From assembly GCA_030762175.1 (NCBI GenBank), contig CM060835.1, positions 87,230,001 through 87,294,000 of the forward strand: a stretch of DNA of 64,000 nt. Reading direction: 5' to 3'. The position numbers and the translations under genes are program-made. The notes below the pieces were generated by a model. The model did not search any database, had not been told where the DNA came from, and was given only the letters and a program-made list of their open reading frames with translations. This DNA comes from Metallyticus violacea. Taxonomy: Eukaryota > Arthropoda > Insecta > Mantodea > Metallyticidae. Shown here in pieces: positions 1 to 64,000 of this stretch (position 1 is its first letter; every line of letters begins with the position of its first letter).

Positions 1-720
1 AATGGGAACACCTTAATGGAATCAGGAAGACTAAGCTACAAAAGTAAGATAATAGACAAGAGTACTGAAATATTGATATAGAATCTGAAAGCTAGACAAA
101 AAGAATATTATCAGTGTTTGATAGCACATTAGAAAATTAAAGAGAAAGAAACTTGGATGTATAAAATTCAAAATATTCTGCAAGATATTGGTATGGCATC
201 AGAATCAATGGAGATGGATAGAATGGGAATAGGGTTTTGGAAAGAGATATAAAAGAACCAAAGATATAGAAAAACAGAATTATGGGTCTCTTAATGATAA
301 AGAATTTCTAAAATTATATAAAACACTAAAAAAGAATTAAGGAAAAGAAAAATATATATAAATTTGTGACAAAGTGTGGAGAGAGGGATTGGTTTGATTT
401 AGAACAGAAATGTCTAATGTCTAATTCAGATAAGGAATGGGTTTAACAAGGGAAAATGTCCACTGTGAGAAGACATTTGGCGTTGTATCTTAGAACATAA
501 ATTTTGGAGAGAGCAGTTTCTCTTACCAAAGTGGAATAACTTACCAATTGAAATATGAGGCAGAAGAATTTTAATTTAAGATAAATTACAAAGAGAAAGA
601 ATTAAGAAAGTACTTAGGTAGAGTGAGAAACTGGCTAAGAAAAGTAGACAACAATGTGAAAAGGATAATATGGATAATAGTATATGGCAATACAATAAAG
701 TATATAAATTATATATATAT
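1..720 (+). mobile_element. LINE 3'-terminal fragment (RT C-terminus and zinc knuckle)
   Basis: Frame-broken plus-strand translations resemble the C-terminal part of the LINE family seen again at 7.1-8.3, 47.6-50.5 and 61-62.7 kb. Recognisable pieces are a helical stretch with RQKEYYQ and a zinc-knuckle-like KCPLCEKTFG near 450, followed by KINYKERELRKYLG. The 5' part is outside the window. It is full of stops and therefore dead. Confidence 0.45.
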
Positions 721-919
721 ATTTTAATACTATTTATGATCCACTATATATCCCCATGAGAGTGCTAAGTAAGCAGTGGAGGAGGAAGGATGTGTCTACA
801 GTGAGCTCTTGGAAAAAAAAAAATGGTATAAGTAGCTATGGGAGTGAGACATCAGTATACAGAGTAAGAATAAGACTATTTACGAGAAAGAAATTCATAG
901 GAAAACAGGAGGAAGTATT

Positions 920-1150
920 ATGATAAATCTAATGGGAAGTGTAATCTTAATAATATTAGTGATAGGAGGAATTGAACAAAACCCTGGTCTAATAGGGATA
1001 CAGACAATTTTGGAAAATCTAGAGGAAAAAATTAATAAAATGGATTGCATGGATCAACGAATAAATAACAACCTAAATAAAATGGCTAGAGAAACAAAAG
1101 AGGATCTTGGAAAAGAAATTCAAGGAATAAGAAAAGAAGTGATGAAATGA
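920..1150 (+). pseudogene. LINE ORF1 N-terminus with 2A-like motif
   Basis: Seventy-six codons from ATG to TGA. A short hydrophobic N-terminus (VILIILVI) leads into GGIEQNPGL at residues 16-24 (bases 965-991), a degenerate version of the D(V/I)ExNPGP ribosome-skipping signal. The rest (LENLEEKINKMD, IQGIRKEVMK) is a charged, coiled-coil-like segment, as in LINE ORF1 proteins. N-terminal 2A-like sequences are known in APE-type non-LTR retrotransposons. Here the aspartate is G and the final P is L, so skipping is probably lost in this copy. Confidence 0.5.
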
Positions 1151-1562
1151 AATCAAAAATGGATACAAGAGATAAGAGGAGAAGATTCAATCAAGTTTTT
1201 ATAGCACGAAAGAGAAAGATTTAAAAAGTTGGGAGATTATGGAAGCCTAACATGTAGAAGAGATATGGGGAAAAGACAAATTATTATATAGTTCTCAACA
1301 ACACAGTTAATCTATGAAATCCTAGGAAAAACAAATATGCTGAAATTATCAAACATATTTATTAATAAGAATTTAATGCAAAATTTATTCAGAAGATGAT
1401 AGAAGCGAGAGCAGCAGGCAAACAAACTTACAAGAGAAATTTACAACTTTGGATTGAAGGAATGAATATAACTTCATCCAGCAATAAGGACCCGTGGTGG
1501 AGACAGCCAGTTCTGGAAGAAATGAGTCAGTAAAAGCTTAGAGCTCTACAGGAGCCACATGC

Positions 1563-1922
1563 ATGGTCCAAAGTCTGGTAGAAGGGCGAGAGGTGAAGAA
1601 AAAAAGGGATATGACAACAGTTGTGATGTCAATAGATATGACAACAGTTGTGATGTCAATAGATATGTCAAAAACGGTTGTATCACCACGGAGGAAGGAG
1701 AAAAAAGCACATGCACTGGCAGAGAAGGGTAAGAAGGCATGGCAACAGAACAGGGTGAAGACCAGTGTTGAGGAGGGCAAAGTATCAGATGCCCATGCCA
1801 GTAGGGAAAGGCAAGAGTTGCAAGGGAGCAGTGAAGAGATCATAGACGGGAAGGAAAGAGATAGCAATAGCATACTGCTGTCTGAGCACAGTAGCATCCT
1901 TGAATTGCAAATAGATAAATAA
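1563..1922 (+). pseudogene. Lysine/glutamate-rich LINE ORF1-like segment
   Basis: An open frame of 119 codons with a short internal repeat: MTTVVMSID occurs twice, from a 24-base tandem duplication at about 1611-1660. A basic stretch SPRRKEKKAH and acidic, serine-rich segments follow. No family is recognised with confidence. Its position between the 2A-like ORF1 start and the endonuclease suggests it is the rest of the LINE ORF1. It may instead be chance open sequence. Confidence 0.35.
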
Positions 1923-2729
1923 AACTTAAATTGAGAGTATGCATCTAAGAAATAAAAAAAATAAAGAAAAAAAAAAAACCATTAGAAACGTTCATGTCTT
2001 TTAAGACTAAAACAGGATTGCAACAGCCAGAAGTGAAAGTAAGGTTCCTAGGGTTTCTGAATTATGAAGGTTTAAAAAATAAAATTGCCTCTGGAATGCT
2101 ACAACAATTATTGGGGAAATTAGAATTCTAAGTAGTAGTAGTAGTAGAAATATGGCTAAAGGATGATGATGTAGTATTAAAGATTTTAATTACATAGGAA
2201 GGAAGGGGGAATTGGTAGCAAAGAAAGTGAGAGCATCAGGAGAATAGAATTATTTGTTAAGAAGTCCCTTAAAAAAAAAGACTAGATGTAAGTACTATGG
2301 GTCATATTGGAAAATAAGCAAATGGATGATGATGATGATGATAATAATAACAATAACACGAAGAAGAATTTTCAAACCACCTATTACTTCACAATTTCCA
2401 AAATTGTACAATCAACTGGAGACAGATATGGAGTGGTTAAAGGACACATATTTGAACATAAGAGCTCATAATAATGGTTGATTTTAATGTTAGTATTGGA
2501 GAAAATGAAGTGAATTTAAATGATGGTTTGCAAAATGATGATATGATTAAAAATGGTAATATCAGACACAGTAAAGGTAAAATTGTAGATGGAGTAAGTG
2601 GAAAATTTATTGATTTTTATGAATTAAATGCATTGGATATTTTAAATGGAAAGTATGGAGAAGATGAACATGGGTAATATATCTTTACTAACGTAAATGG
2701 CAAAAGTGCAATAGATTATGTACATGTCC

Positions 2730-2800
2730 AATTAACATTAGCTATAATCTCTTCAGAGTCGAAATATCAGAAGAGATTATTAATGCATGTTTCACTGTGT
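2730..2800. repeat. PLE-end fragment with short inverted repeat
   Basis: The stretch CAGAAGAGATTATTAATG near 2768, followed by TTTCACTG, matches in reverse complement the outer end of the PLE at 37.8 kb. A mirror copy ATAATCTCTTC lies just before it near 2743, giving an 11-bp stem. It looks like a remnant of two opposed PLE ends. Confidence 0.4.
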
Positions 2801-2950
2801 TCGATTCCAAATAAATTATATTGAAAACATTAAAAAGTTTTAAATCTTAGCTGTAGTAGTGGTCACTTTCATTTGCAATAGATGTTAAAATTAAACGAGG
2901 ATTTAATATCTAACCAATTAGAAGATAAAAATATACAGATTGAGACATTT

Positions 2951-4380
2951 ATCTCCGAAATGAAGAGGAAAATCAAAAAATGCTTCAGACAAAATTTGAA
3001 GTGTTCTTAGGGAGTCATAAGATAGCAACATTAACTCATTCTTGAAATTCCATTCTCAAGGTCAAATTATTTTTTTCCCTCCTGAAGGAATGGAAAGAGC
3101 ATTCACTTTTCAGTATAAAAGTTATAGTACATCTATCAGCTAGGAGTGATAGATGAGATATTGAACAAATAAGACAGCAAATGTTTTTTACTCACTTTCA
3201 CTTTACTGACATCAATTTACATACGGTATAGTTATAACCATAATTGAAACAATGGCATGTTCACATTACAAACAATTTCAATTCAGTAAATGCTCAAAAG
3301 TATCACCATTAACTTCGATGCATTTCCAAAATCTTGCTTCAAAAAAATCAATGAACGCATCTCAACATTTCTTTGCTGATTCTTGTACAGACATTACTAA
3401 TTTGTTGACATAGTTTACCAGGTGTAGTTGGTACTTCTTCATAAACTTTATCTTTAATGTATCCCCATAAGAAAAAGTCTGGAGAAGTGAGATCATAGTA
3501 ATGGGCAGGCCAATGAACAGGTCCTCTGCATCCTATCCATCAACCAGGATACTCTGTTTATTTGTAGTGGAGCCCATTGTTAAATTCAACGTGCTTCTAA
3601 TAATAATCCCCATGAAGGGCTTGGTGTAGGCTAATGTGATATGGATGGTATTTGTGATGCTGAAGTATTTGAAGAACGCTCCTTTGAGAGATTCCTGACA
3701 GTTGACAGTAACTTGCGTGATTAGCATCAACTGCAGCTAATACAGGAACTTCCAAATTTTCCCCAGTAGCACTTTTCATTCAATGGTGTTATCTTGATGT
3801 GACACCTCCCATTTCGGAGAATAAGTTTGCAAGTTGTTGAAAATTTCTAACAGATGGCTGGCCTCCTTTCAGGATATCGATCAGCATATAAGTTGCAAGT
3901 TGCTCTAGCATTCCTATGAGCTTCACCATAAATGTAAACCATATCGATCCTCCCATTGATCATGTATCGAATATCCATAATTGAAAACTAAGTGGAACTG
4001 ACTGAGAATAATGTCCTTTTAGGTTTGAATTGGCAGTGATGAGCACTTGTTTGTGTACCGATGTCAACAAATGAGCATTTCCATATAAACAAATGAGCTT
4101 CCTTCATAGCAACAACAAAATGAGAGAGAGAAGTGAAAGTGAATAATATTTGCTGTCTTATTTGTTCAATGTCTCATCATCTACCCCCCCTAACTGATAG
4201 ATGTACTAGAACATTTATACTGAAAATTGAATGCTCTTTCCATTCCCGGGGGAAAAAATACACCATTCCATTTGGAAAAACCAATTTGACAAAATGACCT
4301 TGATGAGTTAAGGTTGCTATCTTATGATCCCCAAAGAGCACTTCAAATTTTGTCTGCAGCATTTTTTGATTTTCCCCCTT
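2951..4380. repeat. Long inverted repeat enclosing a transposase remnant
   Basis: About 240 bases at 2967-3204 are repeated in inverted orientation at 4126-4374. Matching blocks include AAAATCAAAAAATGC, ACAAAATTTGAAGTG, GGAATGGAAAGAGCATTCA and TTGAACAAATAAGACAGCAA. The arms enclose roughly 920 bases with a minus-strand transposase remnant. The right arm carries, on the minus strand, an open frame of 112 codons (4177-4515) with FEVLFGDHKIATLTH and REWKEHSIFSI. The left arm retains the same words with stops. The coding sense of these arms is unknown to me. The structure could be long terminal inverted repeats, or an inverted duplication split by a transposon. Confidence 0.6.
3240..3790 (-). pseudogene. 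IS630/Tc1-mariner-superfamily transposase remnant
   Basis: Minus-strand translation gives RGPVHWPAHYYDLTSPDFFLWGYIKDKVYE near 3450-3530. That is the signature around the third catalytic acidic residue of DDE transposases of this superfamily (usually WPPRSPDLTPLDFFLWG). Upstream lies a region with SYCQLSGISQRSV and ILQHHKYHPYHISLHQAL, the HTH-like and central part. Stops and frameshifts make it non-functional. Confidence 0.65.
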
Positions 4381-4559
4381 CGTTTCCAAGTAAAATGGCA
4401 GCAACACTATAAATACCTCACCCTGTGTGTAAGAGGAGGTATACAAAAAATTTAAATGGAATGAGAATTGCAAAATAAAATTTTCCATGTTACTTACCTG
4501 GCATAAGGAAAACATGCCAGCTTGCTATGAGAAACATGCTAAAAGAATATAATAGAAAA

Positions 4560-4985
4560 TGTCATGAATATGTTAAATTTTATAATATGTTGGGCAGGTA
4601 AAGGAATGTCAAAAGAAGGATATTTACAAAGCAGACATCAATACAATGAATTATTATGGGGGAAAGCAAACTTCTGTGGATAAAGAAAAGTGCTAAGAAA
4701 TTAATGATATTATTGAGAATAATGTATGCAAGGTATGGAAGGGTATAAAATCACTGTAAAAAATTAGTCAAATCTTCTCTAAGTCAAGAAGATTGGGTAA
4801 AATATTTTTCAGATTTATATGATTGAAAGTTTGATGCATGGTAGGAAAATTCTGGAAATATAAAATAATCATAGAGATCTTGGATAGTGATTTAAAAGGA
4901 GAAGTAATAAACCAGATAAAAAAGTTAAAAAGAAAATAAAGTGCACGATATGAATAGTATACCAGAGCTTAAAGAAGGTGCATGG
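4560..4985 (+). mobile_element. LINE RT N-terminal remnant
   Basis: Plus-strand pieces read KVWKGIKSL, then DSDLKGEVINQIKKLKRKKSARYE-like text, which resembles the region just before the LINE reverse transcriptase core (E-V-x-x-I-K-K-L-K-x-x-K-A-x-G-x-D). The match is short and frame-broken. PLE sequence takes over at about 4985. Confidence 0.35.
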
Positions 4986-5575
4986 TATGATTAGAGTTAG
5001 AGTATTAACAAAAGAACAGCGGTTAAAACTGGTTTTATAAAAGAACCAGTACACAAAAAAGTACAGATATTCAAGAGGAAAAAACTTATTAAAAAGCACT
5101 ACACTTACAGCAGGAAAAGATAAGACCATTTTTAAAAAAGTTTACATATCATCCATAGGCCATGAAAAAATTTCAAAATATTCTTACAGATTTCAATATC
5201 AGGTTAGCACCTGTAAACACATTTAATGTTAAAAATTTCTTATAGATAATGTTAATGACATTATTCAACAGGAAAAAGAAGAAGAAAAAAAAAAGTTAAA
5301 TAAGTTGTGCAGAATGTGAAAAAATTTACATTTGAAAAACAATGAGAAACATAGGCACATGTTCAAAAGAACATTTCAGGAACATAAATACAAGCAAATT
5401 GAAAAATCAGCAGTGGCATCTCATTTCTGGACAGAAAACCATGATATATTGAATAAAGTAAAATTATTAAAATCAGTACAAGGACCTACAGAATTAGCAA
5501 CAAGAGAGAAAACCTATATTTATAAATACAATGACAGTATAATGATCAGTTCCAATTAACATTTCTAGTTTATTA
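4985..5575 (+). mobile_element. Penelope-like element fragment (RT end and GIY-YIG linker)
   Basis: Plus-strand translation contains SRGKNLLK, TAGKDKTIFKK and, in shifting frames, FQNILTDFNIRLAPVNTF, then NEKHRHMFKRTFQEHKYKQIEKSAVASHFWTENHDILNK (open frame 5332-5559). This matches the thumb and GIY-YIG-endonuclease end of the PLEs elsewhere in the window, where the same words follow the reverse transcriptase. The GIY-YIG core itself is damaged near 5310. Confidence 0.75.
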
Positions 5576-5589
5576 ACAATCTTGTGTAA

Positions 5590-5795
5590 CTTAAATTAGT
5601 GATTAGAATTTGTACAGTGAAGCAAATCATGTAATTAAGATTACTGTATGATTGAGTCAAACTATATACTCTTATTGGCTTTATTTACTTGTTTATAATT
5701 ACAATTGTCTCCATTTTCTTGTTTATAATTACGTTTCACAGACTATTGTCTGATCCTCAGCTAAATGTCAACTCTGCAATATTATCTTATAATGA
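5590..5795 (-). mobile_element. PLE terminal region, opposite orientation, with hammerhead core
   Basis: The sequence from TTTGTACAGTGAAGCAAATCATG to TGATCCTCAGCTAAATG is the reverse complement of the PLE 3'/LTR-like end found at 42.3 kb and, in plus orientation, at 6.9-7.07 kb. It carries an intact hammerhead ribozyme core on the minus strand. It sits between two plus-strand PLE fragments. Confidence 0.65.
5728..5771 (-). ncRNA. Hammerhead ribozyme core in PLE end
   Basis: On the minus strand: CTGAGGA, then stem II CAGAC-AATA-GTCTG (five perfect pairs), then GAAAC. This is the invariant CUGANGA / stem II / GAAA core of a type I hammerhead. Helix III is minimal, as is typical of PLE hammerheads. 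Hammerheads in PLE terminal repeats are established knowledge. Activity here is not shown. Confidence 0.6.
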
Positions 5796-5799
5796 AAAA

Positions 5800-6165
5800 G
5801 ATAGGTTTTAAAAATTCACAAATCATCGATGGGCTACAAACAAATTTCAAAATATTTTAAAAATTTTAATATTAGATTGGCATCAAAAAAAAAAGGTATT
5901 TACCAAATAAAATGAGCAGAATGCAAAAATAAAATCTATATTGGACAAATAAAGAGAAGCCTAAGCACACAGTTAAAAGAACACTTCCGGAATATAAAAT
6001 GCAAACAATTGGGGAAATCAGCAGTGGCATTACATTTCTAGATAGAAAACCACAACATAATGAAAAAAGCAAACTATTAAAGTCAGCACAGGGACTCACA
6101 TAGCTAGCAACATGGGAGAACATAATTTATAAATATAGAGATAGATTAATGAACTGTAACTCTTT
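5800..6165 (+). mobile_element. PLE fragment (GIY-YIG endonuclease)
   Basis: In broken frames: GIYQIK-AECKNKIYIGQIKRSL, then LKEHFRNIKCKQLGKSAVALHF and WENIIYKY. GIY and YIG with the following K-R are the endonuclease signature of PLEs; a CCHH-type zinc arrangement is only partly kept. It begins in the middle of the coding region. Confidence 0.7.
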
Positions 6166-6405
6166 ATGAAAATATAAACTTTTAATATAAACAATCTAAT
6201 AAAATTTACTCACACTAACTTCATTCACTTACATAACGCAATAGAACTTTCCACTTGGGAAAAAATTTTCATTATAAAAACAAGGAAAACTTACTTAAAC
6301 GTAAAATTGGAACTTAACACAGTGAAGCCAATCATATTAATGGATATCATTGTATGATTAGTTGAACTACACACTCTTAAAGCTTCACTTACTTTTCATA
6401 AATGT

Positions 6406-6450
6406 ATGGAACCGGTTTCGAGAACATTTTGTTCCCATATTCAGCCATGC
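6406..6450 (-). ncRNA. Hammerhead-like motif, left arm of fold-back copy 1 (core damaged)
   Basis: Minus strand: CATGG-CTGAATA, stem II GGGAAC-AAAAT-GTTCTC, GAAAC, CGGTT, CCAT. Helix I pairs ATGG with CCAT. The core has T instead of G at the eighth position (CTGAATA rather than CTGANGA), so it is probably inactive. Confidence 0.45.
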
Positions 6451-6492
6451 TAAGGTTCAACTAAACCTTAGCATTCATTGAGTTGAACCTTT

Positions 6493-6537
6493 GCATGGCT
6501 GAATATGGGAACAAAATGTTCTCGAAACCGGTTCCAT
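6493..6537 (+). ncRNA. Hammerhead-like motif, right arm of fold-back copy 1 (core damaged)
   Basis: Identical to the left-arm motif but on the plus strand, with the same G-to-T core change. A shared lesion in both arms implies the arms were made from one another. Confidence 0.45.
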
Positions 6538-6830
6538 ACATTTATGAAAAGTAAGTGAAGCTTTAAGAGTGTGTAGTTCAACTAATCATACAATGATATC
6601 CATTAAGGAAAACTTAATGAATTTCAATTTCCTTCCAATGGACAAACTCAGCAAGTTCCTAATAGAACTAACAGATGCCACCACAAGAACATCAAGAGAC
6701 CCCAACTACGATTTCTAACACAGTTGGACTATAGGCTGAAGATGAGGGGGGGATCACTTCCATAACATATGTCCAGTTTTTATGTAAGTGAATGGAGTTA
6801 GTGTGAACAAATTTTATTACATTGTTTATA

Positions 6831-6865
6831 TATATACCACTCCATTGTCAACAGCTTCGTAAGTA
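6831..6865 (-). repeat. Copy of the 43-bp conserved repeat (minus)
   Basis: Minus strand TACTTACGAAGCTGTTGACA continuing to ATGGAGTGGTATATA. It matches the plus-strand copies at 34881-34923 and 51460-51502 almost perfectly although the surroundings differ. It abuts the outer inverted repeat. Confidence 0.6.
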
Positions 6866-7075
6866 TGTTTAATTGAGAATAAACTTTTAAGTTTGTCACA
6901 TCTTCCCCAGAACAGAATATTCCCCAATGGAACACAATGAATTATCCAGCAGTCTACAGCTGAGGATGCTGACAATGGCCTGCGAAACATGTTCCAAATA
7001 TAAACAAGTGGAGTCAATAAGAGTGTAGTTAGGCTCAATCATACTATAACATTAATTATATAAGTTGTTTCACTG
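6866..7075 (+). mobile_element. PLE terminal region with hammerhead-like core
   Basis: Reads CTACAGCTGAGGATGC, then GCGAAACATGTTCC, AACAAGTGGAGTCAATAAGAG, TCAATCATACTATAAC and TTTCACTGTACAAG. This is the order of blocks seen at the ends of the PLEs at 42.3, 45.9 and (reversed) 5.6 kb. No coding sequence is attached. Confidence 0.6.
6955..6998 (+). ncRNA. Hammerhead ribozyme-like core in PLE end
   Basis: CTGAGGA, a weaker stem II (GC-G against C-GC with a mismatch), then GAAAC and ATGTT. All invariant core residues are present. Helix I pairing (CAG with CCA) is poor. Confidence 0.45.
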
Positions 7076-7099
7076 TACAAGATCAATTAGCATTTACAA

Positions 7100-8290
7100 T
7101 AATTTTTTTTAAGAAAGGAAGTAAAATGAGCAAATGTGAGAGATGGAATGAATGAATATAAAGTGGTAGATGATTATATCTATTTCGGAATTCAAATTCA
7201 AAACAAGGAGGCAAATTGGAGAAACAAAAGGAACTAGTGTTGGCAAAAGGAAAAGCAACTATGGCAGCTGTAAATGGATGCTTTTTCAAATTGCCTGAGT
7301 TTGAGGTGAAATGGCTGGAAAGGGTGCATGGCACATTAGTATAGATTATGATGTTACATGGTATTGAATTATGGGGATTAAATGATGGGTGGGAAATTTT
7401 GGACTTAGTACATAGGATGTTTTGCAAGAAGGTTTTAGGATTACCAACTGCAGCAATTAATGAAGTTGTTCAAACTGAAATGGGAAGAGTAGCAAGACAA
7501 GGATTAATTATGGAAAGAGCATTTAGTATTGATACAAATGCTGAATCTATATAATGGTAACTTATTAAAACAATGTTTAAAAATCAAGAAATAAGTTTAC
7601 AAAATAAGATTTTGGCAAATGATTTAAAGATTAATTTGGAAAATAATGGTTTTAGAGATGTATGGGGTAGGAGAGAAACCAATATTAAAGGTTTCTGTGG
7701 ATATAAGAAAACGGTATGCAGATACAAAAATTATTTAGTATTGACAGAAAAGAGGTCACTAGAGTTCTGTCTTAATGAAAATAGTTGGGAAAGAGAAAGA
7801 TTATATAGATAATATAAGTAAATAAGAAAGAGAGGGGATGTGTGGTTCAGAATTGGAGTGTGGAGGTTAAAGAGGCAAAAAAAATTGGATATATGCAAGG
7901 TGAATGTCCATTATTTAGGGAAAGGGAAAATGCAGAACATAATAGTGTTTATAAAGAAACTGAGATATGAATAGAAAATTTAGGTAAAAAAAAATGGCTT
8001 ATAATGAACAGAACAATTGCTTTAAAGCATATTTTTAACAAAAATTGCATGAATATGGGCCAATACTTATTCAGAGTTAAAAACAAATGTAAATGGACAG
8101 TAAAAGAGAAAATAATAATTAGATATTTAAATATGTAGGTGTGCACATACATGTATACAGGAAACTGATTAAGGGTATAATAATAGTACAATACATGTAG
8201 AAAGAAATACCAGATGGCTAACTGCAAAATGGCTAGGACCAATTTCAGTGGGCAGTTTAACATCTTGTAATTACTTGGTACTCAAATAGT
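7100..8290 (+). mobile_element. LINE 3' fragment: RT thumb to zinc knuckle
   Basis: Pieces in shifted frames: LAKGKATMAAVNGCFFKLPE, MLHGIELWGLNDGWEILDLVHRMFCKKVLGLP, MFKNQEISLQNK, NENSWERERLYR, MQGECPLFRE, and WLIMNRTIALKHIF with MGQYLFRVKNK. The stretch from the AVNGCFFKLP helix to FC-K-VLGLP is the RT thumb region also found at 61.6-61.85 kb. CPLFREREN is a damaged zinc knuckle. Several stops make it dead. It belongs to the same family as the fragments at 1, 47.6 and 61 kb. Confidence 0.65.
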
Positions 8291-8349
8291 ATTGGGTCTA
8301 AGAAGGTTGGTTAAAAGGATGGGAAAATTTAATTTGGTATTTTATTATT

Positions 8350-8430
8350 GGTCTGTGATTCGAACAGAGCCTTATCCCCTGGATATTCCAATAGGTAGCT
8401 GCTGATGAACTGGGGACTAGTTCTAAGACA
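8350..8430 (+). repeat. LINE 3'-tail motif, copy 1
   Basis: CCTGGATATTCCAATAGGTA and GCTGCTGATGAACTGGGGAC. The same words occur at 8776-8840 and, reversed, at 27905-27985. The position just after a LINE fragment suggests a 3'-UTR element of a LINE or a related SINE. Confidence 0.45.
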
Positions 8431-8769
8431 AATAAGATGGAAAATTTTAAATTTTGTATTTAAATTATGTAGAATTTAATGAAGTAGTAAAGAATTTATC
8501 GTAACAGACAAATTGTATTTGTCGGGGTCACTTCTAAGAATGGTCAAAGCCAAATGGGTGAAAACCTCTTGTATTTATTTTTACACTTTGCATTTCAATG
8601 AAAAATCATTGAACACTGATATATCGCCATTATATGTACAATCTGAGTGTTAAATATAATAGGGTAAAAAGAAATGCAACTCCGTAATATGCTTGATTAA
8701 TTTATTATTAGTGTCTAGTTTTTTATTATATTGTGATTTATGTTATTTGAAAAAAGGTGTTGAACATAG

Positions 8770-8845
8770 AAGGGAATGAGCTCAAAGTCTTCTGGATATT
8801 CTAATAGGAAGCTACTGATAAACTGAAAACTGGGGCTCAGTCATT
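8770..8845 (+). repeat. LINE 3'-tail motif, copy 2
   Basis: A more diverged copy: TCTGGATATTCTAATAGGAA, then GCTACTGATAAACTG and ACTGGGGCTCAG. It lies about 420 bases after copy 1 in the same orientation, which suggests a tandem arrangement of LINE tails. Confidence 0.4.
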
Positions 8846-8979
8846 ATTGTTTAAATATAGTTATGGAATTGGTGATAAAAATTTGTACCTTAATTATTAG
8901 TATATATTCTGTATTTGAATGGTTTAAATAAATTAATTCATGTTAAGTAATTTATAGAAAAGAATATTAATGCAAAGAA

Positions 8980-10640
8980 AAGCATTATAACTCTAGATGT
9001 CAAATAAGCATTTTATGCAGATTGGTGGGCCAGCATTCTAAAATCTCTTCAAAGACTCTAAATGTCCAGGAACCCATTATAATTTGTTCATCAGTTATTT
9101 CAGTCAAAAAACTGCATTCATGTCCATGAGCAAGATCAAAATTGAAAGAAATGTGTCAGCAAGGGATATCCCCAGGGATCAAGTTATGGACTAGGCTTCT
9201 GGAACATGAATTGAACTACCCATTAACAAAATTGACAAAGTCAGTAGCATTTGCAAATAACTTAATCTTAATAATACAAGGCAGCACCACATCAAAAGCA
9301 CAGAATCATGCTAATAACAAAATGCAACTTAATGAACAGAAGTATAAAGCAATGCTAGTTACCAGAAAGAGATCTGAAAATAGGGACAGGATACAAATAT
9401 ATCTAAATAACAAAGAACTGCAGCCAGTCAATCATTTAAAATATCTCTGCCTATTGCTAGACAGGAAATTCTCATTTAACAAGCATATAGAACATGTTAC
9501 AGACAAATGCACAAAATTAATCCACATTTGTTAATGTCTGCAAAGATTGGTTGGGGGCTTTACCATGAGACCAAGACAACAATCCTCAAAGATGCAATTT
9601 TATTACTTCTATTGAACCACCAATTCGATCAATGAACTGCAAAAGAAAGTTAGCAATAGGACATACAAAAGAATGCAAAGATAGGTTTTATACCATATCC
9701 TATGATATGCATTGTACTGTTAGATGGGACAATCCCCGATAATTTGAAAAATCCACAAGGTGGCAGAATTATATAACATAAACAGGACTGGAAAATTTGA
9801 AGATAATTTAACAGATGAGTATGAACAAGAAATGACCACATCCAGCAGATGTCATATATATCAGACAAATAACTGAAATTGGGAAGCATGATCTGATAAT
9901 ATAATCAGATAGCAGTAAAAGAATAGGGATATATGCAGATCATGAGCCAACAGAACTAAAACACAGACTGGATGGAAGATACAGTAATAACCAAGCAGAA
10001 CAATGGTAATTATCAAGGCATTACATCTAATTATGAATCAAAAGGATGAAAAACGATGGCAGCTATATACATGCAATAATTGAAGAACCACAACAAGCAC
10101 AATTGTATTATAGATGGAATCCAGAAGAAGCCAAGAGATTTGGAGATGATTAGTGGGCAGTAGAATTTAGCTATATGAAAGCTTATGCAGGGATCCACGG
10201 CAAAGAAGCAGCAGAAAAACTAGCTAAGCAGGCAGGTCAAGATATGGAACTCCATCTATTCTTCCACAAGATCCCAATAAGTGAGTATGAACCGTTGTCA
10301 ACAAAAAGAAGGCAGAGAATGGAAAGGGTGTATCACAGGGACAATCATCAAATCACACTACCCAGGAGAAAAACACAGATTTAGAATTAAAACAGCCATC
10401 ACAACATCAAACTTACCTGTTAATAGGGCATGGAAGACTAAGAACTTACTAACATAGATTTAAGATTACAAAAGCCCTACTGTGATACAACCAGGAAAAA
10501 GGGACAGTGGAACATGTGATTTATAATTGTGTATAATTTAGCAAGTAGAGAGATTATTAAATGTAGAATCATAGCCAATAAGTCAAACGTATTTAATTAG
10601 ACAGTTGAGTATTGCATTTTTAACATTTGTCAAAAATGTA
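8980..10640 (+). mobile_element. R1-like LINE remnant with RNase H
   Basis: The open frame 9142-9534 reads MCQQGISPGIKLW (PQGSVSGPKLW box), VAFANNLILIIQG (FADDLILI catalytic box with DD changed to NN), NEQKYKAMLVTRKR and YLNNKELQPVNHLKYLCLLLD, the finger-palm-thumb order of R1-clade LINEs. Further on, NNQAEQ near 9995 and FSYMKAYAGIHGKEAAEKLAKQAG (10160-10240, WVKAHAGI-GNE-AD-LAKEA in live elements) are RNase H motifs. A TVEHVIYNC segment near 10510 is the end of the zinc knuckle. The lost catalytic aspartates and the stops show it is dead. Confidence 0.7.
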
Positions 10641-10667
10641 GAACATACACTATTTATTTTTACAAGG

Positions 10668-11593
10668 TATACAGGGCGTGACAAAAATATTGCGGCAAAC
10701 TATGGGGTTAAGTTCTTCACATACACATACCGAAAAATACAGTCTAAAAACTTAGGTTTGTTAAAATAATAATTAACCTTTCCAGCCAATTGAATAATGT
10801 TAGCTTTAAAACCAATCTGCTGATTACATTTTACCCTACATGGCAATGCATTACCATGAAGACTTGTTTAGATCATTTGTGTACATTCATGGTTAGTCAG
10901 TTTCTTACATTTGAATGGCTAACCATGGCAGAATAGTTATATTGTGAGCAAGTGCAAGATCCTAAACATGAAGATGGTAAGGATACAAAAGCTGTTCATA
11001 GCGTGTCATTCATGCATTATAAGATATACCAAATGCTATGGATTATTATGTCTCAATCCCTTAGGATGAGTTTCTTCCTGGTCAGACATAAGAGTGACTT
11101 GGTCTTCCTTGATTTGCAGTGTGTGGTGCCATGGATCCTTTCTCAGCAACTCGATAAACTCCAGGAAGTTTTATGACTTGGCTGCCTTCGATCTCAGAAT
11201 GTCCTGTCACATAAGCATGCAGCCTTGCATCAATTACTATTGGTGTGACTGTACATAAAAATCTACTGCCTGCTCCTGCTATAGTTGCTGAAATGTAAGA
11301 AACTGACTAACCATGAATGTACACAAATGATAAATGTAAACAAGTCTCCATGATAACATGTCACCATTTAAGGTATAATATATATAAACAAATTGAATTA
11401 TATTGATAACATCACTTGATTGTTAATTATTATTTTAACATGCATAAGTTATTGATTTGTACCTTAAAATGCATTTAATACTATCTTTCAATAGCAACTC
11501 CCAAACTGCATATGTTTATATTGCTTTTTTCTTATTTTGATGTGAGGAACTCGCCTCAAAAGTTTTTTCTGTATTTTTGTTACCACCTGTATA
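10668..11593. mobile_element. Long-TIR DNA transposon flanked by TA
   Basis: The ends read TATACAGGGCGTGACAAAAA at left and, in reverse complement, TATACAGGTGGTAACAAAAA at right, with TA duplicated outside. The similarity continues inward: TTCACAT against CTCACAT, GTTAAAATAATAATTAAC in both, and an inner block GACTTGTTTA...CATTTGTGTACATTCATGG at 10859-10912 inverted at 11291-11350. The arms are thus about 245-300 bases. The TA target and TIRs suggest the Tc1/mariner superfamily, but I recognise no transposase in the roughly 380-base centre. Confidence 0.65.
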
Positions 11594-13853
11594 GGCACAG
11601 ATAAACAGAGTTCATTTAGTTAGAATCAAGATTACAGAAGTTATGATTCTGATGTAATTTAATGAAATTATACATTATTTATTTGCATTTGTAATATTAA
11701 CTTTTATAGAAATAGGTTAATAACCCCAGAAATATTAAAATTACCAAAATAACAAATGAACTGCAACAGAAGAAAACAAGGTCATGTAGAATTGTAAACT
11801 TCATGTGTAATGGAACATCCCAAGCAATAAATTGATTTAATTAAAAAAATAAAATTAAAATATACACACCTACATATGACTTTTATTCCAGGATATGGTA
11901 ATATGATTGGTATTTTTCGTAGTTTTCCTTAGTTGCAAATGCAAGTTTGGTTCCAAGAATATTTAGTCACAGTCAAGAATGAGACAAAATGGCATTTTAA
12001 CCAATAATTTAGGCCATCTGTCTCTGAAAAGAAAAGTGAACTGTGTACTGCAGACACCCATCTACAGTGAGTAGATCAGTAAGAAAGCAAAGTTACAAAA
12101 AATAATTTGTAAGAAAGATAGAAGGCACAAAATAAGTTACAGTTTATGTATACTGGTGATTTAAGGAATTTCTAAGCAAATCCAAGCATTTCTGTAAATT
12201 ATGCAGAACTTCTGTGCAAGCTCTGCAGTCAAAAACACTCACTTTACATGCTGATAGTTTACAGAGGATTAAATTTTCAAAATTATGCAGCTTTACATTA
12301 TTACCTGCAAGACACACTTTAATATTCAGCTTTAATAATAATAATAATAATAATAACAACAACAACAACAACAACAACAATGCACATTTTGTGTGGTATT
12401 TTTTTTGTTGCAGTTTTACATTTTATATACATCTCTAAGAGCAATTATTAATATTTTAATTCTGAATACTTTTTCTATGAATGAATTTATAGTGATATCC
12501 AGGGAATATGATTTCACACAGTTTATGTTTATAGTAAAAAAAAAAATAAATGAAATGAGTGGCTCCTTTTGTGCTTGGTGTATAATCAAACTGCAATATT
12601 GTGTGAATTTTAATGAAGTTATTGGAAGCAGACAGTAAATTAAACCCCATGATCTAACTTATTATTTCAAGTGCATCCATGAAATTAGTACAGAGTATTA
12701 AAAGTTGTATCAAAGAACAGACCTTTTACAAGGAGGTTATTAGTTTTAAATATAAAGCATAAAATGTATGATCTGTTTCACTCTGTTGCCAAAGAAATAA
12801 CAAGTATAAATTCATTTTTATGGAAGTTATTGCACTGTTGAGAAATATATGAATACATTATGCCTTCAAAATAAAAAGTGGAAAGGGCATCACAGTTTAA
12901 CTAAAAAGTATATTTGACTTACTCATCAATATTTTTGGTAAAGCAAATGTTATTCAAGAAAACTATTTTACATAATGTTCAATATATTTACCTCAGTGCA
13001 CAAATATATATTTCCAAGATTGCACTTGATTTTTTTTTTTTTTAAGATACCTATATTTCTATTCAAATTTTAATGCATACATTTTAATCACTGGTTGCTT
13101 CCATTATTTATTTATCACATATAAATTTTTATGTTATTAGTTAGTTTATACATTTGATTATTATTGTAAAATATATTTTATTTATTTCCTTTCTGTGATA
13201 AAACAAAGATGAACACAAAACCATTGGTAATACATTCAAAAGTAACATTTGATATTTTCTGCTCAAATTTTAATTATGTGGTTAAGTCTGCTGTCTTCAG
13301 TAATGTAAAAAAGAATCTTTTTAAAAGAGGGCTTTTTAATTTACTTCTAGTCAATGACTATGCAGTGTATGTGCACAAATGCATGTTAAAAATTTGCTTG
13401 TGAGTGCTGTTCTCATACTTTTTTATAAATGCACGGCATGCATACTGTCGTACATGAACTTTGAAATAATCTGGTTACTCCAATTGTTACCCATTTCCAA
13501 CAATACCACCCCAAAATATAGTTCACAAAACCCCAGGTGATGTCAGTATCCCCACAATGTGCCCTAATATGCAAATAAGAGAGACAATTAGTATATATGG
13601 TTTTCTTTGTAATGCTATGGAAATTAAGTTCTTCCTGCGAGTGCACACTCCTAATGAACCAAAGCACTGCAACAGTATGAATAAGTTCCCTGACATGAGC
13701 AATCTAATGACAGCAAAACTTGAATTTTGTGATTCAATTTTTTATGAGCTTAATATGTAGTATGCAAGTAAGAGAGGTTTATGGTGAAAGTAATCATTGT
13801 CATCAGTACAGCAAGGACTAAACTGATTCAGAAGCACCAATGACAAACACTAT
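11594..13853. other. AT-rich stretch, nothing recognised apart from a microsatellite
   Basis: I see no conserved coding block, RNA gene or terminal repeat here. Open frames in it (for example around 12214-12438 and 13209-13403) have AT-rich composition and no recognisable motif. The only clear structure is the trinucleotide repeat at 12333-12380. Confidence 0.5.
12333..12380. repeat. Compound microsatellite (AAT)n(AAC)n
   Basis: About eight AAT units change into about eight AAC units. It produces artificial poly-N and poly-L open frames on the two strands. Confidence 0.9.
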
Positions 13854-14137
13854 GAGACATTACCATTTTTTAAATAGTGTTTAACATTTTTCTCTACTCA
13901 GACAACACAGGCAGTGGACACTGGTGATACATGAGATGAAATGATAAGTTGGAAAGTAATTTTATTTAGAAAGGAAATGTTCTAGACCAAAGTTTAGGAT
14001 ATCTCCCTGCCATTTCCATTGATAAGAACTTTAAAAAAAAATAAAGAAAAACAACTTAGGGAGGATGGTTCTGGCAGGACTCAAGCCACATATCTCCTGT
14101 TTAAAACTTGGCCATGTGTTGGTTGAGGCATTACCAT
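13854..14137 (-). mobile_element. SINE-A (tRNA-derived) copy, minus strand
   Basis: The body (13867-14124) is a diverged copy of the SINE at 34492-34790, recognised by GTGTTTAACA, CACAGGCAGTGGACACTGGTG and GGAGGATGGTTCTGGCAGGACT. The flanks GAGACATTACCAT (13854-13866) and GAGGCATTACCAT (14125-14137) differ by one base in 13 and are the target-site duplication. The tRNA-like head is at the right-hand end. Confidence 0.8.
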
Positions 14138-15100
14138 GGAATTAGGCTTTCCATCTGCCATCAAGCAAGATTTCTATTGAGAATCAATTTTCAAGTCCAT
14201 TTCACAATATATCAAGTTTATAAATCATTCAAGAGACTATATAGAAGGGGTTTCATCAATGTGCAATTCAATATTATCAGTGTAATTTGTGCACAAATTA
14301 TAAATAAAATCCTTAGCAAAATAGAGAAGGGAATCTTTTTCTGCTAATCATTCCTTATAAAAAGGAAGGAAATATTTTTTTTAATTATTGCTGATCACAG
14401 TTGAAAAATTGCACACTTTACAGTTCAGAGTGTACGTTTGTTAAAGCTGAATGCACTGCAATAATATTACAATGCCTAAAATAGGAAAACCAGAAGAAGG
14501 CATCATGTTTATCCAAGTTCATCTACCATTTTATACAAAAAAAAGTACAGAATATAATTTTTGGTGCTAAGCATCAAAAGCCAACATAGTCAGTGACTTT
14601 TATGCAATAGTTTTAGTGTATTAGGAGAGTTACTAAACTAAATTATAAATTACACAGTTTTCACTTTTATTTATATAAAACAGATGGTTTCCATAAGCCA
14701 GAATTGAAATGTCAGCAAATTTGGTGTGACAAACGCTGTGTAGAATACATTAATTGCAACTTAAAATTGTGTAATTATTTACTTGTGTGTAAACATGTAA
14801 CATGTAAACATTGTGCATGTTTTCATTTTATTTATGACCTAGAAAATTTAAAGAAACTATATGGCAACAGTGATTTTATATCTGTCAAATGTTAAGAAAC
14901 ATCAACTGTTAAATCTGAAACAGAGAAGGGTAAAAATGTTTACATATAGACTTCTAAACAAGAATGTGTTGATATCAGAAAGTCACTAAAAGAAATTCAT
15001 TATGAGGTAATAATTAATACCTTCATCTGTAAATGAACGTAACATCCTCTAGCTGCTACCCATGAAACCTCAACAATGTGAGTGAAAGGAACACTTTTGC
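14138..15100. other. No recognised feature
   Basis: AT-rich sequence. I found no conserved motif on either strand. Short open frames at 14108-14347 and 14704-14895 show no family resemblance. Confidence 0.45.
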
Positions 15101-15109
15101 CATTAATTT

Positions 15110-15960
15110 AGTGTCAAGCAATGTAGCTGGGGAAGAACATTTTTGTGCAATAATTCATTATGATTTTTACATGTGGCTTAAAACAGGAACAGTGCACTCA
15201 AAGATTTACACAGGCTTTAAGGAACTTTGCTTACAACAGTTATAATTTGGTTCACAGAATTTAAGAAGAGCAAAACACCTTTTAAAGACAAAGAGAGAAG
15301 CAGCAGACATTCAACGGCAATCACTGCAGAAAACATCGCTGTTGTAGAGAGGCTGCAAAAAGACCCCATTAACTTATAAGTGTATACAGGCATCCCTTAA
15401 TATTGCATTATGAAGATTTTCAAAAAGTTTATATGATTATTAATTACAAGTTAGGAAAACTCATAAGCTGGATGCCCTATAACCTTGCTGAATGGCAGAA
15501 AGTCACTTGTATGAAAATCAACATAAGAGGGAGGACAATAACTTTCTTGGCAATATCCCTTGAAGATAAAATAAAATTTTACTGCAGAGTGGTACATAAC
15601 GGTTTGTCTTTTGAAGTTTCTATGAGGTGTATGTCAAACAGCCAAAACTAAGAACTATATTAGGTTGCAACATGACAATGTTTCTGCTCACCCTTAACTT
15701 TCTTGTGAAGCTTCCTATCCAATCTCCCTAAAGCCCCGACCTGGCACTCTGGAACTTCTTTCAATTCTCTTCGGTAAAGAACCAACTGCAGAAGATGCTG
15801 TAACAGCTTACAAAGAGGAGCTTAACATTGATGAGAAAAAGCAGTAGTTCCAGTGCTTCTGGCCTGTTCCAAAGGATGCCCACATGTACAGAGGCTAACA
15901 GGAATGCTTTGAAAAGATGTAGTGGTAAGTTTCAAATATTGCTAATATCTGTAAAGAAAA
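15110..15960 (+). pseudogene. mariner transposase remnant
   Basis: The N-terminal part near 15230-15370 reads WFTEFKKSKTPFKDKERSRR, then STAITAENIAVVERL, the helix-turn-helix region of mariner transposases (NWFTEFKRGR-SLEDEPRSGRP in live copies). The C-terminal part from about 15650 reads NYIRLQHDNVSAHP (third-acid region) and LFGKEPTAEDAVTAYKEEL. Stops, frameshifts and a lost central part make it dead. Confidence 0.65.
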
Positions 15961-16355
15961 GGGGCCCCAAAGCACTCAAGGGGATCATTCTCCAGTCATA
16001 ATAGGAAGAGAGCTGCAATGGTAGCAAACAATGATACAGATCCCTACAGCATATGATATGGAATCTCAATGTTATAACTAACAAAGGTTAGAGCATATTT
16101 TTCTAAAAACAACTCTAGTTATACAAAAAACACATGCTCAAAAAACTAGCAGGAGAGAGAAATGAGAACTTTTATTCATAAAACATTTGAATGTTCATTT
16201 GATGTCGCCCTCTACAAGGAAGTACAATAAATTATACAGTCTCATTACAATAAGATTTAAGATGAGTTTTGTAATGCATTACTTCCTTGACAAAATTGCA
16301 TCCAGAAGAAATTTCTTTCGTTAAGCCTCAAGTGCCACAATTAATGATCCAGAAA

Positions 16356-16403
16356 GTCTTATAAGGCACATTTAAATCAGTCTTACAAGGCACATTTAAA
16401 TCT
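16356..16403. repeat. 24-bp tandem duplication
   Basis: Two copies of GTCTTAYAAGGCACATTTAA plus four bases. They differ at two positions. Confidence 0.8.
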
Positions 16404-17362
16404 GCCTTGTAATAACTGTGTTTATGCATAAAACTTAGACAAAACATACAAATCAGCTGTACAAAGATATGATGACTTCAAAATATATATAGGCAATTAA
16501 ATCAGTAAATGGACTTAGTTTAGCATAAATTATTTCCATTGTAAATAATCCATTTTTTAACAAATGGTGTATGAGAAATAATTTAAAAGATAGAAGCAAC
16601 AATGAAGGTCCAAATGAAAATACAACTGCAAAATATACACAATTTCTTCCACCCTAATGGCAACCTCTTTAAACCATTTTACATCTTGATACCTCTGAAA
16701 GAACTTACTTCATGGCAACCAGTAAAAAGGCTATGATTTTTCCTGACATTATAAAAGAAAAATGTGGCTAAGAGAAATCTCAAAACTTAAGACTAAGCAG
16801 GATCTCATGGAATCTCCCTAAGAAACCATCTGACAATGGTACATAAATGCTTTTAAATCAGAAGTTTTCTACCTATGTGGAAAGAGAGTTACAATCGTTC
16901 CTCTGAGAACAAATATCAAAAGATTCACCAGATCCTACTTTATATTCATGTTAAAAATATAATTTTTCTTTAAAGTTCTGACAACAACAATCTAAAGTAC
17001 ATTTTTACACATTCTAGAAGAACAACATGGCTTCATCCTCCAGTATTTTAAAACAAACAGCAATTCTTAGGAAAGGTAACCACAAAGAATTTCCTGAAAA
17101 ACAAACTATAGAGTTACAAGACAGATCACAATAAAAAAAATCTTCCAAAACTATAGAGTCCTTCTTGAGCTTACTATGCTTTGTAAATATATCTAGTCAG
17201 ATGGCAGCAATAGACATATTCATCATGACAGAAGAAAATATCACTCTTCAAAAAGGCATACAAAAATTTAAGAGGGTCAAAATATTATGAACTTATTTAC
17301 TTATTTTAGCCAAAAGACAATGAAATTTGGAAATAGAGATAACCTGGGAAACACGAATTCAC

Positions 17363-17418
17363 AGATTGCAAATAGCACTACAATATCTCTAGATTGCAAA
17401 TAGCACTACAATATCTCT
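17363..17418. repeat. 28-bp perfect tandem duplication
   Basis: The unit beginning AGATTGCAAATAGCACTACA and ending ATATCTCT is repeated exactly at 17363-17390 and 17391-17418. This implies a recent event. Confidence 0.9.
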
Positions 17419-17889
17419 AAGACTTGACTATTACAAGGAAGATTTTTCACCATATATTTTAAAACACAGCTATTGCAGCCATAAAAGCAGTAATAACATT
17501 AAAAGATCTATTCTCATTAAAAGATACCATCTGCTGCAAAAAAGAATTCTAGCCAGATAAACTAAAATGAGCCATAAGGGACAATGAGTTCTCCCTTAGT
17601 CATGCACTGGTAACAGAACAATGAACAAAGAGAAGTTTAGTTTAGATACCAATATTTAAATAACATGATCTACAGATTTTACTTCTGCATCTACAGCCAG
17701 TGCCTCTCAGCACTATGCATAAGTCTATTGCTCTGTGATTTATTTTTATCACATATCCTGGGCATCCTTGCAAATTCTATTATTCATAATAGGATGAGAC
17801 CTTATATCATACTGTCACAAACTTTTGAGCAGATTATACAACTAGCTGTGAAGATCACTCACCATACTTGTAACAAAGCAATAGCACTG

Positions 17890-18540
17890 GCATTGCCAGT
17901 TGAGCTGCATAAAAGAGGTGTTTTGCAGAACTGTTGTAATAGAGTGGAGTGATTATGAAAATTGTGTAGCAATTATAAGTGGGAAAATCAGCATCTCAGA
18001 TGTTCATAACCTGAAGAAGTTGAAAATCAGGATTTTTGTCTACCAAAAATTAACAATTATTAGGTTCATTAAGACTGGGACCATTGATGACCATTCAAGA
18101 CATGGTTGCCCAAGCACCATAAGGACAAAGAAGCAGGAAAGCAGTGGTGGCTTATATTCAGTGAAATCCTGTCAGAAAACAGTCTGTGATAGCTTGTGAG
18201 CACAGCATTTCAAAAAATGATAATATCCTGTGTGATGAGTAGTGACCTAAGATTAAGAGCTTCCTCACTCCACAGCTTAAGGCCCAGAGGCAATTAAAAT
18301 CAAAACACCTGTGTTATACAGGCAATAGACACAGAAGTATTATTTTCACTAATGAAAAATTATTCACAATTGAAGAATAGTTCAACAGTCAAAGTGATCA
18401 TATTTGTGCCTCAACTTGAAAATAAGAGTGAGACAAAGTTCCTAGAGTCCTCAGGGTCATCATCCTGCTTTCACCTTGGTATTGTGGGGTGTGTCTAATG
18501 CTGGTACCACTGAACTGGATTTCTATACATTTGGAAAGAG
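17890..18540 (+). pseudogene. Tc1/mariner-superfamily transposase remnant
   Basis: Plus-strand pieces read VHNLKKLKIRIFVYQKLTIIRFIKTGTIDDH (helix-turn-helix region), GCPSTIRTKKQ, then in other frames FHTGH-like text and IFTNEKLFTIEE (second catalytic region, FTDEK-FTIEE). Near 18450-18520 is HHPAFTLVLWGVSNAGTTELDF (HPASVMVWWGVS-G-TEL-F). The third acidic region is missing: the sequence ends near 18535. It is non-functional. Confidence 0.65.
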
Positions 18541-18579
18541 AGAGAGAAAAAAAAGAGGGGGTTGGTAAAAACCTCTACC

Positions 18580-18640
18580 ATAGTGTATTAACTAAGATGT
18601 TAAAGAGCGTCAATAAATAAATCACTCAATAGTGTATTAA
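18580..18640 (+). mobile_element. Ultra-short SINE-B tail insertion with 12-bp TSD
   Basis: A 37-base body (18592-18628), GATGTTAAAGAGCGTCAATA then AATAAATCACTCA, is the 3' tail of SINE-B. It is flanked by perfect 12-bp copies of ATAGTGTATTAA (18580-18591 and 18629-18640). This is a complete retroposition footprint of an extremely 5'-truncated copy. Confidence 0.75.
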
Positions 18641-20685
18641 TATGCTGTGTTGGAATCTGTTGTAAAGCCTTAGAGCAATAACTTGATCAACAATGAACAC
18701 TGCTGCTAACTGCACAATCCCCAAGACAAAGAGCACCCTGCTGTGATTTTGGGTAAATGCAGTAGACTTCAATTCATCAGCTGCTTGGCCTTCCAGAGTC
18801 TTGATTTGAATCCATTGTACTATAGCCACTTGTTACCGTAAGTTTATAGCATCCCCTGATGAAATCAGTGGCAGATTTCCCATTAGAGATTGTACATTGC
18901 GTGGTCACAGACTAAGAACTGAGTGAAGGCCAGAGGGAATCATTTTGAAAAGTAATTACTACTTTGTGTGCAAAATACATGTAAATACCTCCTGTAAAGA
19001 GCACACTGAAATATAATAAAAGCTCTATGTCTTAATGAAAACTTTGTTACAGTATTTATAGTATATGTGTATATGAAGAAGTTTCACTATACCTTAAAAT
19101 GTTTTAATGTTTAAGAGATTTGTTCATTTTATTTTATAATTACGTTAAAATGGAATAAAAATGTACCAAAATTACAAACTGCTGTGAAACCATGATCATC
19201 TAAACTGTATCTGTATTACAGCAATAATAAACACAGTCATGAAGAGCAAAAATAAAGAACACCAATATTATTGAAAATCTTCAGTAGCAGCTTAGTTGAA
19301 TCTAAGAGATGCAAAATATGAACACACAGAAAATGTGAGTGGAATGCCTGTAACTCTGCCAAGGTTTTAAAGCAATAGCTTAGACAAACAAATGATAATT
19401 CATTCTTGGAAAAGTTCTGATACCTCCTATGAAGTTTGGTGCACAAAATTTTAGAAGACAATCATTAAAGTAGTCGAAACCTTAGATGCTGCAACTCAAA
19501 GAACAAGAAGATTTATGAAAAGGCTTATAGAAGGAAATGACGCTTATACTAACAAATACAAAAACACTGGAAGAACAGCATCTTTCTAATGCAGTACTAG
19601 TTCAGATGGTAAAACTAAAAATAACACCTACTCAGCCCTGAAGTTCAAGGTATTTTTTATTTTTGAAATATTTAAATCTCAATAAAAATTGGATTGCTCA
19701 ACCCAATATTACATTGACTACTGATATCTCCAAGCGAAAATCTTTGAGATGATTTTTAAAAGTTGAGACACCTCCAGTTTTATGCCAGTGCATCCTTGGA
19801 ATACATGATTTAAAAATAAAAGTGTCATATTAGTGCCCAAGATTCAACTTCATATCATTTTTAATAACAGTAGCAGCGGCCTCAAATCCAGAAATCACCT
19901 ATAAATTCCAGTCTAGATTATGGCAATCTTAATTAGCACACCAGGAACACGAGAGATGCCAAATGAATGAAGATTAATATAGACAAAAGCTGATCTTAAA
20001 AGTTGGTCACTATATAGATGAACTAACAAGAATTTTGGGGAGTTCTTGCAAATTAATAGATTCCATGAAATGCAGGTAAAATTAAAAGATACAAATAAGA
20101 ATTTTCATCCAAGAATCCCTGATAATTTAAGAATCCAAAGCAACCCTTCATTTATGCACCATTTTTATCATTACATATTTTCAAATAAACAGAAATAACT
20201 GCTGCTTCCTTGGCAGCTCTTTTCAACAATATGCACATGGGTTTTGCAAAACATTTGTGTTCATCTTGGGTATTTAATGCATGGCAATAATGTCTAATAT
20301 AAGTGCAATATAATAAACAAAATTATGTATCTTTAACTTTATATGGTTTGAGTCAAAATACAGCTCTCTATGACATCAATAAAATGGCTTGTCATTTAGC
20401 ATTAACAAATATAAGTATTGTTTTATAAAATCACCTTTCCAGTTTTATAAAAAAATTAATATTATGTAAGAAATTAACAGCTGCAATGTTTTAATCCTGT
20501 AATGATGGATATTTAATAAATATTATCAGTAACAACCTTTAACCAATTTGAGTGTAAGTATAGTTACATACCAAAATAAAGACTTGTAATTTAAACAAGG
20601 GCTGTTAATTGATAATGTACTTTTTTTTTTCCAAATCCTTGTACCAAGTCCACTGTTCCTCTAAACATATTAAAAGCTGAAATTA
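18641..20685. other. 3' flank of RFC3 and intergenic DNA; nothing else recognised
   Basis: The part next to 20685 contains the RFC3 3' UTR on the minus strand, of unknown length. No other conserved sequence is visible on either strand. Confidence 0.45.
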
Positions 20686-20874
20686 TTAAAAGATATCTCC
20701 AACAGTTTCTTCCATGAATTTCTTGTAAATGGCCATAAACCTAGCAATAAAAGCTTCAATATGGAATATAGGCTTGCTGCCAAAATGCAGTCGATGTTCA
20801 ATGGTTGCTGCATTTTCTATCACTTCAGTTTTTAACTGCATGTCACAGTTCTTCACCAGCTCTTTTAGAAGACC
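20686..20874 (-). CDS. RFC3: RFC3 last coding exon (collar domain and stop)
   Basis: Encodes GLLKELVKNCDMQLK, EHRLHFGSKPIFHIEAF and ending FMEETVGDIF then TAA. The collar motif HIEAFIARFM and the length to the stop match the family. The acceptor is TTGTTTTAG. An ATTAAA-type poly(A) signal on the gene strand is possible near 20510, but I cannot prove its use. Confidence 0.94.
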   Translation of the reverse strand, partial: GLLKELVKNCDMQLKTEVIENAATIEHRLHFGSKPIFHIEAFIARFMAIYKKFMEETVGDIF

Positions 20875-23800
20875 CTAAAACAATGAAAGAAAATACTCTA
20901 AGCTTTCATACATGAACATAAAAAGGTTACACAACCACTTTGGATTTTGAATTTTCCAGAATGAAAAACCCATGAGCTTCCCTAACTCAAGATTGGTACA
21001 CAGCACTGAAATCCAAGGGCAATGAACTCTACTCATTCTTTGACATAATATTATTTATTTACAGTAAAATTTCTTTTATCCGACAAATATGGTACAATGC
21101 CATAACTGATTTTGCTGGATAGCTGGAAAATACTTTTACATGCTATGTAAAAAATTCAACACCAAATTTTTTTTTCATGCAGAAATTGGACACTTTTCAT
21201 ATTGATTTTTAAAAATTAAATTTTGAAATATAACATTTTTTTCAGTATTTAACTCGCAATTCATCTGTTAGTTTATAATAAAAACCATACTAAAAGTGCC
21301 GTAATGTACAAATGAGTCAGTATTAGGTGAGACTATTTGTATATTTAACAACTTCACTGTTCCTAACTTCTTTGAAGATTATAATAAAAGTGCTGTATTT
21401 GATGACAATGTTAATTGGTGGCCATATGGCATCGATATCAATGTAGCCATCATTACCAATAGCAATTATGAAGACAAAGGTGTAGCAAGTACTGATTGTT
21501 CCATTAAAAGTGTCCTTCCACTTAGGTAAGATCAATTCACTTGCACTTGCACTTTACAGAATCCATTGTGCAGTAGGAAATTAATTCACTTTAGCTACTA
21601 TCTACAGATGCAGCAGTGTTCAACATTATCACTTTTGCCACTGCAATATGCACAGTGAAGCATGAAGCCATGCCATGTTGACATTTCCACATTTGCTACT
21701 GAAGCCACACTGTCTATATGCTGCTCTATAACACTATTAGAAGACAAAATAAAATTGCATCAAATGACTGCATGTCTAAAACTGCAATCTTTTTTTTTTT
21801 CTTACTGAAAAGAGCCCTTATATTTGGGTGCCAGATACAAGGAATTTTACTGTACTTTGTCTTTTGCTTTTTCTTAAAACAGACATTGGATATCAAATAT
21901 GTTTCAACTTCTATACCCTTAACTACTTATCTTTCTTAATGAACCTAACATAGTATTATCTTGAAAAGTTTGTCTATGGAAGTATAGAAAAATGTGTATG
22001 TAAATTTATATTTCATATTTGATCTTAAAATATGCTTAACTTTAATGGTTTACAAAACCGTATGAACAAAGAGATTTCTAAGGTTTTTTTCAATTTGGAA
22101 GTTTTGGATCTTTGCACATCCTCATTACTGAATTCCCATTTTAAAATTTGACCAGCTCTGAAAATTCAAACAGAAAACTGAATGTTCATATTTCTGAAAT
22201 CTCCATAAAGTATTATTCAAGATGGAAAAAGTGAAGTATTGAAATATATATACAGCCTGACTGCTATAGGGTGTCACTTAAAAGTTCCATGTGAAGTTGA
22301 TCAAGCTGTTTCAATATTTACAGCTGTTTTTTCCTTGCTTTATTCACAGCTAATGAATAAGTATATTACAAACCATCATAATCTAATACTTGTGTCACAA
22401 ATAATAATATTCATATCTCTATCACTCGTTCTTCAGCCTGCACTACAGTTCTTACTGTTATGTATTTATTAGTATCTACTTGTGTACTTTACAGAGATAG
22501 TATGCAATGGCATACTATCTATACTATACTATCTATAGTATACAGAGATAGTATCTACCCAAAACCTCCCTTCCAAAATCTTTATATACATCAGTTAATC
22601 TTTTAAGACAACTTTCAACACAGATATTTGCTTCTCATACTGGCAATAAGGCCATTTATCCAACGCATTCTTTTCATTAAAAAGCATGTTCCAAGGTCAT
22701 GCTCAGCACAACTTATAAAAAATGCCTCATCTCAGTGGAAAAAACTGTGTACTATTTGCCAAACACAAACACTTTTGCATTCACAAAAATGGTCAGTCCT
22801 TCTCACAATCTCCATAACTCTACTATGTAACAAAACTCCTTTCTATAAAAGTTTGTCACTTTGCATTGATTTGTTTTTCTGCAACATTTTTGCTTCCTCA
22901 ATAACCTAACAAACGTTTCCAACTGGTCTCCTAAATGGAGCCATTTGTGGCAATGGAATACAATATCAGAATTTTGATGTTGTTTAATGGCAGCACAGGC
23001 AATATGACAGTAAACAAATGAAACCTAAAGCGAATGTATGACAATAATGCATCCCTTCCATTCTACTCCCTTACATCTGACCATAAAATGCTATTCTCAT
23101 TGGCTTAGAAGTAAACACATGAAATACTGATTTGTTAATAAACATAGTAATCAATAAATTAGAATTGTCAAGTGATTTATAGCAACCACAGCAGATGTTT
23201 TTCAAAGCAACAAATATAATGCACACACATTCTTTTCAAAAATCCAACATGTATTATTTTAAGTGAATAGATACTTGAATTCCAATTCAAGTACTATTGT
23301 ATTTTCTAAGATTATAAACTGGCTTCCAAAAAATTCTACATGCACTGTAAGTCACTAAAAAGTAAAATGCTATGTCATTTTCAAAAATGGCTTCCATTTT
23401 CAGACAGAGAGCATATTAGCACATAAAAGAGTAAAATTAAAATGTGCATTGCAACATAATAAAAAGTAAAAAATTCTAAACAGTAATGTTCCTGAAGCCA
23501 ATTGATTGCATGATGTTCATATTATTCCATTTTCTACATTACCTTAAAGATTTCCTCATGAGCTATCCCATGTGTCAGAAGCTCATAAATTTTCTCTCGT
23601 ACGTCAAAGAGCATTTTAGGAGATTGCTCTGCAACAATCATTTTTGCAGTTTCTCTTAAGAAGGTTTCCCAATCTATTTCTGGAACTTTTTGATCTGGAT
23701 TAAAAGGGTACCTGAAATAAAGTAATTAAATTTTAGTTTTTTTTTAATGTTTGGCTAGAAGTTTACAAGTTAACATTTAAACTCTTTCAATTATTTTAGA

Positions 23801-26800
23801 GAGAAAAATAATGATGAAAAAAGCAATACAAAAATACTAGGTGTGCTGATTTTAAAGAAACCTAAACATAAAGAGCTGATTGCAGAAATGATGACCTGTT
23901 TCAAGCTTTAGACTATCTAGCTAACCAATGTTCAATATACATATGAAGTTATGTTGCTTAAACAGTGTCTGTCAATGTTTGGCAAGACATCATTTAAGCC
24001 AGAACACTAGCTAATTATATTTCATAATCTTGTCCAGGATCTATGTATGGAAAACCATACTATTGGTTGCAATGCCAGCTTCGTGTTGACAGCAGTTGTA
24101 AAGGAACAAATTACTCTTGAGTAATACTTATCTTTATTTACTTCACAATTAATAGAATAAAATCCCTTCTTATTCATATAAACAGCAGTCTTCTGGTAAT
24201 TGGAACAATTTGTATTACTCCGAGGATATTATTTAGAAAAAATAATATAAGTGAATAAAGCAATGAAATGATGATTTGCAGCAAAACGAGCAATAATCTA
24301 TAATAATGAGATTAAACTCAACAGTTAACACTTAACTAAAAAGGATATGAAAAGCATGTTAAATGAAAGAAAGCTCCTGATTGCAGGGAAGTTTATTAGC
24401 TTTCTCCTCAAACTGTTGATTGCAGTCAGGATACAATCTAGTGTGCTGCACACAATCAGTGAGTTCAAATTCACAATTCTTATTCATATGCTGCTGTGTC
24501 ATTTAAAGCATAAAATGCACCATTTGCCAAGAACTGTAACATCAAAAGAAGTACTATGTGATTGGTAAATGACAATCTCTCATCTCATGCTTAAGTAAAT
24601 GTCTGATGTCACGTAACAATATCCTTCCAATTTCTTTTGGAAACAAAAGCTTCTTATAAAACTTGCTTCTCAATATGTGTCAAATGGACCACTGCAATCA
24701 AGCAAAATATGAGGAAGAGAAACTAGTAATAAATATCTGCAGAACTGTCTCCACATAAATACAGTGAATGTGCTCCATTAAACATACCCCACTCTTATAA
24801 CTGTAGTGTTAAGAAGGTTAAAGAGTGTTTATAACTGTTACACATCTGCTTTACATACTGTTTACTATTAAATGCCACATTTGCAATATAGCAGTCTTAT
24901 ATTAATATTGTTCAACATAAAACATTGTCTATAATGTTTCTGCAATTAACAAATTATTTTCTTTTGAAATGGCCAGACCTTGAATACTGAAAAGAGTGTG
25001 ATAGCAAAGCAATAAGGGACAAAAATATTTGCTTTGAAAGTTATCCATTGTTACACTACTAATGTTCTACTTTCATTAAACCTGCCAAGCTTATATTGGA
25101 AATATCACAAATAATCACCATAATTGCAGGGTTTATCTTTAATGGTTCATTCCAATACCATAAAATTATATAAATCTAGAATTATAAATATAGATTAGTA
25201 ATATTAAGGGGAGTTTAGAGAGAATTTTCTGACTCCCCCACTTCAGCCATAGACTTTTTGTGTCACTCCATACCTTTTATAGAAGTTCAGTATTCTTTAT
25301 AAGATCCAGAACCCTAATTCCTATTAGGGGATCATCCATATTTAGATATGGTTGTGACCCAAGAGTTGATATTTCCTACTCTCCCAAGCCTCACATTCTA
25401 GAGTATGAGCTTGGCTATTTCGTGTAATAGATTGCAAAGTCTACAGATGGGCTCTCCCTGAAAGAGTCCCATTTTCTGGGGGATGCTCCCTGAAATGGCA
25501 ATGTCCTGTAATCAATCCCACCACTCATCTTAACTTTTTCCTTCTTAACTTCAGGAGTGTTATAGTGAGTGTGGGATTAAATATAGGTTAATTTTTTTTT
25601 TTTGATTGATTTATTTAAGGACGCTCTTTAACAGCTCAGGTCATCAGCGTCCCATTCAACTCAGGGCGTGAAACGGCCGACAAATTTTGCTCAGAGGCCT
25701 CTCTTTCAGGCTTGAGGGTCTTTTTCGTGCCGCAAATGTACGACACAGGACCCACGGCTTTACTTCCCTTCCCAAGGAAGCCATACTTAGGATTTTTACG
25801 CCCGAAAAAATCCATCGGTCCTGGCCGGGTTCAAATATAGGTTAAATATAGCACATGAAAGAATACAGAAACCATATTATCCTTGATTCTCTGGTGAATC
25901 GATTAGCTTTTTTATATCTTATTTTTCTTAACTAGCACAGTGATACATTTCCTTGTGATCCAAGGTGCGTTTGTAGTTCCATTCAAAGGAACACAGGTTG
26001 CATAGTTGTCAAAAGAAAGAAAAGAAAAATAGGCAGGAAGACTAGAAAAGAGAGTGTGCCAAATTTACTCACAAACAGACTTTGCTTATTAGATCTTCGT
26101 ATGTTTTTGGTCATAAATTTGATTTATTGGTTGAATACTAAGAAAAATTACAACATGCTTTCCACTTGATTCTGACCTAGTCATTTTTCAGGTGACCCAT
26201 TACAGTTTCATTTACAAAAAATTCTAAAACCAAATTATATATATATAAATAATAATTATAACTAATAATCCTAATGAACCTTATGTCATCCCTTCTACTA
26301 TACTACACAAACTCAATTCTTGTCTATAGTTCATCAACAGTTTGCTAATGGAATAACCAGGAGACAAGGATTCAATTCCTCCTCCCCATTCCTAACATTT
26401 TGTCCCAAAGAACTAAGAAATTATAATATCAAATAGCTACTCCAACCTATCACAAATACTATATCTATTTCATTTTGGCTTTCCATAAAAACTTTCTTGT
26501 GCTCCTTGTTTTGTGCTTGTTCAAAACATTTTTTGAGTTCAGTTGCCTTATTTATTTTCCAACAAGTCATTTTTCCACTTATCTGTTCCTTTATTTTAAA
26601 GTACATTTATTTTACGATCATTGTATGATTGAGTTGAACTAACACTCTTTTGCTCCACTTACTCATTTAAATATATAGGACCGGTTTCACGAACCCTTCA
26701 CATTGTCAATTGTCAGCCCATTGTTGGTTGAAGGACAAACCATTATGGTGTGGGAATCTGTAATCTGCTCTGGTGGAGGTAGATGTGATGAACTTAAAGT

Positions 26801-29800
26801 TAATGTTCTCATCACCGAAAGTATCAAAGTTTATTAATCTTTGTATTTGTAAATGTAGATTTTCTCCCATTTGCTAATTCTGTAGGTCCTTGCACTAATT
26901 TTAATTATTTTGTTTTATTCATTATGTCATGGTTTTCTGTCCAGAAAGGAGATACCACTGCTGAATTCTCCAACCGCTTGTATGTCATGTTTCTGAAATG
27001 TTCTTTTAACCGCGTGCGTATTTTTTTCTTAGTTTCTCCAATGTAAATTTTTTCAGATTCTGCACAACTTATTTTATAAAAACCTGCTTTTTTCTCTTGT
27101 GGAATACTGTCATTAACATTATCGACGAGGAGATTTTAACATTTAAATGTGTTTACAGGTGTTAACCTGGTATTAAAATCTTTAAGAATATTCTGAAATT
27201 TTTTATAGGCACACGGTTGTCCTTTACAGTCTTTTTCTTCTTTTTTCCCCTCCTTCTTCTTTGTCCAAAATCTGAATAATATCTGGCAAGCACTTGTAGC
27301 CTGCACTGCGAATAGTTTCAAGTCAAGATCTTCATCATTAAGCATTTGTAGAGAATGCTTGCATTCAATATAGGGCACATATGAAAGCATTTGATCTTGT
27401 TCAAATTTTCAAGCAAGTAAACTGCACATCTTACTAAAGCACTTCATTTTGTTATAATGAACAATTGTAGTAGGTCAAGCCCAGTACAAAATATGATTGG
27501 AGGCCTTTACTAGCATCTTTTTCAGGCAGCAATGAAGTCATTTACCCTCAATATTCCTCCCTGATATGCTCACAAATCTGGCATAGCATTTGTGCTATGC
27601 ATGTAACATGATTGAGATTGACGTACATGATTTTCAGTTGTTGGAATGCTGAAAGCATGTAGCATGCTTGATTACTCATCACAAGCCTGACTTTTCCATG
27701 AAATTGAAATTTATTGATATGCTAAGAACAAATGCAAAAAATACAAATACAAACTACCAGGGGGCCTTACCTATCTGGCCCAAGCCATTTTAGGGTATGC
27801 CCCCTCACAATTGCAAAAAATATAAATACAATAATTAGTTTTACTCTATCTCCTTTATCCAAGTTATAACATAATTGAACAATACAATATTTCCGTCATG
27901 ATTACTTTGGTCTCCAGTCGCCGGTTCATCAGCAGCAGCCTACTGGAATTCCAGGGAACCAGGCTTCGACCAATCCAAGGTCCTAAATAAAATTTTCCAT
28001 TAGTCTACCAATACCATTATTTTGTTAGCTAGCTACAGCCTCTACAAACTAATAATGACTTTATTTCTCAAATGCATACTAAATGCTACATTTCAAATTT
28101 AATAACATTATAACCCATTCCCAACCATAATCACCTTTATCTGCATCCTAATATGATTAAACAAATGTAACCGACTTTTCCATATCGAATGTTCTCTGGG
28201 CGCAGCTTCATGCATGATTTGCTAAATAACTTACTGTGCAGGCATTTGTCTTCTCAAGTTCATACCATCTTAAAGAGCAAGAATTTGCACATTCACCAGA
28301 CAATTGAAACCCCAGCAAACTCAATACAGATTTTTGTAGCTAATTGGTAATTTCATCCAACATGAATCCCATTTCATATTTGCCAACTATCTTTTTTATT
28401 TTTTAAAAAATATTACCATAAATTGGCTCCATTTAATTTTTTCTCAGAATGCTCTCATCCAGTACTGATCTTTGGTACTTTTAAACAAAAGTTTTGAATA
28501 CAGGAAGGTTTATCTTGTAGATTGAAAATTTTGAATTACACCATGGTAAGAGCTGCACTGAAATCAGATGACTGCTGCTTTTAAGTTCATGAAACAGTAA
28601 TTTGCATTGGTTGTGACTTGTGAAGTTCAGTATTGTTCATATGCTTGCTGCATAGGGTAGGTTGGTTGATTGTCTCTTTGATGCTTCTCATCGCTTGCAA
28701 TATTTATCGCAAACCACATACTGAAGAATAAGATACTTTTTTATGACCTGATTCTTGAATTCTTGTTAAAGGACATATGCTTCGCCTTTTTAGCCTCTGG
28801 CATGTTTCTGTTGTGAGCAATGAGTTCCAATACAAAATTGTAAAAGAGTAACACAACCAATTAGAACAACCATAAACCATTCAGTCCAAGGTGAGAATGA
28901 AATTATTTCAATTAAAAGTGAATGTAGGAATCCACACAGTGAAACAGTGAAGAGCCTTGTTGTTTTCTAATTCCATAGTGAATTTAACAGTGCTGTCTTG
29001 TAGATTGAGGTTCTTCCCTTTTTAGATATAAAAATTATAAAAAATGACAATTTACTGGAATTTGGCATATACAGAAAAGATACCCACACAGATAATTATA
29101 TAAAAAAATAACAGCCACAATCCAAAACAACATAAACTAGCCATAATCAACAGCCTCACATTCAGATTAACAAACTTGCCAATAAGCAAGACAGAATACA
29201 AATTGGAGTACCAAAAAATCTTAGATATAGCAGAAAAAAATGGCTACACAATGAATCTTGTCAACAAGAAAATAGAGAAATTCAGAAAGAAAAAAACCAA
29301 ATAAAGGACATCACCACACTAAAAGGAGATCATATATATAACAAAATTCACATTCCACCCATGGGCACACCAAAAATTCCAGAAGATTTTTAGAGAGGCA
29401 AACATCATTTTGGCCCCAGTAAATAAATTCAGTTTAAAAAACCACTTAAACACCAGCACAAAAGACAAAATTCTGCCAGGTAAGCAATCAGGCATTTATG
29501 AAATCGGTTGCAAAAACTGTGACATGAAATACATAGGAAAAACCATACGTTTTAAGGAACACATGAGAAATGTTAAATACAAGCACACAGAAAAATAAGC
29601 AGTGGCAGATCATTTTTGGCAAAAAAATCATGAATTCCAAAAGGAACCAAAACTATTAAAAGCTCTTCAAAAACCCATAGAATTAACAGTATGGGAAAAT
29701 ATATTTATAAACAAAAACAAAGAATTTTTGGTTAACTTTGATCTCCCAAACAACAGTTACCTTATCAATAAGTTCGTTAGAGTCACAGAGCGACATCTTA

Positions 29801-32800
29801 ATACCACACTGGGAAGCGGCCAGTGGGACCAAGCTGAAGATGGAGGCAATCGCCTTTGAAACATGTCCAAGTAAGTGGAACAAAATTAGTGAAATTTGAG
29901 TGATTTTGTAACAATAATTTGTCATATTATAATATATTTCAGTGTGAAATCTTTACATTTCACATTAAACCTTTTAAAAGTTTTAAAAAAGTTATAATGT
30001 GAAACATCAAGAGAGTTTAATATATTGACATGATTTTAGAAGGTTTACTTTTAATTCAACAATGAAATTATTTTCTGCCCTATGAGCCTCCTTTACACAC
30101 TGTGTGTGGATCAAACATTGTGTTCTATCAAATAGAGCATTTAACAAAGTTTATGTTTTCTCTCACAAGGTTTTGCTCCATTATCTCGGGAACTAATGGG
30201 GCTACAATGATGCAAAATATACCATTTTACAGCTCCCATTTTTGTTCTACATATTTTTCATTAAACTCCTATTTTCAAAATAGCTACGTTATATTTTCAT
30301 TGTTCAAATTAGTGAAGTATGTGACTATGTAGTTATATTATAAAATGAAATAAACATAATCAGTATGTGAGAGAAGCATAATTGTGAAATTGCCCATCAT
30401 ATCCCTATCCCTATAAAATGTTTCATGATAAATATATTTATTAAACCTCCTCTGCATTCTGTGAGAAAATTGCTTTGAAAAAACAAATTTGTTTGCAAAT
30501 GAATACAGCACACTTTAAACAATAGAGGCACTTACTGTTTCACTTTACAAGCTTCACAAAGAAGAATCGCTCGCCTGAGATTTCTGTGAGACTGCGATGT
30601 TATTCTTTCAGCAAGTTCTGTTGGCAGAGTTAAACCTTCTTTTCTACACACATTCTGAGAATAAAAACAAACAATGGAATATAATACAATACTAAGTAGC
30701 CTGGAAAAATGTTGTTGACCGAAAAAACATCAAACATACAGTGTATTCAATGTTCATAATTAGCCCAAGGTCTATACTGTACTCAAAGGTTGAATGGTCA
30801 CACATTCTGGTAATACTATTTAGTATTTTGGTTATTTTTTATAATGACAATACAATACTACAATAAACATTTTATTCTATGAGAACTGATATAAACAGTT
30901 ATCACACTAAAATTGTTTTTACAAAGTCCACAAATGTTGAAATGAACTTGATAAGTGTTGATTAAGCTACATATAGTACTACGAAAGAGCTGCAACATAT
31001 TACTTATTATTATAAAATGCACTTATTATAAAATGTACTTATTATTATAAAATGCACTTATAAAATGTCTGATAAGTAGAGGGATTTAAAAAATGGTTTT
31101 ATTTTTTGAAAATTTGTTGAATTAAAATGCAAAATGTGTTTTGTTTTTTTGCTCAAACGCAACTATTGTACTTCTGCAATTGTCACTGTCAGTACCCTCC
31201 TATTATTGACTATATTTGCACCTTCTGAATTTGAACAAGAAAACCCAATTATGCATCTAATGACATATGCTACATACTCCTTGTGAGCTTCAGACAATTC
31301 AGTGTTCATACTATATTACTGCAATACAGTTTGTTAAGTTGATGCTTGACTTCACCCAGAAAATTTGTGTGACACTCTAGGAATTATACTGACTGTACCT
31401 TCTAAATAGAAGTGGTACATTCTTCTGTTTGGTAACAAACTCCATTGCAGAGTTGTTTTTGAAGTATTGCATAGATCAAACGGTACTCCTACAGATTCCA
31501 CAATGTTCTTTACTGGATCGGTATTTTAAATGTTTGTAGTCTCACAAAACTGATTGTAAAGCATGTATAAACTTTGTATTGATGATTGATTTTTTTTTAT
31601 TTGTTTATTTATGGATGCTCTTTAACATCTCAGGTCATCAGCGTCCCAGTATTGATGATGATGATGATGATGACTGAATTCCTCCACAATATAAAAATTG
31701 TGTTTTATAGGTTTTTTTAAACACATTTTTTAAACTTAAAATGTAAATTGGAACTTGCACAGTGAAGCTAATCATATTAATTGATATCATTGTATGATTC
31801 AGTTGAACTACACACTCTTAAAGCTTCATTTACTTTTCATAAATGTATGGAACCGGTTTCGATAACATTTAGTTCCCATCTTCAGCCAGGCTAAAGTTCA
31901 ACTGAGTTGAACTGTAGCCTGGCCACTTAAAAGCTTCATTTACTTTTCATAAATGTTCTCGAAACCAATTTCATACATTTATGAAAAGTAAATGAAGCTT
32001 TAAGAGTGTGTAGTTCAACTGAATCATACAATGATATCAATTAACATTTTTTAAAAATTTTGTGCTTGAAGCGCTTTTAAATGATTTTATTAAACAGGAT
32101 TGCATCTCTATGTGATACATAATTTGTTTTTTGTAGGTCTGTGATACTGTCAGTGAAATGCCCAGCTGATCTAATGTGATGCACATGATAATCTTCGTTA
32201 TTCCTAAAAAGCTGTTAATTATTATGCATAACAGCTAGTTTCTAATATATATATATATATATATATATTGGAAGATAATGATAGAATATTTAATTTCTTA
32301 AAAATTGGTTTACTGGGAGCATGAGATGGTAATTACTGCATTAATATTTTCTTTTGCCATTTAAAAACCATAAATGATGAACTTGTTGCTCCCCAGAAGG
32401 GTATACCATAAGCTAATATAGAACACGAACACAAAATATACTATTATCAATATATCATTAGTACAATTCCTAGTTAATATGCACATTGCATTAGATATTT
32501 CACTTAATTTATTACATAAAGTAAAAATGTGTTCATTCCAAGATAAGTCAAGTGAATTATCACACTTAAAATTTTTGCACTATAATATTTTAATAGGTGT
32601 GTTTTCAATTTCTATGCTATATGAATCATAAAAAAGAGTATGTTTATTAAAATTTATGTAGTTGGTCTTGTCGATATTTAATATTAACTTATTAGATGTT
32701 AACCAATTATTTAAATTTTGCAGAGCATGACTAACATAGATTGCAAAGTAACTTACTTGGGTTTCAAAATATAAAATTGGCATGATCAGAAAACAGAATC

Positions 32801-35800
32801 ATATTTGCAGGTAAAGTTAATGCTGAGAGATCATTAATATAGATTATAATTAAAACTGGTAACAATATTGTGCCTTGCATCACACCAATTTGGTCAGCAG
32901 AGGAACAGATTGCATTCCATCTAATTCTAAAAATTGGGTTGTAAATTTAAGATATGTAGCAAACCACTCATTTACAATAACTCTTCTACCATAAGCTTCC
33001 AGTTTTTTTAACAAGATGTCACGGTCCAAAACAATGAAGGCTTTAATAGAACTACAAATACACCAACAATTTCATTATTGTCTTTTGCATTTAAGATATT
33101 CCCCCCAAAATTGCATTGTTTATTGTCTTGCCTTTCTGAAAATCAAACTTTCAGAAATTATACTTTTCCAGAAAAGGTGCCAGATGATTATATACAAGCT
33201 TTTAAATTATTTTTGCAAAAATAGATAATAAGGATATTGGCTTATAGTTTTCAATTTTTGTTCTATCCCCCTTTTTAAATATTGATTTAATTTTTGCTAC
33301 TTTTAGTGCTTTGGAGAAGCAACCTGTTGAAAATTATGTGTTACAAATATTAATCAGAGGTTTAATAAGGTATTTTTTCAAACTGCTTTACAAGAAAGTG
33401 TAGAATTTCATTATAGCCATTGCCATTGTTTATTCTTAATGTTGTTAATAATTTGTAACATCTCATTTTCAGTTACAGGGTGCAAGTATAATGAGTATGC
33501 ATAACACTAATATCATTTTAATCTAGTTGTTTTGTTTCAATAAAAATATAAACTTCTTCTTCTCCTCCTCCTTCTTCTTTAAAATTTTGATTATATGTGG
33601 TATTATTGATTTTCCTAGTAAGTGCCTTTTCATGCACAACATTAATATTCCTTTTTTCTTTGTCAACTGGAATAGAAAAATTATAACCTGAAATGCCATA
33701 TTGAAATTATTATTATTACAATATCTAGGAAATTGCTAATTTGTACATTTAAGTCAATAACATTTGAATCAGACCAAGTTTCCTTACTCAGTAAATACCT
33801 AAAGTAATTATATTTACAGAACCAAGTTGCTGCTTCTTAACTACTCCAGTTTCACATGATCGTTGTTTTGTAGGGTACTATGGCATAAGGGTGAGAAATG
33901 TTGTATTTTGATCTGATATTCCTGGATCTATGTCACTTTGCTCAACACAATTCATTGTGCTACTGACATAGCATATCTTATCATTAAATACAGCTCCCAC
34001 TATGCAATGACTGTTACAGACTTTAAATGTACTTTATGTGGCTTAGGAAATATATCAGGCATTTTTACACCACAAAGTACAAATTTTAAATCAACTCGAA
34101 ATGGGTTCAGAATGAAGCAAGGGGATCAAATGATGCAATGAGTGTTAGAATCTCTTGGTATATAGAATTATTCAGCATTTGCCTTTTGAAAAATAAAAAT
34201 TTTTTTATGAAAAACCCAATCCAGGCAACTGAGAATCTAACCCATGCCTGCCTGATACTCCTCTTTGAATTAGCTCATTGCTGCAGCACAACCCCCGGGT
34301 CCATCAACTGAATCCCAGCATGGATGGACAGATTTACAATGGTTAAAGTCTTCACCATTGCTAATTGCTCCAAAATCAATTGTGAGCAAATCCACAGAGT
34401 CCTACATGGCTCAGCTTCCTTGTTACATCACCTTTAAACTTCACTGAGAGATACTACTAGCTTCCCCAAGCATACATCCACCAGCAATTTGTTTTTTTGT
34501 TTTTTTTTTTTTTGAGTAGTGTTTAACGCCCGTTTTTACTACTGAGGCACCACAGGCGGTGGACACTGATGATACATGAAATGAAATGATAAATTGGGAA
34601 AGGATATTTTTTTTAAGGAAGGGAGCGTTCCAGGCCTAAGTTTAGGTACCTCCCCGGCATTTGCCAGTTATGAAGACTGAGGAAAACCTGGAAAAAACCC
34701 CAGTCAGGGAGGACGGTCCTGGCGGGATTCGAACCGCAGACCTCCCGCTCACGAGTCCGTGCCTTAACGACCTCGGCCACCCGTGGCGGTCCAGCAATTT
34801 GTATTCAGCCACTCTTGGCATTGTGAATGTGGTCTTTAACATCTTAATATTAAGCAAAACCATAAATATTTATTGATATTAATATTGTACTTACGAAGCT
34901 GTTCACAATGGAGTGGCAATATACCTAAACTTAGGTCTTACTTTTGTGTAAGTGAATGGAGTTTAGTGTAAAAAATTAATACCCAAGTTTAGATCAATTG
35001 ATATTATTGATATCACAGATTGTTTAAGATTTGCACACTTCTATCATATATTTGTTGCTAATATACACATACCAAGGTATGTAGTTAAAAACACAGAATC
35101 AGTTGCCTCTTCTCTCACAAAGCTCTGAATAATACTCTCTATATGTATAGTCAATAGAATAGTTGCTTAAGTTAATTTTAATGTAGTTATGTCATGAGTT
35201 TAGTAATACTAATAGTGAAATATAGTGTGCAGGAACGTATTTTTTAATGCAATATGTACAACATAAGTTTTGTAGCAGGACTAATAGAAAAGTTTAGCAA
35301 AAATTTACTGGTAGACCAAGCCAAACTAGCAGAACCACAAAAAAACTGATAGGAAAAGTTCTTTCCTTGACAAAATAATAATAAAAGGTAAAGTATATAC
35401 TAGCCTATAGCTAGTAATTTTTATGATTATCACGGGGAAAAAAAAAAATATTTGCATAAAATCTTTCAAATGACCAGGGAGAAAAAACAGCATTTCTGAT
35501 AACAGTAAAACCCTCACTTCTGCAACACATGTACATTGACCATTGGCTACTCCCCCCCCCCCCCCCCCAGATTTCTCAATGTCCTTACAGCTTCTTGAGT
35601 TCAGCAACCCGACTGCACGTTTAATATGTATAATAGATAACTTGGAAGTTCTAGTACACAAGCAGGTGTGAAAATGAGTAAGAGATTGAGTAATATGGCA
35701 TATTTCAAGCTAAATGTGTTAAAATATGCTGGAGAAAGGGAATGAGAGCAGTAAATCTCAAATATGAAATGCAGCCATGTATGATTCGCTATTGGCGTAA

Positions 35801-38800
35801 TCAGAGAGAGAAATTATTGACAGACAAAAATACATTTAAAGCTTTGTGGTGTGAAGAAAGGGAAATAGGAAAATGTGGATGAAAAATTACTGAAGTGGGT
35901 TACAGAAACAAGAAATAATGCCAACTTTGTAAATGATGCAGTTTAAAGAGTGCGAAATTGCACAGACTCTTGGTATTGCAGGGAAGGAATTTAAAGCAAG
36001 TACAGGCTGGGCAGAATGCTTATGTGCCATAATGAACTAAGTTTGCAGAGACTTCCATCAGATTATATCAATAAGATGATTGAATTCCATCTCTTTGTAA
36101 CAAGACTTCGGGAAGAGCGTCAGTTTCTATTGTCTCAAATTGACAATGCTGATCAGACACCACTGTTCTATCATATGCCCTCAATCAATGCAGCCGGTGC
36201 TGCAAGCTTCTAATAAAAACTACTGGAAATGAAAAACTACAATGTACTGTGATGTTAGCAAGGATTGCTGATTGCAGAAAGCTTCCCTCATATTGCATTT
36301 TTAAAAGTAAACACCACCAAAAGAAGACTTTGCAAAGAGTATAAATGTTCAGATCCAAGAGAAAGGTTGGACAGATGCTGAATTAATGAAGGACTGGTTG
36401 AAGACAGTATGGGAACATCGACCAGGGGCCCTGCTGAACAAGAAGTCTATGCTAGTGTTAGACAGTTTCTGTGGTCACTTAGTGAATGCTGTGAAAAAGC
36501 AAATGAACATGACATAGACTTATGCAGTCATAACTTCAGGAGGCCTTACATAAATTTTAGTCATTGGACATTTCCATTAATAAGCCATTTAAAGCTCATG
36601 TCAGACAGTTCTAAGCAAATTGGATGGTACACAACAAGCAAGAAATGACAAGGGGAGGCACTATCAAACAAGCATCCTTTTGTTTGATCTGCGAGTGGAT
36701 CATAAGGGCATGGGGACTGATCACTCCCGGCATCATCCAGAATAGTTTTAAGAAAACAGGAATTTCTTTCTTTGGATGGAACTGAAGATGATTTACTATG
36801 GGGTGGAGAGTGAAAATGATGTGGACCAGCCTAGTGACTATGAAGGCAGTGACGATATCACTGAATGATTTCCAGCACACCAGCACAAAAGGTAAGAAGA
36901 AATGAATTTTAATACCTAGTTAGATTTAGTTGTTTTATAGAAATTAGTTGATACTAGAATGAAATGTTTCGTATTTCACATAGTTGCCACCCAGCCATAT
37001 AGTAATGCCGCACAGCCTTGAACACATCATGGCACTTTGTCATGTGACCAATTTGTTATGGTAATGAGAGATAAAACTACTGTTTGAATGCATTAATATT
37101 ACTTTTTGCCTAAATAAATTATATATTTAAATGTTTGTGCTGATTTAAATTCAGTATATTTCCTTATAATGCTTTTAAACCATGCCAAGCCAATGTATTA
37201 TGTGAATTTTTCACTATTATGCTCTACCTATTTTTGAAGTTGAAAATAAGGAGAAAAAGGTCGTGTTATAGGTGAGTAAATACGGTATTAAGTTCTCATA
37301 GAAGAAAAATTAGATGAGAAAGACATGAGATTTGAACACACTCCACAGAAGTCTCTCAGGCATCTGTTATAAGAGACAGGAATATCAAAGAGCTCAGCAA
37401 GAACAGCTGTAAACCTTCTTAAATTAAAATTATACAGAATCTCCATAGTATAGTAATTCCAACAGTATGATCAAGCTAGCAGACTTAAATTTTGTAATTG
37501 GATTTCAATAGTATTAGTAGCAGAAAAATGTATCTAAAATAAATTTTGTTCTAATAAGCTTGACCTTTTATCTTCATGGGCAAGTAACTCCCCAAAACCA
37601 TACGTCAGTGTTTTATGGGTGTTTCACTGTAAGACTGTACATGCATGCACTGTCAATCTGTTGATACATGTGGGCAAGAGGCCACATATCTTCTGTGCAA
37701 AGCATAAAAACCTTCCTGTATAAAATTTCATGTTCAATAATAATATACTAATGCATTTTATTATTAAATCAATTTTAAATCCAATACAGTGAAATACCCA
37801 TTAATAATCTCTTCTGAGTCGAATGTTTAGAACACTCTTTATGGTTTCACTTAAATGAGATTTATTCAGGACACATGTTTTGTAGAACTATTGTCCACAT
37901 CATCAGCTGTTAAACGACTATTGGATCATTCGTATAAGCTGGGTAGGTAGGTATCCAGGTTGACTCTGGTGATCTAGCGATAGATAAACTTAAATAGAGT
38001 GCTGTCAGCTTCCGGGATGTCAAAAGCCATAAGGTTTTTCTATGATTTTTTATATAATTCCTTTCCCACATGTTTAATTCTTTTCGTTGTTAAACATTTG
38101 TTAATAACTTGATGCCTTTTTCCATTTCATGGTTTTCATTCCAAAAATGTGCTGCCACAGCTGATTTATCTATTTGTTTGTAACAGATGTTCCTTCAATA
38201 TGCCTTCAACCTAATGTCTTATTTCCCTTTTGTCTTCCCTACATAAATTTTTTCACAATTCTTACAATTAATCTGGTAAATACCAGATTTTTTCTCTTTG
38301 GGCCTGAAATCTATTTTGTTTAATTTCAATAAATTTTTAACACTGTATAGGTTTTGAGGCGCTCAGATGATGATGTACTGCTTGAAATTTTTTTTGAAAT
38401 TTCTTATTGGCTGATGGGTTGTGAACTTTTTAATGTTTTTCCCCTGATAAATCAATCAAAGTTATTTGTTTAATTATTTTTTGTTTCTGGAATCTTTTGA
38501 TTTTTTGGTTAATCATCTGTATGTTGAACCCATTGGATTTAGCTGCTTCTATCATATATAGATATTCATTCTTCTATTTTTCTTTGCTCAGTAGTATATT
38601 TATTAGTCTGTATATCATGGTCTAGAGCACTGCTTCCTTATGTCATCTTGGATTGAAATCATGGGCTTTGATATAGCTGTCTGTATGTGTCCTTTCTATA
38701 GATGCCAAAATCAAGTTTATTATTACATTTTATTAACTTCAGTCCAAAAATGGAACCACATTATCTCTTTCCATTTCGACATTAAACTTAATTAAAGGAA

Positions 38801-41800
38801 AAAAAAAAAAAATGGGTGGTTCCCAATCCTAGATTTAAAAATTTTAAGAAATGCAGACAAGACTGAAATTTGGAATCCATAGAAAAGAGACACACACAGA
38901 ACATTACATAATAAATAATTATAACCCCATTCTATACAAATATGCAGTGTTCTACAGCTTGGCACACAGAATAACAACATCCGCTCACAAAAATATAGAA
39001 CAAAACAGAATATCAACAGATTATTAATACAGCAATAATCAATGGTTTCAACAAAGACGTAATAATAAAACTTATCAATAAATTTAAAAGACAAAAATCT
39101 GTAAGAAAGGTTTCCACACTGAAGAACATCATGGAAAGTAACACATTCAGATGTTTCACAAATCATTGAACTTGCAACAAATTCAATAGGATATTCAAAT
39201 AAAACAAAGTTCGCCCCAAAGTACAAATATAATATTCAAAAATGTATTAGGTACCACAGTAAGTTTACAGAACTACTCAGTATTATGCGTTATGGCTAAT
39301 ACTTCCTAAGTCTGTGAAACTCATCAGTTTCAACTTTTTGGATTTAAAAATCCTAATTATGGCTTCCTTCAGAAAGGAAGTAAAGCTATGGGTATCTCGT
39401 TATAGATTTATGGCATATAAAAGAACCTGAAGCCTGAAAGAAGAGGTCTCTGAGCAAAATTTATTGGCTCTTTCAAGTCCTATATTGAATGGGTCACTGA
39501 TGGCCTGAGATGCTAAAGAGAGTCCTTAAAGCAACCAAAATAATAAATAATTTTTGATAACTAATTACCCTCACAGTTCATGAGTTGAATATGCAGGACT
39601 CTATACAAAAATAATCAACTTTCTTCAACTGTATAATTTAAATAAGACAGTAGTTTTAAAAATTAACTGTAGCTAATGTTGTACTTGACTGTAAAATGAC
39701 TAGCCCTATTAGATGGATAATTAATAATAATTAACAAAACAATCCCTCACTCCACATATGTAACAATTTTAACAGTGATAATGAATAAATTTGCTTGCTG
39801 TATATTTAATTTCAACATTACAAACCTTGGAAGAAGACACTTTGACATACCTTTAAAATGCCAATTATATCCTCATTGGTTGGGGCTGCCACTCGAACTC
39901 CAAGGCATCTACTGCGAATTGCAGGTATTATCTGAGATATAGCATTAGCCACCAAAATGATACGACATGTAGCCACATATTTTTCCATGGTGCGCCGGAG
40001 AGCATGCTGGGCATCCTTAGTCAAAAAATCTGCTTCACATATCACTACAACTGAAGAAAAATAGAACAGTTATGTTAAATTACATGCAAGCATTTCACAA
40101 TTTTTTATTAAAAACAGGCTGGCTAGTTTTGTTTTAAGAAATTGTAATATGACACACTGCAGATTGCATTTCAATCCTTTATAAATCCAGTCTGTAAATT
40201 TTCCTTATATTTCATTTTATTAAATATTTATTAAAAAAAATATTTCTACTATAAATAAAAGTCCAGAAACCTGAACCACCCAAGTATTCAGGTTTTATTT
40301 TTAAAATGTGTTTAAAATTTTTTAACTATTCATGTGTCAGCAAAAATTTAACATTAAAAAATTCTTAATATGTTGTGATGAGTCAAACTAAACACTTGTG
40401 CAACTTCACTAACCTAAGACATGGATAACAGAAAAAAACATATCTTCAGGTGCATTTTCAACAATCAAAAAACAAGATATAAAACAATATGTCAAATGGA
40501 AAAGATAAAAACAGATTAATATAAATTTTTAACCTATGCCTCAAAATAAATGTATGTCCAAAATTCCTATGGAAAACTATTAAATATAATAACACAGTCA
40601 GGAACAAACAGTTGCCAAGAGTGAACATTTAGAAATTGTAAAAAAAAATTTGTAAGTCAGTGAAGCTAGTACAAGTTTTTAGTTCAACTCATCACAACAC
40701 ACTAAGAATTATTTCATTATGTTCCAATTATATTGTATGTTAAAATTGCTTTTATTATTTAATAAATACACCAAAATTTGCTTGTTTATTTGTGTTTATC
40801 TTACCTTATATCTGAATTTTAGAAATACTATTGCAGAATACAGAATATTAAAAAACATGCTAATCAAATTTCTCTCATTTCACTTTTTAAAAATTTACGT
40901 TTTTTTTAATTCTTAATATATTATTTCCTACAACTAGCAACTTGAATACTACTACTTGTATGAACAGGTATGAATTAGTTTTATATATAAAATTATCCGA
41001 TTCAGATGTTTCACAGTTCACAACTTAAGTGGTTCTGGTGTTCTGGATCACTTCTCATGATTATTCATCCAATGTTTTGCTGAACTAGCCAATCAACATA
41101 AAGCACTAAATGCAATGGCATAAGATTATAACCATATTTTTAATACTACTGAGAGAGCAGGTATGAATCTTGCTATTATTTTGCTCTTCACTTTAGAAGA
41201 AAATATTTATAGCCTTCCCCACTTATTATTAATTATGGAAATTAATATGTTCAAATATTTAAATTTATTAAAACAATTTACCTCTTATTGCTTCTATCAT
41301 CAATGACTGATAAGCTGAGACTGTCACATTTATTAAAACAAGATTAAAAACTTAAATTCCACCACATTTCATTTGATTACAATTTTCCTTGTGCAAGAAA
41401 TGCTCATGCTTTGTTTTTCATGTTTTATCCTATTTCATTTCAATCATTCCTTTTTACTGTAGGGGAAGAGCGAGAAACCTGTTGCAACTGTTTTGCACAT
41501 ATTTTCCCACTTGAGTTGTTTGTTAAATTTTTCACCATCTAAACAAAATTATGGTTATGGCAACTGTTTATTCTCTTTTTCTTTAAGGACCTAATTGCTT
41601 CCCTATTTTTTGTGAGTACTGTCTGTGAAACAATAAGATACAAACTATTATCCATTTATTTTACATTTGCCTATTTTGGTGGAACACTGCAAACTTTATA
41701 TCAGCTACCTCCCTCCACCACTTTGACTCATTGCCGAACATAATCCTAGCACAGCCATGTCAAAATACAGCAGAAGACATAAACACAGAAATAATTTTAA

Positions 41801-42924
41801 ACGCCACATTGTTAATGTATATAAAAATTAAGATATCACCAGTTATGGCTCAGGGTAAGTGGATAGAATCCACACTTGTCACTAAATTAATGTCTACCCA
41901 ACTTGATACTGCTTATGCTCGTTTTGCTGGCAGTTCTCAGTTCAAACAACAATAATTGTGCTTCCTTGGCTATTTGCAAATATAAACCGGTAATATATGC
42001 TGCATATTACGGGCTAATACCCAGAGTGGCTAAAGCAATATCTACTAAAAATCTGCCATATTACATGGATGTATAAACTTTGCATCACCTCTTCAAATGG
42101 CAATCATATAAACTTGTGGTAAACATTACTTTTGGGATGGTGCAATGAAGGAATACACAGATGTTACTGTCCCATTTAGGTCACTAAGACAAAATCCAGG
42201 CTTCAATATGGAATTTGGTAACCAGGTAAAAATCTATTCAGTATGCTTTCTAAATTATTCCTTCTATTAAATTCTCCTCCATCCCAGGATTGTATTAATT
42301 AATTTACTGAACTTGATGTACTAATTTGAACTTGTACAATGAAGCAAATCATATAACAAGATTACTGTATGACTACTATTTGCTCCACTTACTTGTTGAT
42401 AATTACAACATCTTTCGCAGATCATTGTCTGCATCCTTAGCTAACTGTCAAAAGCTGGATAATCCATAGTGTTCCTTTCAGATGCAAATTCTGCTCTGGC
42501 AGATGAGTGATTAACTTACAAGTTTATATACAAATGAGTCAGTATTAGGTGACACTAAAACTTCACTAACTGATTAATTCTTCAGAACATGTTTCAAGAG
42601 CATTTGCTCTCATCTTCAGCTGGGGACTGACTAACTCTAGCAGGTGACGTAGTGGCATCTGGTGGTTCCATTAGATAACGGAACAGGAAATCCATTGGTG
42701 GAATGTCAAAATTCATAACTCTATGTTTATTTTTTAAAATTTAAATCTATTCCCATATTGTCAAATCTTTGGGATTGGTGGTAGCTTTTATCAGTTTGGC
42801 TTCTCCTGCAATGTTACGATCGTAAGTCCAAAAGTGATCCGCAACCGCCGATTTATCCACTGGTTTATATTTTAAATTTCTGAAGTGTTCTTTGGTCCTT
42901 GTCTCCAAATTTCGTATTGTTTTG

Positions 42925-42959
<35 letters not shown>

Positions 42960-45900
42960 GATCACACTCCAAACAATCTATCTGATACACTCCTGACTTC
43001 TTGCTGGGTGGAATAACGCCCTTTTTGGTGCTGTTCAGAAGCTTTCCAATACTAAATTTATTTTATACAGCCAAATGTATATCATAATTTTTAAAGATTT
43101 TCATGAATGCCCTGTTTGCCCATGGATGATATGTGAATCTTTTAAAAACCACGTCCTTTTTTATCGTGGAGAGAGTTGTGCTGTTTTTAATATCTTTCTG
43201 CCTTTCGAAATGTCTGATCTTCTTATCAACTAAAGAGCTGCTGAATCCATTGTTGAGGGCTGTTTTGATGATATAACGGTATTCTGCTGAATACTCTTCT
43301 TTGTTGAATGGGATGTTTACCAATCTATGGACAAGGCTGTTTATAATGGCATGTTGGTGTGGTTTAGGTTTGAAACTGTTATTCTTTATGTGATTATCTG
43401 TATGTGTAGGTTTTCTATATATGCCGAATGAAATTGTCGTTTCTCCTGCATATTTTTAGGTCCAAAAATGATAAATAACCATTTTCCTCCAATTCCATAG
43501 TGAATTTAATATTTTGGTCCTGCAAATTTAGTAATTTTAGGGCTTCTTCTGTTTGTTTTTTTGGTACTATTGCCAGAATATCATCAACATAACGAAACCA
43601 TGCTTTGAAGGTTAAAGGGAATGCCTTAGTAATGTGTGTTTCTAACATTAATAAATTTGCCAGAAATGGAGAAAGGGGGTTACCCATAGCTAAGCCAGAA
43701 ATTTGTTGGTAGATTTTCCCAATGAATGTAAAAAAGTTTTGGTTTATACACAGTTTTGTGAGATTGGTATAATCCTCAATTTCTTCTGCTGTCAAGTTTA
43801 TACTTTTTAGCCAATTCTGGAGATTCAAGAGCAGTATTTTTGTAGGAATACTAGTAAACAAAGATGCAACATCAAACAAGACCAAGAGGTCATTTGGCGA
43901 AATCCACTCATTATTAAATTGGTCAACAAGTTTATATGAATTGACGATACTTCTACTTTCAAATTGTTCTAAAGATGTAAATTTTTTTACCAACCACTTG
44001 GCCAAATTGTAGGTTGGTGAATTGATGATGTTGATTATTGGGCAGCATGCTTTTACCGGGTTTGTGTACCTTCAGCAGGCCATAAATCCTGGGCAAATAT
44101 GGGTTATTTGTTTTAATTTTCCATTTTTTGTTTTCTGATAACGTTTTAATCTGTTTCAAGGAGGAGTTAAAGGCTTTAATACACTCCTTCAATGGATCAT
44201 GGCTTATCACTGCATATTCAGGAGTGCCCAACATGTTCTGCATACGATCTATGTAATCATTCTGGTCCATGATTACTATCTTGTTCCCTTTATCAGCTTT
44301 GATATATACCACATGTTTACTGTTAAGAGAATGAAGTACTTGTTTGTAAAGGTGTTGATTCTGATGGTTCTTGGTGTACTGTTTGATTTTATTGAGAACT
44401 TGTCCGCATTGATTGATGATGGCCGATTTTTTAGAATCATTCAAACCCTCGGTAGCAATCTCTGTCTATTACGTAATCTTCCAATCTATTAAGATTACAA
44501 TTAAAAGTTTATGTTTTCATCCCATGAAGTGTTGATTAATCTGTATCTATGTTTATAAATGAAGATTTTCTCTTACATCACTAGTGCTGTAGGCTCCTGT
44601 GTTGACTTTAATAATTTTACTTTTTTCACTATGTCATGGTTCTGTATAGAAATGAGATGCCACTGCTGATTTCTCCACTGTTTGTATTTTATGTTCCTGA
44701 AGTGTTATTTTAACCATGTACTTATGTTTCCCTTAATTTTTCCAATAACATTTTCTTGCATTCTGAACATTTTATTTGGCAAATACCTGCTTTTTTTCCT
44801 CCAGTGGTGTACTTTCATTAATATTGCCATTCAGAAAATGTTTAATATTAAATCTGTTTATTGGTGCCAATCCAATATTGGAGTCTTTTAAAACATTTTG
44901 AAATTTGTGCATAGCTCATGGATGACATGTGAATTTTTTAAACATGATCTTATCTTTTCCTGCTAAAAGTGTTGTGATTTCTTTAAAATTACAAAATTTC
45001 TGAATAGATAAGAGCATATCGTTCACATAAGAAACTGGAGCAGATAACAAGCTACCATTCTTGGACATTAAAGTAATAAAACACCAAGGCAACCTGGAAT
45101 TTGGAATCTACAGAAAGAACACATATGCAGACATCACAACAAAGCTAATGGATTTATAAAATCACACAAACATGCAGTAAGCAACAACTTAATACCAGAC
45201 TAGTTAACTCATTAACAAGACTGAATACTTCACAAAATACAAGCAAATAGAAAGAACAGTAATTAAAAATGGATTTAAAAAGCACTGGTTCAAAGAAAAG
45301 TATAGCAATTCAAGAGGTATGAAATTATTAAAGAAATCACAATTTCAGCAGGAAAAAATTAGATAATTTTTAAAAATGCATATGTAATCTATGGGCTATG
45401 CAAATTTCAAAATATTCTTGAAGACTTCAATATTAGATGACCATCAATAAATAGACTTAATATCAAAAATCTTCTGAATGCCAATATTAATGAAAGTATT
45501 CCACTGGAGATAAAAGCAGGTATTTACCAAATAAAATATGCAGAATGTGAAAAAATCTATAATGGAAAAACAAATAAACATAGGCACATGGTTAAAAGAA
45601 TGCTTCAGGAACATAAAATACAAACAGTTCGAAAAATCAATGGTGGCATGTCATTTCTGGACGAGAACCATGACATAGTGAAAAAAACAAAATTATTAAA
45701 GTCAGCACAGCGACCCACAGAGCCTAGCAACATGGGAGAAAATCTACATTTATAAATATGAGACAGGTTAATGAACTTCAACACTCCAGGGAATGAACAT
45801 AAAGTTCATCACACCTCCACCAGAAGGGAATTTATGTCCCCAACGGAACACCGTAAATTACCCAGCATCGACAACAGCTGAGGATGCATACAATGATCTG

Positions 45901-48900
45901 CAAAACATGTTCTAATTATAAACATAGGGAGCCAATAAGAGAGTGTAGCGACTCAGTCATACAATAATCTTAATTAATATTAAGTTTGATTCGCACAAGT
46001 ATCATTTATATTGCCAAATGCTAAGTTCAAACATGTCCAGTGAATGCATCTTGTATCACACCAAAACCCTCATCTATTTTTACTGCTTAAAATTTTTTCA
46101 TATATCGAGAAAGAAAAATAAAAAATAAATTTAGAATTTCTAATGCATGCTTACATGGAATAATGCCTATCCAGAAGAAAACTTTTAATTTCAATCTATA
46201 AAATAATTTTTCAAATGTTAGAACATGTCCCCACATTTACAGAAAAATCACAATGCTTAAGTTTTAGAATATTTCAAATAGAATAATAGTCAATTTAATA
46301 AATATCTAGAATAGATAAGTACTGTTAATGGCAAATGTGAATTCTCAGAATTAACAATGGATAACCTTTAAATTCCTTTTGTCCACTTGGATCCAGCTGA
46401 TGGGTCTGGGCAACATTTTTTATAAGTTCCTGGATAACAATCCGGTCATAAATTTCAACATCACTTGGTGTTACTTCCAAATGATAATTGCTGCTCACTG
46501 TGACTATATCAAGCTTTTTATTTGATGGAGTCTGAAAAAGAAAACATTTAGCAATACAACAATTAATACTAATGCATTAATATTATCATTATAAGCTGTA
46601 ATTAAAATGAAAAAATGCATAAAGCGCTTAACTTCTGTAAAAGAAAAAAAAAAATATATATATATATAAAACAGGCAGATTTATGTATTTGGTTTTTAGC
46701 CTTCCACCTTCTAGCCTACAATTAGATTGGGCACCAGATTTCTTGCAATTAAGGTGTTTTCATTCCCTTCTTAAGCAAGTTGCCTAGATAAGGCTTTTCT
46801 AGTAGTTTCTATCACCCTGAAAACACTGATGCTGCTTATTTTAGATTCTGATACTGCTGGGAGCTGGAGAGATGGCTCACAGCGTATGCAGGGAGAGGGC
46901 TTTATCTGCCAAGTAACACATAAAGCAATGCATGTGTATCATCATCTACTCAAATACTTAAAGAGTCAATCCATTGCTTTGTTAACAAAAGCAGAATATT
47001 AATAGTGAACAGTTGGATGTTATCAATATATTCCTCTGATGTCATCTGTCCAGCTCCCAGTATTACCATACAAGCTTTTTGCACATCAGTAATTAATTTT
47101 GTTTATCATCCTGAAGGTCTAAGGATGTTGCTTGAGATGTATAAAGCTTATACATTAAACATTACTCTGGTATCTACAGTTTTTAATTAAATAATACAGT
47201 AAAACCTGTGTAACAAAACTGTGCCTATATTATAAGACAATTATCACAATAAACATGTATTAAAAAGTAAAAATAAGAAAGAAAACAGTATTACAATAAA
47301 AACCATGCAATTTAATATATACAGGTTTTGACATCTAAAACATGTTACAAACATACTCCTAAAAATTACTACATTGTTTCAAGCAAATTCTTTTCATGCT
47401 ACCAAAAAATATACAGAATTTACCCTTAGTGAACATCTTTGTTGTAGCAGTTCCGACATATGCATTCTCCAATAGGTATTATCAAAGTTCCTGTTTCTTA
47501 ACAACAATGTGAAGCCAGCACACAAGTCTATGCACCCAAGTAAACATAACTTTGGTGCACTATTTTTCCTCACCCCCCTACAGCCTAGATCTTGCACTTT
47601 CTAATATCCATCTCTTCATTCCTTTAAAACATGCAATACACAGGAGGAAATTTGATGATTATGAAAAAGTAATAGCCAAAGTAGGCATATAGGAATTAAG
47701 TTGAGAAGTCGGAAGAAGCCGCAGAAATTTAGATATACAGTGGATTCAGCATGGCATGAGGAAGAGACCAAGATTGTGAGGTTGGATTCTGGAACTGCGA
47801 AGGTCTGAAAAGGAGTTTTTCAATGGGCTTTATTGGGTCATTAGTTGGTAAGGTACATATGAGCTGTAGTTGAAACTTGGTCAGAGGGGGGGGGGGAGAG
47901 GAAATAAGAATGACAGATTTTAAATTCTTGGGAAAAATGGGTTTAAGAAGAAATGCCAAGGGGAGAGCCTTAGGTGATCTGGTGTTGTTATACAGAAAAG
48001 AATGGAAAGGTCAGATCAAAGAGAGGAGATTAAAGATGGAAGGGATAATATTGATGATATGGACGAAGTTAGCAGTATGGTGGGGATAGTTTATAATCCT
48101 CCTATAAATTTCCAGTTTCACAGCCCTGACCTCTTCCACTTCCTAGGAAATGAGATGGAAGAAACCAGAGAGGAATTTCCTATGGTTTACTTTTTATTAC
48201 TGGGTGACTTTAATGCAAGAATTTACAAGCAAAGGATTTGAGTACATTAGATGATTTAGTTAGAGAGCAAGACAAGGGTAATCTTACTAGGAGTAGTAAG
48301 GACAAAATAATAAATGTAGAAAGTTTGAAATTTGTTCAGTTTTGCAAGTATAATGGTTTGGTGATCTTAAATGGCTCTTCAGGGGATGATAAGGTAGGCG
48401 AGTTCACATTTATTAGGGCAAGTGGTCAAAGTATTCTGGATTTTGCGGTTTGTGGTTGGGAATCTTTAGACTCAGTGACAAACTTCAAAGTTCCAAAACT
48501 CAATCAAGAAGGAATTGGGTGAGAAAGCGGACAGATATAGGTAGAGTCAGACCCAGGCTGGAGAGTTTTATTTAATTATGAATTCTCTAATGGCAAGATT
48601 GTGTGTTTATGGAATTAATTTGTATATTGATTAGACAAGGAGGGACAGGCTTTAAGCTTATTAGAATTCGTGTTTAAATGAGCAGGAAATACGATGCTCA
48701 TAAGGACAAGGAATAAATGGAAAAACCACAATGACTGGTTTGATAACAAATGCAGGATAATGAGAAGCTAAGTTAAGTATACCTTAATTAAGCAGAGAGA
48801 AAATGCTAAGGAGGAACAGCAAGAGTAATGGAGCTAAGAGTTTTGTATAAAAGGTTATTAGATTGGAAAAAAGATTAATGGGGGAGGAAAAGGGCCTTAG

Positions 48901-51900
48901 AAATACAAACAAAAATGGGATTGGGGAAGACACAACAAATATGGGAAATTTTAAGAAATTGTACAAAAGCTAGAGAGGGGAGATCATCAATTGTGCCGGA
49001 GAAATGGGTAAAGCATTTTAAAGGTTATTTCAATTTAGGGACAGTGTGACAAAGGCTTGAAATTTGGAATTGGAATTAAGAAACAATGAGATGCTGGATA
49101 GAATGTTTCTTTGTGAAGAAGTGTTGAAGCAGGTTCAGAAAGGGAAGAAAAATAAGGTAGAAGAAAAAATGGATTTTTTCAGGTATTGTGTCAGAAGCAA
49201 AACCAATTACAGTGCTTAACGGGATTATTGAATTTATTTAAACTAACTAAGTGGGTACCCGAGAGCTGGCATATATCTATCATTCATCCTATATATATAT
49301 ATATATATAAGGGTAAAGAGTCTATTGATGAACCAGGAAGTTATAGAGGAATTGCTCTTCTGTCAAATGTTGGCAAGATTTTTACAGGAATTCTGATAGA
49401 ATAAACGATTGGATAGAAATGAATACTCTAATATCCCCATTTCAATCATGTTTAAGAAAAGGCAGAAGAACTACTGATAATGTATCTATCATTAACACAT
49501 TGATAGACAAATATTTATTTAACAAACGGGGTTGATTATTAGATGGTTAGATAGAGAACTTGATTGTGCTGGGAATCCCCAAAAATGGTGTAAATGCTGA
49601 GAACTCTTGGAAATGGGGATGGTTGTGTGAGAGGGTGTGTGTTGGAGGTGATAAAGTGTTTGTTCAGGGTACAACAGATGTTGCAGACTTCCTTACTGAA
49701 AGAATGTTTAATATTCCAAGAATCTGGAATTGGTAATCATTATTGGGTGCACAAAGATGGAGAAGATTAAAGGAGGAATGGAATGGGGGATTTATGGCTA
49801 AAAAGAAGTGATTTATAGGGAGGTTTTTGGAAACAGATTAAAGCAAGGTTTGATGATATTGATAGGTTGATGTTGTATTCTACAATGCTGGAGTAGAGTT
49901 CATTAATGTTTTTTCAGGAGATAAAAGAGGATGTCAAAAGTGAAAAATATATCAGCAAATGCAATAAGCAGGAGAGAGAGGGAATGGCATGATTAGATTG
50001 GGAATTTGGAGATTAAGGGGTTTTAGTACTAGTGGTGAGCATGGATTTTGCCCTATATGCAGAAGTATAGAAAACTTTGAATATATCCGGTTTCAATGCT
50101 TAGGAACTAGGAAATGGAGACAACTGATAAATGGGAAACGGTTGAAGTTAAATAAGCCAATTGCAGCTAAGAAAATAGTTGGTGATTAAAGTCAATTTAG
50201 GAATCTGGGGCAATATTTATATTGAGTTAAAAATAAATGTATATGGTCGGTGAGAGAGGATTTGTGATTCAGATTGGATCTGTTCAGGGTAATTTGTGTG
50301 GTACAAACATTGTGATTATTTACCAGTGTGTTTGTATATTATTGCACTAATTTGTGTTTCATTGGGCTTGTTCTAGATAATTTGGTTGTTAAAAATAGTG
50401 TTATTATTTATCAGTGTGTTTGTATAAGACTCAATATTGGCATGGGTAGAACTTGGGTTGAATTGTTATATTGTATCTGACACAATAAATTAATAAATAA
50501 ATGTATTTAATGCACTAATAGCCACAGAATAAAGATAGCTGAGAGACATACCTACAAAATGGTGCCACAATGATGGCATACAGGCTCTGACATTTGTGTG
50601 GCACAAAACCATAGATATGCAAGGAGACTTTATTGAAAAACAGTACTGTATAGTCAAAGAATTAAGTAACAATCTTGTATATTTTAAAACGAAACAAAAC
50701 GATCCCTGAAAGAGAAATAAACAATGTGCTACATTTCTTAGTGAATGACCCATGTAATATTGGCATGTATGGAAGGGCAGGTATTGGTCTTCAAAATGTC
50801 CTGCATTAGTAATGTAAACTGCATATAAGCAATAGCCAATGGCCAATCCATAAAGGTGATGAACTCTGGCACACAGTCTTAAGACTTCATCAAGTCTTAT
50901 GAGTTGAATCCTATCTTTCTGGAAGATCCAGTGTCATTGTTGAAAAATTTTTTTGAGGGGGTTTAACAATTTTCTCCAAAATATATACACTTTGGCATTG
51001 ATCTTAATCAGTGGCAATATTATAATTTTGTATCAATCAGTTCTCTGAAATAATTACTGCAATCTTAATTTTAATACAAAAATGGTCTATTAAATAAAGA
51101 TATGCTCTGATACAAATAAAGAAAAATTACGAAGTAAGTTACATGCTTACAGTAATTTTGAAATTTGCCAACTCTGCCTGAAAATCACAAATGCAACCAC
51201 AAAGCTAGTTGGTGCTGTGAATATTCTATAATTTCCCTCATCTTGACACACATGTCAGTAGCTATATGGTGTCCAAGATCTAGCCAAGATTTCACAAAGG
51301 AGTTGGATCCTAATCGGCAAGAGGCTTACCAATAAGCTTCATGAGATATAAAATGTTTTCAATGGGAAGAGAATTTGTTTTGTATGGTTACTTGCTGTAT
51401 GATCCTGTTAGAACCACATGCAGTTACCTCTTGCTTTGGCTATTCTAAAGATGAATGTAAATATTGTACTTACGAAGCTGTTGACAATGGAGTGGCAATA
51501 TAATATCTAAGTTGAGGTTATAAATGAATGTATTAAGCAGACTGTAAAGACACAAACTTGCACATATCTTATAACTGACCCTGTTATGATCTGAAATTTT
51601 TAACCATATTCTTATAGAAATAATATCTTTGGACATCTGTTTGAAACATTTGAGAATGTACACACATCTTCTTCTCTGTGTAAAGTTTATTCAACTATTT
51701 ACTTTCCAAAACATTAGCCACCATATTGTCCATTTTACATTATCGGTATCGCTTACACCACTATTGAAAAAAAATTGATATTATACTTGGACACTTCATT
51801 TTAATATAATAATTTTACATACAAATGAATACAGTTTAAATGCTAATGGTCCAACAAATAATATTTCACACTTTGCTTGATTGTTAGAAGCTGCAAGCAG

Positions 51901-54900
51901 CAATGTCAACTTCATATTCAATTAATTCACTAGATGGGAGGCCTGCCACACTAATTGCAGATAGGATTCAAGGTTGCATCATGTTAGATTGTCTCCTCTT
52001 AATGCAATACCCAACGTTCCTGTATTTCATACTAAGGTATTGTTCTTCCTTTCTGTCAAAAAGTTATTTAAAGTTAAATTTTAAATTTAACAACTGGTTC
52101 TACAAGCTGCAATAATTTTAACAGTTTTGCAAACTAGCTGAATAACACCACTGTTAATGCCCTCTTTATTGCAACAAAACCATCAAGGCTGATGGATAAC
52201 CATATGGCAGGATCTACACAGTCTAATATATATGCTGGTAAAATTTCTGTAATTTGGTGAATAATTTTTTGGGTTGGAAAAAAATAATTTTCCATTGCCC
52301 ATTTCAGCCATAACTAATCTTTCTGGTTTAATTCTTAGTAAACAAGTGCATGTAAGACCTCTATCTTAACATAATGACCTGGAGACATTCATTCTTAATT
52401 TTTGGAAACATTATAGAATATTTTTAGCTTTCTAATGGAATTTATTTCCTCTCTCAATCCTTATCATAACTAGGATTTGAACCAAATGAAGATGACAGAT
52501 CTCACTCAATAATAGTGGTACTGGGTTCATCAAATCTCTTAATGGTCCCATAATAAAACTGAAATAAGTTCAAAGATGTTTTGACAAATGGAAAATTATT
52601 TTTTACCCATTTTGCACTTGTGCAACACATTCACAGGAACACAGTTTTCTTTTAAAGACCTTTCCATGTAGAAAACTAACTGAATATTATTCTCTGCCTG
52701 TGTTTATGCAAGATAACTTCCAGATTTCTGCTTAGATACGAAATTAGAGAAATATACATATGATAGTACAGGGTACAGTATAATCATAATTGTAACAGTT
52801 TCTTTATATTTTCACAATTAAATAAAGTCATTTAACATTTACAAATAGTAGAGAAAATGCATTTTCACAAAAATAAAATTTAAGGGAGCATGAAAAGACA
52901 CATTTCTAAACTGGACACTATTTAAGTAATTGAAAACATTACAATAGGGCATAGTTTATAGGCATGATCTATAAAAAAAAAAAAAAAATGTCATCCAAAA
53001 AATAAAAACAGGCAAAATGTGGACTCTGCTTATCTAAAAAAAAAAAAATTGTGACATCCATTAGTATTATGTTCCATTATTTACTTCATATTCAGTCTAT
53101 TGCAACATAATCTGTTATTGATTACCTGGAAATTCATACGTTCTATTCTCAGCCTCTCAACTCCTGCTCCATAAAGCTCTCTCAACAAACACATTATGCG
53201 TGTTTTTTTCCCTGCTCCAGAAGGTCCATATACCAAAAGATGTGGAAAATCTCCTTGCTGAACCTAGAGGCATTTGTAATTAAAATGCCTTCTGCTCAAA
53301 TTATATGGCAAAATTATACAAACATCCTTCAATAATGCACCATTGCTGCAACTTTGTTTTTGTGAAAGTTTAAATAGGTTAATAAATTTACTAAAATGTA
53401 GTAACAATTATATGATGAAATTTATGGTAGTTGGTTCAGTATAAGAAGTTAATTTCTTTTGTAGAAAAAAAATCCTTGGCATAAGCATAAAACAACAGAG
53501 TATGAAAAACTCCATTATAAGTAAAAATAACATTAATGTTTTGAATTAATTCTAAATTAATCGTAATACTTATTAAATTATAACTTTAGTTTCCTGCACA
53601 CTTCATTTAACATGTCCAGGTATTCTAGATTGTCCAATCATTTGCATGCTTCTCTTAAACAAATGCACGGAATGATAGGTATTTCAATCTGCTTTTAAAA
53701 AGCTGTTATCTTCAAATAATTTAGGCTCTTCAAGATAGTGGAATATTTATGTCCTTAATAGCCTTGTAAAAATAAGTATTGAATTCAATGAATGGCATCC
53801 ACACAAAAATTACTGATACAAGTAATGAAAAATAATCATTATCATATTTCATTTTATACATTTTGTGGTCTTTGGATAACTTTACTATTACTTATGTTAT
53901 TAAAGGTTTAGTATATGACATGCATGATTAGGCCTATAGCTTACCCTCTTAATAATAAGCTGTTTATTAGTCTATTGCACACCTGCAAAATACAGGAGAA
54001 GGGAAGTTTCAGAGAATTTAACAGAAGGTACCAAAAAGTAGAAGTGGAGCACACTAACATTTATTGGAAAAAATTTAGTCCAACAATGGAATCTCCTATG
54101 AATGTTAGGTCAGTTATCATCGTTTTTATAATAATTTATTCATTGTACAGAAAAGCCTCACTGCTCAGGATTGACATAGCTGGCTGAAGTTGTTTAGGCA
54201 TGAACTCACAAATAGAAGGTCTGCAGTTAGTTTCCTGCCAGAACAATCTTCCTTGACTGAGGTTTTTTCCAGGTTTTCCTGAGTTCTCATTAGTGGTGAA
54301 TGCCTTATAAAAAATGTAGACTTGGAATGCTTCCTTCCACACTCACACACACAAAAAAACTTCTTTCCAATTCATAAATTCATTTTACAAAGTATTATCA
54401 GTGACCACCACTTTTGATGTCATAGTAAAAATGGGCATTAAATGCAATTATAAAGAGAGCTCAGGAGCTTAAAGTACGGGTTATAACAAATTATGGCATA
54501 CAATCAAAAGAGGCATTATACATAAGATTAATAAATGTCATTGATAAACATTTAATAACATCATCTCACTAGTTACAAATTTAGTAATATAATTGTATAT
54601 TATATAACTAACGTTAAATAACATAACAGCAATTTAAATTTGAAATCATTGTTAGAGAAATAATTTTAAAAAATGTGCATGTATTCACTTTCTGAATTGT
54701 TATTTTGTTTCTCCGATAATTTTATTGGTATAAACTGCACTACAGAAACCCTGATATTTACCATTTCTTCTGCTTTCAAAATAAAAATTGCTTGCAGTTC
54801 TTGTACTATAATCATTATTCTCTCTTTTTCTTTGTTTCTCTCTGAATACTGTTTAAAGCCCATTTTTATTATTGAGACATCACAGGCAGTCTATATAACA

Positions 54901-57658
54901 GTTAATGCCAATGATAGAGCTAGGAGTACTTGGAATGTAATATAATAAAACAAGAAACAGGCAAAACTCTGCAACAAAACGATGCAATAATCTTAAATAT
55001 TAACAATCAAGAGATACAATACCCCAGACATAGCAAACCAGTTTAATGATTACTTTCTTAATGTAACAAAAAATTTAAATTTATATTCTGGTGATAAAAG
55101 AGATGCTTTAAAAATTTTACAATCATCAACTTCCCCTCATAATAATGAATTCAAGCCAGGTATCACTACCCCACTAGAAATCAGTAATATCATTAGGAAA
55201 CTAAAATCAAAAAACTCTTCCGGTTATGATGAGATCAACAGCAAAGTCATAAAGGCCTGTGCAAAGGAAATAAGTACCCCCCTTAGTCACTTGTGTAATG
55301 AATCTTTAGCATTGGGTATATTTCCTGAGAGGCTAAAATACTCAATAGTGAGGCCTCTGTACAAAAAGGGAGAAAAGATGAATGTCTCTAATTATAGACC
55401 TATAGCTATTTCACCTACATTTTCTAAGGTGTTTGAGAAAGTAATGTACAATAGGCTTTACCATTACCTTGAAAGTAACAATATTCTAGTTAGTGATCAG
55501 TTTGGCTTTAGAAAAGGAATTTCAACAGAAAATGCAATCTATAAACTCACTAATGAAATTTTAACTGCATTTAATGAAAGAGCACATGTAGGAGGAATAT
55601 TTTGTGACTTAGCTAAGGCTTTTGACTGTGTCAATCATGAAATTGATAGATAAATTAGCTTTCTATGGAATAAAAAACCAATATTTAAAATGGTTTATAT
55701 CCTACCTTGACAAAAGGAAACAAAAAGTAGTGATAAATTGTCCCTTCAAAAATGAAAACAATGCATCGGAGTGGGGAATGATTAACCATGGAGTACCTCA
55801 AGGATCTGTTCTGGGTCCCCTTCTTTTTCTAATATATATAAATGACCTCTCCTTATCTATCCAAGATGTAGGAAATGCTGTTCTATTTGCAGATGACACA
55901 AGCATATTGATAAATGGAAAGAGCCTTAATGATTGTACCATTAAACTAAATCTGGTTCTCAGTTCATTGTGTATATTGTTCAAAGCAAACAAATTGTCTC
56001 TAAATCTAGATAAAACAAATGTTATGAAATTCATTACTCACAGATCTCCAGATCCACAATTACAGATAGGATATTATAACAGTGTACTTTCACAAACCAA
56101 ATATATTAAATTCCTTGGTTTAATAATTGATAACCATCTGAATTGGAAAGATCACATTGATCTTATTACACCTAAACTAAGCAGTGCATGCTATGCAATA
56201 TGTGCATTAGTAATGTTGGAATCAATTAAGACTTTAAAACTAGTTTATTATGCTTATTTCAACTCAATAATGAAGTATGGTCTAATATTTTGGGGAAATT
56301 CAGTTAAAAGTGAACATGTCTTCTTGTTACAGAAAAAAGTCATACGAATAATTGCTGGTACACACAGTAGACATTCATGCAGAAACCTCTTTAGAAAATT
56401 TGAAATTTTAACTCTTCCTTGCGAATATATTTTATCCCTCATGAACTTTTACATAAGAAATAAACAAAAATTTGTTCAAAATCAAAATATATATGACAAG
56501 AATACTAGACAAAAAGCAAATCTACATCGCCCAATTTCAGCACTTTCATGCCATCAAAAAGGCGTTTATTATGAGTGCATTTTAGTATACAATGCTCTTC
56601 CCTCTAGCCTAAAAGCCTTAATAAACAATGACAATTCCTTTAAATCTGCTCTTAGAAAATACCTATGTAAAAAGGCCTATTATTCTGTGAAGGAATGTAT
56701 GAGTGACAATAGTATACTGCACAACATACCAATGTATATGTAAATATGTATTAATAAAAGTTGTATGATTGATTTGTCCTGTTTTTGGTGTTGGTTGAAT
56801 TGTTCTAAGTGTTCTTTTTTATTTTTATTGTAGTTATTTATGTAGATGTAAACAAATTTTTGTAAATACAGATTGAAAACTACTGTGGTATTTGTATATG
56901 ACAAGTTCAATGTTCGTAGGTTTCTGTGGCTGCTTCACGAACTCACTGAATGCTCCGAGAACTGAACTGAACTGGAGTGATTACTATTAGGTATATTTTA
57001 TATTTTGACCATAAATAACGACTCAATTATAGCTGTACATAATGTTGACAAGTAATATATAATTTGCAGTTGTATGAACTTCAACAGAGGTTTTCTACAA
57101 TAATACTAATTTATTTTTATTTTATTTATGAGCTAGCAATTCTTTGATTGTTTTATATTAAGAAATGTTCAAGAATCGTGGTACATATATTTATATAATT
57201 GGTACTTTAAATAAATTATGTATAAATAAATTATGCTGAACGAACAAACTAAATGCTTACGGGATATTTAAATATTTATGTTGCTAAAGGCTTGAAATGG
57301 ATTCAAAAGTTATTTATGCGGTAACCAGTTTCCTTTGAAAAAAAGCTGGAGAGGTTATATGGTATGCGTACTGTGTGTTGGTCACATTCGCTTGCCTAGT
57401 TCAGTTCCGAATCATACATACTTGGATTATCAATTAGGTTAGCTACTCCTGAATATGAATAATGCACATCCAAGTCGGCTTAAATCTTAACACTAATAAA
57501 CTATATGTTTAGGCGCTAATAATTTTAAAAAATTGAGTTCACATACACCTAATCTAGATCGTGAAACTTACCAAATTTTTTATATGAAGAGCTTGAGTTT
57601 TATGATAATCCAACTTCGTTAAAGCTGTAGGTCGATGCTTATCTACCCATAAGGACAT
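20686..57658 (-). CDS. RFC3: Replication factor C subunit 3 (RFC3/RfC38), seven coding exons
   Basis: RFC3 is a small subunit of the RFC clamp loader (RFC1-5, and the alternative loaders that share RFC2-5), which opens and loads PCNA at primer-template junctions in the nucleus. The joined exons are 57572-57658, 53126-53263, 46366-46531, 39851-40050, 30536-30654, 23543-23711 and 20686-20874 on the minus strand. They total 1068 bases, or 355 codons plus TAA; the human protein has 356. Visible motifs are the N-terminal MSLWVDK, a Walker A GPSGAGKKT at residues 42-50, a degenerate Walker B region with EAD at 136-138, TKDAQHALRRTMEKY from about 141, and the IRSRC arginine-finger motif at 175-179. 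All introns are GT-AG and reading phase is kept across every junction. The ATG has A at -3 and matches the conserved start of the family. Two small departures are F139 after EAD and NAIS at 166-169, where I expect R/K and NSTS. The introns are full of transposable elements. I see no frame-disrupting change, so the gene looks functional. Confidence 0.96.
20875..21059 (-). other. RFC3 intron 6, part next to the last exon
   Basis: RFC3 intron 6 runs from 23542 down to 20875. This part holds only its acceptor end. Confidence 0.7.
21060..21854 (-). mobile_element. pogo/Tigger-type non-autonomous DNA transposon
   Basis: The ends are TACAGTAAAATTTCTTTTAT at left and, reversed, TACAGTAAAATTCCTTGTAT at right, with TA outside. 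CAGTAAAA-CTC/TTTATCCG is the terminal signature of pogo/Tigger elements. An interior minus-strand frame (21323-21535) with STFIIIFKEVRNSEVVKY resembles the C-terminal helix region of Tigger transposases, so the internal DNA may be a deleted autonomous copy. It lies in RFC3 intron 6. Confidence 0.6.
21855..23542. other. RFC3 intron 6, remaining part; nothing recognised
   Basis: No conserved coding or repeat signature except the small hairpin at 22495-22520. Confidence 0.45.
22495..22520. repeat. Short perfect hairpin
   Basis: AGATAGTATGC and GCATACTATCT are separated by AATG. An additional direct copy of CAGAGATAGTAT lies at about 22542. It is probably a slippage product in an AT-rich stretch. 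Confidence 0.6.
23543..23711 (-). CDS. RFC3: RFC3 coding exon 6
   Basis: Completes Q and reads YPFNPDQKVPEIDWETFLRE, then REKIYELLTHGI, the start of the C-terminal collar domain that holds the RFC pentamer together. The acceptor is TTATTTCAG and the donor GTAATG. Confidence 0.94.
23712..25578. other. RFC3 intron 5, no recognised feature
   Basis: AT-rich until about 25230, then a less AT-rich block (25230-25560) with lines such as CCCACTTCAGCCATAG and GGGCTCTCCCTGAAAGAG. This block has the look of an old retroelement UTR. I cannot assign it to a family. Confidence 0.4.
25579..25845 (-). mobile_element. SINE-B, longest copy, with 13-bp TSD
   Basis: The body 25592-25832 (241 bases) is flanked by perfect 13-bp copies of AAATATAGGTTAA (25579-25591, 25833-25845). 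Read on the minus strand it starts GAACCCGGCCAGGACC, the second half of a tRNA B box (GGTTC|GAACCC), so it is 5'-truncated inside the promoter. It runs through CGGCACGAAAAAGACCCTCA and CCTCTGAGCAAAATTTGTCG, and ends CTTAAATAAATCAATC plus poly(A). Higher GC than the surroundings and an intact TSD suggest a young insertion. It lies in RFC3 intron 5. Confidence 0.85.
26615..27430 (-). mobile_element. PLE fragment (GIY-YIG endonuclease and terminal region)
   Basis: Minus-strand reading gives AYKKFQNILKDFNTRLTPVNTF (27136-27390 frame), then VDNVND-IPQEKKAGFYKISCAESEKIYIGETKKKIRTRLKEHFRNMTYKRLENSAV in a second frame, then FWTENHDIMNK and the terminal block ending TCAACTCAATCATACAATGATCG at 26615. 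GFYKISC and YIG are the GIY-YIG motifs. A zinc-finger-like C-x-x-C-type site is partly kept. A degenerate hammerhead region with GAAACCGGTC lies near 26690. Confidence 0.75.
27431..28954. other. Mixed intronic DNA; LINE tail near 27.9 kb, rest unassigned
   Basis: Apart from the tail motif at 27905-27985 I recognise nothing. The sequence around 27720-27800, with a pyrimidine-rich GGGCCTTACC and GCCCAAGCCA, probably belongs to the same LINE 3' UTR. Confidence 0.4.
27905..27985 (-). repeat. LINE 3'-tail motif, copy 3 (minus)
   Basis: Minus strand: CCTGGAATTCCAGTAGGCTG, CTGCTGATGAACCGGCGACT. This is the best-preserved copy of the motif at 8350 and 8770. Confidence 0.45.
28955..29009 (-). mobile_element. 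Inverted 5' scrap of a PLE
   Basis: Minus-strand codons LNLQDSTVKFTMELENN match the PLE reverse-transcriptase segment just upstream of the -LPFLD- box (compare LNLQDQNIKFTMELEENG in the 43.5 kb copy). It is inverted relative to the PLE that starts at about 29010. Confidence 0.7.
29010..29950 (+). mobile_element. PLE 3' part: RT end, GIY-YIG endonuclease, terminal region
   Basis: Starts FFPFLDIKIIKNDNLLEFGI and then YRKDTHTDNYIK, the end of the RT palm/thumb. It continues in other frames to GIYEIGCKNCDMKYIGKTIRF (open frame 29410-29598) and SGRSFLAKKS, read AVADHFWQKNHEFQKEPKLLKALQKP in the frame 29602-29859. GIY, YIG and the CxxC (CKNC) are all present, so the endonuclease core is well preserved. 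The terminal region with a hammerhead core follows and ends near 29950. It lies in RFC3 intron 5, opposite to the gene. Confidence 0.8.
29826..29872 (+). ncRNA. Hammerhead ribozyme core in PLE end
   Basis: CTGAAGA, stem II GAGGC-AAT-CGCCTTT (AGGC with GCCT), GAAAC, AT, GTC. All core residues are present and helix III is a two-pair AC/GT with palindromic CATG. Helix I is weak in this copy. Confidence 0.5.
29951..30535. other. RFC3 intron 5, distal part; nothing recognised
   Basis: AT-rich, no motif seen. It ends at the donor side of RFC3 exon 5. Confidence 0.5.
30536..30654 (-). CDS. RFC3: RFC3 coding exon 5
   Basis: Encodes NVCRKEGLTLP, LAERITSQSHRNLRRAI and LLCEACKVK, the AAA+ lid domain. 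The acceptor is TATTCTCAG and the donor GTAAGT. It is 119 bases and ends after two bases of the glutamine codon completed by exon 6. Confidence 0.94.
30655..31575. other. RFC3 intron 4, proximal part; small AT repeats only
   Basis: A short imperfect tandem array of ATTATAAAATGCACTT-like units lies at about 31005-31070. Nothing else is recognised. Confidence 0.5.
31576..31659 (-). mobile_element. Truncated SINE-B tail with 11-bp TSD
   Basis: The body 31587-31648 (62 bases) reads on the minus strand GGGACGCTGATGACCTGAGA then TGTTAAAGAGCATCC and a poly(A)-rich tail. It is flanked by perfect copies of GTATTGATGAT (31576-31586, 31649-31659). A (GAT)n run follows directly. Confidence 0.75.
31735..32043. 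mobile_element. Fold-back element made of inverted PLE ends (copy 2)
   Basis: Flanked by a perfect 12-bp direct repeat ACATTTTTTAAA (31723-31734 and 32044-32055). It begins CTTAAAATGTAAATTGGAAC and ends ATGATATCAATT, the same termini as copy 1 at 6294-6604 (CTTAAACGTAAAATTGGAAC ... ATGATATCCATT). The inverted arms are about 31777-31870 and 31950-32044. In the right half the hammerhead segment is replaced by a second copy of arm sequence (CTTAAAAGCTTCATTTACTT), which looks like a template switch. It lies in RFC3 intron 4. Confidence 0.75.
31846..31891 (-). ncRNA. Hammerhead ribozyme core, fold-back copy 2
   Basis: Minus strand: CCTGG, CTGAAGA (intact), stem II GGGAAC-TAAAT-GTTATC (one mismatch compared with copy 1), GAAAC, CG, GTT, CCATAC. 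Helix I pairs TGG with CCA. Unlike copy 1 the catalytic core is intact. Confidence 0.5.
32240..33800 (-). mobile_element. Jockey-like LINE remnant (RT), minus strand
   Basis: Reading on the minus strand from about 33400: FSTGCFSKALKVAKIKSIFKKGDRTKIENYKPISLLSIFAKII, then FDFQKGKTINNAI, DRDILLKKLEAYGRR, GVMQGTILLPVLIIIYINDLSAL (GVPQGSILGP-LF-IYIND), ILFSDHANF (FADDT box with D lost), LQNLNNWLTSNKLILNIDKTNYINF and, near 32400, AYGIPFWGATSSSFMVFKWQKKIL. This is the full order of RT boxes, broken by frameshifts. It has the same architecture as the 55 kb LINE. A (TA)n run at 32244-32268 lies at the 3' end. Confidence 0.75.
32244..32268. repeat. (TA)n microsatellite
   Basis: Twelve AT units directly after the 3' part of the LINE. 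Confidence 0.9.
33801..34480. other. RFC3 intron 4, unassigned
   Basis: No motif recognised. The block 34200-34440 is slightly richer in GC and may be an old repeat. Confidence 0.4.
34481..34801 (-). mobile_element. SINE-A, best-preserved copy, 11-bp TSD
   Basis: The body 34492-34790 (about 300 bases) is flanked by perfect CCAGCAATTTG (34481-34491, 34791-34801). The minus strand starts with a tRNA-like head: CACGGGTGGCCGAGGTCGTT, AAGGCACGGACTCGTGAGCG and GGTTCGAATCCCGCCAGGAC. These give an A box (TGGCCGAGG-like) and a B box GGTTCGAATCC. A tRNA-unrelated body follows (GTTTTTTCCAGG, CACTGCCTGTGGT-like) and then poly(A). It probably derives from a tRNA of the long-variable-arm type (Ser/Leu). 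The open frames here on both strands are by-products. It lies in RFC3 intron 4. Confidence 0.88.
34881..34923 (+). repeat. Conserved 43-bp repeat, copy 1
   Basis: AATATTGTACTTACGAAGCT continuing to CACAATGGAGTGGCAATATA. One mismatch against 51460-51502. It is followed about 20 bases on by GTAAGTGAATGGAGTTTAGTG, the core also found at 6214-6235 and 6784-6805. Confidence 0.65.
35503..37290 (+). mobile_element. pogo/Tigger-type transposon, degraded
   Basis: The N-terminal piece FKLNVLKYAGERE near 35710 is the DNA-binding start of pogo/CENPB-type transposases. The open frame 36016-36213 reads LSLQRLPSDYINKMIEF and QIDNADQTPLFYHMPS (N-DQTP, second catalytic aspartate). Then come TTGNEKLQCTVMLA, GWTDAELMKDWLKTVWEHRPGALL, SMLVLDSFCGHLVNAVK (first part of the DDE core) and, after frameshifts, GLT, then CEWIIRAWGLITPGIIQNSFKKTGIS and an acidic C-terminal tail ENDVDQPSDYEGSDD. 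The right end near 37260-37290 reads reversed TACCGTATTTACTCACCTAT, a known type of terminal repeat for this group. The left end is not certain. It is dead through stops. It lies in RFC3 intron 4. Confidence 0.75.
35552..35568. repeat. Poly(C) run of 17
   Basis: An uninterrupted C17 within very AT-rich DNA. It may vary or be a sequencing weak spot. Confidence 0.9.
37291..37779. other. RFC3 intron 4, unassigned
   Basis: No motif recognised. Confidence 0.45.
37780..38798 (-). mobile_element. PLE 3' part, minus strand, head-to-head with the next
   Basis: Starts at about 38798 with LIKFNVEMERDNVVPFLD (RT palm end). It continues through DFGIYRKDTY, GEKHXKSSQPISQ-like text, KEKKSGIYQINCKNCEKIYVGKTKGK (GIY-YIG with CKNC) and IDKSAVAAHFWNENHEMEKGIKLL, and ends in the terminal block with AGCTGATGATGTGGACAATA near 37900. 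The hammerhead core there has CTGATGA but AAAAC in place of GAAAC. The 3' end is near 37780. Confidence 0.75.
38812..39275 (+). mobile_element. PLE RT-end fragment, plus strand, head-to-head with the previous
   Basis: Starts WFPILDLKILRNADKTE, then KRDTHTEHY-like text, INGFNKDVIIKLINKFKRQKSVRKVSTL and on to about 39275. It begins at the same codon region as the opposite copy. The open frame of 144 codons on the minus strand (38792-39226) is only its antisense. Confidence 0.7.
39335..39550 (+). mobile_element. SINE-B copy, plus strand, diverged
   Basis: Alignable blocks to the 25.6 kb copy: AAAAATCCTAATTATGGCTT, GGAAGTAAAGC, AAGCCTGAAAGA, AGGTCTCTGAGCAAAATTTA, TCACTGATGGCCTGAGATGC, TAAAGAGAGTCCTTAAA. 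The head is less preserved than the tail, and no clear TSD is seen. It lies in RFC3 intron 4. Confidence 0.7.
39851..40050 (-). CDS. RFC3: RFC3 coding exon 4 (Walker B region, SRC motif)
   Basis: Completes the split valine codon of exon 3 and reads VVICEADFLTKDAQHALRR, then CRIILVANAIS and IRSRCLGVRVAAP. It holds the degenerate Walker B/EAD, the sensor-1 region and the SRC arginine finger that acts on the neighbouring RFC ATPase site. The acceptor is TTCTTCAG and the donor GTATG. Confidence 0.95.
40051..42299. other. RFC3 intron 3, proximal part; nothing recognised
   Basis: AT-rich. The open frames at 40719-40916 and 41731-41955 have no visible motif. A TTTTTACTGTAGGGG word near 41453 recalls a pogo end but has no partner. 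Confidence 0.45.
42395..42440 (-). ncRNA. Second hammerhead-like motif at the same PLE end (damaged)
   Basis: Minus strand: CTAAGGA (expected CTGANGA, G to A), a good stem II GCAGAC-AATG-ATCTGC, then GAAAG. It suggests that two terminal copies lie in tandem at this PLE end, about 190 bases apart. Confidence 0.45.
42580..42624 (-). ncRNA. Hammerhead ribozyme core at PLE end, intact
   Basis: Minus strand: CAG, CTGAAGA, stem II GAGAGC-AAAT-GCTCTT, GAAAC, AT, GTT, CTG. Helix I pairs CAG with CTG, stem II GAGC with GCTC, and helix III is AC/GT around a palindromic CATG. All invariant residues are present. It has the minimal helix III typical of PLE hammerheads. Confidence 0.62.
42747..43060 (-). 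pseudogene. PLE GIY-YIG endonuclease with expanded (TA)n
   Basis: KKSGVYQIDCLECDQ, then a long alternating Y-I run, then GKTIRNLETRTKEHFRNLKYKPVDKSAVADHFWTYDRN. The CLEC and H residues of the PLE zinc site are present. The expected single YIG is replaced by a (TA)n-coded YIYI...YIG run that stays in frame. Confidence 0.75.
42927..42957. repeat. (TA)n microsatellite inside a coding motif
   Basis: About 15 TA units lie exactly at the YIG codons of the PLE endonuclease. Confidence 0.9.
43415..44444 (-). pseudogene. PLE reverse transcriptase (frameshifted)
   Basis: The first frame ends after KPGKSMLP near 44040. The second frame reads WISPNDLLVLFDVASLFTSIP (first catalytic D region), QISGLAMGNPLSPFLANLLM (the G-x-x-MG-P-SP box) and WFRYVDDILAIV (YVDD catalytic box), then LNLQDQNIKFTMELEENG and YLSFLDLKI. 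This is the reverse transcriptase of Penelope-like elements, related to telomerase. Catalytic residues are kept. The break between the two frames near 44010-44040 and the stop after FIRHI are the disabling changes seen. Confidence 0.85.
44500..45036 (-). mobile_element. PLE fragment, minus strand, internally deleted
   Basis: The minus strand begins at about 45036 with SYVNDMLLSI, a damaged YVDD box. It jumps to KFCNFKEITTLLAGKDKIMFKKFTCHP, then MHKFQNVLKDSNIGLAPINRFNIKHFLNGNINES, and HFYTE with broken frames to about 44500. The segment between YVDD and the KEIT block is missing. Confidence 0.65.
45036..45985 (+). mobile_element. PLE 3' part, plus strand, divergent from the previous
   Basis: Starts DNKLPFLDIKVIKHQGNLEFGIYRKNTYADI. 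It continues with QQEKI/SAGKN-like text, FQNILEDFNIR-like, GIYQIKYAECEKIYNGKTNK and KSTFINMRQVNELQHSRE in broken frames, and ends in a terminal block with TACAATAATCTTAATTAATA near 45985. A degenerate hammerhead lies at 45872-45915. Confidence 0.7.
45872..45915 (+). ncRNA. Hammerhead-like motif, PLE end (core damaged)
   Basis: CTGAGGA, TGCATACAATGATCTGC, then AAAAC in place of GAAAC. Stem II is weakened. It is probably inactive. Confidence 0.4.
45986..46365. other. RFC3 intron 3 distal part; nothing recognised
   Basis: AT-rich. It ends at the donor of RFC3 exon 3. Confidence 0.5.
46366..46531 (-). CDS. RFC3: RFC3 coding exon 3
   Basis: Begins TPSNKKL and carries SSNYHLEVTPSD and YDRIVIQELIK, ending KEFK plus the first base of the next codon. 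The acceptor is TTTTTCAG and the donor GTTATC. TPSNKKL and VSSNYHLEV resemble insect RfC38 more than the vertebrate sequence. Confidence 0.94.
46532..47639. other. RFC3 intron 2, proximal part; nothing firm
   Basis: An A-rich/(TA)n run lies at about 46641-46668. A TACAGTAAAACCTGTGTAAC word at about 47199 resembles a pogo-type terminal repeat but has no visible partner. Confidence 0.4.
47640..50510 (+). mobile_element. APE-type LINE (same family as 0.75-2.7 kb), degraded but long
   Basis: The endonuclease starts near 47790: GFWNCEGLKRSFSMGFIGSL, MTDFKFLGKMGLRRNAKGRALGDLVLLYRKEWKGQIKERRL (47877-48089), YNPPINFQFHSPDLFHFLGNEMEE and LLGDFNARI (48110-48241), then LNGSSGDDKVGEFTFIRASGQSILDFAVCGW (48238-48522). 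RT pieces follow: WVPESWHISIIHPI, then a (TA)n run, YKGKESIDEPGSYRGIALLSNVGKIFTGILIE (49186-49404) and VSIINTLIDKYLFNKRG. A zinc-knuckle CPICRSIENFEYIRFQC (49989-50189) is followed by a tail ending CAATAAATTAATAAATAAAT. Frameshifts and a deletion of most of the RT palm make it dead. It lies in RFC3 intron 2, antisense to the gene. Confidence 0.78.
49288..49310. repeat. (TA)n expansion within LINE RT codons
   Basis: The run sits at the IIHPI-YKGKES junction, where the live sequence would read PIYKGKG. It stays in frame. Confidence 0.8.
50511..53125. other. RFC3 intron 2, distal part; one short repeat, otherwise unassigned
   Basis: Holds the 43-bp repeat at 51460-51502 and poly(A) runs near 52973 and 53037. 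The open frame of 118 codons at 50490-50846 (minus) shows no recognisable motif. Confidence 0.45.
51460..51502 (+). repeat. Conserved 43-bp repeat, copy 2
   Basis: AATATTGTACTTACGAAGCT continuing to GACAATGGAGTGGCAATATA. It differs from 34881-34923 at one base. The flanks on both sides are unrelated. Confidence 0.65.
53126..53263 (-). CDS. RFC3: RFC3 coding exon 2 (Walker A)
   Basis: Encodes residues 30-75, including the Walker A P-loop GPSGAGKKT and the conserved RIMCLLRELYG. The acceptor is CCTCTAG and the donor GTAATC on the gene strand. The exon is 138 bases, phase 0 to 0. Confidence 0.95.
53264..54165. other. RFC3 intron 1, proximal part; nothing recognised
   Basis: AT-rich. The open frame 53915-54187 shows no family motif. 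Confidence 0.45.
54166..54450 (+). mobile_element. SINE-A, old diverged copy, plus strand
   Basis: Recognised by GGTCTGCAGTTAGTTTCCTG (B-box region, GGTCTGCGGTTCGAATCC in the good copy), ACTGAGGTTTTTTCCAGGTT, TTCCTGAGTTCTC, and the tail AAAATGGGCATTAAATGC near 54430. It is much decayed. It lies in RFC3 intron 1. Confidence 0.65.
54840..54900 (-). mobile_element. SINE-A tail fragment, minus strand
   Basis: CTGTTTAAAGCCCATTTTTA, TTGAGACATCACAGGCAGT matches the 3' part of the SINE at 34.5 kb (GTGTTTAACGCCCGTTTTTA, CTGAGGCACCACAGGCGGT). Confidence 0.6.
54940..56990 (+). mobile_element. Jockey-like LINE, 5'-truncated, nearly intact RT
   Basis: Coding sequence is open from about 55018 to the stop at 56743, apart from one frame change near 55645. 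It starts inside the region before the RT (NTPDIANQFNDYF), so the endonuclease and ORF1 are missing. The 3' UTR follows with AATAAAAGTTGTATG and a GTTCGTAGGTTTCTGTGGCT end; no clear poly(A) or TSD was found. It is antisense to RFC3, in intron 1. The same architecture is seen in the dead copy at 32.2-33.8 kb. Confidence 0.85.
55018..56743 (+). pseudogene. LINE reverse transcriptase with one frameshift
   Basis: First frame: FNDYFLNVT, KLKSKNSSGYDEINSKVIK, ERLKYSIVRPLYKKGEKMNV, NYRPIAISPTFSKVFEKVMY, DQFGFRKGISTENAIYKL, IFCDLAKAFDCVNHE. Second frame (from about 55645): DKLAFYGIKNQYLKWFISYL, GVPQGSVLGPLLFLIYINDL, AVLFADDTSILI (catalytic FADD), NKLSLNLDKTNVMKF, KFLGLIIDNHLNWKDHI, YGLIFWGNS, LLQKKVIRIIAG and a C-terminal domain CHQKGVYYECILVYNALPSS. 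The 373-codon second frame has no stop. A one-base shift at CVNHE/(L)IDKLAFYG is the only defect I see. Confidence 0.85.
57572..57658 (-). CDS. RFC3: RFC3 coding exon 1
   Basis: Encodes residues 1-29, starting MSLWVDKHRP and ending HIKNL. The exon is followed on the gene strand by GTAAG. It ends in phase 0, just before the VQQGDFPHLL stretch that opens exon 2. Confidence 0.95.
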
Positions 57659-57960
57659 TTCTGAAATTTGTGTATTCACTACAAATGTTAACAATCAACC
57701 TAATTTATACCACTATAGATTCTTCCTTTCCCGCCAACACTACTCATTTTTCAGGTCTGCCAATATATCTACAGAAAATATTTTTTATCATACATAAAAA
57801 TTACCATTATCTGTAAATTATAAGTAATTATAAGTAAGGAATATTTGGGGTTGGACAACATTTAAAATATAATGGTCTTTTTTTTATAAGTGAAACCAAA
57901 GTAACATTTTATTTTAGAAGTTTTTATACATTTTATTGAAGCTAAAAAAAAATATTTTTA
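57659..57960 (-). promoter_or_regulatory. RFC3 5' flank / presumed promoter
   Basis: About 300 bases upstream of the RFC3 start codon, AT-rich. It contains the E2F-type site listed separately. I see no TATA box in a convincing position and no DRE-type TATCGATA. The transcription start is not determined, and no oppositely oriented gene sharing this promoter is visible. Confidence 0.45.
57727..57735 (+). promoter_or_regulatory. E2F-type binding site TTTCCCGCC
   Basis: A perfect match to the E2F/DP consensus TTTSSCGCS (GGCGGGAAA on the gene strand). It lies 69 bases upstream of the RFC3 ATG, in a neighbourhood that is otherwise poor in CpG. RFC subunit genes are known S-phase genes under E2F control in animals, so position and identity support a functional site. 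Binding itself is inference. Confidence 0.6.
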
Positions 57961-58244
57961 TTAATTTCAAAGAAGATTAAATCAAGCCACAGAGTACCTA
58001 ATCAGCATTGCCAATTGAGTCTCAAGCTACCATCTGAACCACCATGCATAGTAATGCAATAATCCTGTGAGCACCACGCTGAGACTAATAGAATAAACAG
58101 CAGCAGAACGCGCTCTGTGTTGTTTTAACTATGTCACTATAAATGTTACACAAGTAAAAACAGAAAATTTAGATATACATTTACATGTATACAGTTGATA
58201 TTAACATAATTAGAAAAACTACCGCTCCCACAAGCTTTATCCAG

Positions 58245-58705
58245 ACATACCTGTACTTTCACTTTACTTAAACTGCGTATAAAGTCTTAAAGCAAATGCT
58301 AGAAATGTCATCCTTCCCCAGCAAAACAGACATTGTATTGAGTAAACACATTCCTAATGATACAATTTAGTGTGAGCACTGTAATGTTTCTGATTTTAAT
58401 TTGTAAGGTTTCGTTGAGTTCTTACAATATGTGTAAGAATTTATTTTGCACACTGTCCTTCAAGCTACTCCACAAATAAAAATCACAAACACTGTTAGGT
58501 CTGGGGAGTAAGAGGGCCATTCCACAGCATTAATCACTCTTTATCTTGAACCACTTCCCTAATTTTACCTATGGACTCCTCTGCTGTATGAACAGTGGTG
58601 GAATCACCATATGATTTCTCTCTTCTGTCAGCTGATTTAAATATGGGATCAGAATATCATTTTGGTGTCTCCTTTACTGTACATCAAAATCGGACCAATT
58701 TTGCA
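58245..58705 (-). pseudogene. Tc1/mariner-superfamily transposase remnant, minus strand
   Basis: The minus strand, in broken frames, reads HGDSTTVHTAEESIGKIREVVQDK, then RVINAVEWPSYSPDLT and a FVIFICGVA-RTVCK that corresponds to CDFFLWGYLKD-VYK. These are the second and third acidic regions, the same type as the remnant at 3.24-3.79 kb but a separate copy. Confidence 0.55.
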
Positions 58706-60146
58706 TTTTTTAATAAACCATATACCTAACTCAATTTTTCTGTCATTAGTGAAATTTGAGTGATTTCATAATAATTTGTCATATACTATATTTCACTGTG
58801 AAAATCCTTGATACAAAAAGCTACTTAAAATTGTTAACATTGAGTAATCCAACAGTTTTGTTTTTAGTGCTATCTACTCCTCTTAACAGATATGTAAAGT
58901 TAGTTTTAGCAATATGTTGCGCTTTGCCTTTTCTTTTCATGCAATTACTCAATATTAATAACACATATTCTGCCGTCTTTACTATTTGTTAAAAGTTTTA
59001 TTAGCCTTTATGAGTGAAAGTACAAACACTGTCATGTAGCTATTCAGTAAGTGTGCATAAAACTGTAAAATTCTAATGTCATCATCAGTGGCAGGTGGTG
59101 GAGTTTGATCTAAGGACGAGGGATCATCAGTAAAAAATACAAATGACAAAGTTTAATCCATGAGTATTCAATTATGCTGGCCAAAAAAACATGAACTTAC
59201 CTCATGTGAGCTGGAACTCCATGCATCACCACTACAATACAAAAGTAGAAGAGAGTTTATTTCCCTTCACATCCACAGTCAAAAAACATTCTTTAACTAA
59301 CAACTTTTCATTAAAAACCTCTCTACTCTTACTCACTGCACAATATTAAGTTCTGGCTTTGATCATCTACATTTTTAAACTGAAAGCAATTCTTAGCAAT
59401 TCAGACACTTTCATCATAAGATGCTAGCACATAGTAATAATAATACATCACACCAGTTTCAATCTAGATTAAAATTAGTGTTTGAAGGTAAGGGGCTAAA
59501 AATGGTCAAATGCTTTCACTTGCCCATGGCAGCAATAGCTCCTAGTGAGGGTTTCATTGTTTTAATTACGGAATTTGGATGTAGTGAAAACTTCCAGAAA
59601 CTAGTTTCTTCATTTAAGATGAATTTTTTATCTTCAAAGTTGCTTCTATGATTATATAAAATATGCAAATAATTACAAATATTAGCAATTAGAGATCATT
59701 AATATATGATCTATACAAGAGCTTAACCAGCAGGTGAGTCACAGTTTAAAATAATTCCCTAAAGTTATATTGCACATTGTGTGCTTTTATTTTATTGGTT
59801 ACTTTATGAAAAGAAAACTGTAAACACTCATTAGGATAACTGTACTGTAACAAAGTTGTGCTAAACCATTATAGTCTATGGATAGAGGATCCCTCCTCAT
59901 GCCATCAGGTATCTGGGAAATTCCTCTCCTTGTAGACTTTCCATAGCTCAGTACCTTATACTTAAACTGAACCCCTCCCCACGATTCCTCTATGGGGACT
60001 GTTACAGATTTGCAACCACACCCTGATTCCTTGAACGATGGAAGATAAGTTGCTTACCCATGCAGACCACCCAATACATCTCCCAGTGATCCAATGGTAA
60101 GAATCTTGTCTAGCATTAACCTTCTCAGCTCTGCAAAGTTTCATAT
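58706..60146. other. Intergenic; solo PLE end, rest unassigned
   Basis: Contains the PLE end at 58745-58803. The block 59880-60120 is richer in GC (for example CCTCCCCACGATTCCTCTAT) but I cannot assign it. Confidence 0.4.
58745..58803 (+). repeat. Solo PLE 3'-end fragment
   Basis: ATTAGTGAAATTTGAGTGAT, then AATAATTTGTCATAT and TATATTTCA-TGTGAAA. It is almost the same as the end of the PLE at 29885-29949. Confidence 0.55.
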
Positions 60147-60446
60147 CACATAGCAACTGTCACAGGTGGCCAAGGTTGTTACGGTGCAGACTCATGAGCA
60201 GATCTGGGGTTTGAATCCTGCCAGGACCGTCCTACCTGACTGAGGTTTTTCCAGGTTTTCCTCAGTCTTCACCAAATGGCAAATGCCAGGAAGGTACCCA
60301 AACTTTGGCCTGGAACATTTCCTTCCTTAAAAAATCCTTTCCCAATATATCATTTCATCTCATGTATCACCAGTATCCACTGCCTATGGTGCCTCAGTAG
60401 TAAAAATGGGCGTTAAACACTATCAAAAGAAACATACCACATAGCA
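60147..60446 (+). mobile_element. SINE-A copy, plus strand, with TSD
   Basis: The body 60156-60437 is flanked by CACATAGCA (60147-60155, 60438-60446). The head is GTGGCCAAGGTTGTTACGGT (A-box region) and GGGGTTTGAATCCTGCCAGG (B box, one change). The body follows with ACTGAGGTTTTTCCAGG, GCCTGGAACATTTCC, CCTCAGTAGTAAAAATGG and GCGTTAAACACTATCAAAAG. It is intermediate in divergence between the 34.5 kb and 54.2 kb copies. Confidence 0.85.
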
Positions 60447-60985
60447 CACCAAGACCTACCCACTCTGAGCTACTACCTGCAGGGAAGAACTGGGGTGCCT
60501 GGCTCGGTGCACTTCTAATAACATCAGAAGTACGAAGGGTGCTTGGAGTCTGCAGAGCTCACACTGGAGCATTAGAAGGGGTTGAAATCCCCAGCCCCAT
60601 GTAGAGTCAAAATACTAAATAAGTTATTGATATCTGGCTACAACTCAATCTCTTTATCATTTTAAGAGCCATGAAAATATTAATTTTCTATTCCATTAAC
60701 ATTCCGTAAGTGAGAACTCCTAAGAATTTCCTAATAGGCAGGTTAAGAGTTAAATACTTCAAAGTGTGCCATTGCCATGGTAACTGGGGCTTGGACTCCA
60801 TAATTCAGGTCCATGTGAGAGTTACAGTAACAACACATTTTGACTGCTGACAACATTTTAAATAATAAATATGAAACAATTTTAAATATTTATATAACAA
60901 AAATGATAAAACAGAGTTTTAAGTTTTTCAAGGAAGGGGAAACATTCCAGAGTCCTCCCTCAACAACTACCCCTGGTCATATTTG
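60447..60985. other. Unassigned intergenic, moderately GC-rich near 60.5 kb
   Basis: GGGTGCCTGGCTCGGTGCAC and GGGTTGAAATCCCCAGCCCC stand out from the AT-rich background. They may be the 3' part of an unknown retroelement. Confidence 0.35.
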
Positions 60986-60989
60986 TTTT

Positions 60990-62700
60990 TAACCTGATGC
61001 TTTATCATACCATAGTGAATAAATATTTAAGAAATAAAAGGGGTAAGGCATATATTTACTTTGCAGATTTTGAGATTGATACAATAAATAGGGATGCGTT
61101 GGCATACAAATTGAAATCTAAGGGAGTTTGTAACAGATTTATTTTAAAACATCAAAAGTTATAGGAAGGAAGCAGGTATTGTGTTAGATGAGAAAGTAAT
61201 AGTTCTACAGATTATATAATTCAAAATTTGGGCTAGAGACAGGAATGTAAATTAAGTCTGATATTATTTAATTTATTTACAGATGATACCCTAGATAGGA
61301 TTAAGGAAAATATAGACATTGCTCAGTTATTGGAAAGAAGGAAGTACCGATTGTTTTTTATGGATAATCTTATAATGGGGGCAGTAAATGTGATAGGATT
61401 GCAACATGTCATTGATGAAATTATTAGATATTTTCAGAATGGGGTCCGAGGATAAATAGCACTAATTAAAGATAATAATATTTAAAAAGGGAACAAAACT
61501 AAGAAAAGATGAGAGATGGTTTATAAATAGAAGTCCAATAGAGGTAGTGAAAGAATTTGATTATTTAGGGGCGAGATTTACGAGTAATGGAAGGTGGGAG
61601 GTCTAGTCTAAATGTGCACAAGCAATAGGTAAATTAGCTATGAAAACTGTTAGAATAAGCTTGCATAAAGTTCCCACATTATCAATGAAATTGTTAGAAA
61701 GGCTATATGAGGCTGCGGTTGAGTCAAAGATGATGTATACAATGGAAATTTGTAGAGTGTCAAAGGGTGGACAAAAATTGACGTGCATAGAATGTTTTGT
61801 AGAGAGGTTCTGGGGTTACCAAAGAGTTTACCAACGGTGGTAAGTATGGCAGAATTATTAAGAGCAGAAGGAAAGGAATAATACTGGAAAGAATCTTAAA
61901 ATATTGGTGTCAAAGGGTGGACAAAAATTGACGTGCATAGAATGTTTTGTAGAGAGGTTCTGGGGTTACCAAAGAGTTTACCAACGGTGGTAAGTATGGC
62001 AGAATTATTAAGAGTAGAAGGAAAGGAATAATACTGGAAAGAATCTTAAAATATTGGTATAGAGTTTAAAACTAACCATAATGATGTACTAAAAGAATGT
62101 CTTATGTACCAAAGAGATGTATTAGAAAGAGAAAGTTGGCTTGGAGAGGTGGGACAAATATTAAAAGAAAATGAAATGGGAGATGTATGGCGATTGAGCA
62201 AAAGTAATGTTTGTGAATTTTGGAAAGAAGTGAGACAGAAAGTAGATAATATAGAGAGACAAGAGATATGGGCTAGCTTAGAGGATAAAAGTTCCTTAGA
62301 TTTATATAAAGTAGTTAAAAGAAATTGGGGACTGGAAGAAATATACAGATATTTGGAACCAATTTAAAAGAATAATTTTTGCTTGATGCATACAGGGGGA
62401 TTATTTCTAAAAGGATTAAGGATAAATTGTAAAGAAGGATGCATTATGTGTGGGAAAGTGGAAAGTCAGTTCCATTGTTTAATTGAATGCAAAATGGTAA
62501 AAAGGTGGAGGTATAGTATTTGGGATTGAAAATGAGACAAATTACAATAAGAAATAGTAGCAACAACAATGTAATCAGACACAAGAGTAGAGAAAATGAA
62601 TAAGATAGGATAATTTTTAGGAAAATTAAGGGATAAGTGGAGAAGAAATATAAGGAAGGAGCTTGGTGGCACATGTAGTGGTGAAAATTAATAATTTATT
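60990..62700 (+). mobile_element. LINE of the 2A family: RT middle to zinc knuckle
   Basis: IVNKYLRNKRGKAYIYFADFEIDTINRDALAYKLKSKG (RT palm start), LFMDNLIMGAVNVIGLQHVIDEIIRYFQNG (FADDLI- box damaged), MKTVRISLHKVPTLSMKLLERLYEAAVESKMMYTMEI (61640-61843), MYQRDVLERESWLGEVGQILKENEMGDVWRLSKSNVCEFWKEVRQKVDNIE (62104-62367), and a zinc knuckle CIMCGKVESQFHCLIEC near 62440-62490. Frame shifts and a 150-base tandem duplication break it. Confidence 0.75.
61757..62056 (+). repeat. 150-bp tandem duplication inside the LINE
   Basis: 61757-61906 is repeated at 61907-62056 with one difference (C at 61864, T at 62014). The unit starts GTGTCAAAGGGTGGACAAAA. The length is a multiple of three. Confidence 0.92.
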
Positions 62701-64000
62701 TTAGGGGTTCTTTACCATACATATAATCTATTGGTTAAGGGATGAGAGAATCTCAGTTTTGTAACTGCCAAACTTTTAAGAGTCCTTGCATGATTATATA
62801 AATTAAATTGTAATGTGGTCTGCTGAAGAAAATGTATAATTAACAAATTAACATCAATTAACAAATTGACATAATAATGAAGCTATGTAGATGGCAAGAT
62901 AGTGAGAAAAATATAAATTTGAATGTATAATTGATTATATAAATAGTTCATTCAACTTTCCCTGATCATATTTGTTTTTAATCTGAATCATCAGAATTAG
63001 TCAGCTAGCTCAATTTCAATGTCTGTTTTTTCTTTCTAAGCATATTAGAATTTAATACAGAAAAATAATTATCATATTTGAAATCCTGAAACCAGTAGAA
63101 TTAACTCAATTTATTGTAACAAATCATTTGATATAGGAATTATGTTATGCATTTGAGTAATCTTGAGCCAAGTTATTGGAATTCATTAATTTTTTCTTGA
63201 GGGTATCATATCATTTACTTACTTACTTACTTACTTACTTATATCTTTTAAATGCCCCTATTCATTGATCCAGGACACTTTAGTGTGGATGATACAGAAC
63301 ATCTCATATAAAAATCATTGTATACAATAACAGCTGTAAACTAATTTGAAAAAAGAATGATGGTATACATTTTCCTAAATAATAACAATGACTTTTATAC
63401 AAAAAGTTATCAATGCTTTTATGCTCATATAATGTATTACAGAACTGGCCATTTATTATGAAACATAATTCAGTACAACTGCTTTAACATAACATTCCAA
63501 TTTCCTCATTGGAAAAGTAAAAGAAAGTGTGTTCACATTTCAATTAAAGATTATGCATACTGTATTCTAAGTACACCTCAGTAGTTTAGTAACAGTTATA
63601 AAGTATAAGAATGTAATTAATTTAATTTTGATGGATTATTAATTTAAGGTAGGTTATTTCTACTGTATCTCCACTTGCTATGTGTGTTCTATTTTGAAAT
63701 ATTATTGTGTTGATTATTGTAATATGCTATCACTTAGTAAAAAATGAAGAGAAGCTAAATAGATCAGCCATTACCAGTCAATGGTATATGAGGTGTTGTT
63801 TGCTGGTATACAACAAGAAATTTAGGAAAGATTGTAAAACTTGAATATAGCCTTCTATTTAATGCACAAACTTGGAGACTGAGAAATATTTAGAAATTCA
63901 TTTAACTGCCATTTTGCAACAGGCTGTTCATCCTTATCCATCTAACAGAGATGGATGGGTATAATGCTTGTTGGAACATTGTTTCAACAATGAAACACTC
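62701..64000. other. Unassigned AT-rich end of the window
   Basis: No gene or element is recognised apart from the tetranucleotide repeat at 63215-63241. Confidence 0.45.
63215..63241. repeat. (ACTT)n microsatellite
   Basis: Six perfect ACTT units. Confidence 0.9.

Follow-up and report, generated by a model that had tools for sequence, protein, structure and literature searches.

Leader-only hairpins in the Metallyticus violacea genome: probable products of two-sided insertion by a Penelope-like element

Two hairpin insertions in the window

The window (the whole 64,000-nucleotide stretch of M. violacea DNA that was analysed) contains two insertions, A and B. These have common ends, are each flanked by an exact 12-bp target-site duplication of their own, and form near-perfect hairpins, as the preliminary description had it. 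Their parts, in window positions, are as follows.

6282..6293, no strand: left copy of the target-site duplication of A, AAGGAAAACTTA
6294-6604: insertion A, the whole hairpin
6294..6338, minus strand: unpaired 45-nt tail of A, reading outward from the inner start to the outer start and corresponding in position to the tail of the leader unit
6339..6462, minus strand: left arm of A, an inverted leader unit ending at GGTTCAACT
6415..6444, minus strand: hammerhead-like stretch in the left arm of A, seen by eye, with core G8 changed (CTGAATA)
6463..6480, no strand: junction filler of A, AAACCTTAGCATTCATTG, absent from all other scored copies; 11 nt match the arms
6481..6604, plus strand: right arm of A, a tail-less leader unit running from AGTTGAACC as far as the inner start
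6499..6528, plus strand: hammerhead-like stretch in the right arm of A, core G8 changed
6605..6616, no strand: right copy of the target-site duplication of A, AAGGAAAACTTA
29542..29929, no strand: a repeat that is an empty (uninterrupted) paralogue of hairpin targets, 94% identical to the target of copy L062 and 82% to that of L025
31723..31734, no strand: left copy of the target-site duplication of B, ACATTTTTTAAA
31735-32043: insertion B, the whole hairpin
31735..31777, minus strand: unpaired 43-nt tail of B
31778..31903, minus strand: left arm of B, ending at AGTTCAACT; the core string CTGAAGA lies within 31856-31885, minus strand
31904..31904, no strand: lone base separating the arm ends of B
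31905..32043, plus strand: rearranged right arm of B, in which an oppositely oriented patch of left-arm sequence (31926-31956) takes the place of the ribozyme stem region
32044..32055, no strand: right copy of the target-site duplication of B, ACATTTTTTAAA

The arms of A are identical over their outer ~112 nt; those of B are identical over their outer ~72 nt, beyond which lies the inverted patch of the right arm. Predicted RNA folds of the plus strand have energies of -216 kcal/mol (A) and -164 kcal/mol (B). The one-sided unpaired leader noted earlier is real (45 nt in A, 43 nt in B), and the insertions are non-coding, as proposed, in that neither overlaps an open frame of at least 150 aa.

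Relationship to a Penelope-like element

In sequence, the arms correspond to the 5' leader of a Penelope-like element (PLE) of this genome, so that the suggested tie to PLE machinery holds. The leader unit of copy L003 is 97.6% identical over 169 nt to the terminal repeat of the element L080. The L080 open frame matches the reverse transcriptase domain RVT_1 (55.3 bits; cut-off 29.6) and, at a borderline score, GIY-YIG (22.3, just under the cut-off of 22.6); no sequence match to the PLE protein was identified among solved structures. This PLE unit sits in a 2634-bp tandem array. In three copies (L002, L084 and L085) the spacer beyond the tail equals the beginning of the PLE open frame. Thus, the template RNA continued into the PLE. 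A and B are products of a PLE and not PLEs themselves.

Short direct tandem arrays, unlike A and B, occur elsewhere in the assembly.

The hammerhead ribozyme

The earlier claim of ribozyme cores in the hairpins holds only weakly for A and B. In A the core G8 is changed in both arms, and the hammerhead-like stretch of its left arm is thus presumably inactive; B retains CTGAAGA in the left arm only. Neither insertion passes even a hammerhead scan with relaxed rules, whose single hit in the window is at 42619 on the minus strand. A strict scan found none in the window, none in the 89 loci and none in 20 shuffled windows; the reason is that one additional nucleotide precedes stem II in the local motif. 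When one extra nucleotide was permitted, a rule relaxed post hoc, 72 of 89 loci matched, versus 1 match in 100 shuffled windows. Rfam reported no hammerhead, returning weak matches or generic hairpins labelled as microRNA families. Single-sequence folding of the L080 leader formed stem II and not stem I (z -1.18).

Copies in the host assembly

We searched the 2.3-Gb host assembly. The candidate counts from the searches (788, 1541 and 415) are unscored first looks; scored copies were drawn from the best 40 matches per list, and are biased toward well-preserved hairpins. In 54 of 66 independent copies the element is bordered by an exact direct repeat of 11 bp or more (exactly 12 bp in 38 of the 66), compared with 3 of 4290 mispaired flanks used as a control. 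The arms end at the same base in 54/66 copies on the left and 57/66 on the right. Among scored copies, random ends lacking 12-bp repeats, as in PLE debris, are therefore not the pattern. This examination of ends and duplications has no power to tell a mobile hairpin from a hairpin made anew each time.

The target is palindromic, with a 12-bp stagger. At least five of the six letters of the motif AAC-N12-GTT are present in 37 of 72 targets versus 4.3% of controls, and the flanks are ~68% A+T. Paralogous empty sites, including one for A, are present in the assembly.

Exactly one tail was found in all 40 places identified using a tail-less query (24 from the earlier copy set and 16 newly inspected). 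The arm ends place the presumed RNA 5' end at AGTTGAACC in the hairpins studied and at CCATAC, just past the predicted hammerhead cut, in some other loci. These are hints, at the DNA level, that capped and ribozyme-cut RNAs both serve as templates. An extra G precedes the right arm in 36/55 copies and an extra C follows the left arm in 21/51; the genomic base there in L080 is C. On the left side, too, the genomic -1 base is more frequent than expected (G in 16/51, p 0.003), and so not every extra base argues for a cap.

Junctions and arm variants

We identified 64 distinct middles in 66 scored copies (63 in 64 independent copies). Copies L024 and L030 share a middle, and their identical 300-bp flanks indicate segmental duplication; in segmental duplicates (L024/L030 and L048/L049) the centre is the same or differs by one base. 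L019 and L032 share an 11-nt filler in unrelated flanks, and the same inserted C distinguishes them in both arms, which implies two different templates. In 40 of 56 cases the match between filler and adjacent arms exceeds that of shuffled sequences (p<=0.05); the other 16/56 have no significant arm match in this test.

A five-column haplotype is common to both arms of a copy in 61/64, the diagnostic columns having been chosen after a variable-column and tree comparison of the arms had been seen. Arms are identical over 117 columns in 30 of 64 copies, which consequently look young. No variable column tested separates left from right arms, except for slightly greater end erosion in left arms. 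In the arm tree, a copy's own arms are sisters in only 11/64, and the nearest or tied partner is its own right arm in 33/64; both values rest on too few variable sites to decide. Some copies are asymmetric: in L073 and L077 one arm is complete and the other begins at unit position 34 or 18, and extra units, interior or one-sided, are present in L002, L068, L071 and L081.

A proposed mechanism and its alternatives

Judged from these sequence features, A and B are probably separate dead-end PLE insertions, in which the 5' leader of the element's own RNA was copied from both sides of a cut and the copies were joined at the RNA 5' end. A putative pair of PLE endonucleases would cut both strands of a site carrying the observed AAC-N12-GTT-like motif, to leave what would be 3' overhangs of 12 nt, the length of the observed duplications. 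Both 3' ends would then prime reverse transcription within the leader, one cDNA beginning at the outer start (and so carrying the tail) and the other at the inner start ~45 nt upstream; the sampled copies have one start of each kind. Both cDNAs would reach the RNA 5' end, located by the arm ends at AGTTGAACC (the presumed capped transcription start) or, in some loci, at CCATAC, where a ribozyme cut is presumed. The identical cDNA ends would be joined, usually with nucleotides from nearby arms (seen as filler), possibly by end joining of the polymerase-theta type. Gap filling would yield the 12-bp duplication. The absence of the element body would follow from the position of the priming region, only ~170 nt from the RNA 5' end. 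Several points weigh against this scheme: the arm tree, which lends it no support; the 16/56 fillers lacking a significant arm match; the left-side excess of the genomic -1 base; the negative strict hammerhead scan and Rfam search; the bias of the sample toward well-preserved hairpins; and, for the anole enzyme, the preference for 5'-ATT-3' and the similar start sites of the two strands in bulk (PMC11167929).

The two-sided reaction may instead have used a short dedicated RNA from deleted tandem leader units (a mini-PLE, or retrozyme-like) rather than full-PLE mRNA. This is improbable, though the best of the alternatives. Short tandem units do exist in the assembly (periods of 159, 158, 198 and 213 bp), but by eye the short arrays resemble products, ending in a tail on one side and in an inverted arm on the opposite side, and the spacers of L002, L084 and L085 lead into the PLE frame.

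We regard as distinctly unlikely a snap-back in which a single cDNA folds at its near-palindromic GTTCAAC end and copies itself to form the second arm. A related self-priming, on an antisense template, was inferred for rotifer PLEs from palindromic junctions (PMC3846280), and a snap-back would account for identical arms and for filler derived from them. A second arm made in this way should continue through the tail and further, yet every one of the 40 places has exactly one tail. Truncation (L073, L077) or repetition (L002, L068, L071, L081) confined to one side also argues against it, and a palindromic target with a 12-bp stagger suits two cuts.

The preliminary description read A and B as members of a non-autonomous fold-back family, the whole hairpin being transcribed or excised and moving as a unit by means of PLE machinery supplied in trans. 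Much of that reading stands: there is a many-copy set with fixed termini and individual target duplications, non-coding and PLE-linked. What fails is movement as a unit, because copying of a hairpin should preserve its centre and the middles differ. Fixed termini, target duplications, many similar full-length copies and the filler common to L019 and L032 despite unrelated flanks favour such a family; the 64 distinct middles in 66 scored copies, the C that separates L019 from L032 in both arms, and the lack of left- or right-specific variants beyond end erosion count against it. With nearly every copy having a new middle and no arm-specific inheritance of variants, we rejected the hairpin as a moving unit and retain only a very slight probability for the family.

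Slighter still is the chance that a common centre was inserted and later broken and re-joined in place: long palindromes are unstable and the fillers resemble repair joins, but the arms stop at the same base (54/66 left, 57/66 right) where erosion is expected, segmental duplicates retain their centre or differ by one base, and only 2 of the 66 scored middles are shared while 30/64 copies look young.

The two-sided copying of the leader that we favour can be stated more broadly, in a form about which we are evenly divided. PLE insertion would be obligatorily two-sided, using an endonuclease dimer, a palindromic AAC-N12-GTT target, invariably one outer and one inner start, and end joining of the cDNAs where they reach the RNA 5' end, with both target ends priming on one RNA or on RNAs from one source. 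Leader hairpins would be the default product, and full-length insertions would arise only if one cDNA starts at a downstream repeat of a tandem transcript.

Comparison with known systems

In LINE-1 twin priming, two target strands prime on RNA to give an inverted structure that is joined by microhomology or filler. Here, in contrast, the two strands would both prime within a single leader, from two defined starts, so that the arms overlap. Lack of coding sequence, long inverted repeats, many copies and target duplications also characterise fold-back elements and hairpin MITEs. The M. violacea hairpins differ from these in having a centre that is not passed on, an asymmetric pair of ends (one tail) and the sequence of a PLE leader.

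Published work already describes inverted ends and tails in PLEs. In Adineta vaga, the Pen families (GIY-YIG PLEs) have inverted pLTRs, a ~31-bp tail on one of them and 8-10-bp duplications, and non-element DNA between pLTRs is mobilised in trans (PMC3846280). The head-to-head terminal pieces, palindromic inverted junction and one-sided tail described there resemble those reported here, although our hairpins consist of two leader arms only, with no body. The mechanism proposed there is self-priming with an antisense template (PMC3846280). In the present set, many copies resolve where the arms end, the private templated junctions and the one-tail rule.

For the anole Poseidon element, the portion available of an in vitro study reports that both strands are cut and extended, proposes a dimer model, and places two internal starts near the pLTR-ORF junction, the interval between them being the tail (PMC11167929). 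Two-strand cutting and extension, and two starts bounding a tail, are also features of our scheme. A hammerhead lies at the Poseidon ORF start, and the dominant template is unprocessed RNA (PMC11167929). Cleavage preferred 5'-ATT-3', whereas the motif here is AAC-N12-GTT. The measurements were made in bulk, in which the authors saw no start-site difference between strands; in that portion, the two starts are not paired within one insertion and no hairpin products are described (PMC11167929).

Metazoan retrozymes are short non-coding units (~150-300 bp) that contain type I hammerheads and probably rely on the machinery of other elements to move (PMC7761336; see also PMC7229834). By comparison, A and B are inverted pairs rather than direct tandems, their ribozyme cores are damaged, and no further copying was seen.

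Implications for PLE integration

A non-exhaustive literature search turned up no description of PLE hairpins that consist of the leader alone and have private templated junctions. On PLE integration, one study infers self-priming, perhaps on antisense RNA, for head-to-head repeats (PMC3846280), and the anole study leaves the steps that follow first priming for validation (PMC11167929). A large set of minimal insertions, with readable starts, 5' ends, joins and targets, makes PLE integration countable. Three testable rules result: one outer and one inner start; a palindromic target with a 12-nt stagger; and end joining, with templated filler, that closes the insertion where the RNA 5' end is reached.

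If true, the obligatory two-sided scheme would account at once for several features of PLEs: inverted repeats, a tail on one side only, palindromes at the junctions and partial tandems. Dispersed minimal hammerheads number in the thousands in animals (PMC7761336), and under the same scheme many of those in animal genomes would be scars of a two-sided PLE reaction.

Hairpin insertions in the window

The two hairpin insertions in the preliminary description, each with its own exact 12-bp repeats and a leader on one side only, are confirmed:

6294-6604: insertion A, own exact 12-bp repeat on either side
31735-32043: insertion B, own exact 12-bp repeat on either side

Both are surrounded by AT-rich repeat DNA. 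A pair of inverted arms (about 124 nt in A) makes up each insertion, together with a 43-45 nt extension on a single side (the tail). Counting from the outer ends, the arms match perfectly for ~112 nt in A and ~72 nt in B; further inward, a patch of left-arm sequence in inverted orientation rearranges the right arm of B. A splice-donor-like GTAAGT in the leader (6551-6556 in A, and the equivalent place in other arms) is unspliced in the arms. Other elements in the window are:

43415-44444 (-): other Penelope-like elements (PLEs), more diverged and present as remnants
5011-6186, 26617-27204, 42310-42517, 44505-45986: related pieces, likewise remnants of such PLEs
55622-56743 (+): 373-aa open frame, presumably a non-LTR retrotransposon reverse transcriptase, by motifs
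61757-62058: 152-bp sequence in two adjoining copies, 99% identical

Genomic copies and target sites

We searched the host assembly (2.32 Gb, 310 contigs). The best 40 of 788 candidates were scored for A; these include A itself, and the other 39 match nearly full length at 93-96% identity. For B, the best 40 of 1541 candidates were scored. Both totals count first-look candidates rather than verified copies. The comparison took in seventy loci, reduced to 68 by removal of two repeats of loci already included, and to 66 copies by leaving out L030 and L049, whose near-identical flanks mark them as segmental duplicates. In 54/66 copies an exact direct repeat of 11 bp or more abuts the ends (exactly 12 bp in 38 of these), vs. 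3/4290 mispaired flank combinations; the many similar copies and their duplications bear out the expectation of a many-copy set with target duplications. One of the 12 copies lacking an abutting repeat, L002, is compound, with a duplication (by eye) at the compound's outer ends.

For 59 of the 68 copies, the two flanks were joined and compared with all collected sequence; in 11 cases they align without a break through the site to an uninterrupted paralogue. In the nine empty-site alignments examined (A vs. locus L060, two copies in PLE coding sequence vs. the PLE unit L080, two vs. window 29542-29929, and four others), identity is 81-95%, 0-2 gaps lie near the site, and the paralogues carry a single target copy. 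Hairpins were thus inserted whole, in one event each.

In the 38 copies with a 12-bp duplication, AAC precedes it (-3 A in 34, -2 A in 33, -1 C in 28) and GTT follows (+1 G in 24, +2 T in 31, +3 T in 34). At least five of the six letters of AAC-N12-GTT occur in 28/56 earlier and 9/16 new targets, compared to 4.3% of 20000 random flank pieces, and all six in 16/72 targets vs. 0.16%. The palindromic target site suggests a symmetric endonuclease pair that would cut both strands 12 nt apart.

Source element

A query across and beyond the tail of L002 (best 40 of 228 candidates scored) gave four matches spaced 2634 bp apart, leading to an apparently uninterrupted PLE:

Host C3:63042300-63045300: L080, PLE unit of a 2634-bp tandem array
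L080:400-2868 (minus strand): open frame, 823 codons, with an RVT_1 match and a GIY-YIG match just under the curated cut-off

The 169-nt leader unit (from L003) lies within the L080 terminal repeat at 97.6% identity. The leader begins at AGTTGAACC (the presumed RNA start), which shares sequence with the final codons of the preceding unit's frame; a hammerhead-like motif, an inner start, the tail and the open frame follow. Simple hairpins lack any sequence upstream of AGTTGAACC and extend no more than a few bases beyond the tail. Short tandem arrays of leader pieces (about 158-198 bp period) occur at L081, L082, L083, L086 and L088; those seen whole end in an inverted arm on one side and in the tail on the opposite side.

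Arms, tails and centres

The same five-column haplotype is found in both arms of 61/64 copies with both arms aligned (three exceptions, one column each); these diagnostic columns were picked after the arm-comparison and tree results. Over 117 columns, 30/64 copies show no between-arm difference, and left and right arms could not be told apart by any variable column tested, apart from slightly more end erosion in left arms. Each copy would thus have drawn on one source. An arm tree places the two arms of a copy as sisters in only 11/64 copies, and in 33/64 the closest match (alone or tied) is the copy's own right arm; neither result adds support, and in both cases the sequences are too alike to decide.

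Since the first queries included the tail, the search was repeated with a query lacking it (best 40 of 415 candidates scored). It returned 24 known copies with the tail on one end and 16 new places (both ends retrieved), all 16 with the tail on exactly one end and with duplications of 10-15 bp. Exactly one tail was therefore found in 40/40 places, whereas at most half would be mixed if each cDNA picked its start independently.

The middle was scored in 66 of 68 copies (B and L043 were excluded for rearranged right arms), and 64 distinct middles were identified (63 in 64 without L030 and L049). L024 and L030 share a middle and have identical flanks. L019 and L032 share an 11-nt filler; since their flanks are unrelated and the same inserted C distinguishes their arms, in both arms, this filler must have arisen twice. 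The hairpin centre is, on this sequence evidence, made anew in each copy. Arm ends are fixed: the left arm reaches GTTCAACT in 54/66 and the right arm begins at AGTTGAAC in 57/66. The filler between them (1-27 nt) is often patched from nearby arm sequence. Among 56 fillers of at least 8 nt, 40 match the adjacent arms over a longer stretch than shuffles at p<=0.05 (32 at p<=0.01), and 16 show no such match at p<=0.05. The pattern looks like polymerase-theta-type joining, from which we infer the enzyme itself.

Template RNA ends

In L080, AGTTGAACC is preceded by a genomic C. Among hairpins, 36/55 have G immediately before the right arm (p 7.5e-17 vs. filler composition) and 21/51 have C immediately after the left arm (p 8e-5); however, G in the latter position, the genomic alternative, is over-represented as well (16/51, p 0.003). 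L002, L084 and L085 contain four tandem joins that likewise carry an extra G. Copying of a cap adds an extra G, which makes a capped 5' end of the template probable. ACAGTT is similar to an arthropod initiator.

Units in L081, L082, L083, L086 and L088 start at CCATAC, just past the predicted hammerhead cut, sometimes with one extra base, never G. Thus, ribozyme-cut RNA seems also to have served as template. We have moderate confidence that the leader motif is a hammerhead ribozyme: a strict scan matched 0/89 loci, and a scan allowing one extra nucleotide matched 72/89 (1 match in 100 shuffled windows). A and B fail even the relaxed scan, and Rfam did not report a hammerhead. The sole window site passing the relaxed scan, 42619 (-), adjoins an older PLE remnant.

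Insertion mechanism

The hairpins fit two-sided target-primed reverse transcription with the leader of PLE RNA as template. Both sides of the target would prime on the leader, each cDNA would run off the 5' end of the RNA, and the two would be closed in the middle by end joining. For the anole PLE, parts of one study (PMC11167929) describe cutting and extension of both strands, two internal starts that bound the tail, uncut RNA as the main template, and a dimer model. That element prefers 5'-ATT-3' (PMC11167929), unlike the AAC-N12-GTT seen here.

In rotifer PLEs the pLTRs are inverted, their junctions are palindromic and one pLTR bears a tail; the rotifer paper suggests self-priming on an antisense template (PMC3846280). 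The one-tail rule, together with one-sided truncations or extra units (L073, L077, L002, L068, L071, L081), speaks instead for two separate cDNAs per hairpin. Three or four leader units of differing orientation make up each of the compound insertions L002, L068 (= L072) and L071, which points to template jumping within one event.

We found no earlier description of such a hairpin set in the literature searched, which covers relevant work in part. Insertions like A and B are a minimal version of known PLE insertion anatomy, and thus do not constitute a novel type of mobile element; the value of the set is in what it reveals about the PLE insertion reaction. Animal genomes contain thousands of dispersed minimal hammerheads of unknown role, according to part of a review (PMC7761336), and such insertions are one possible source of them.
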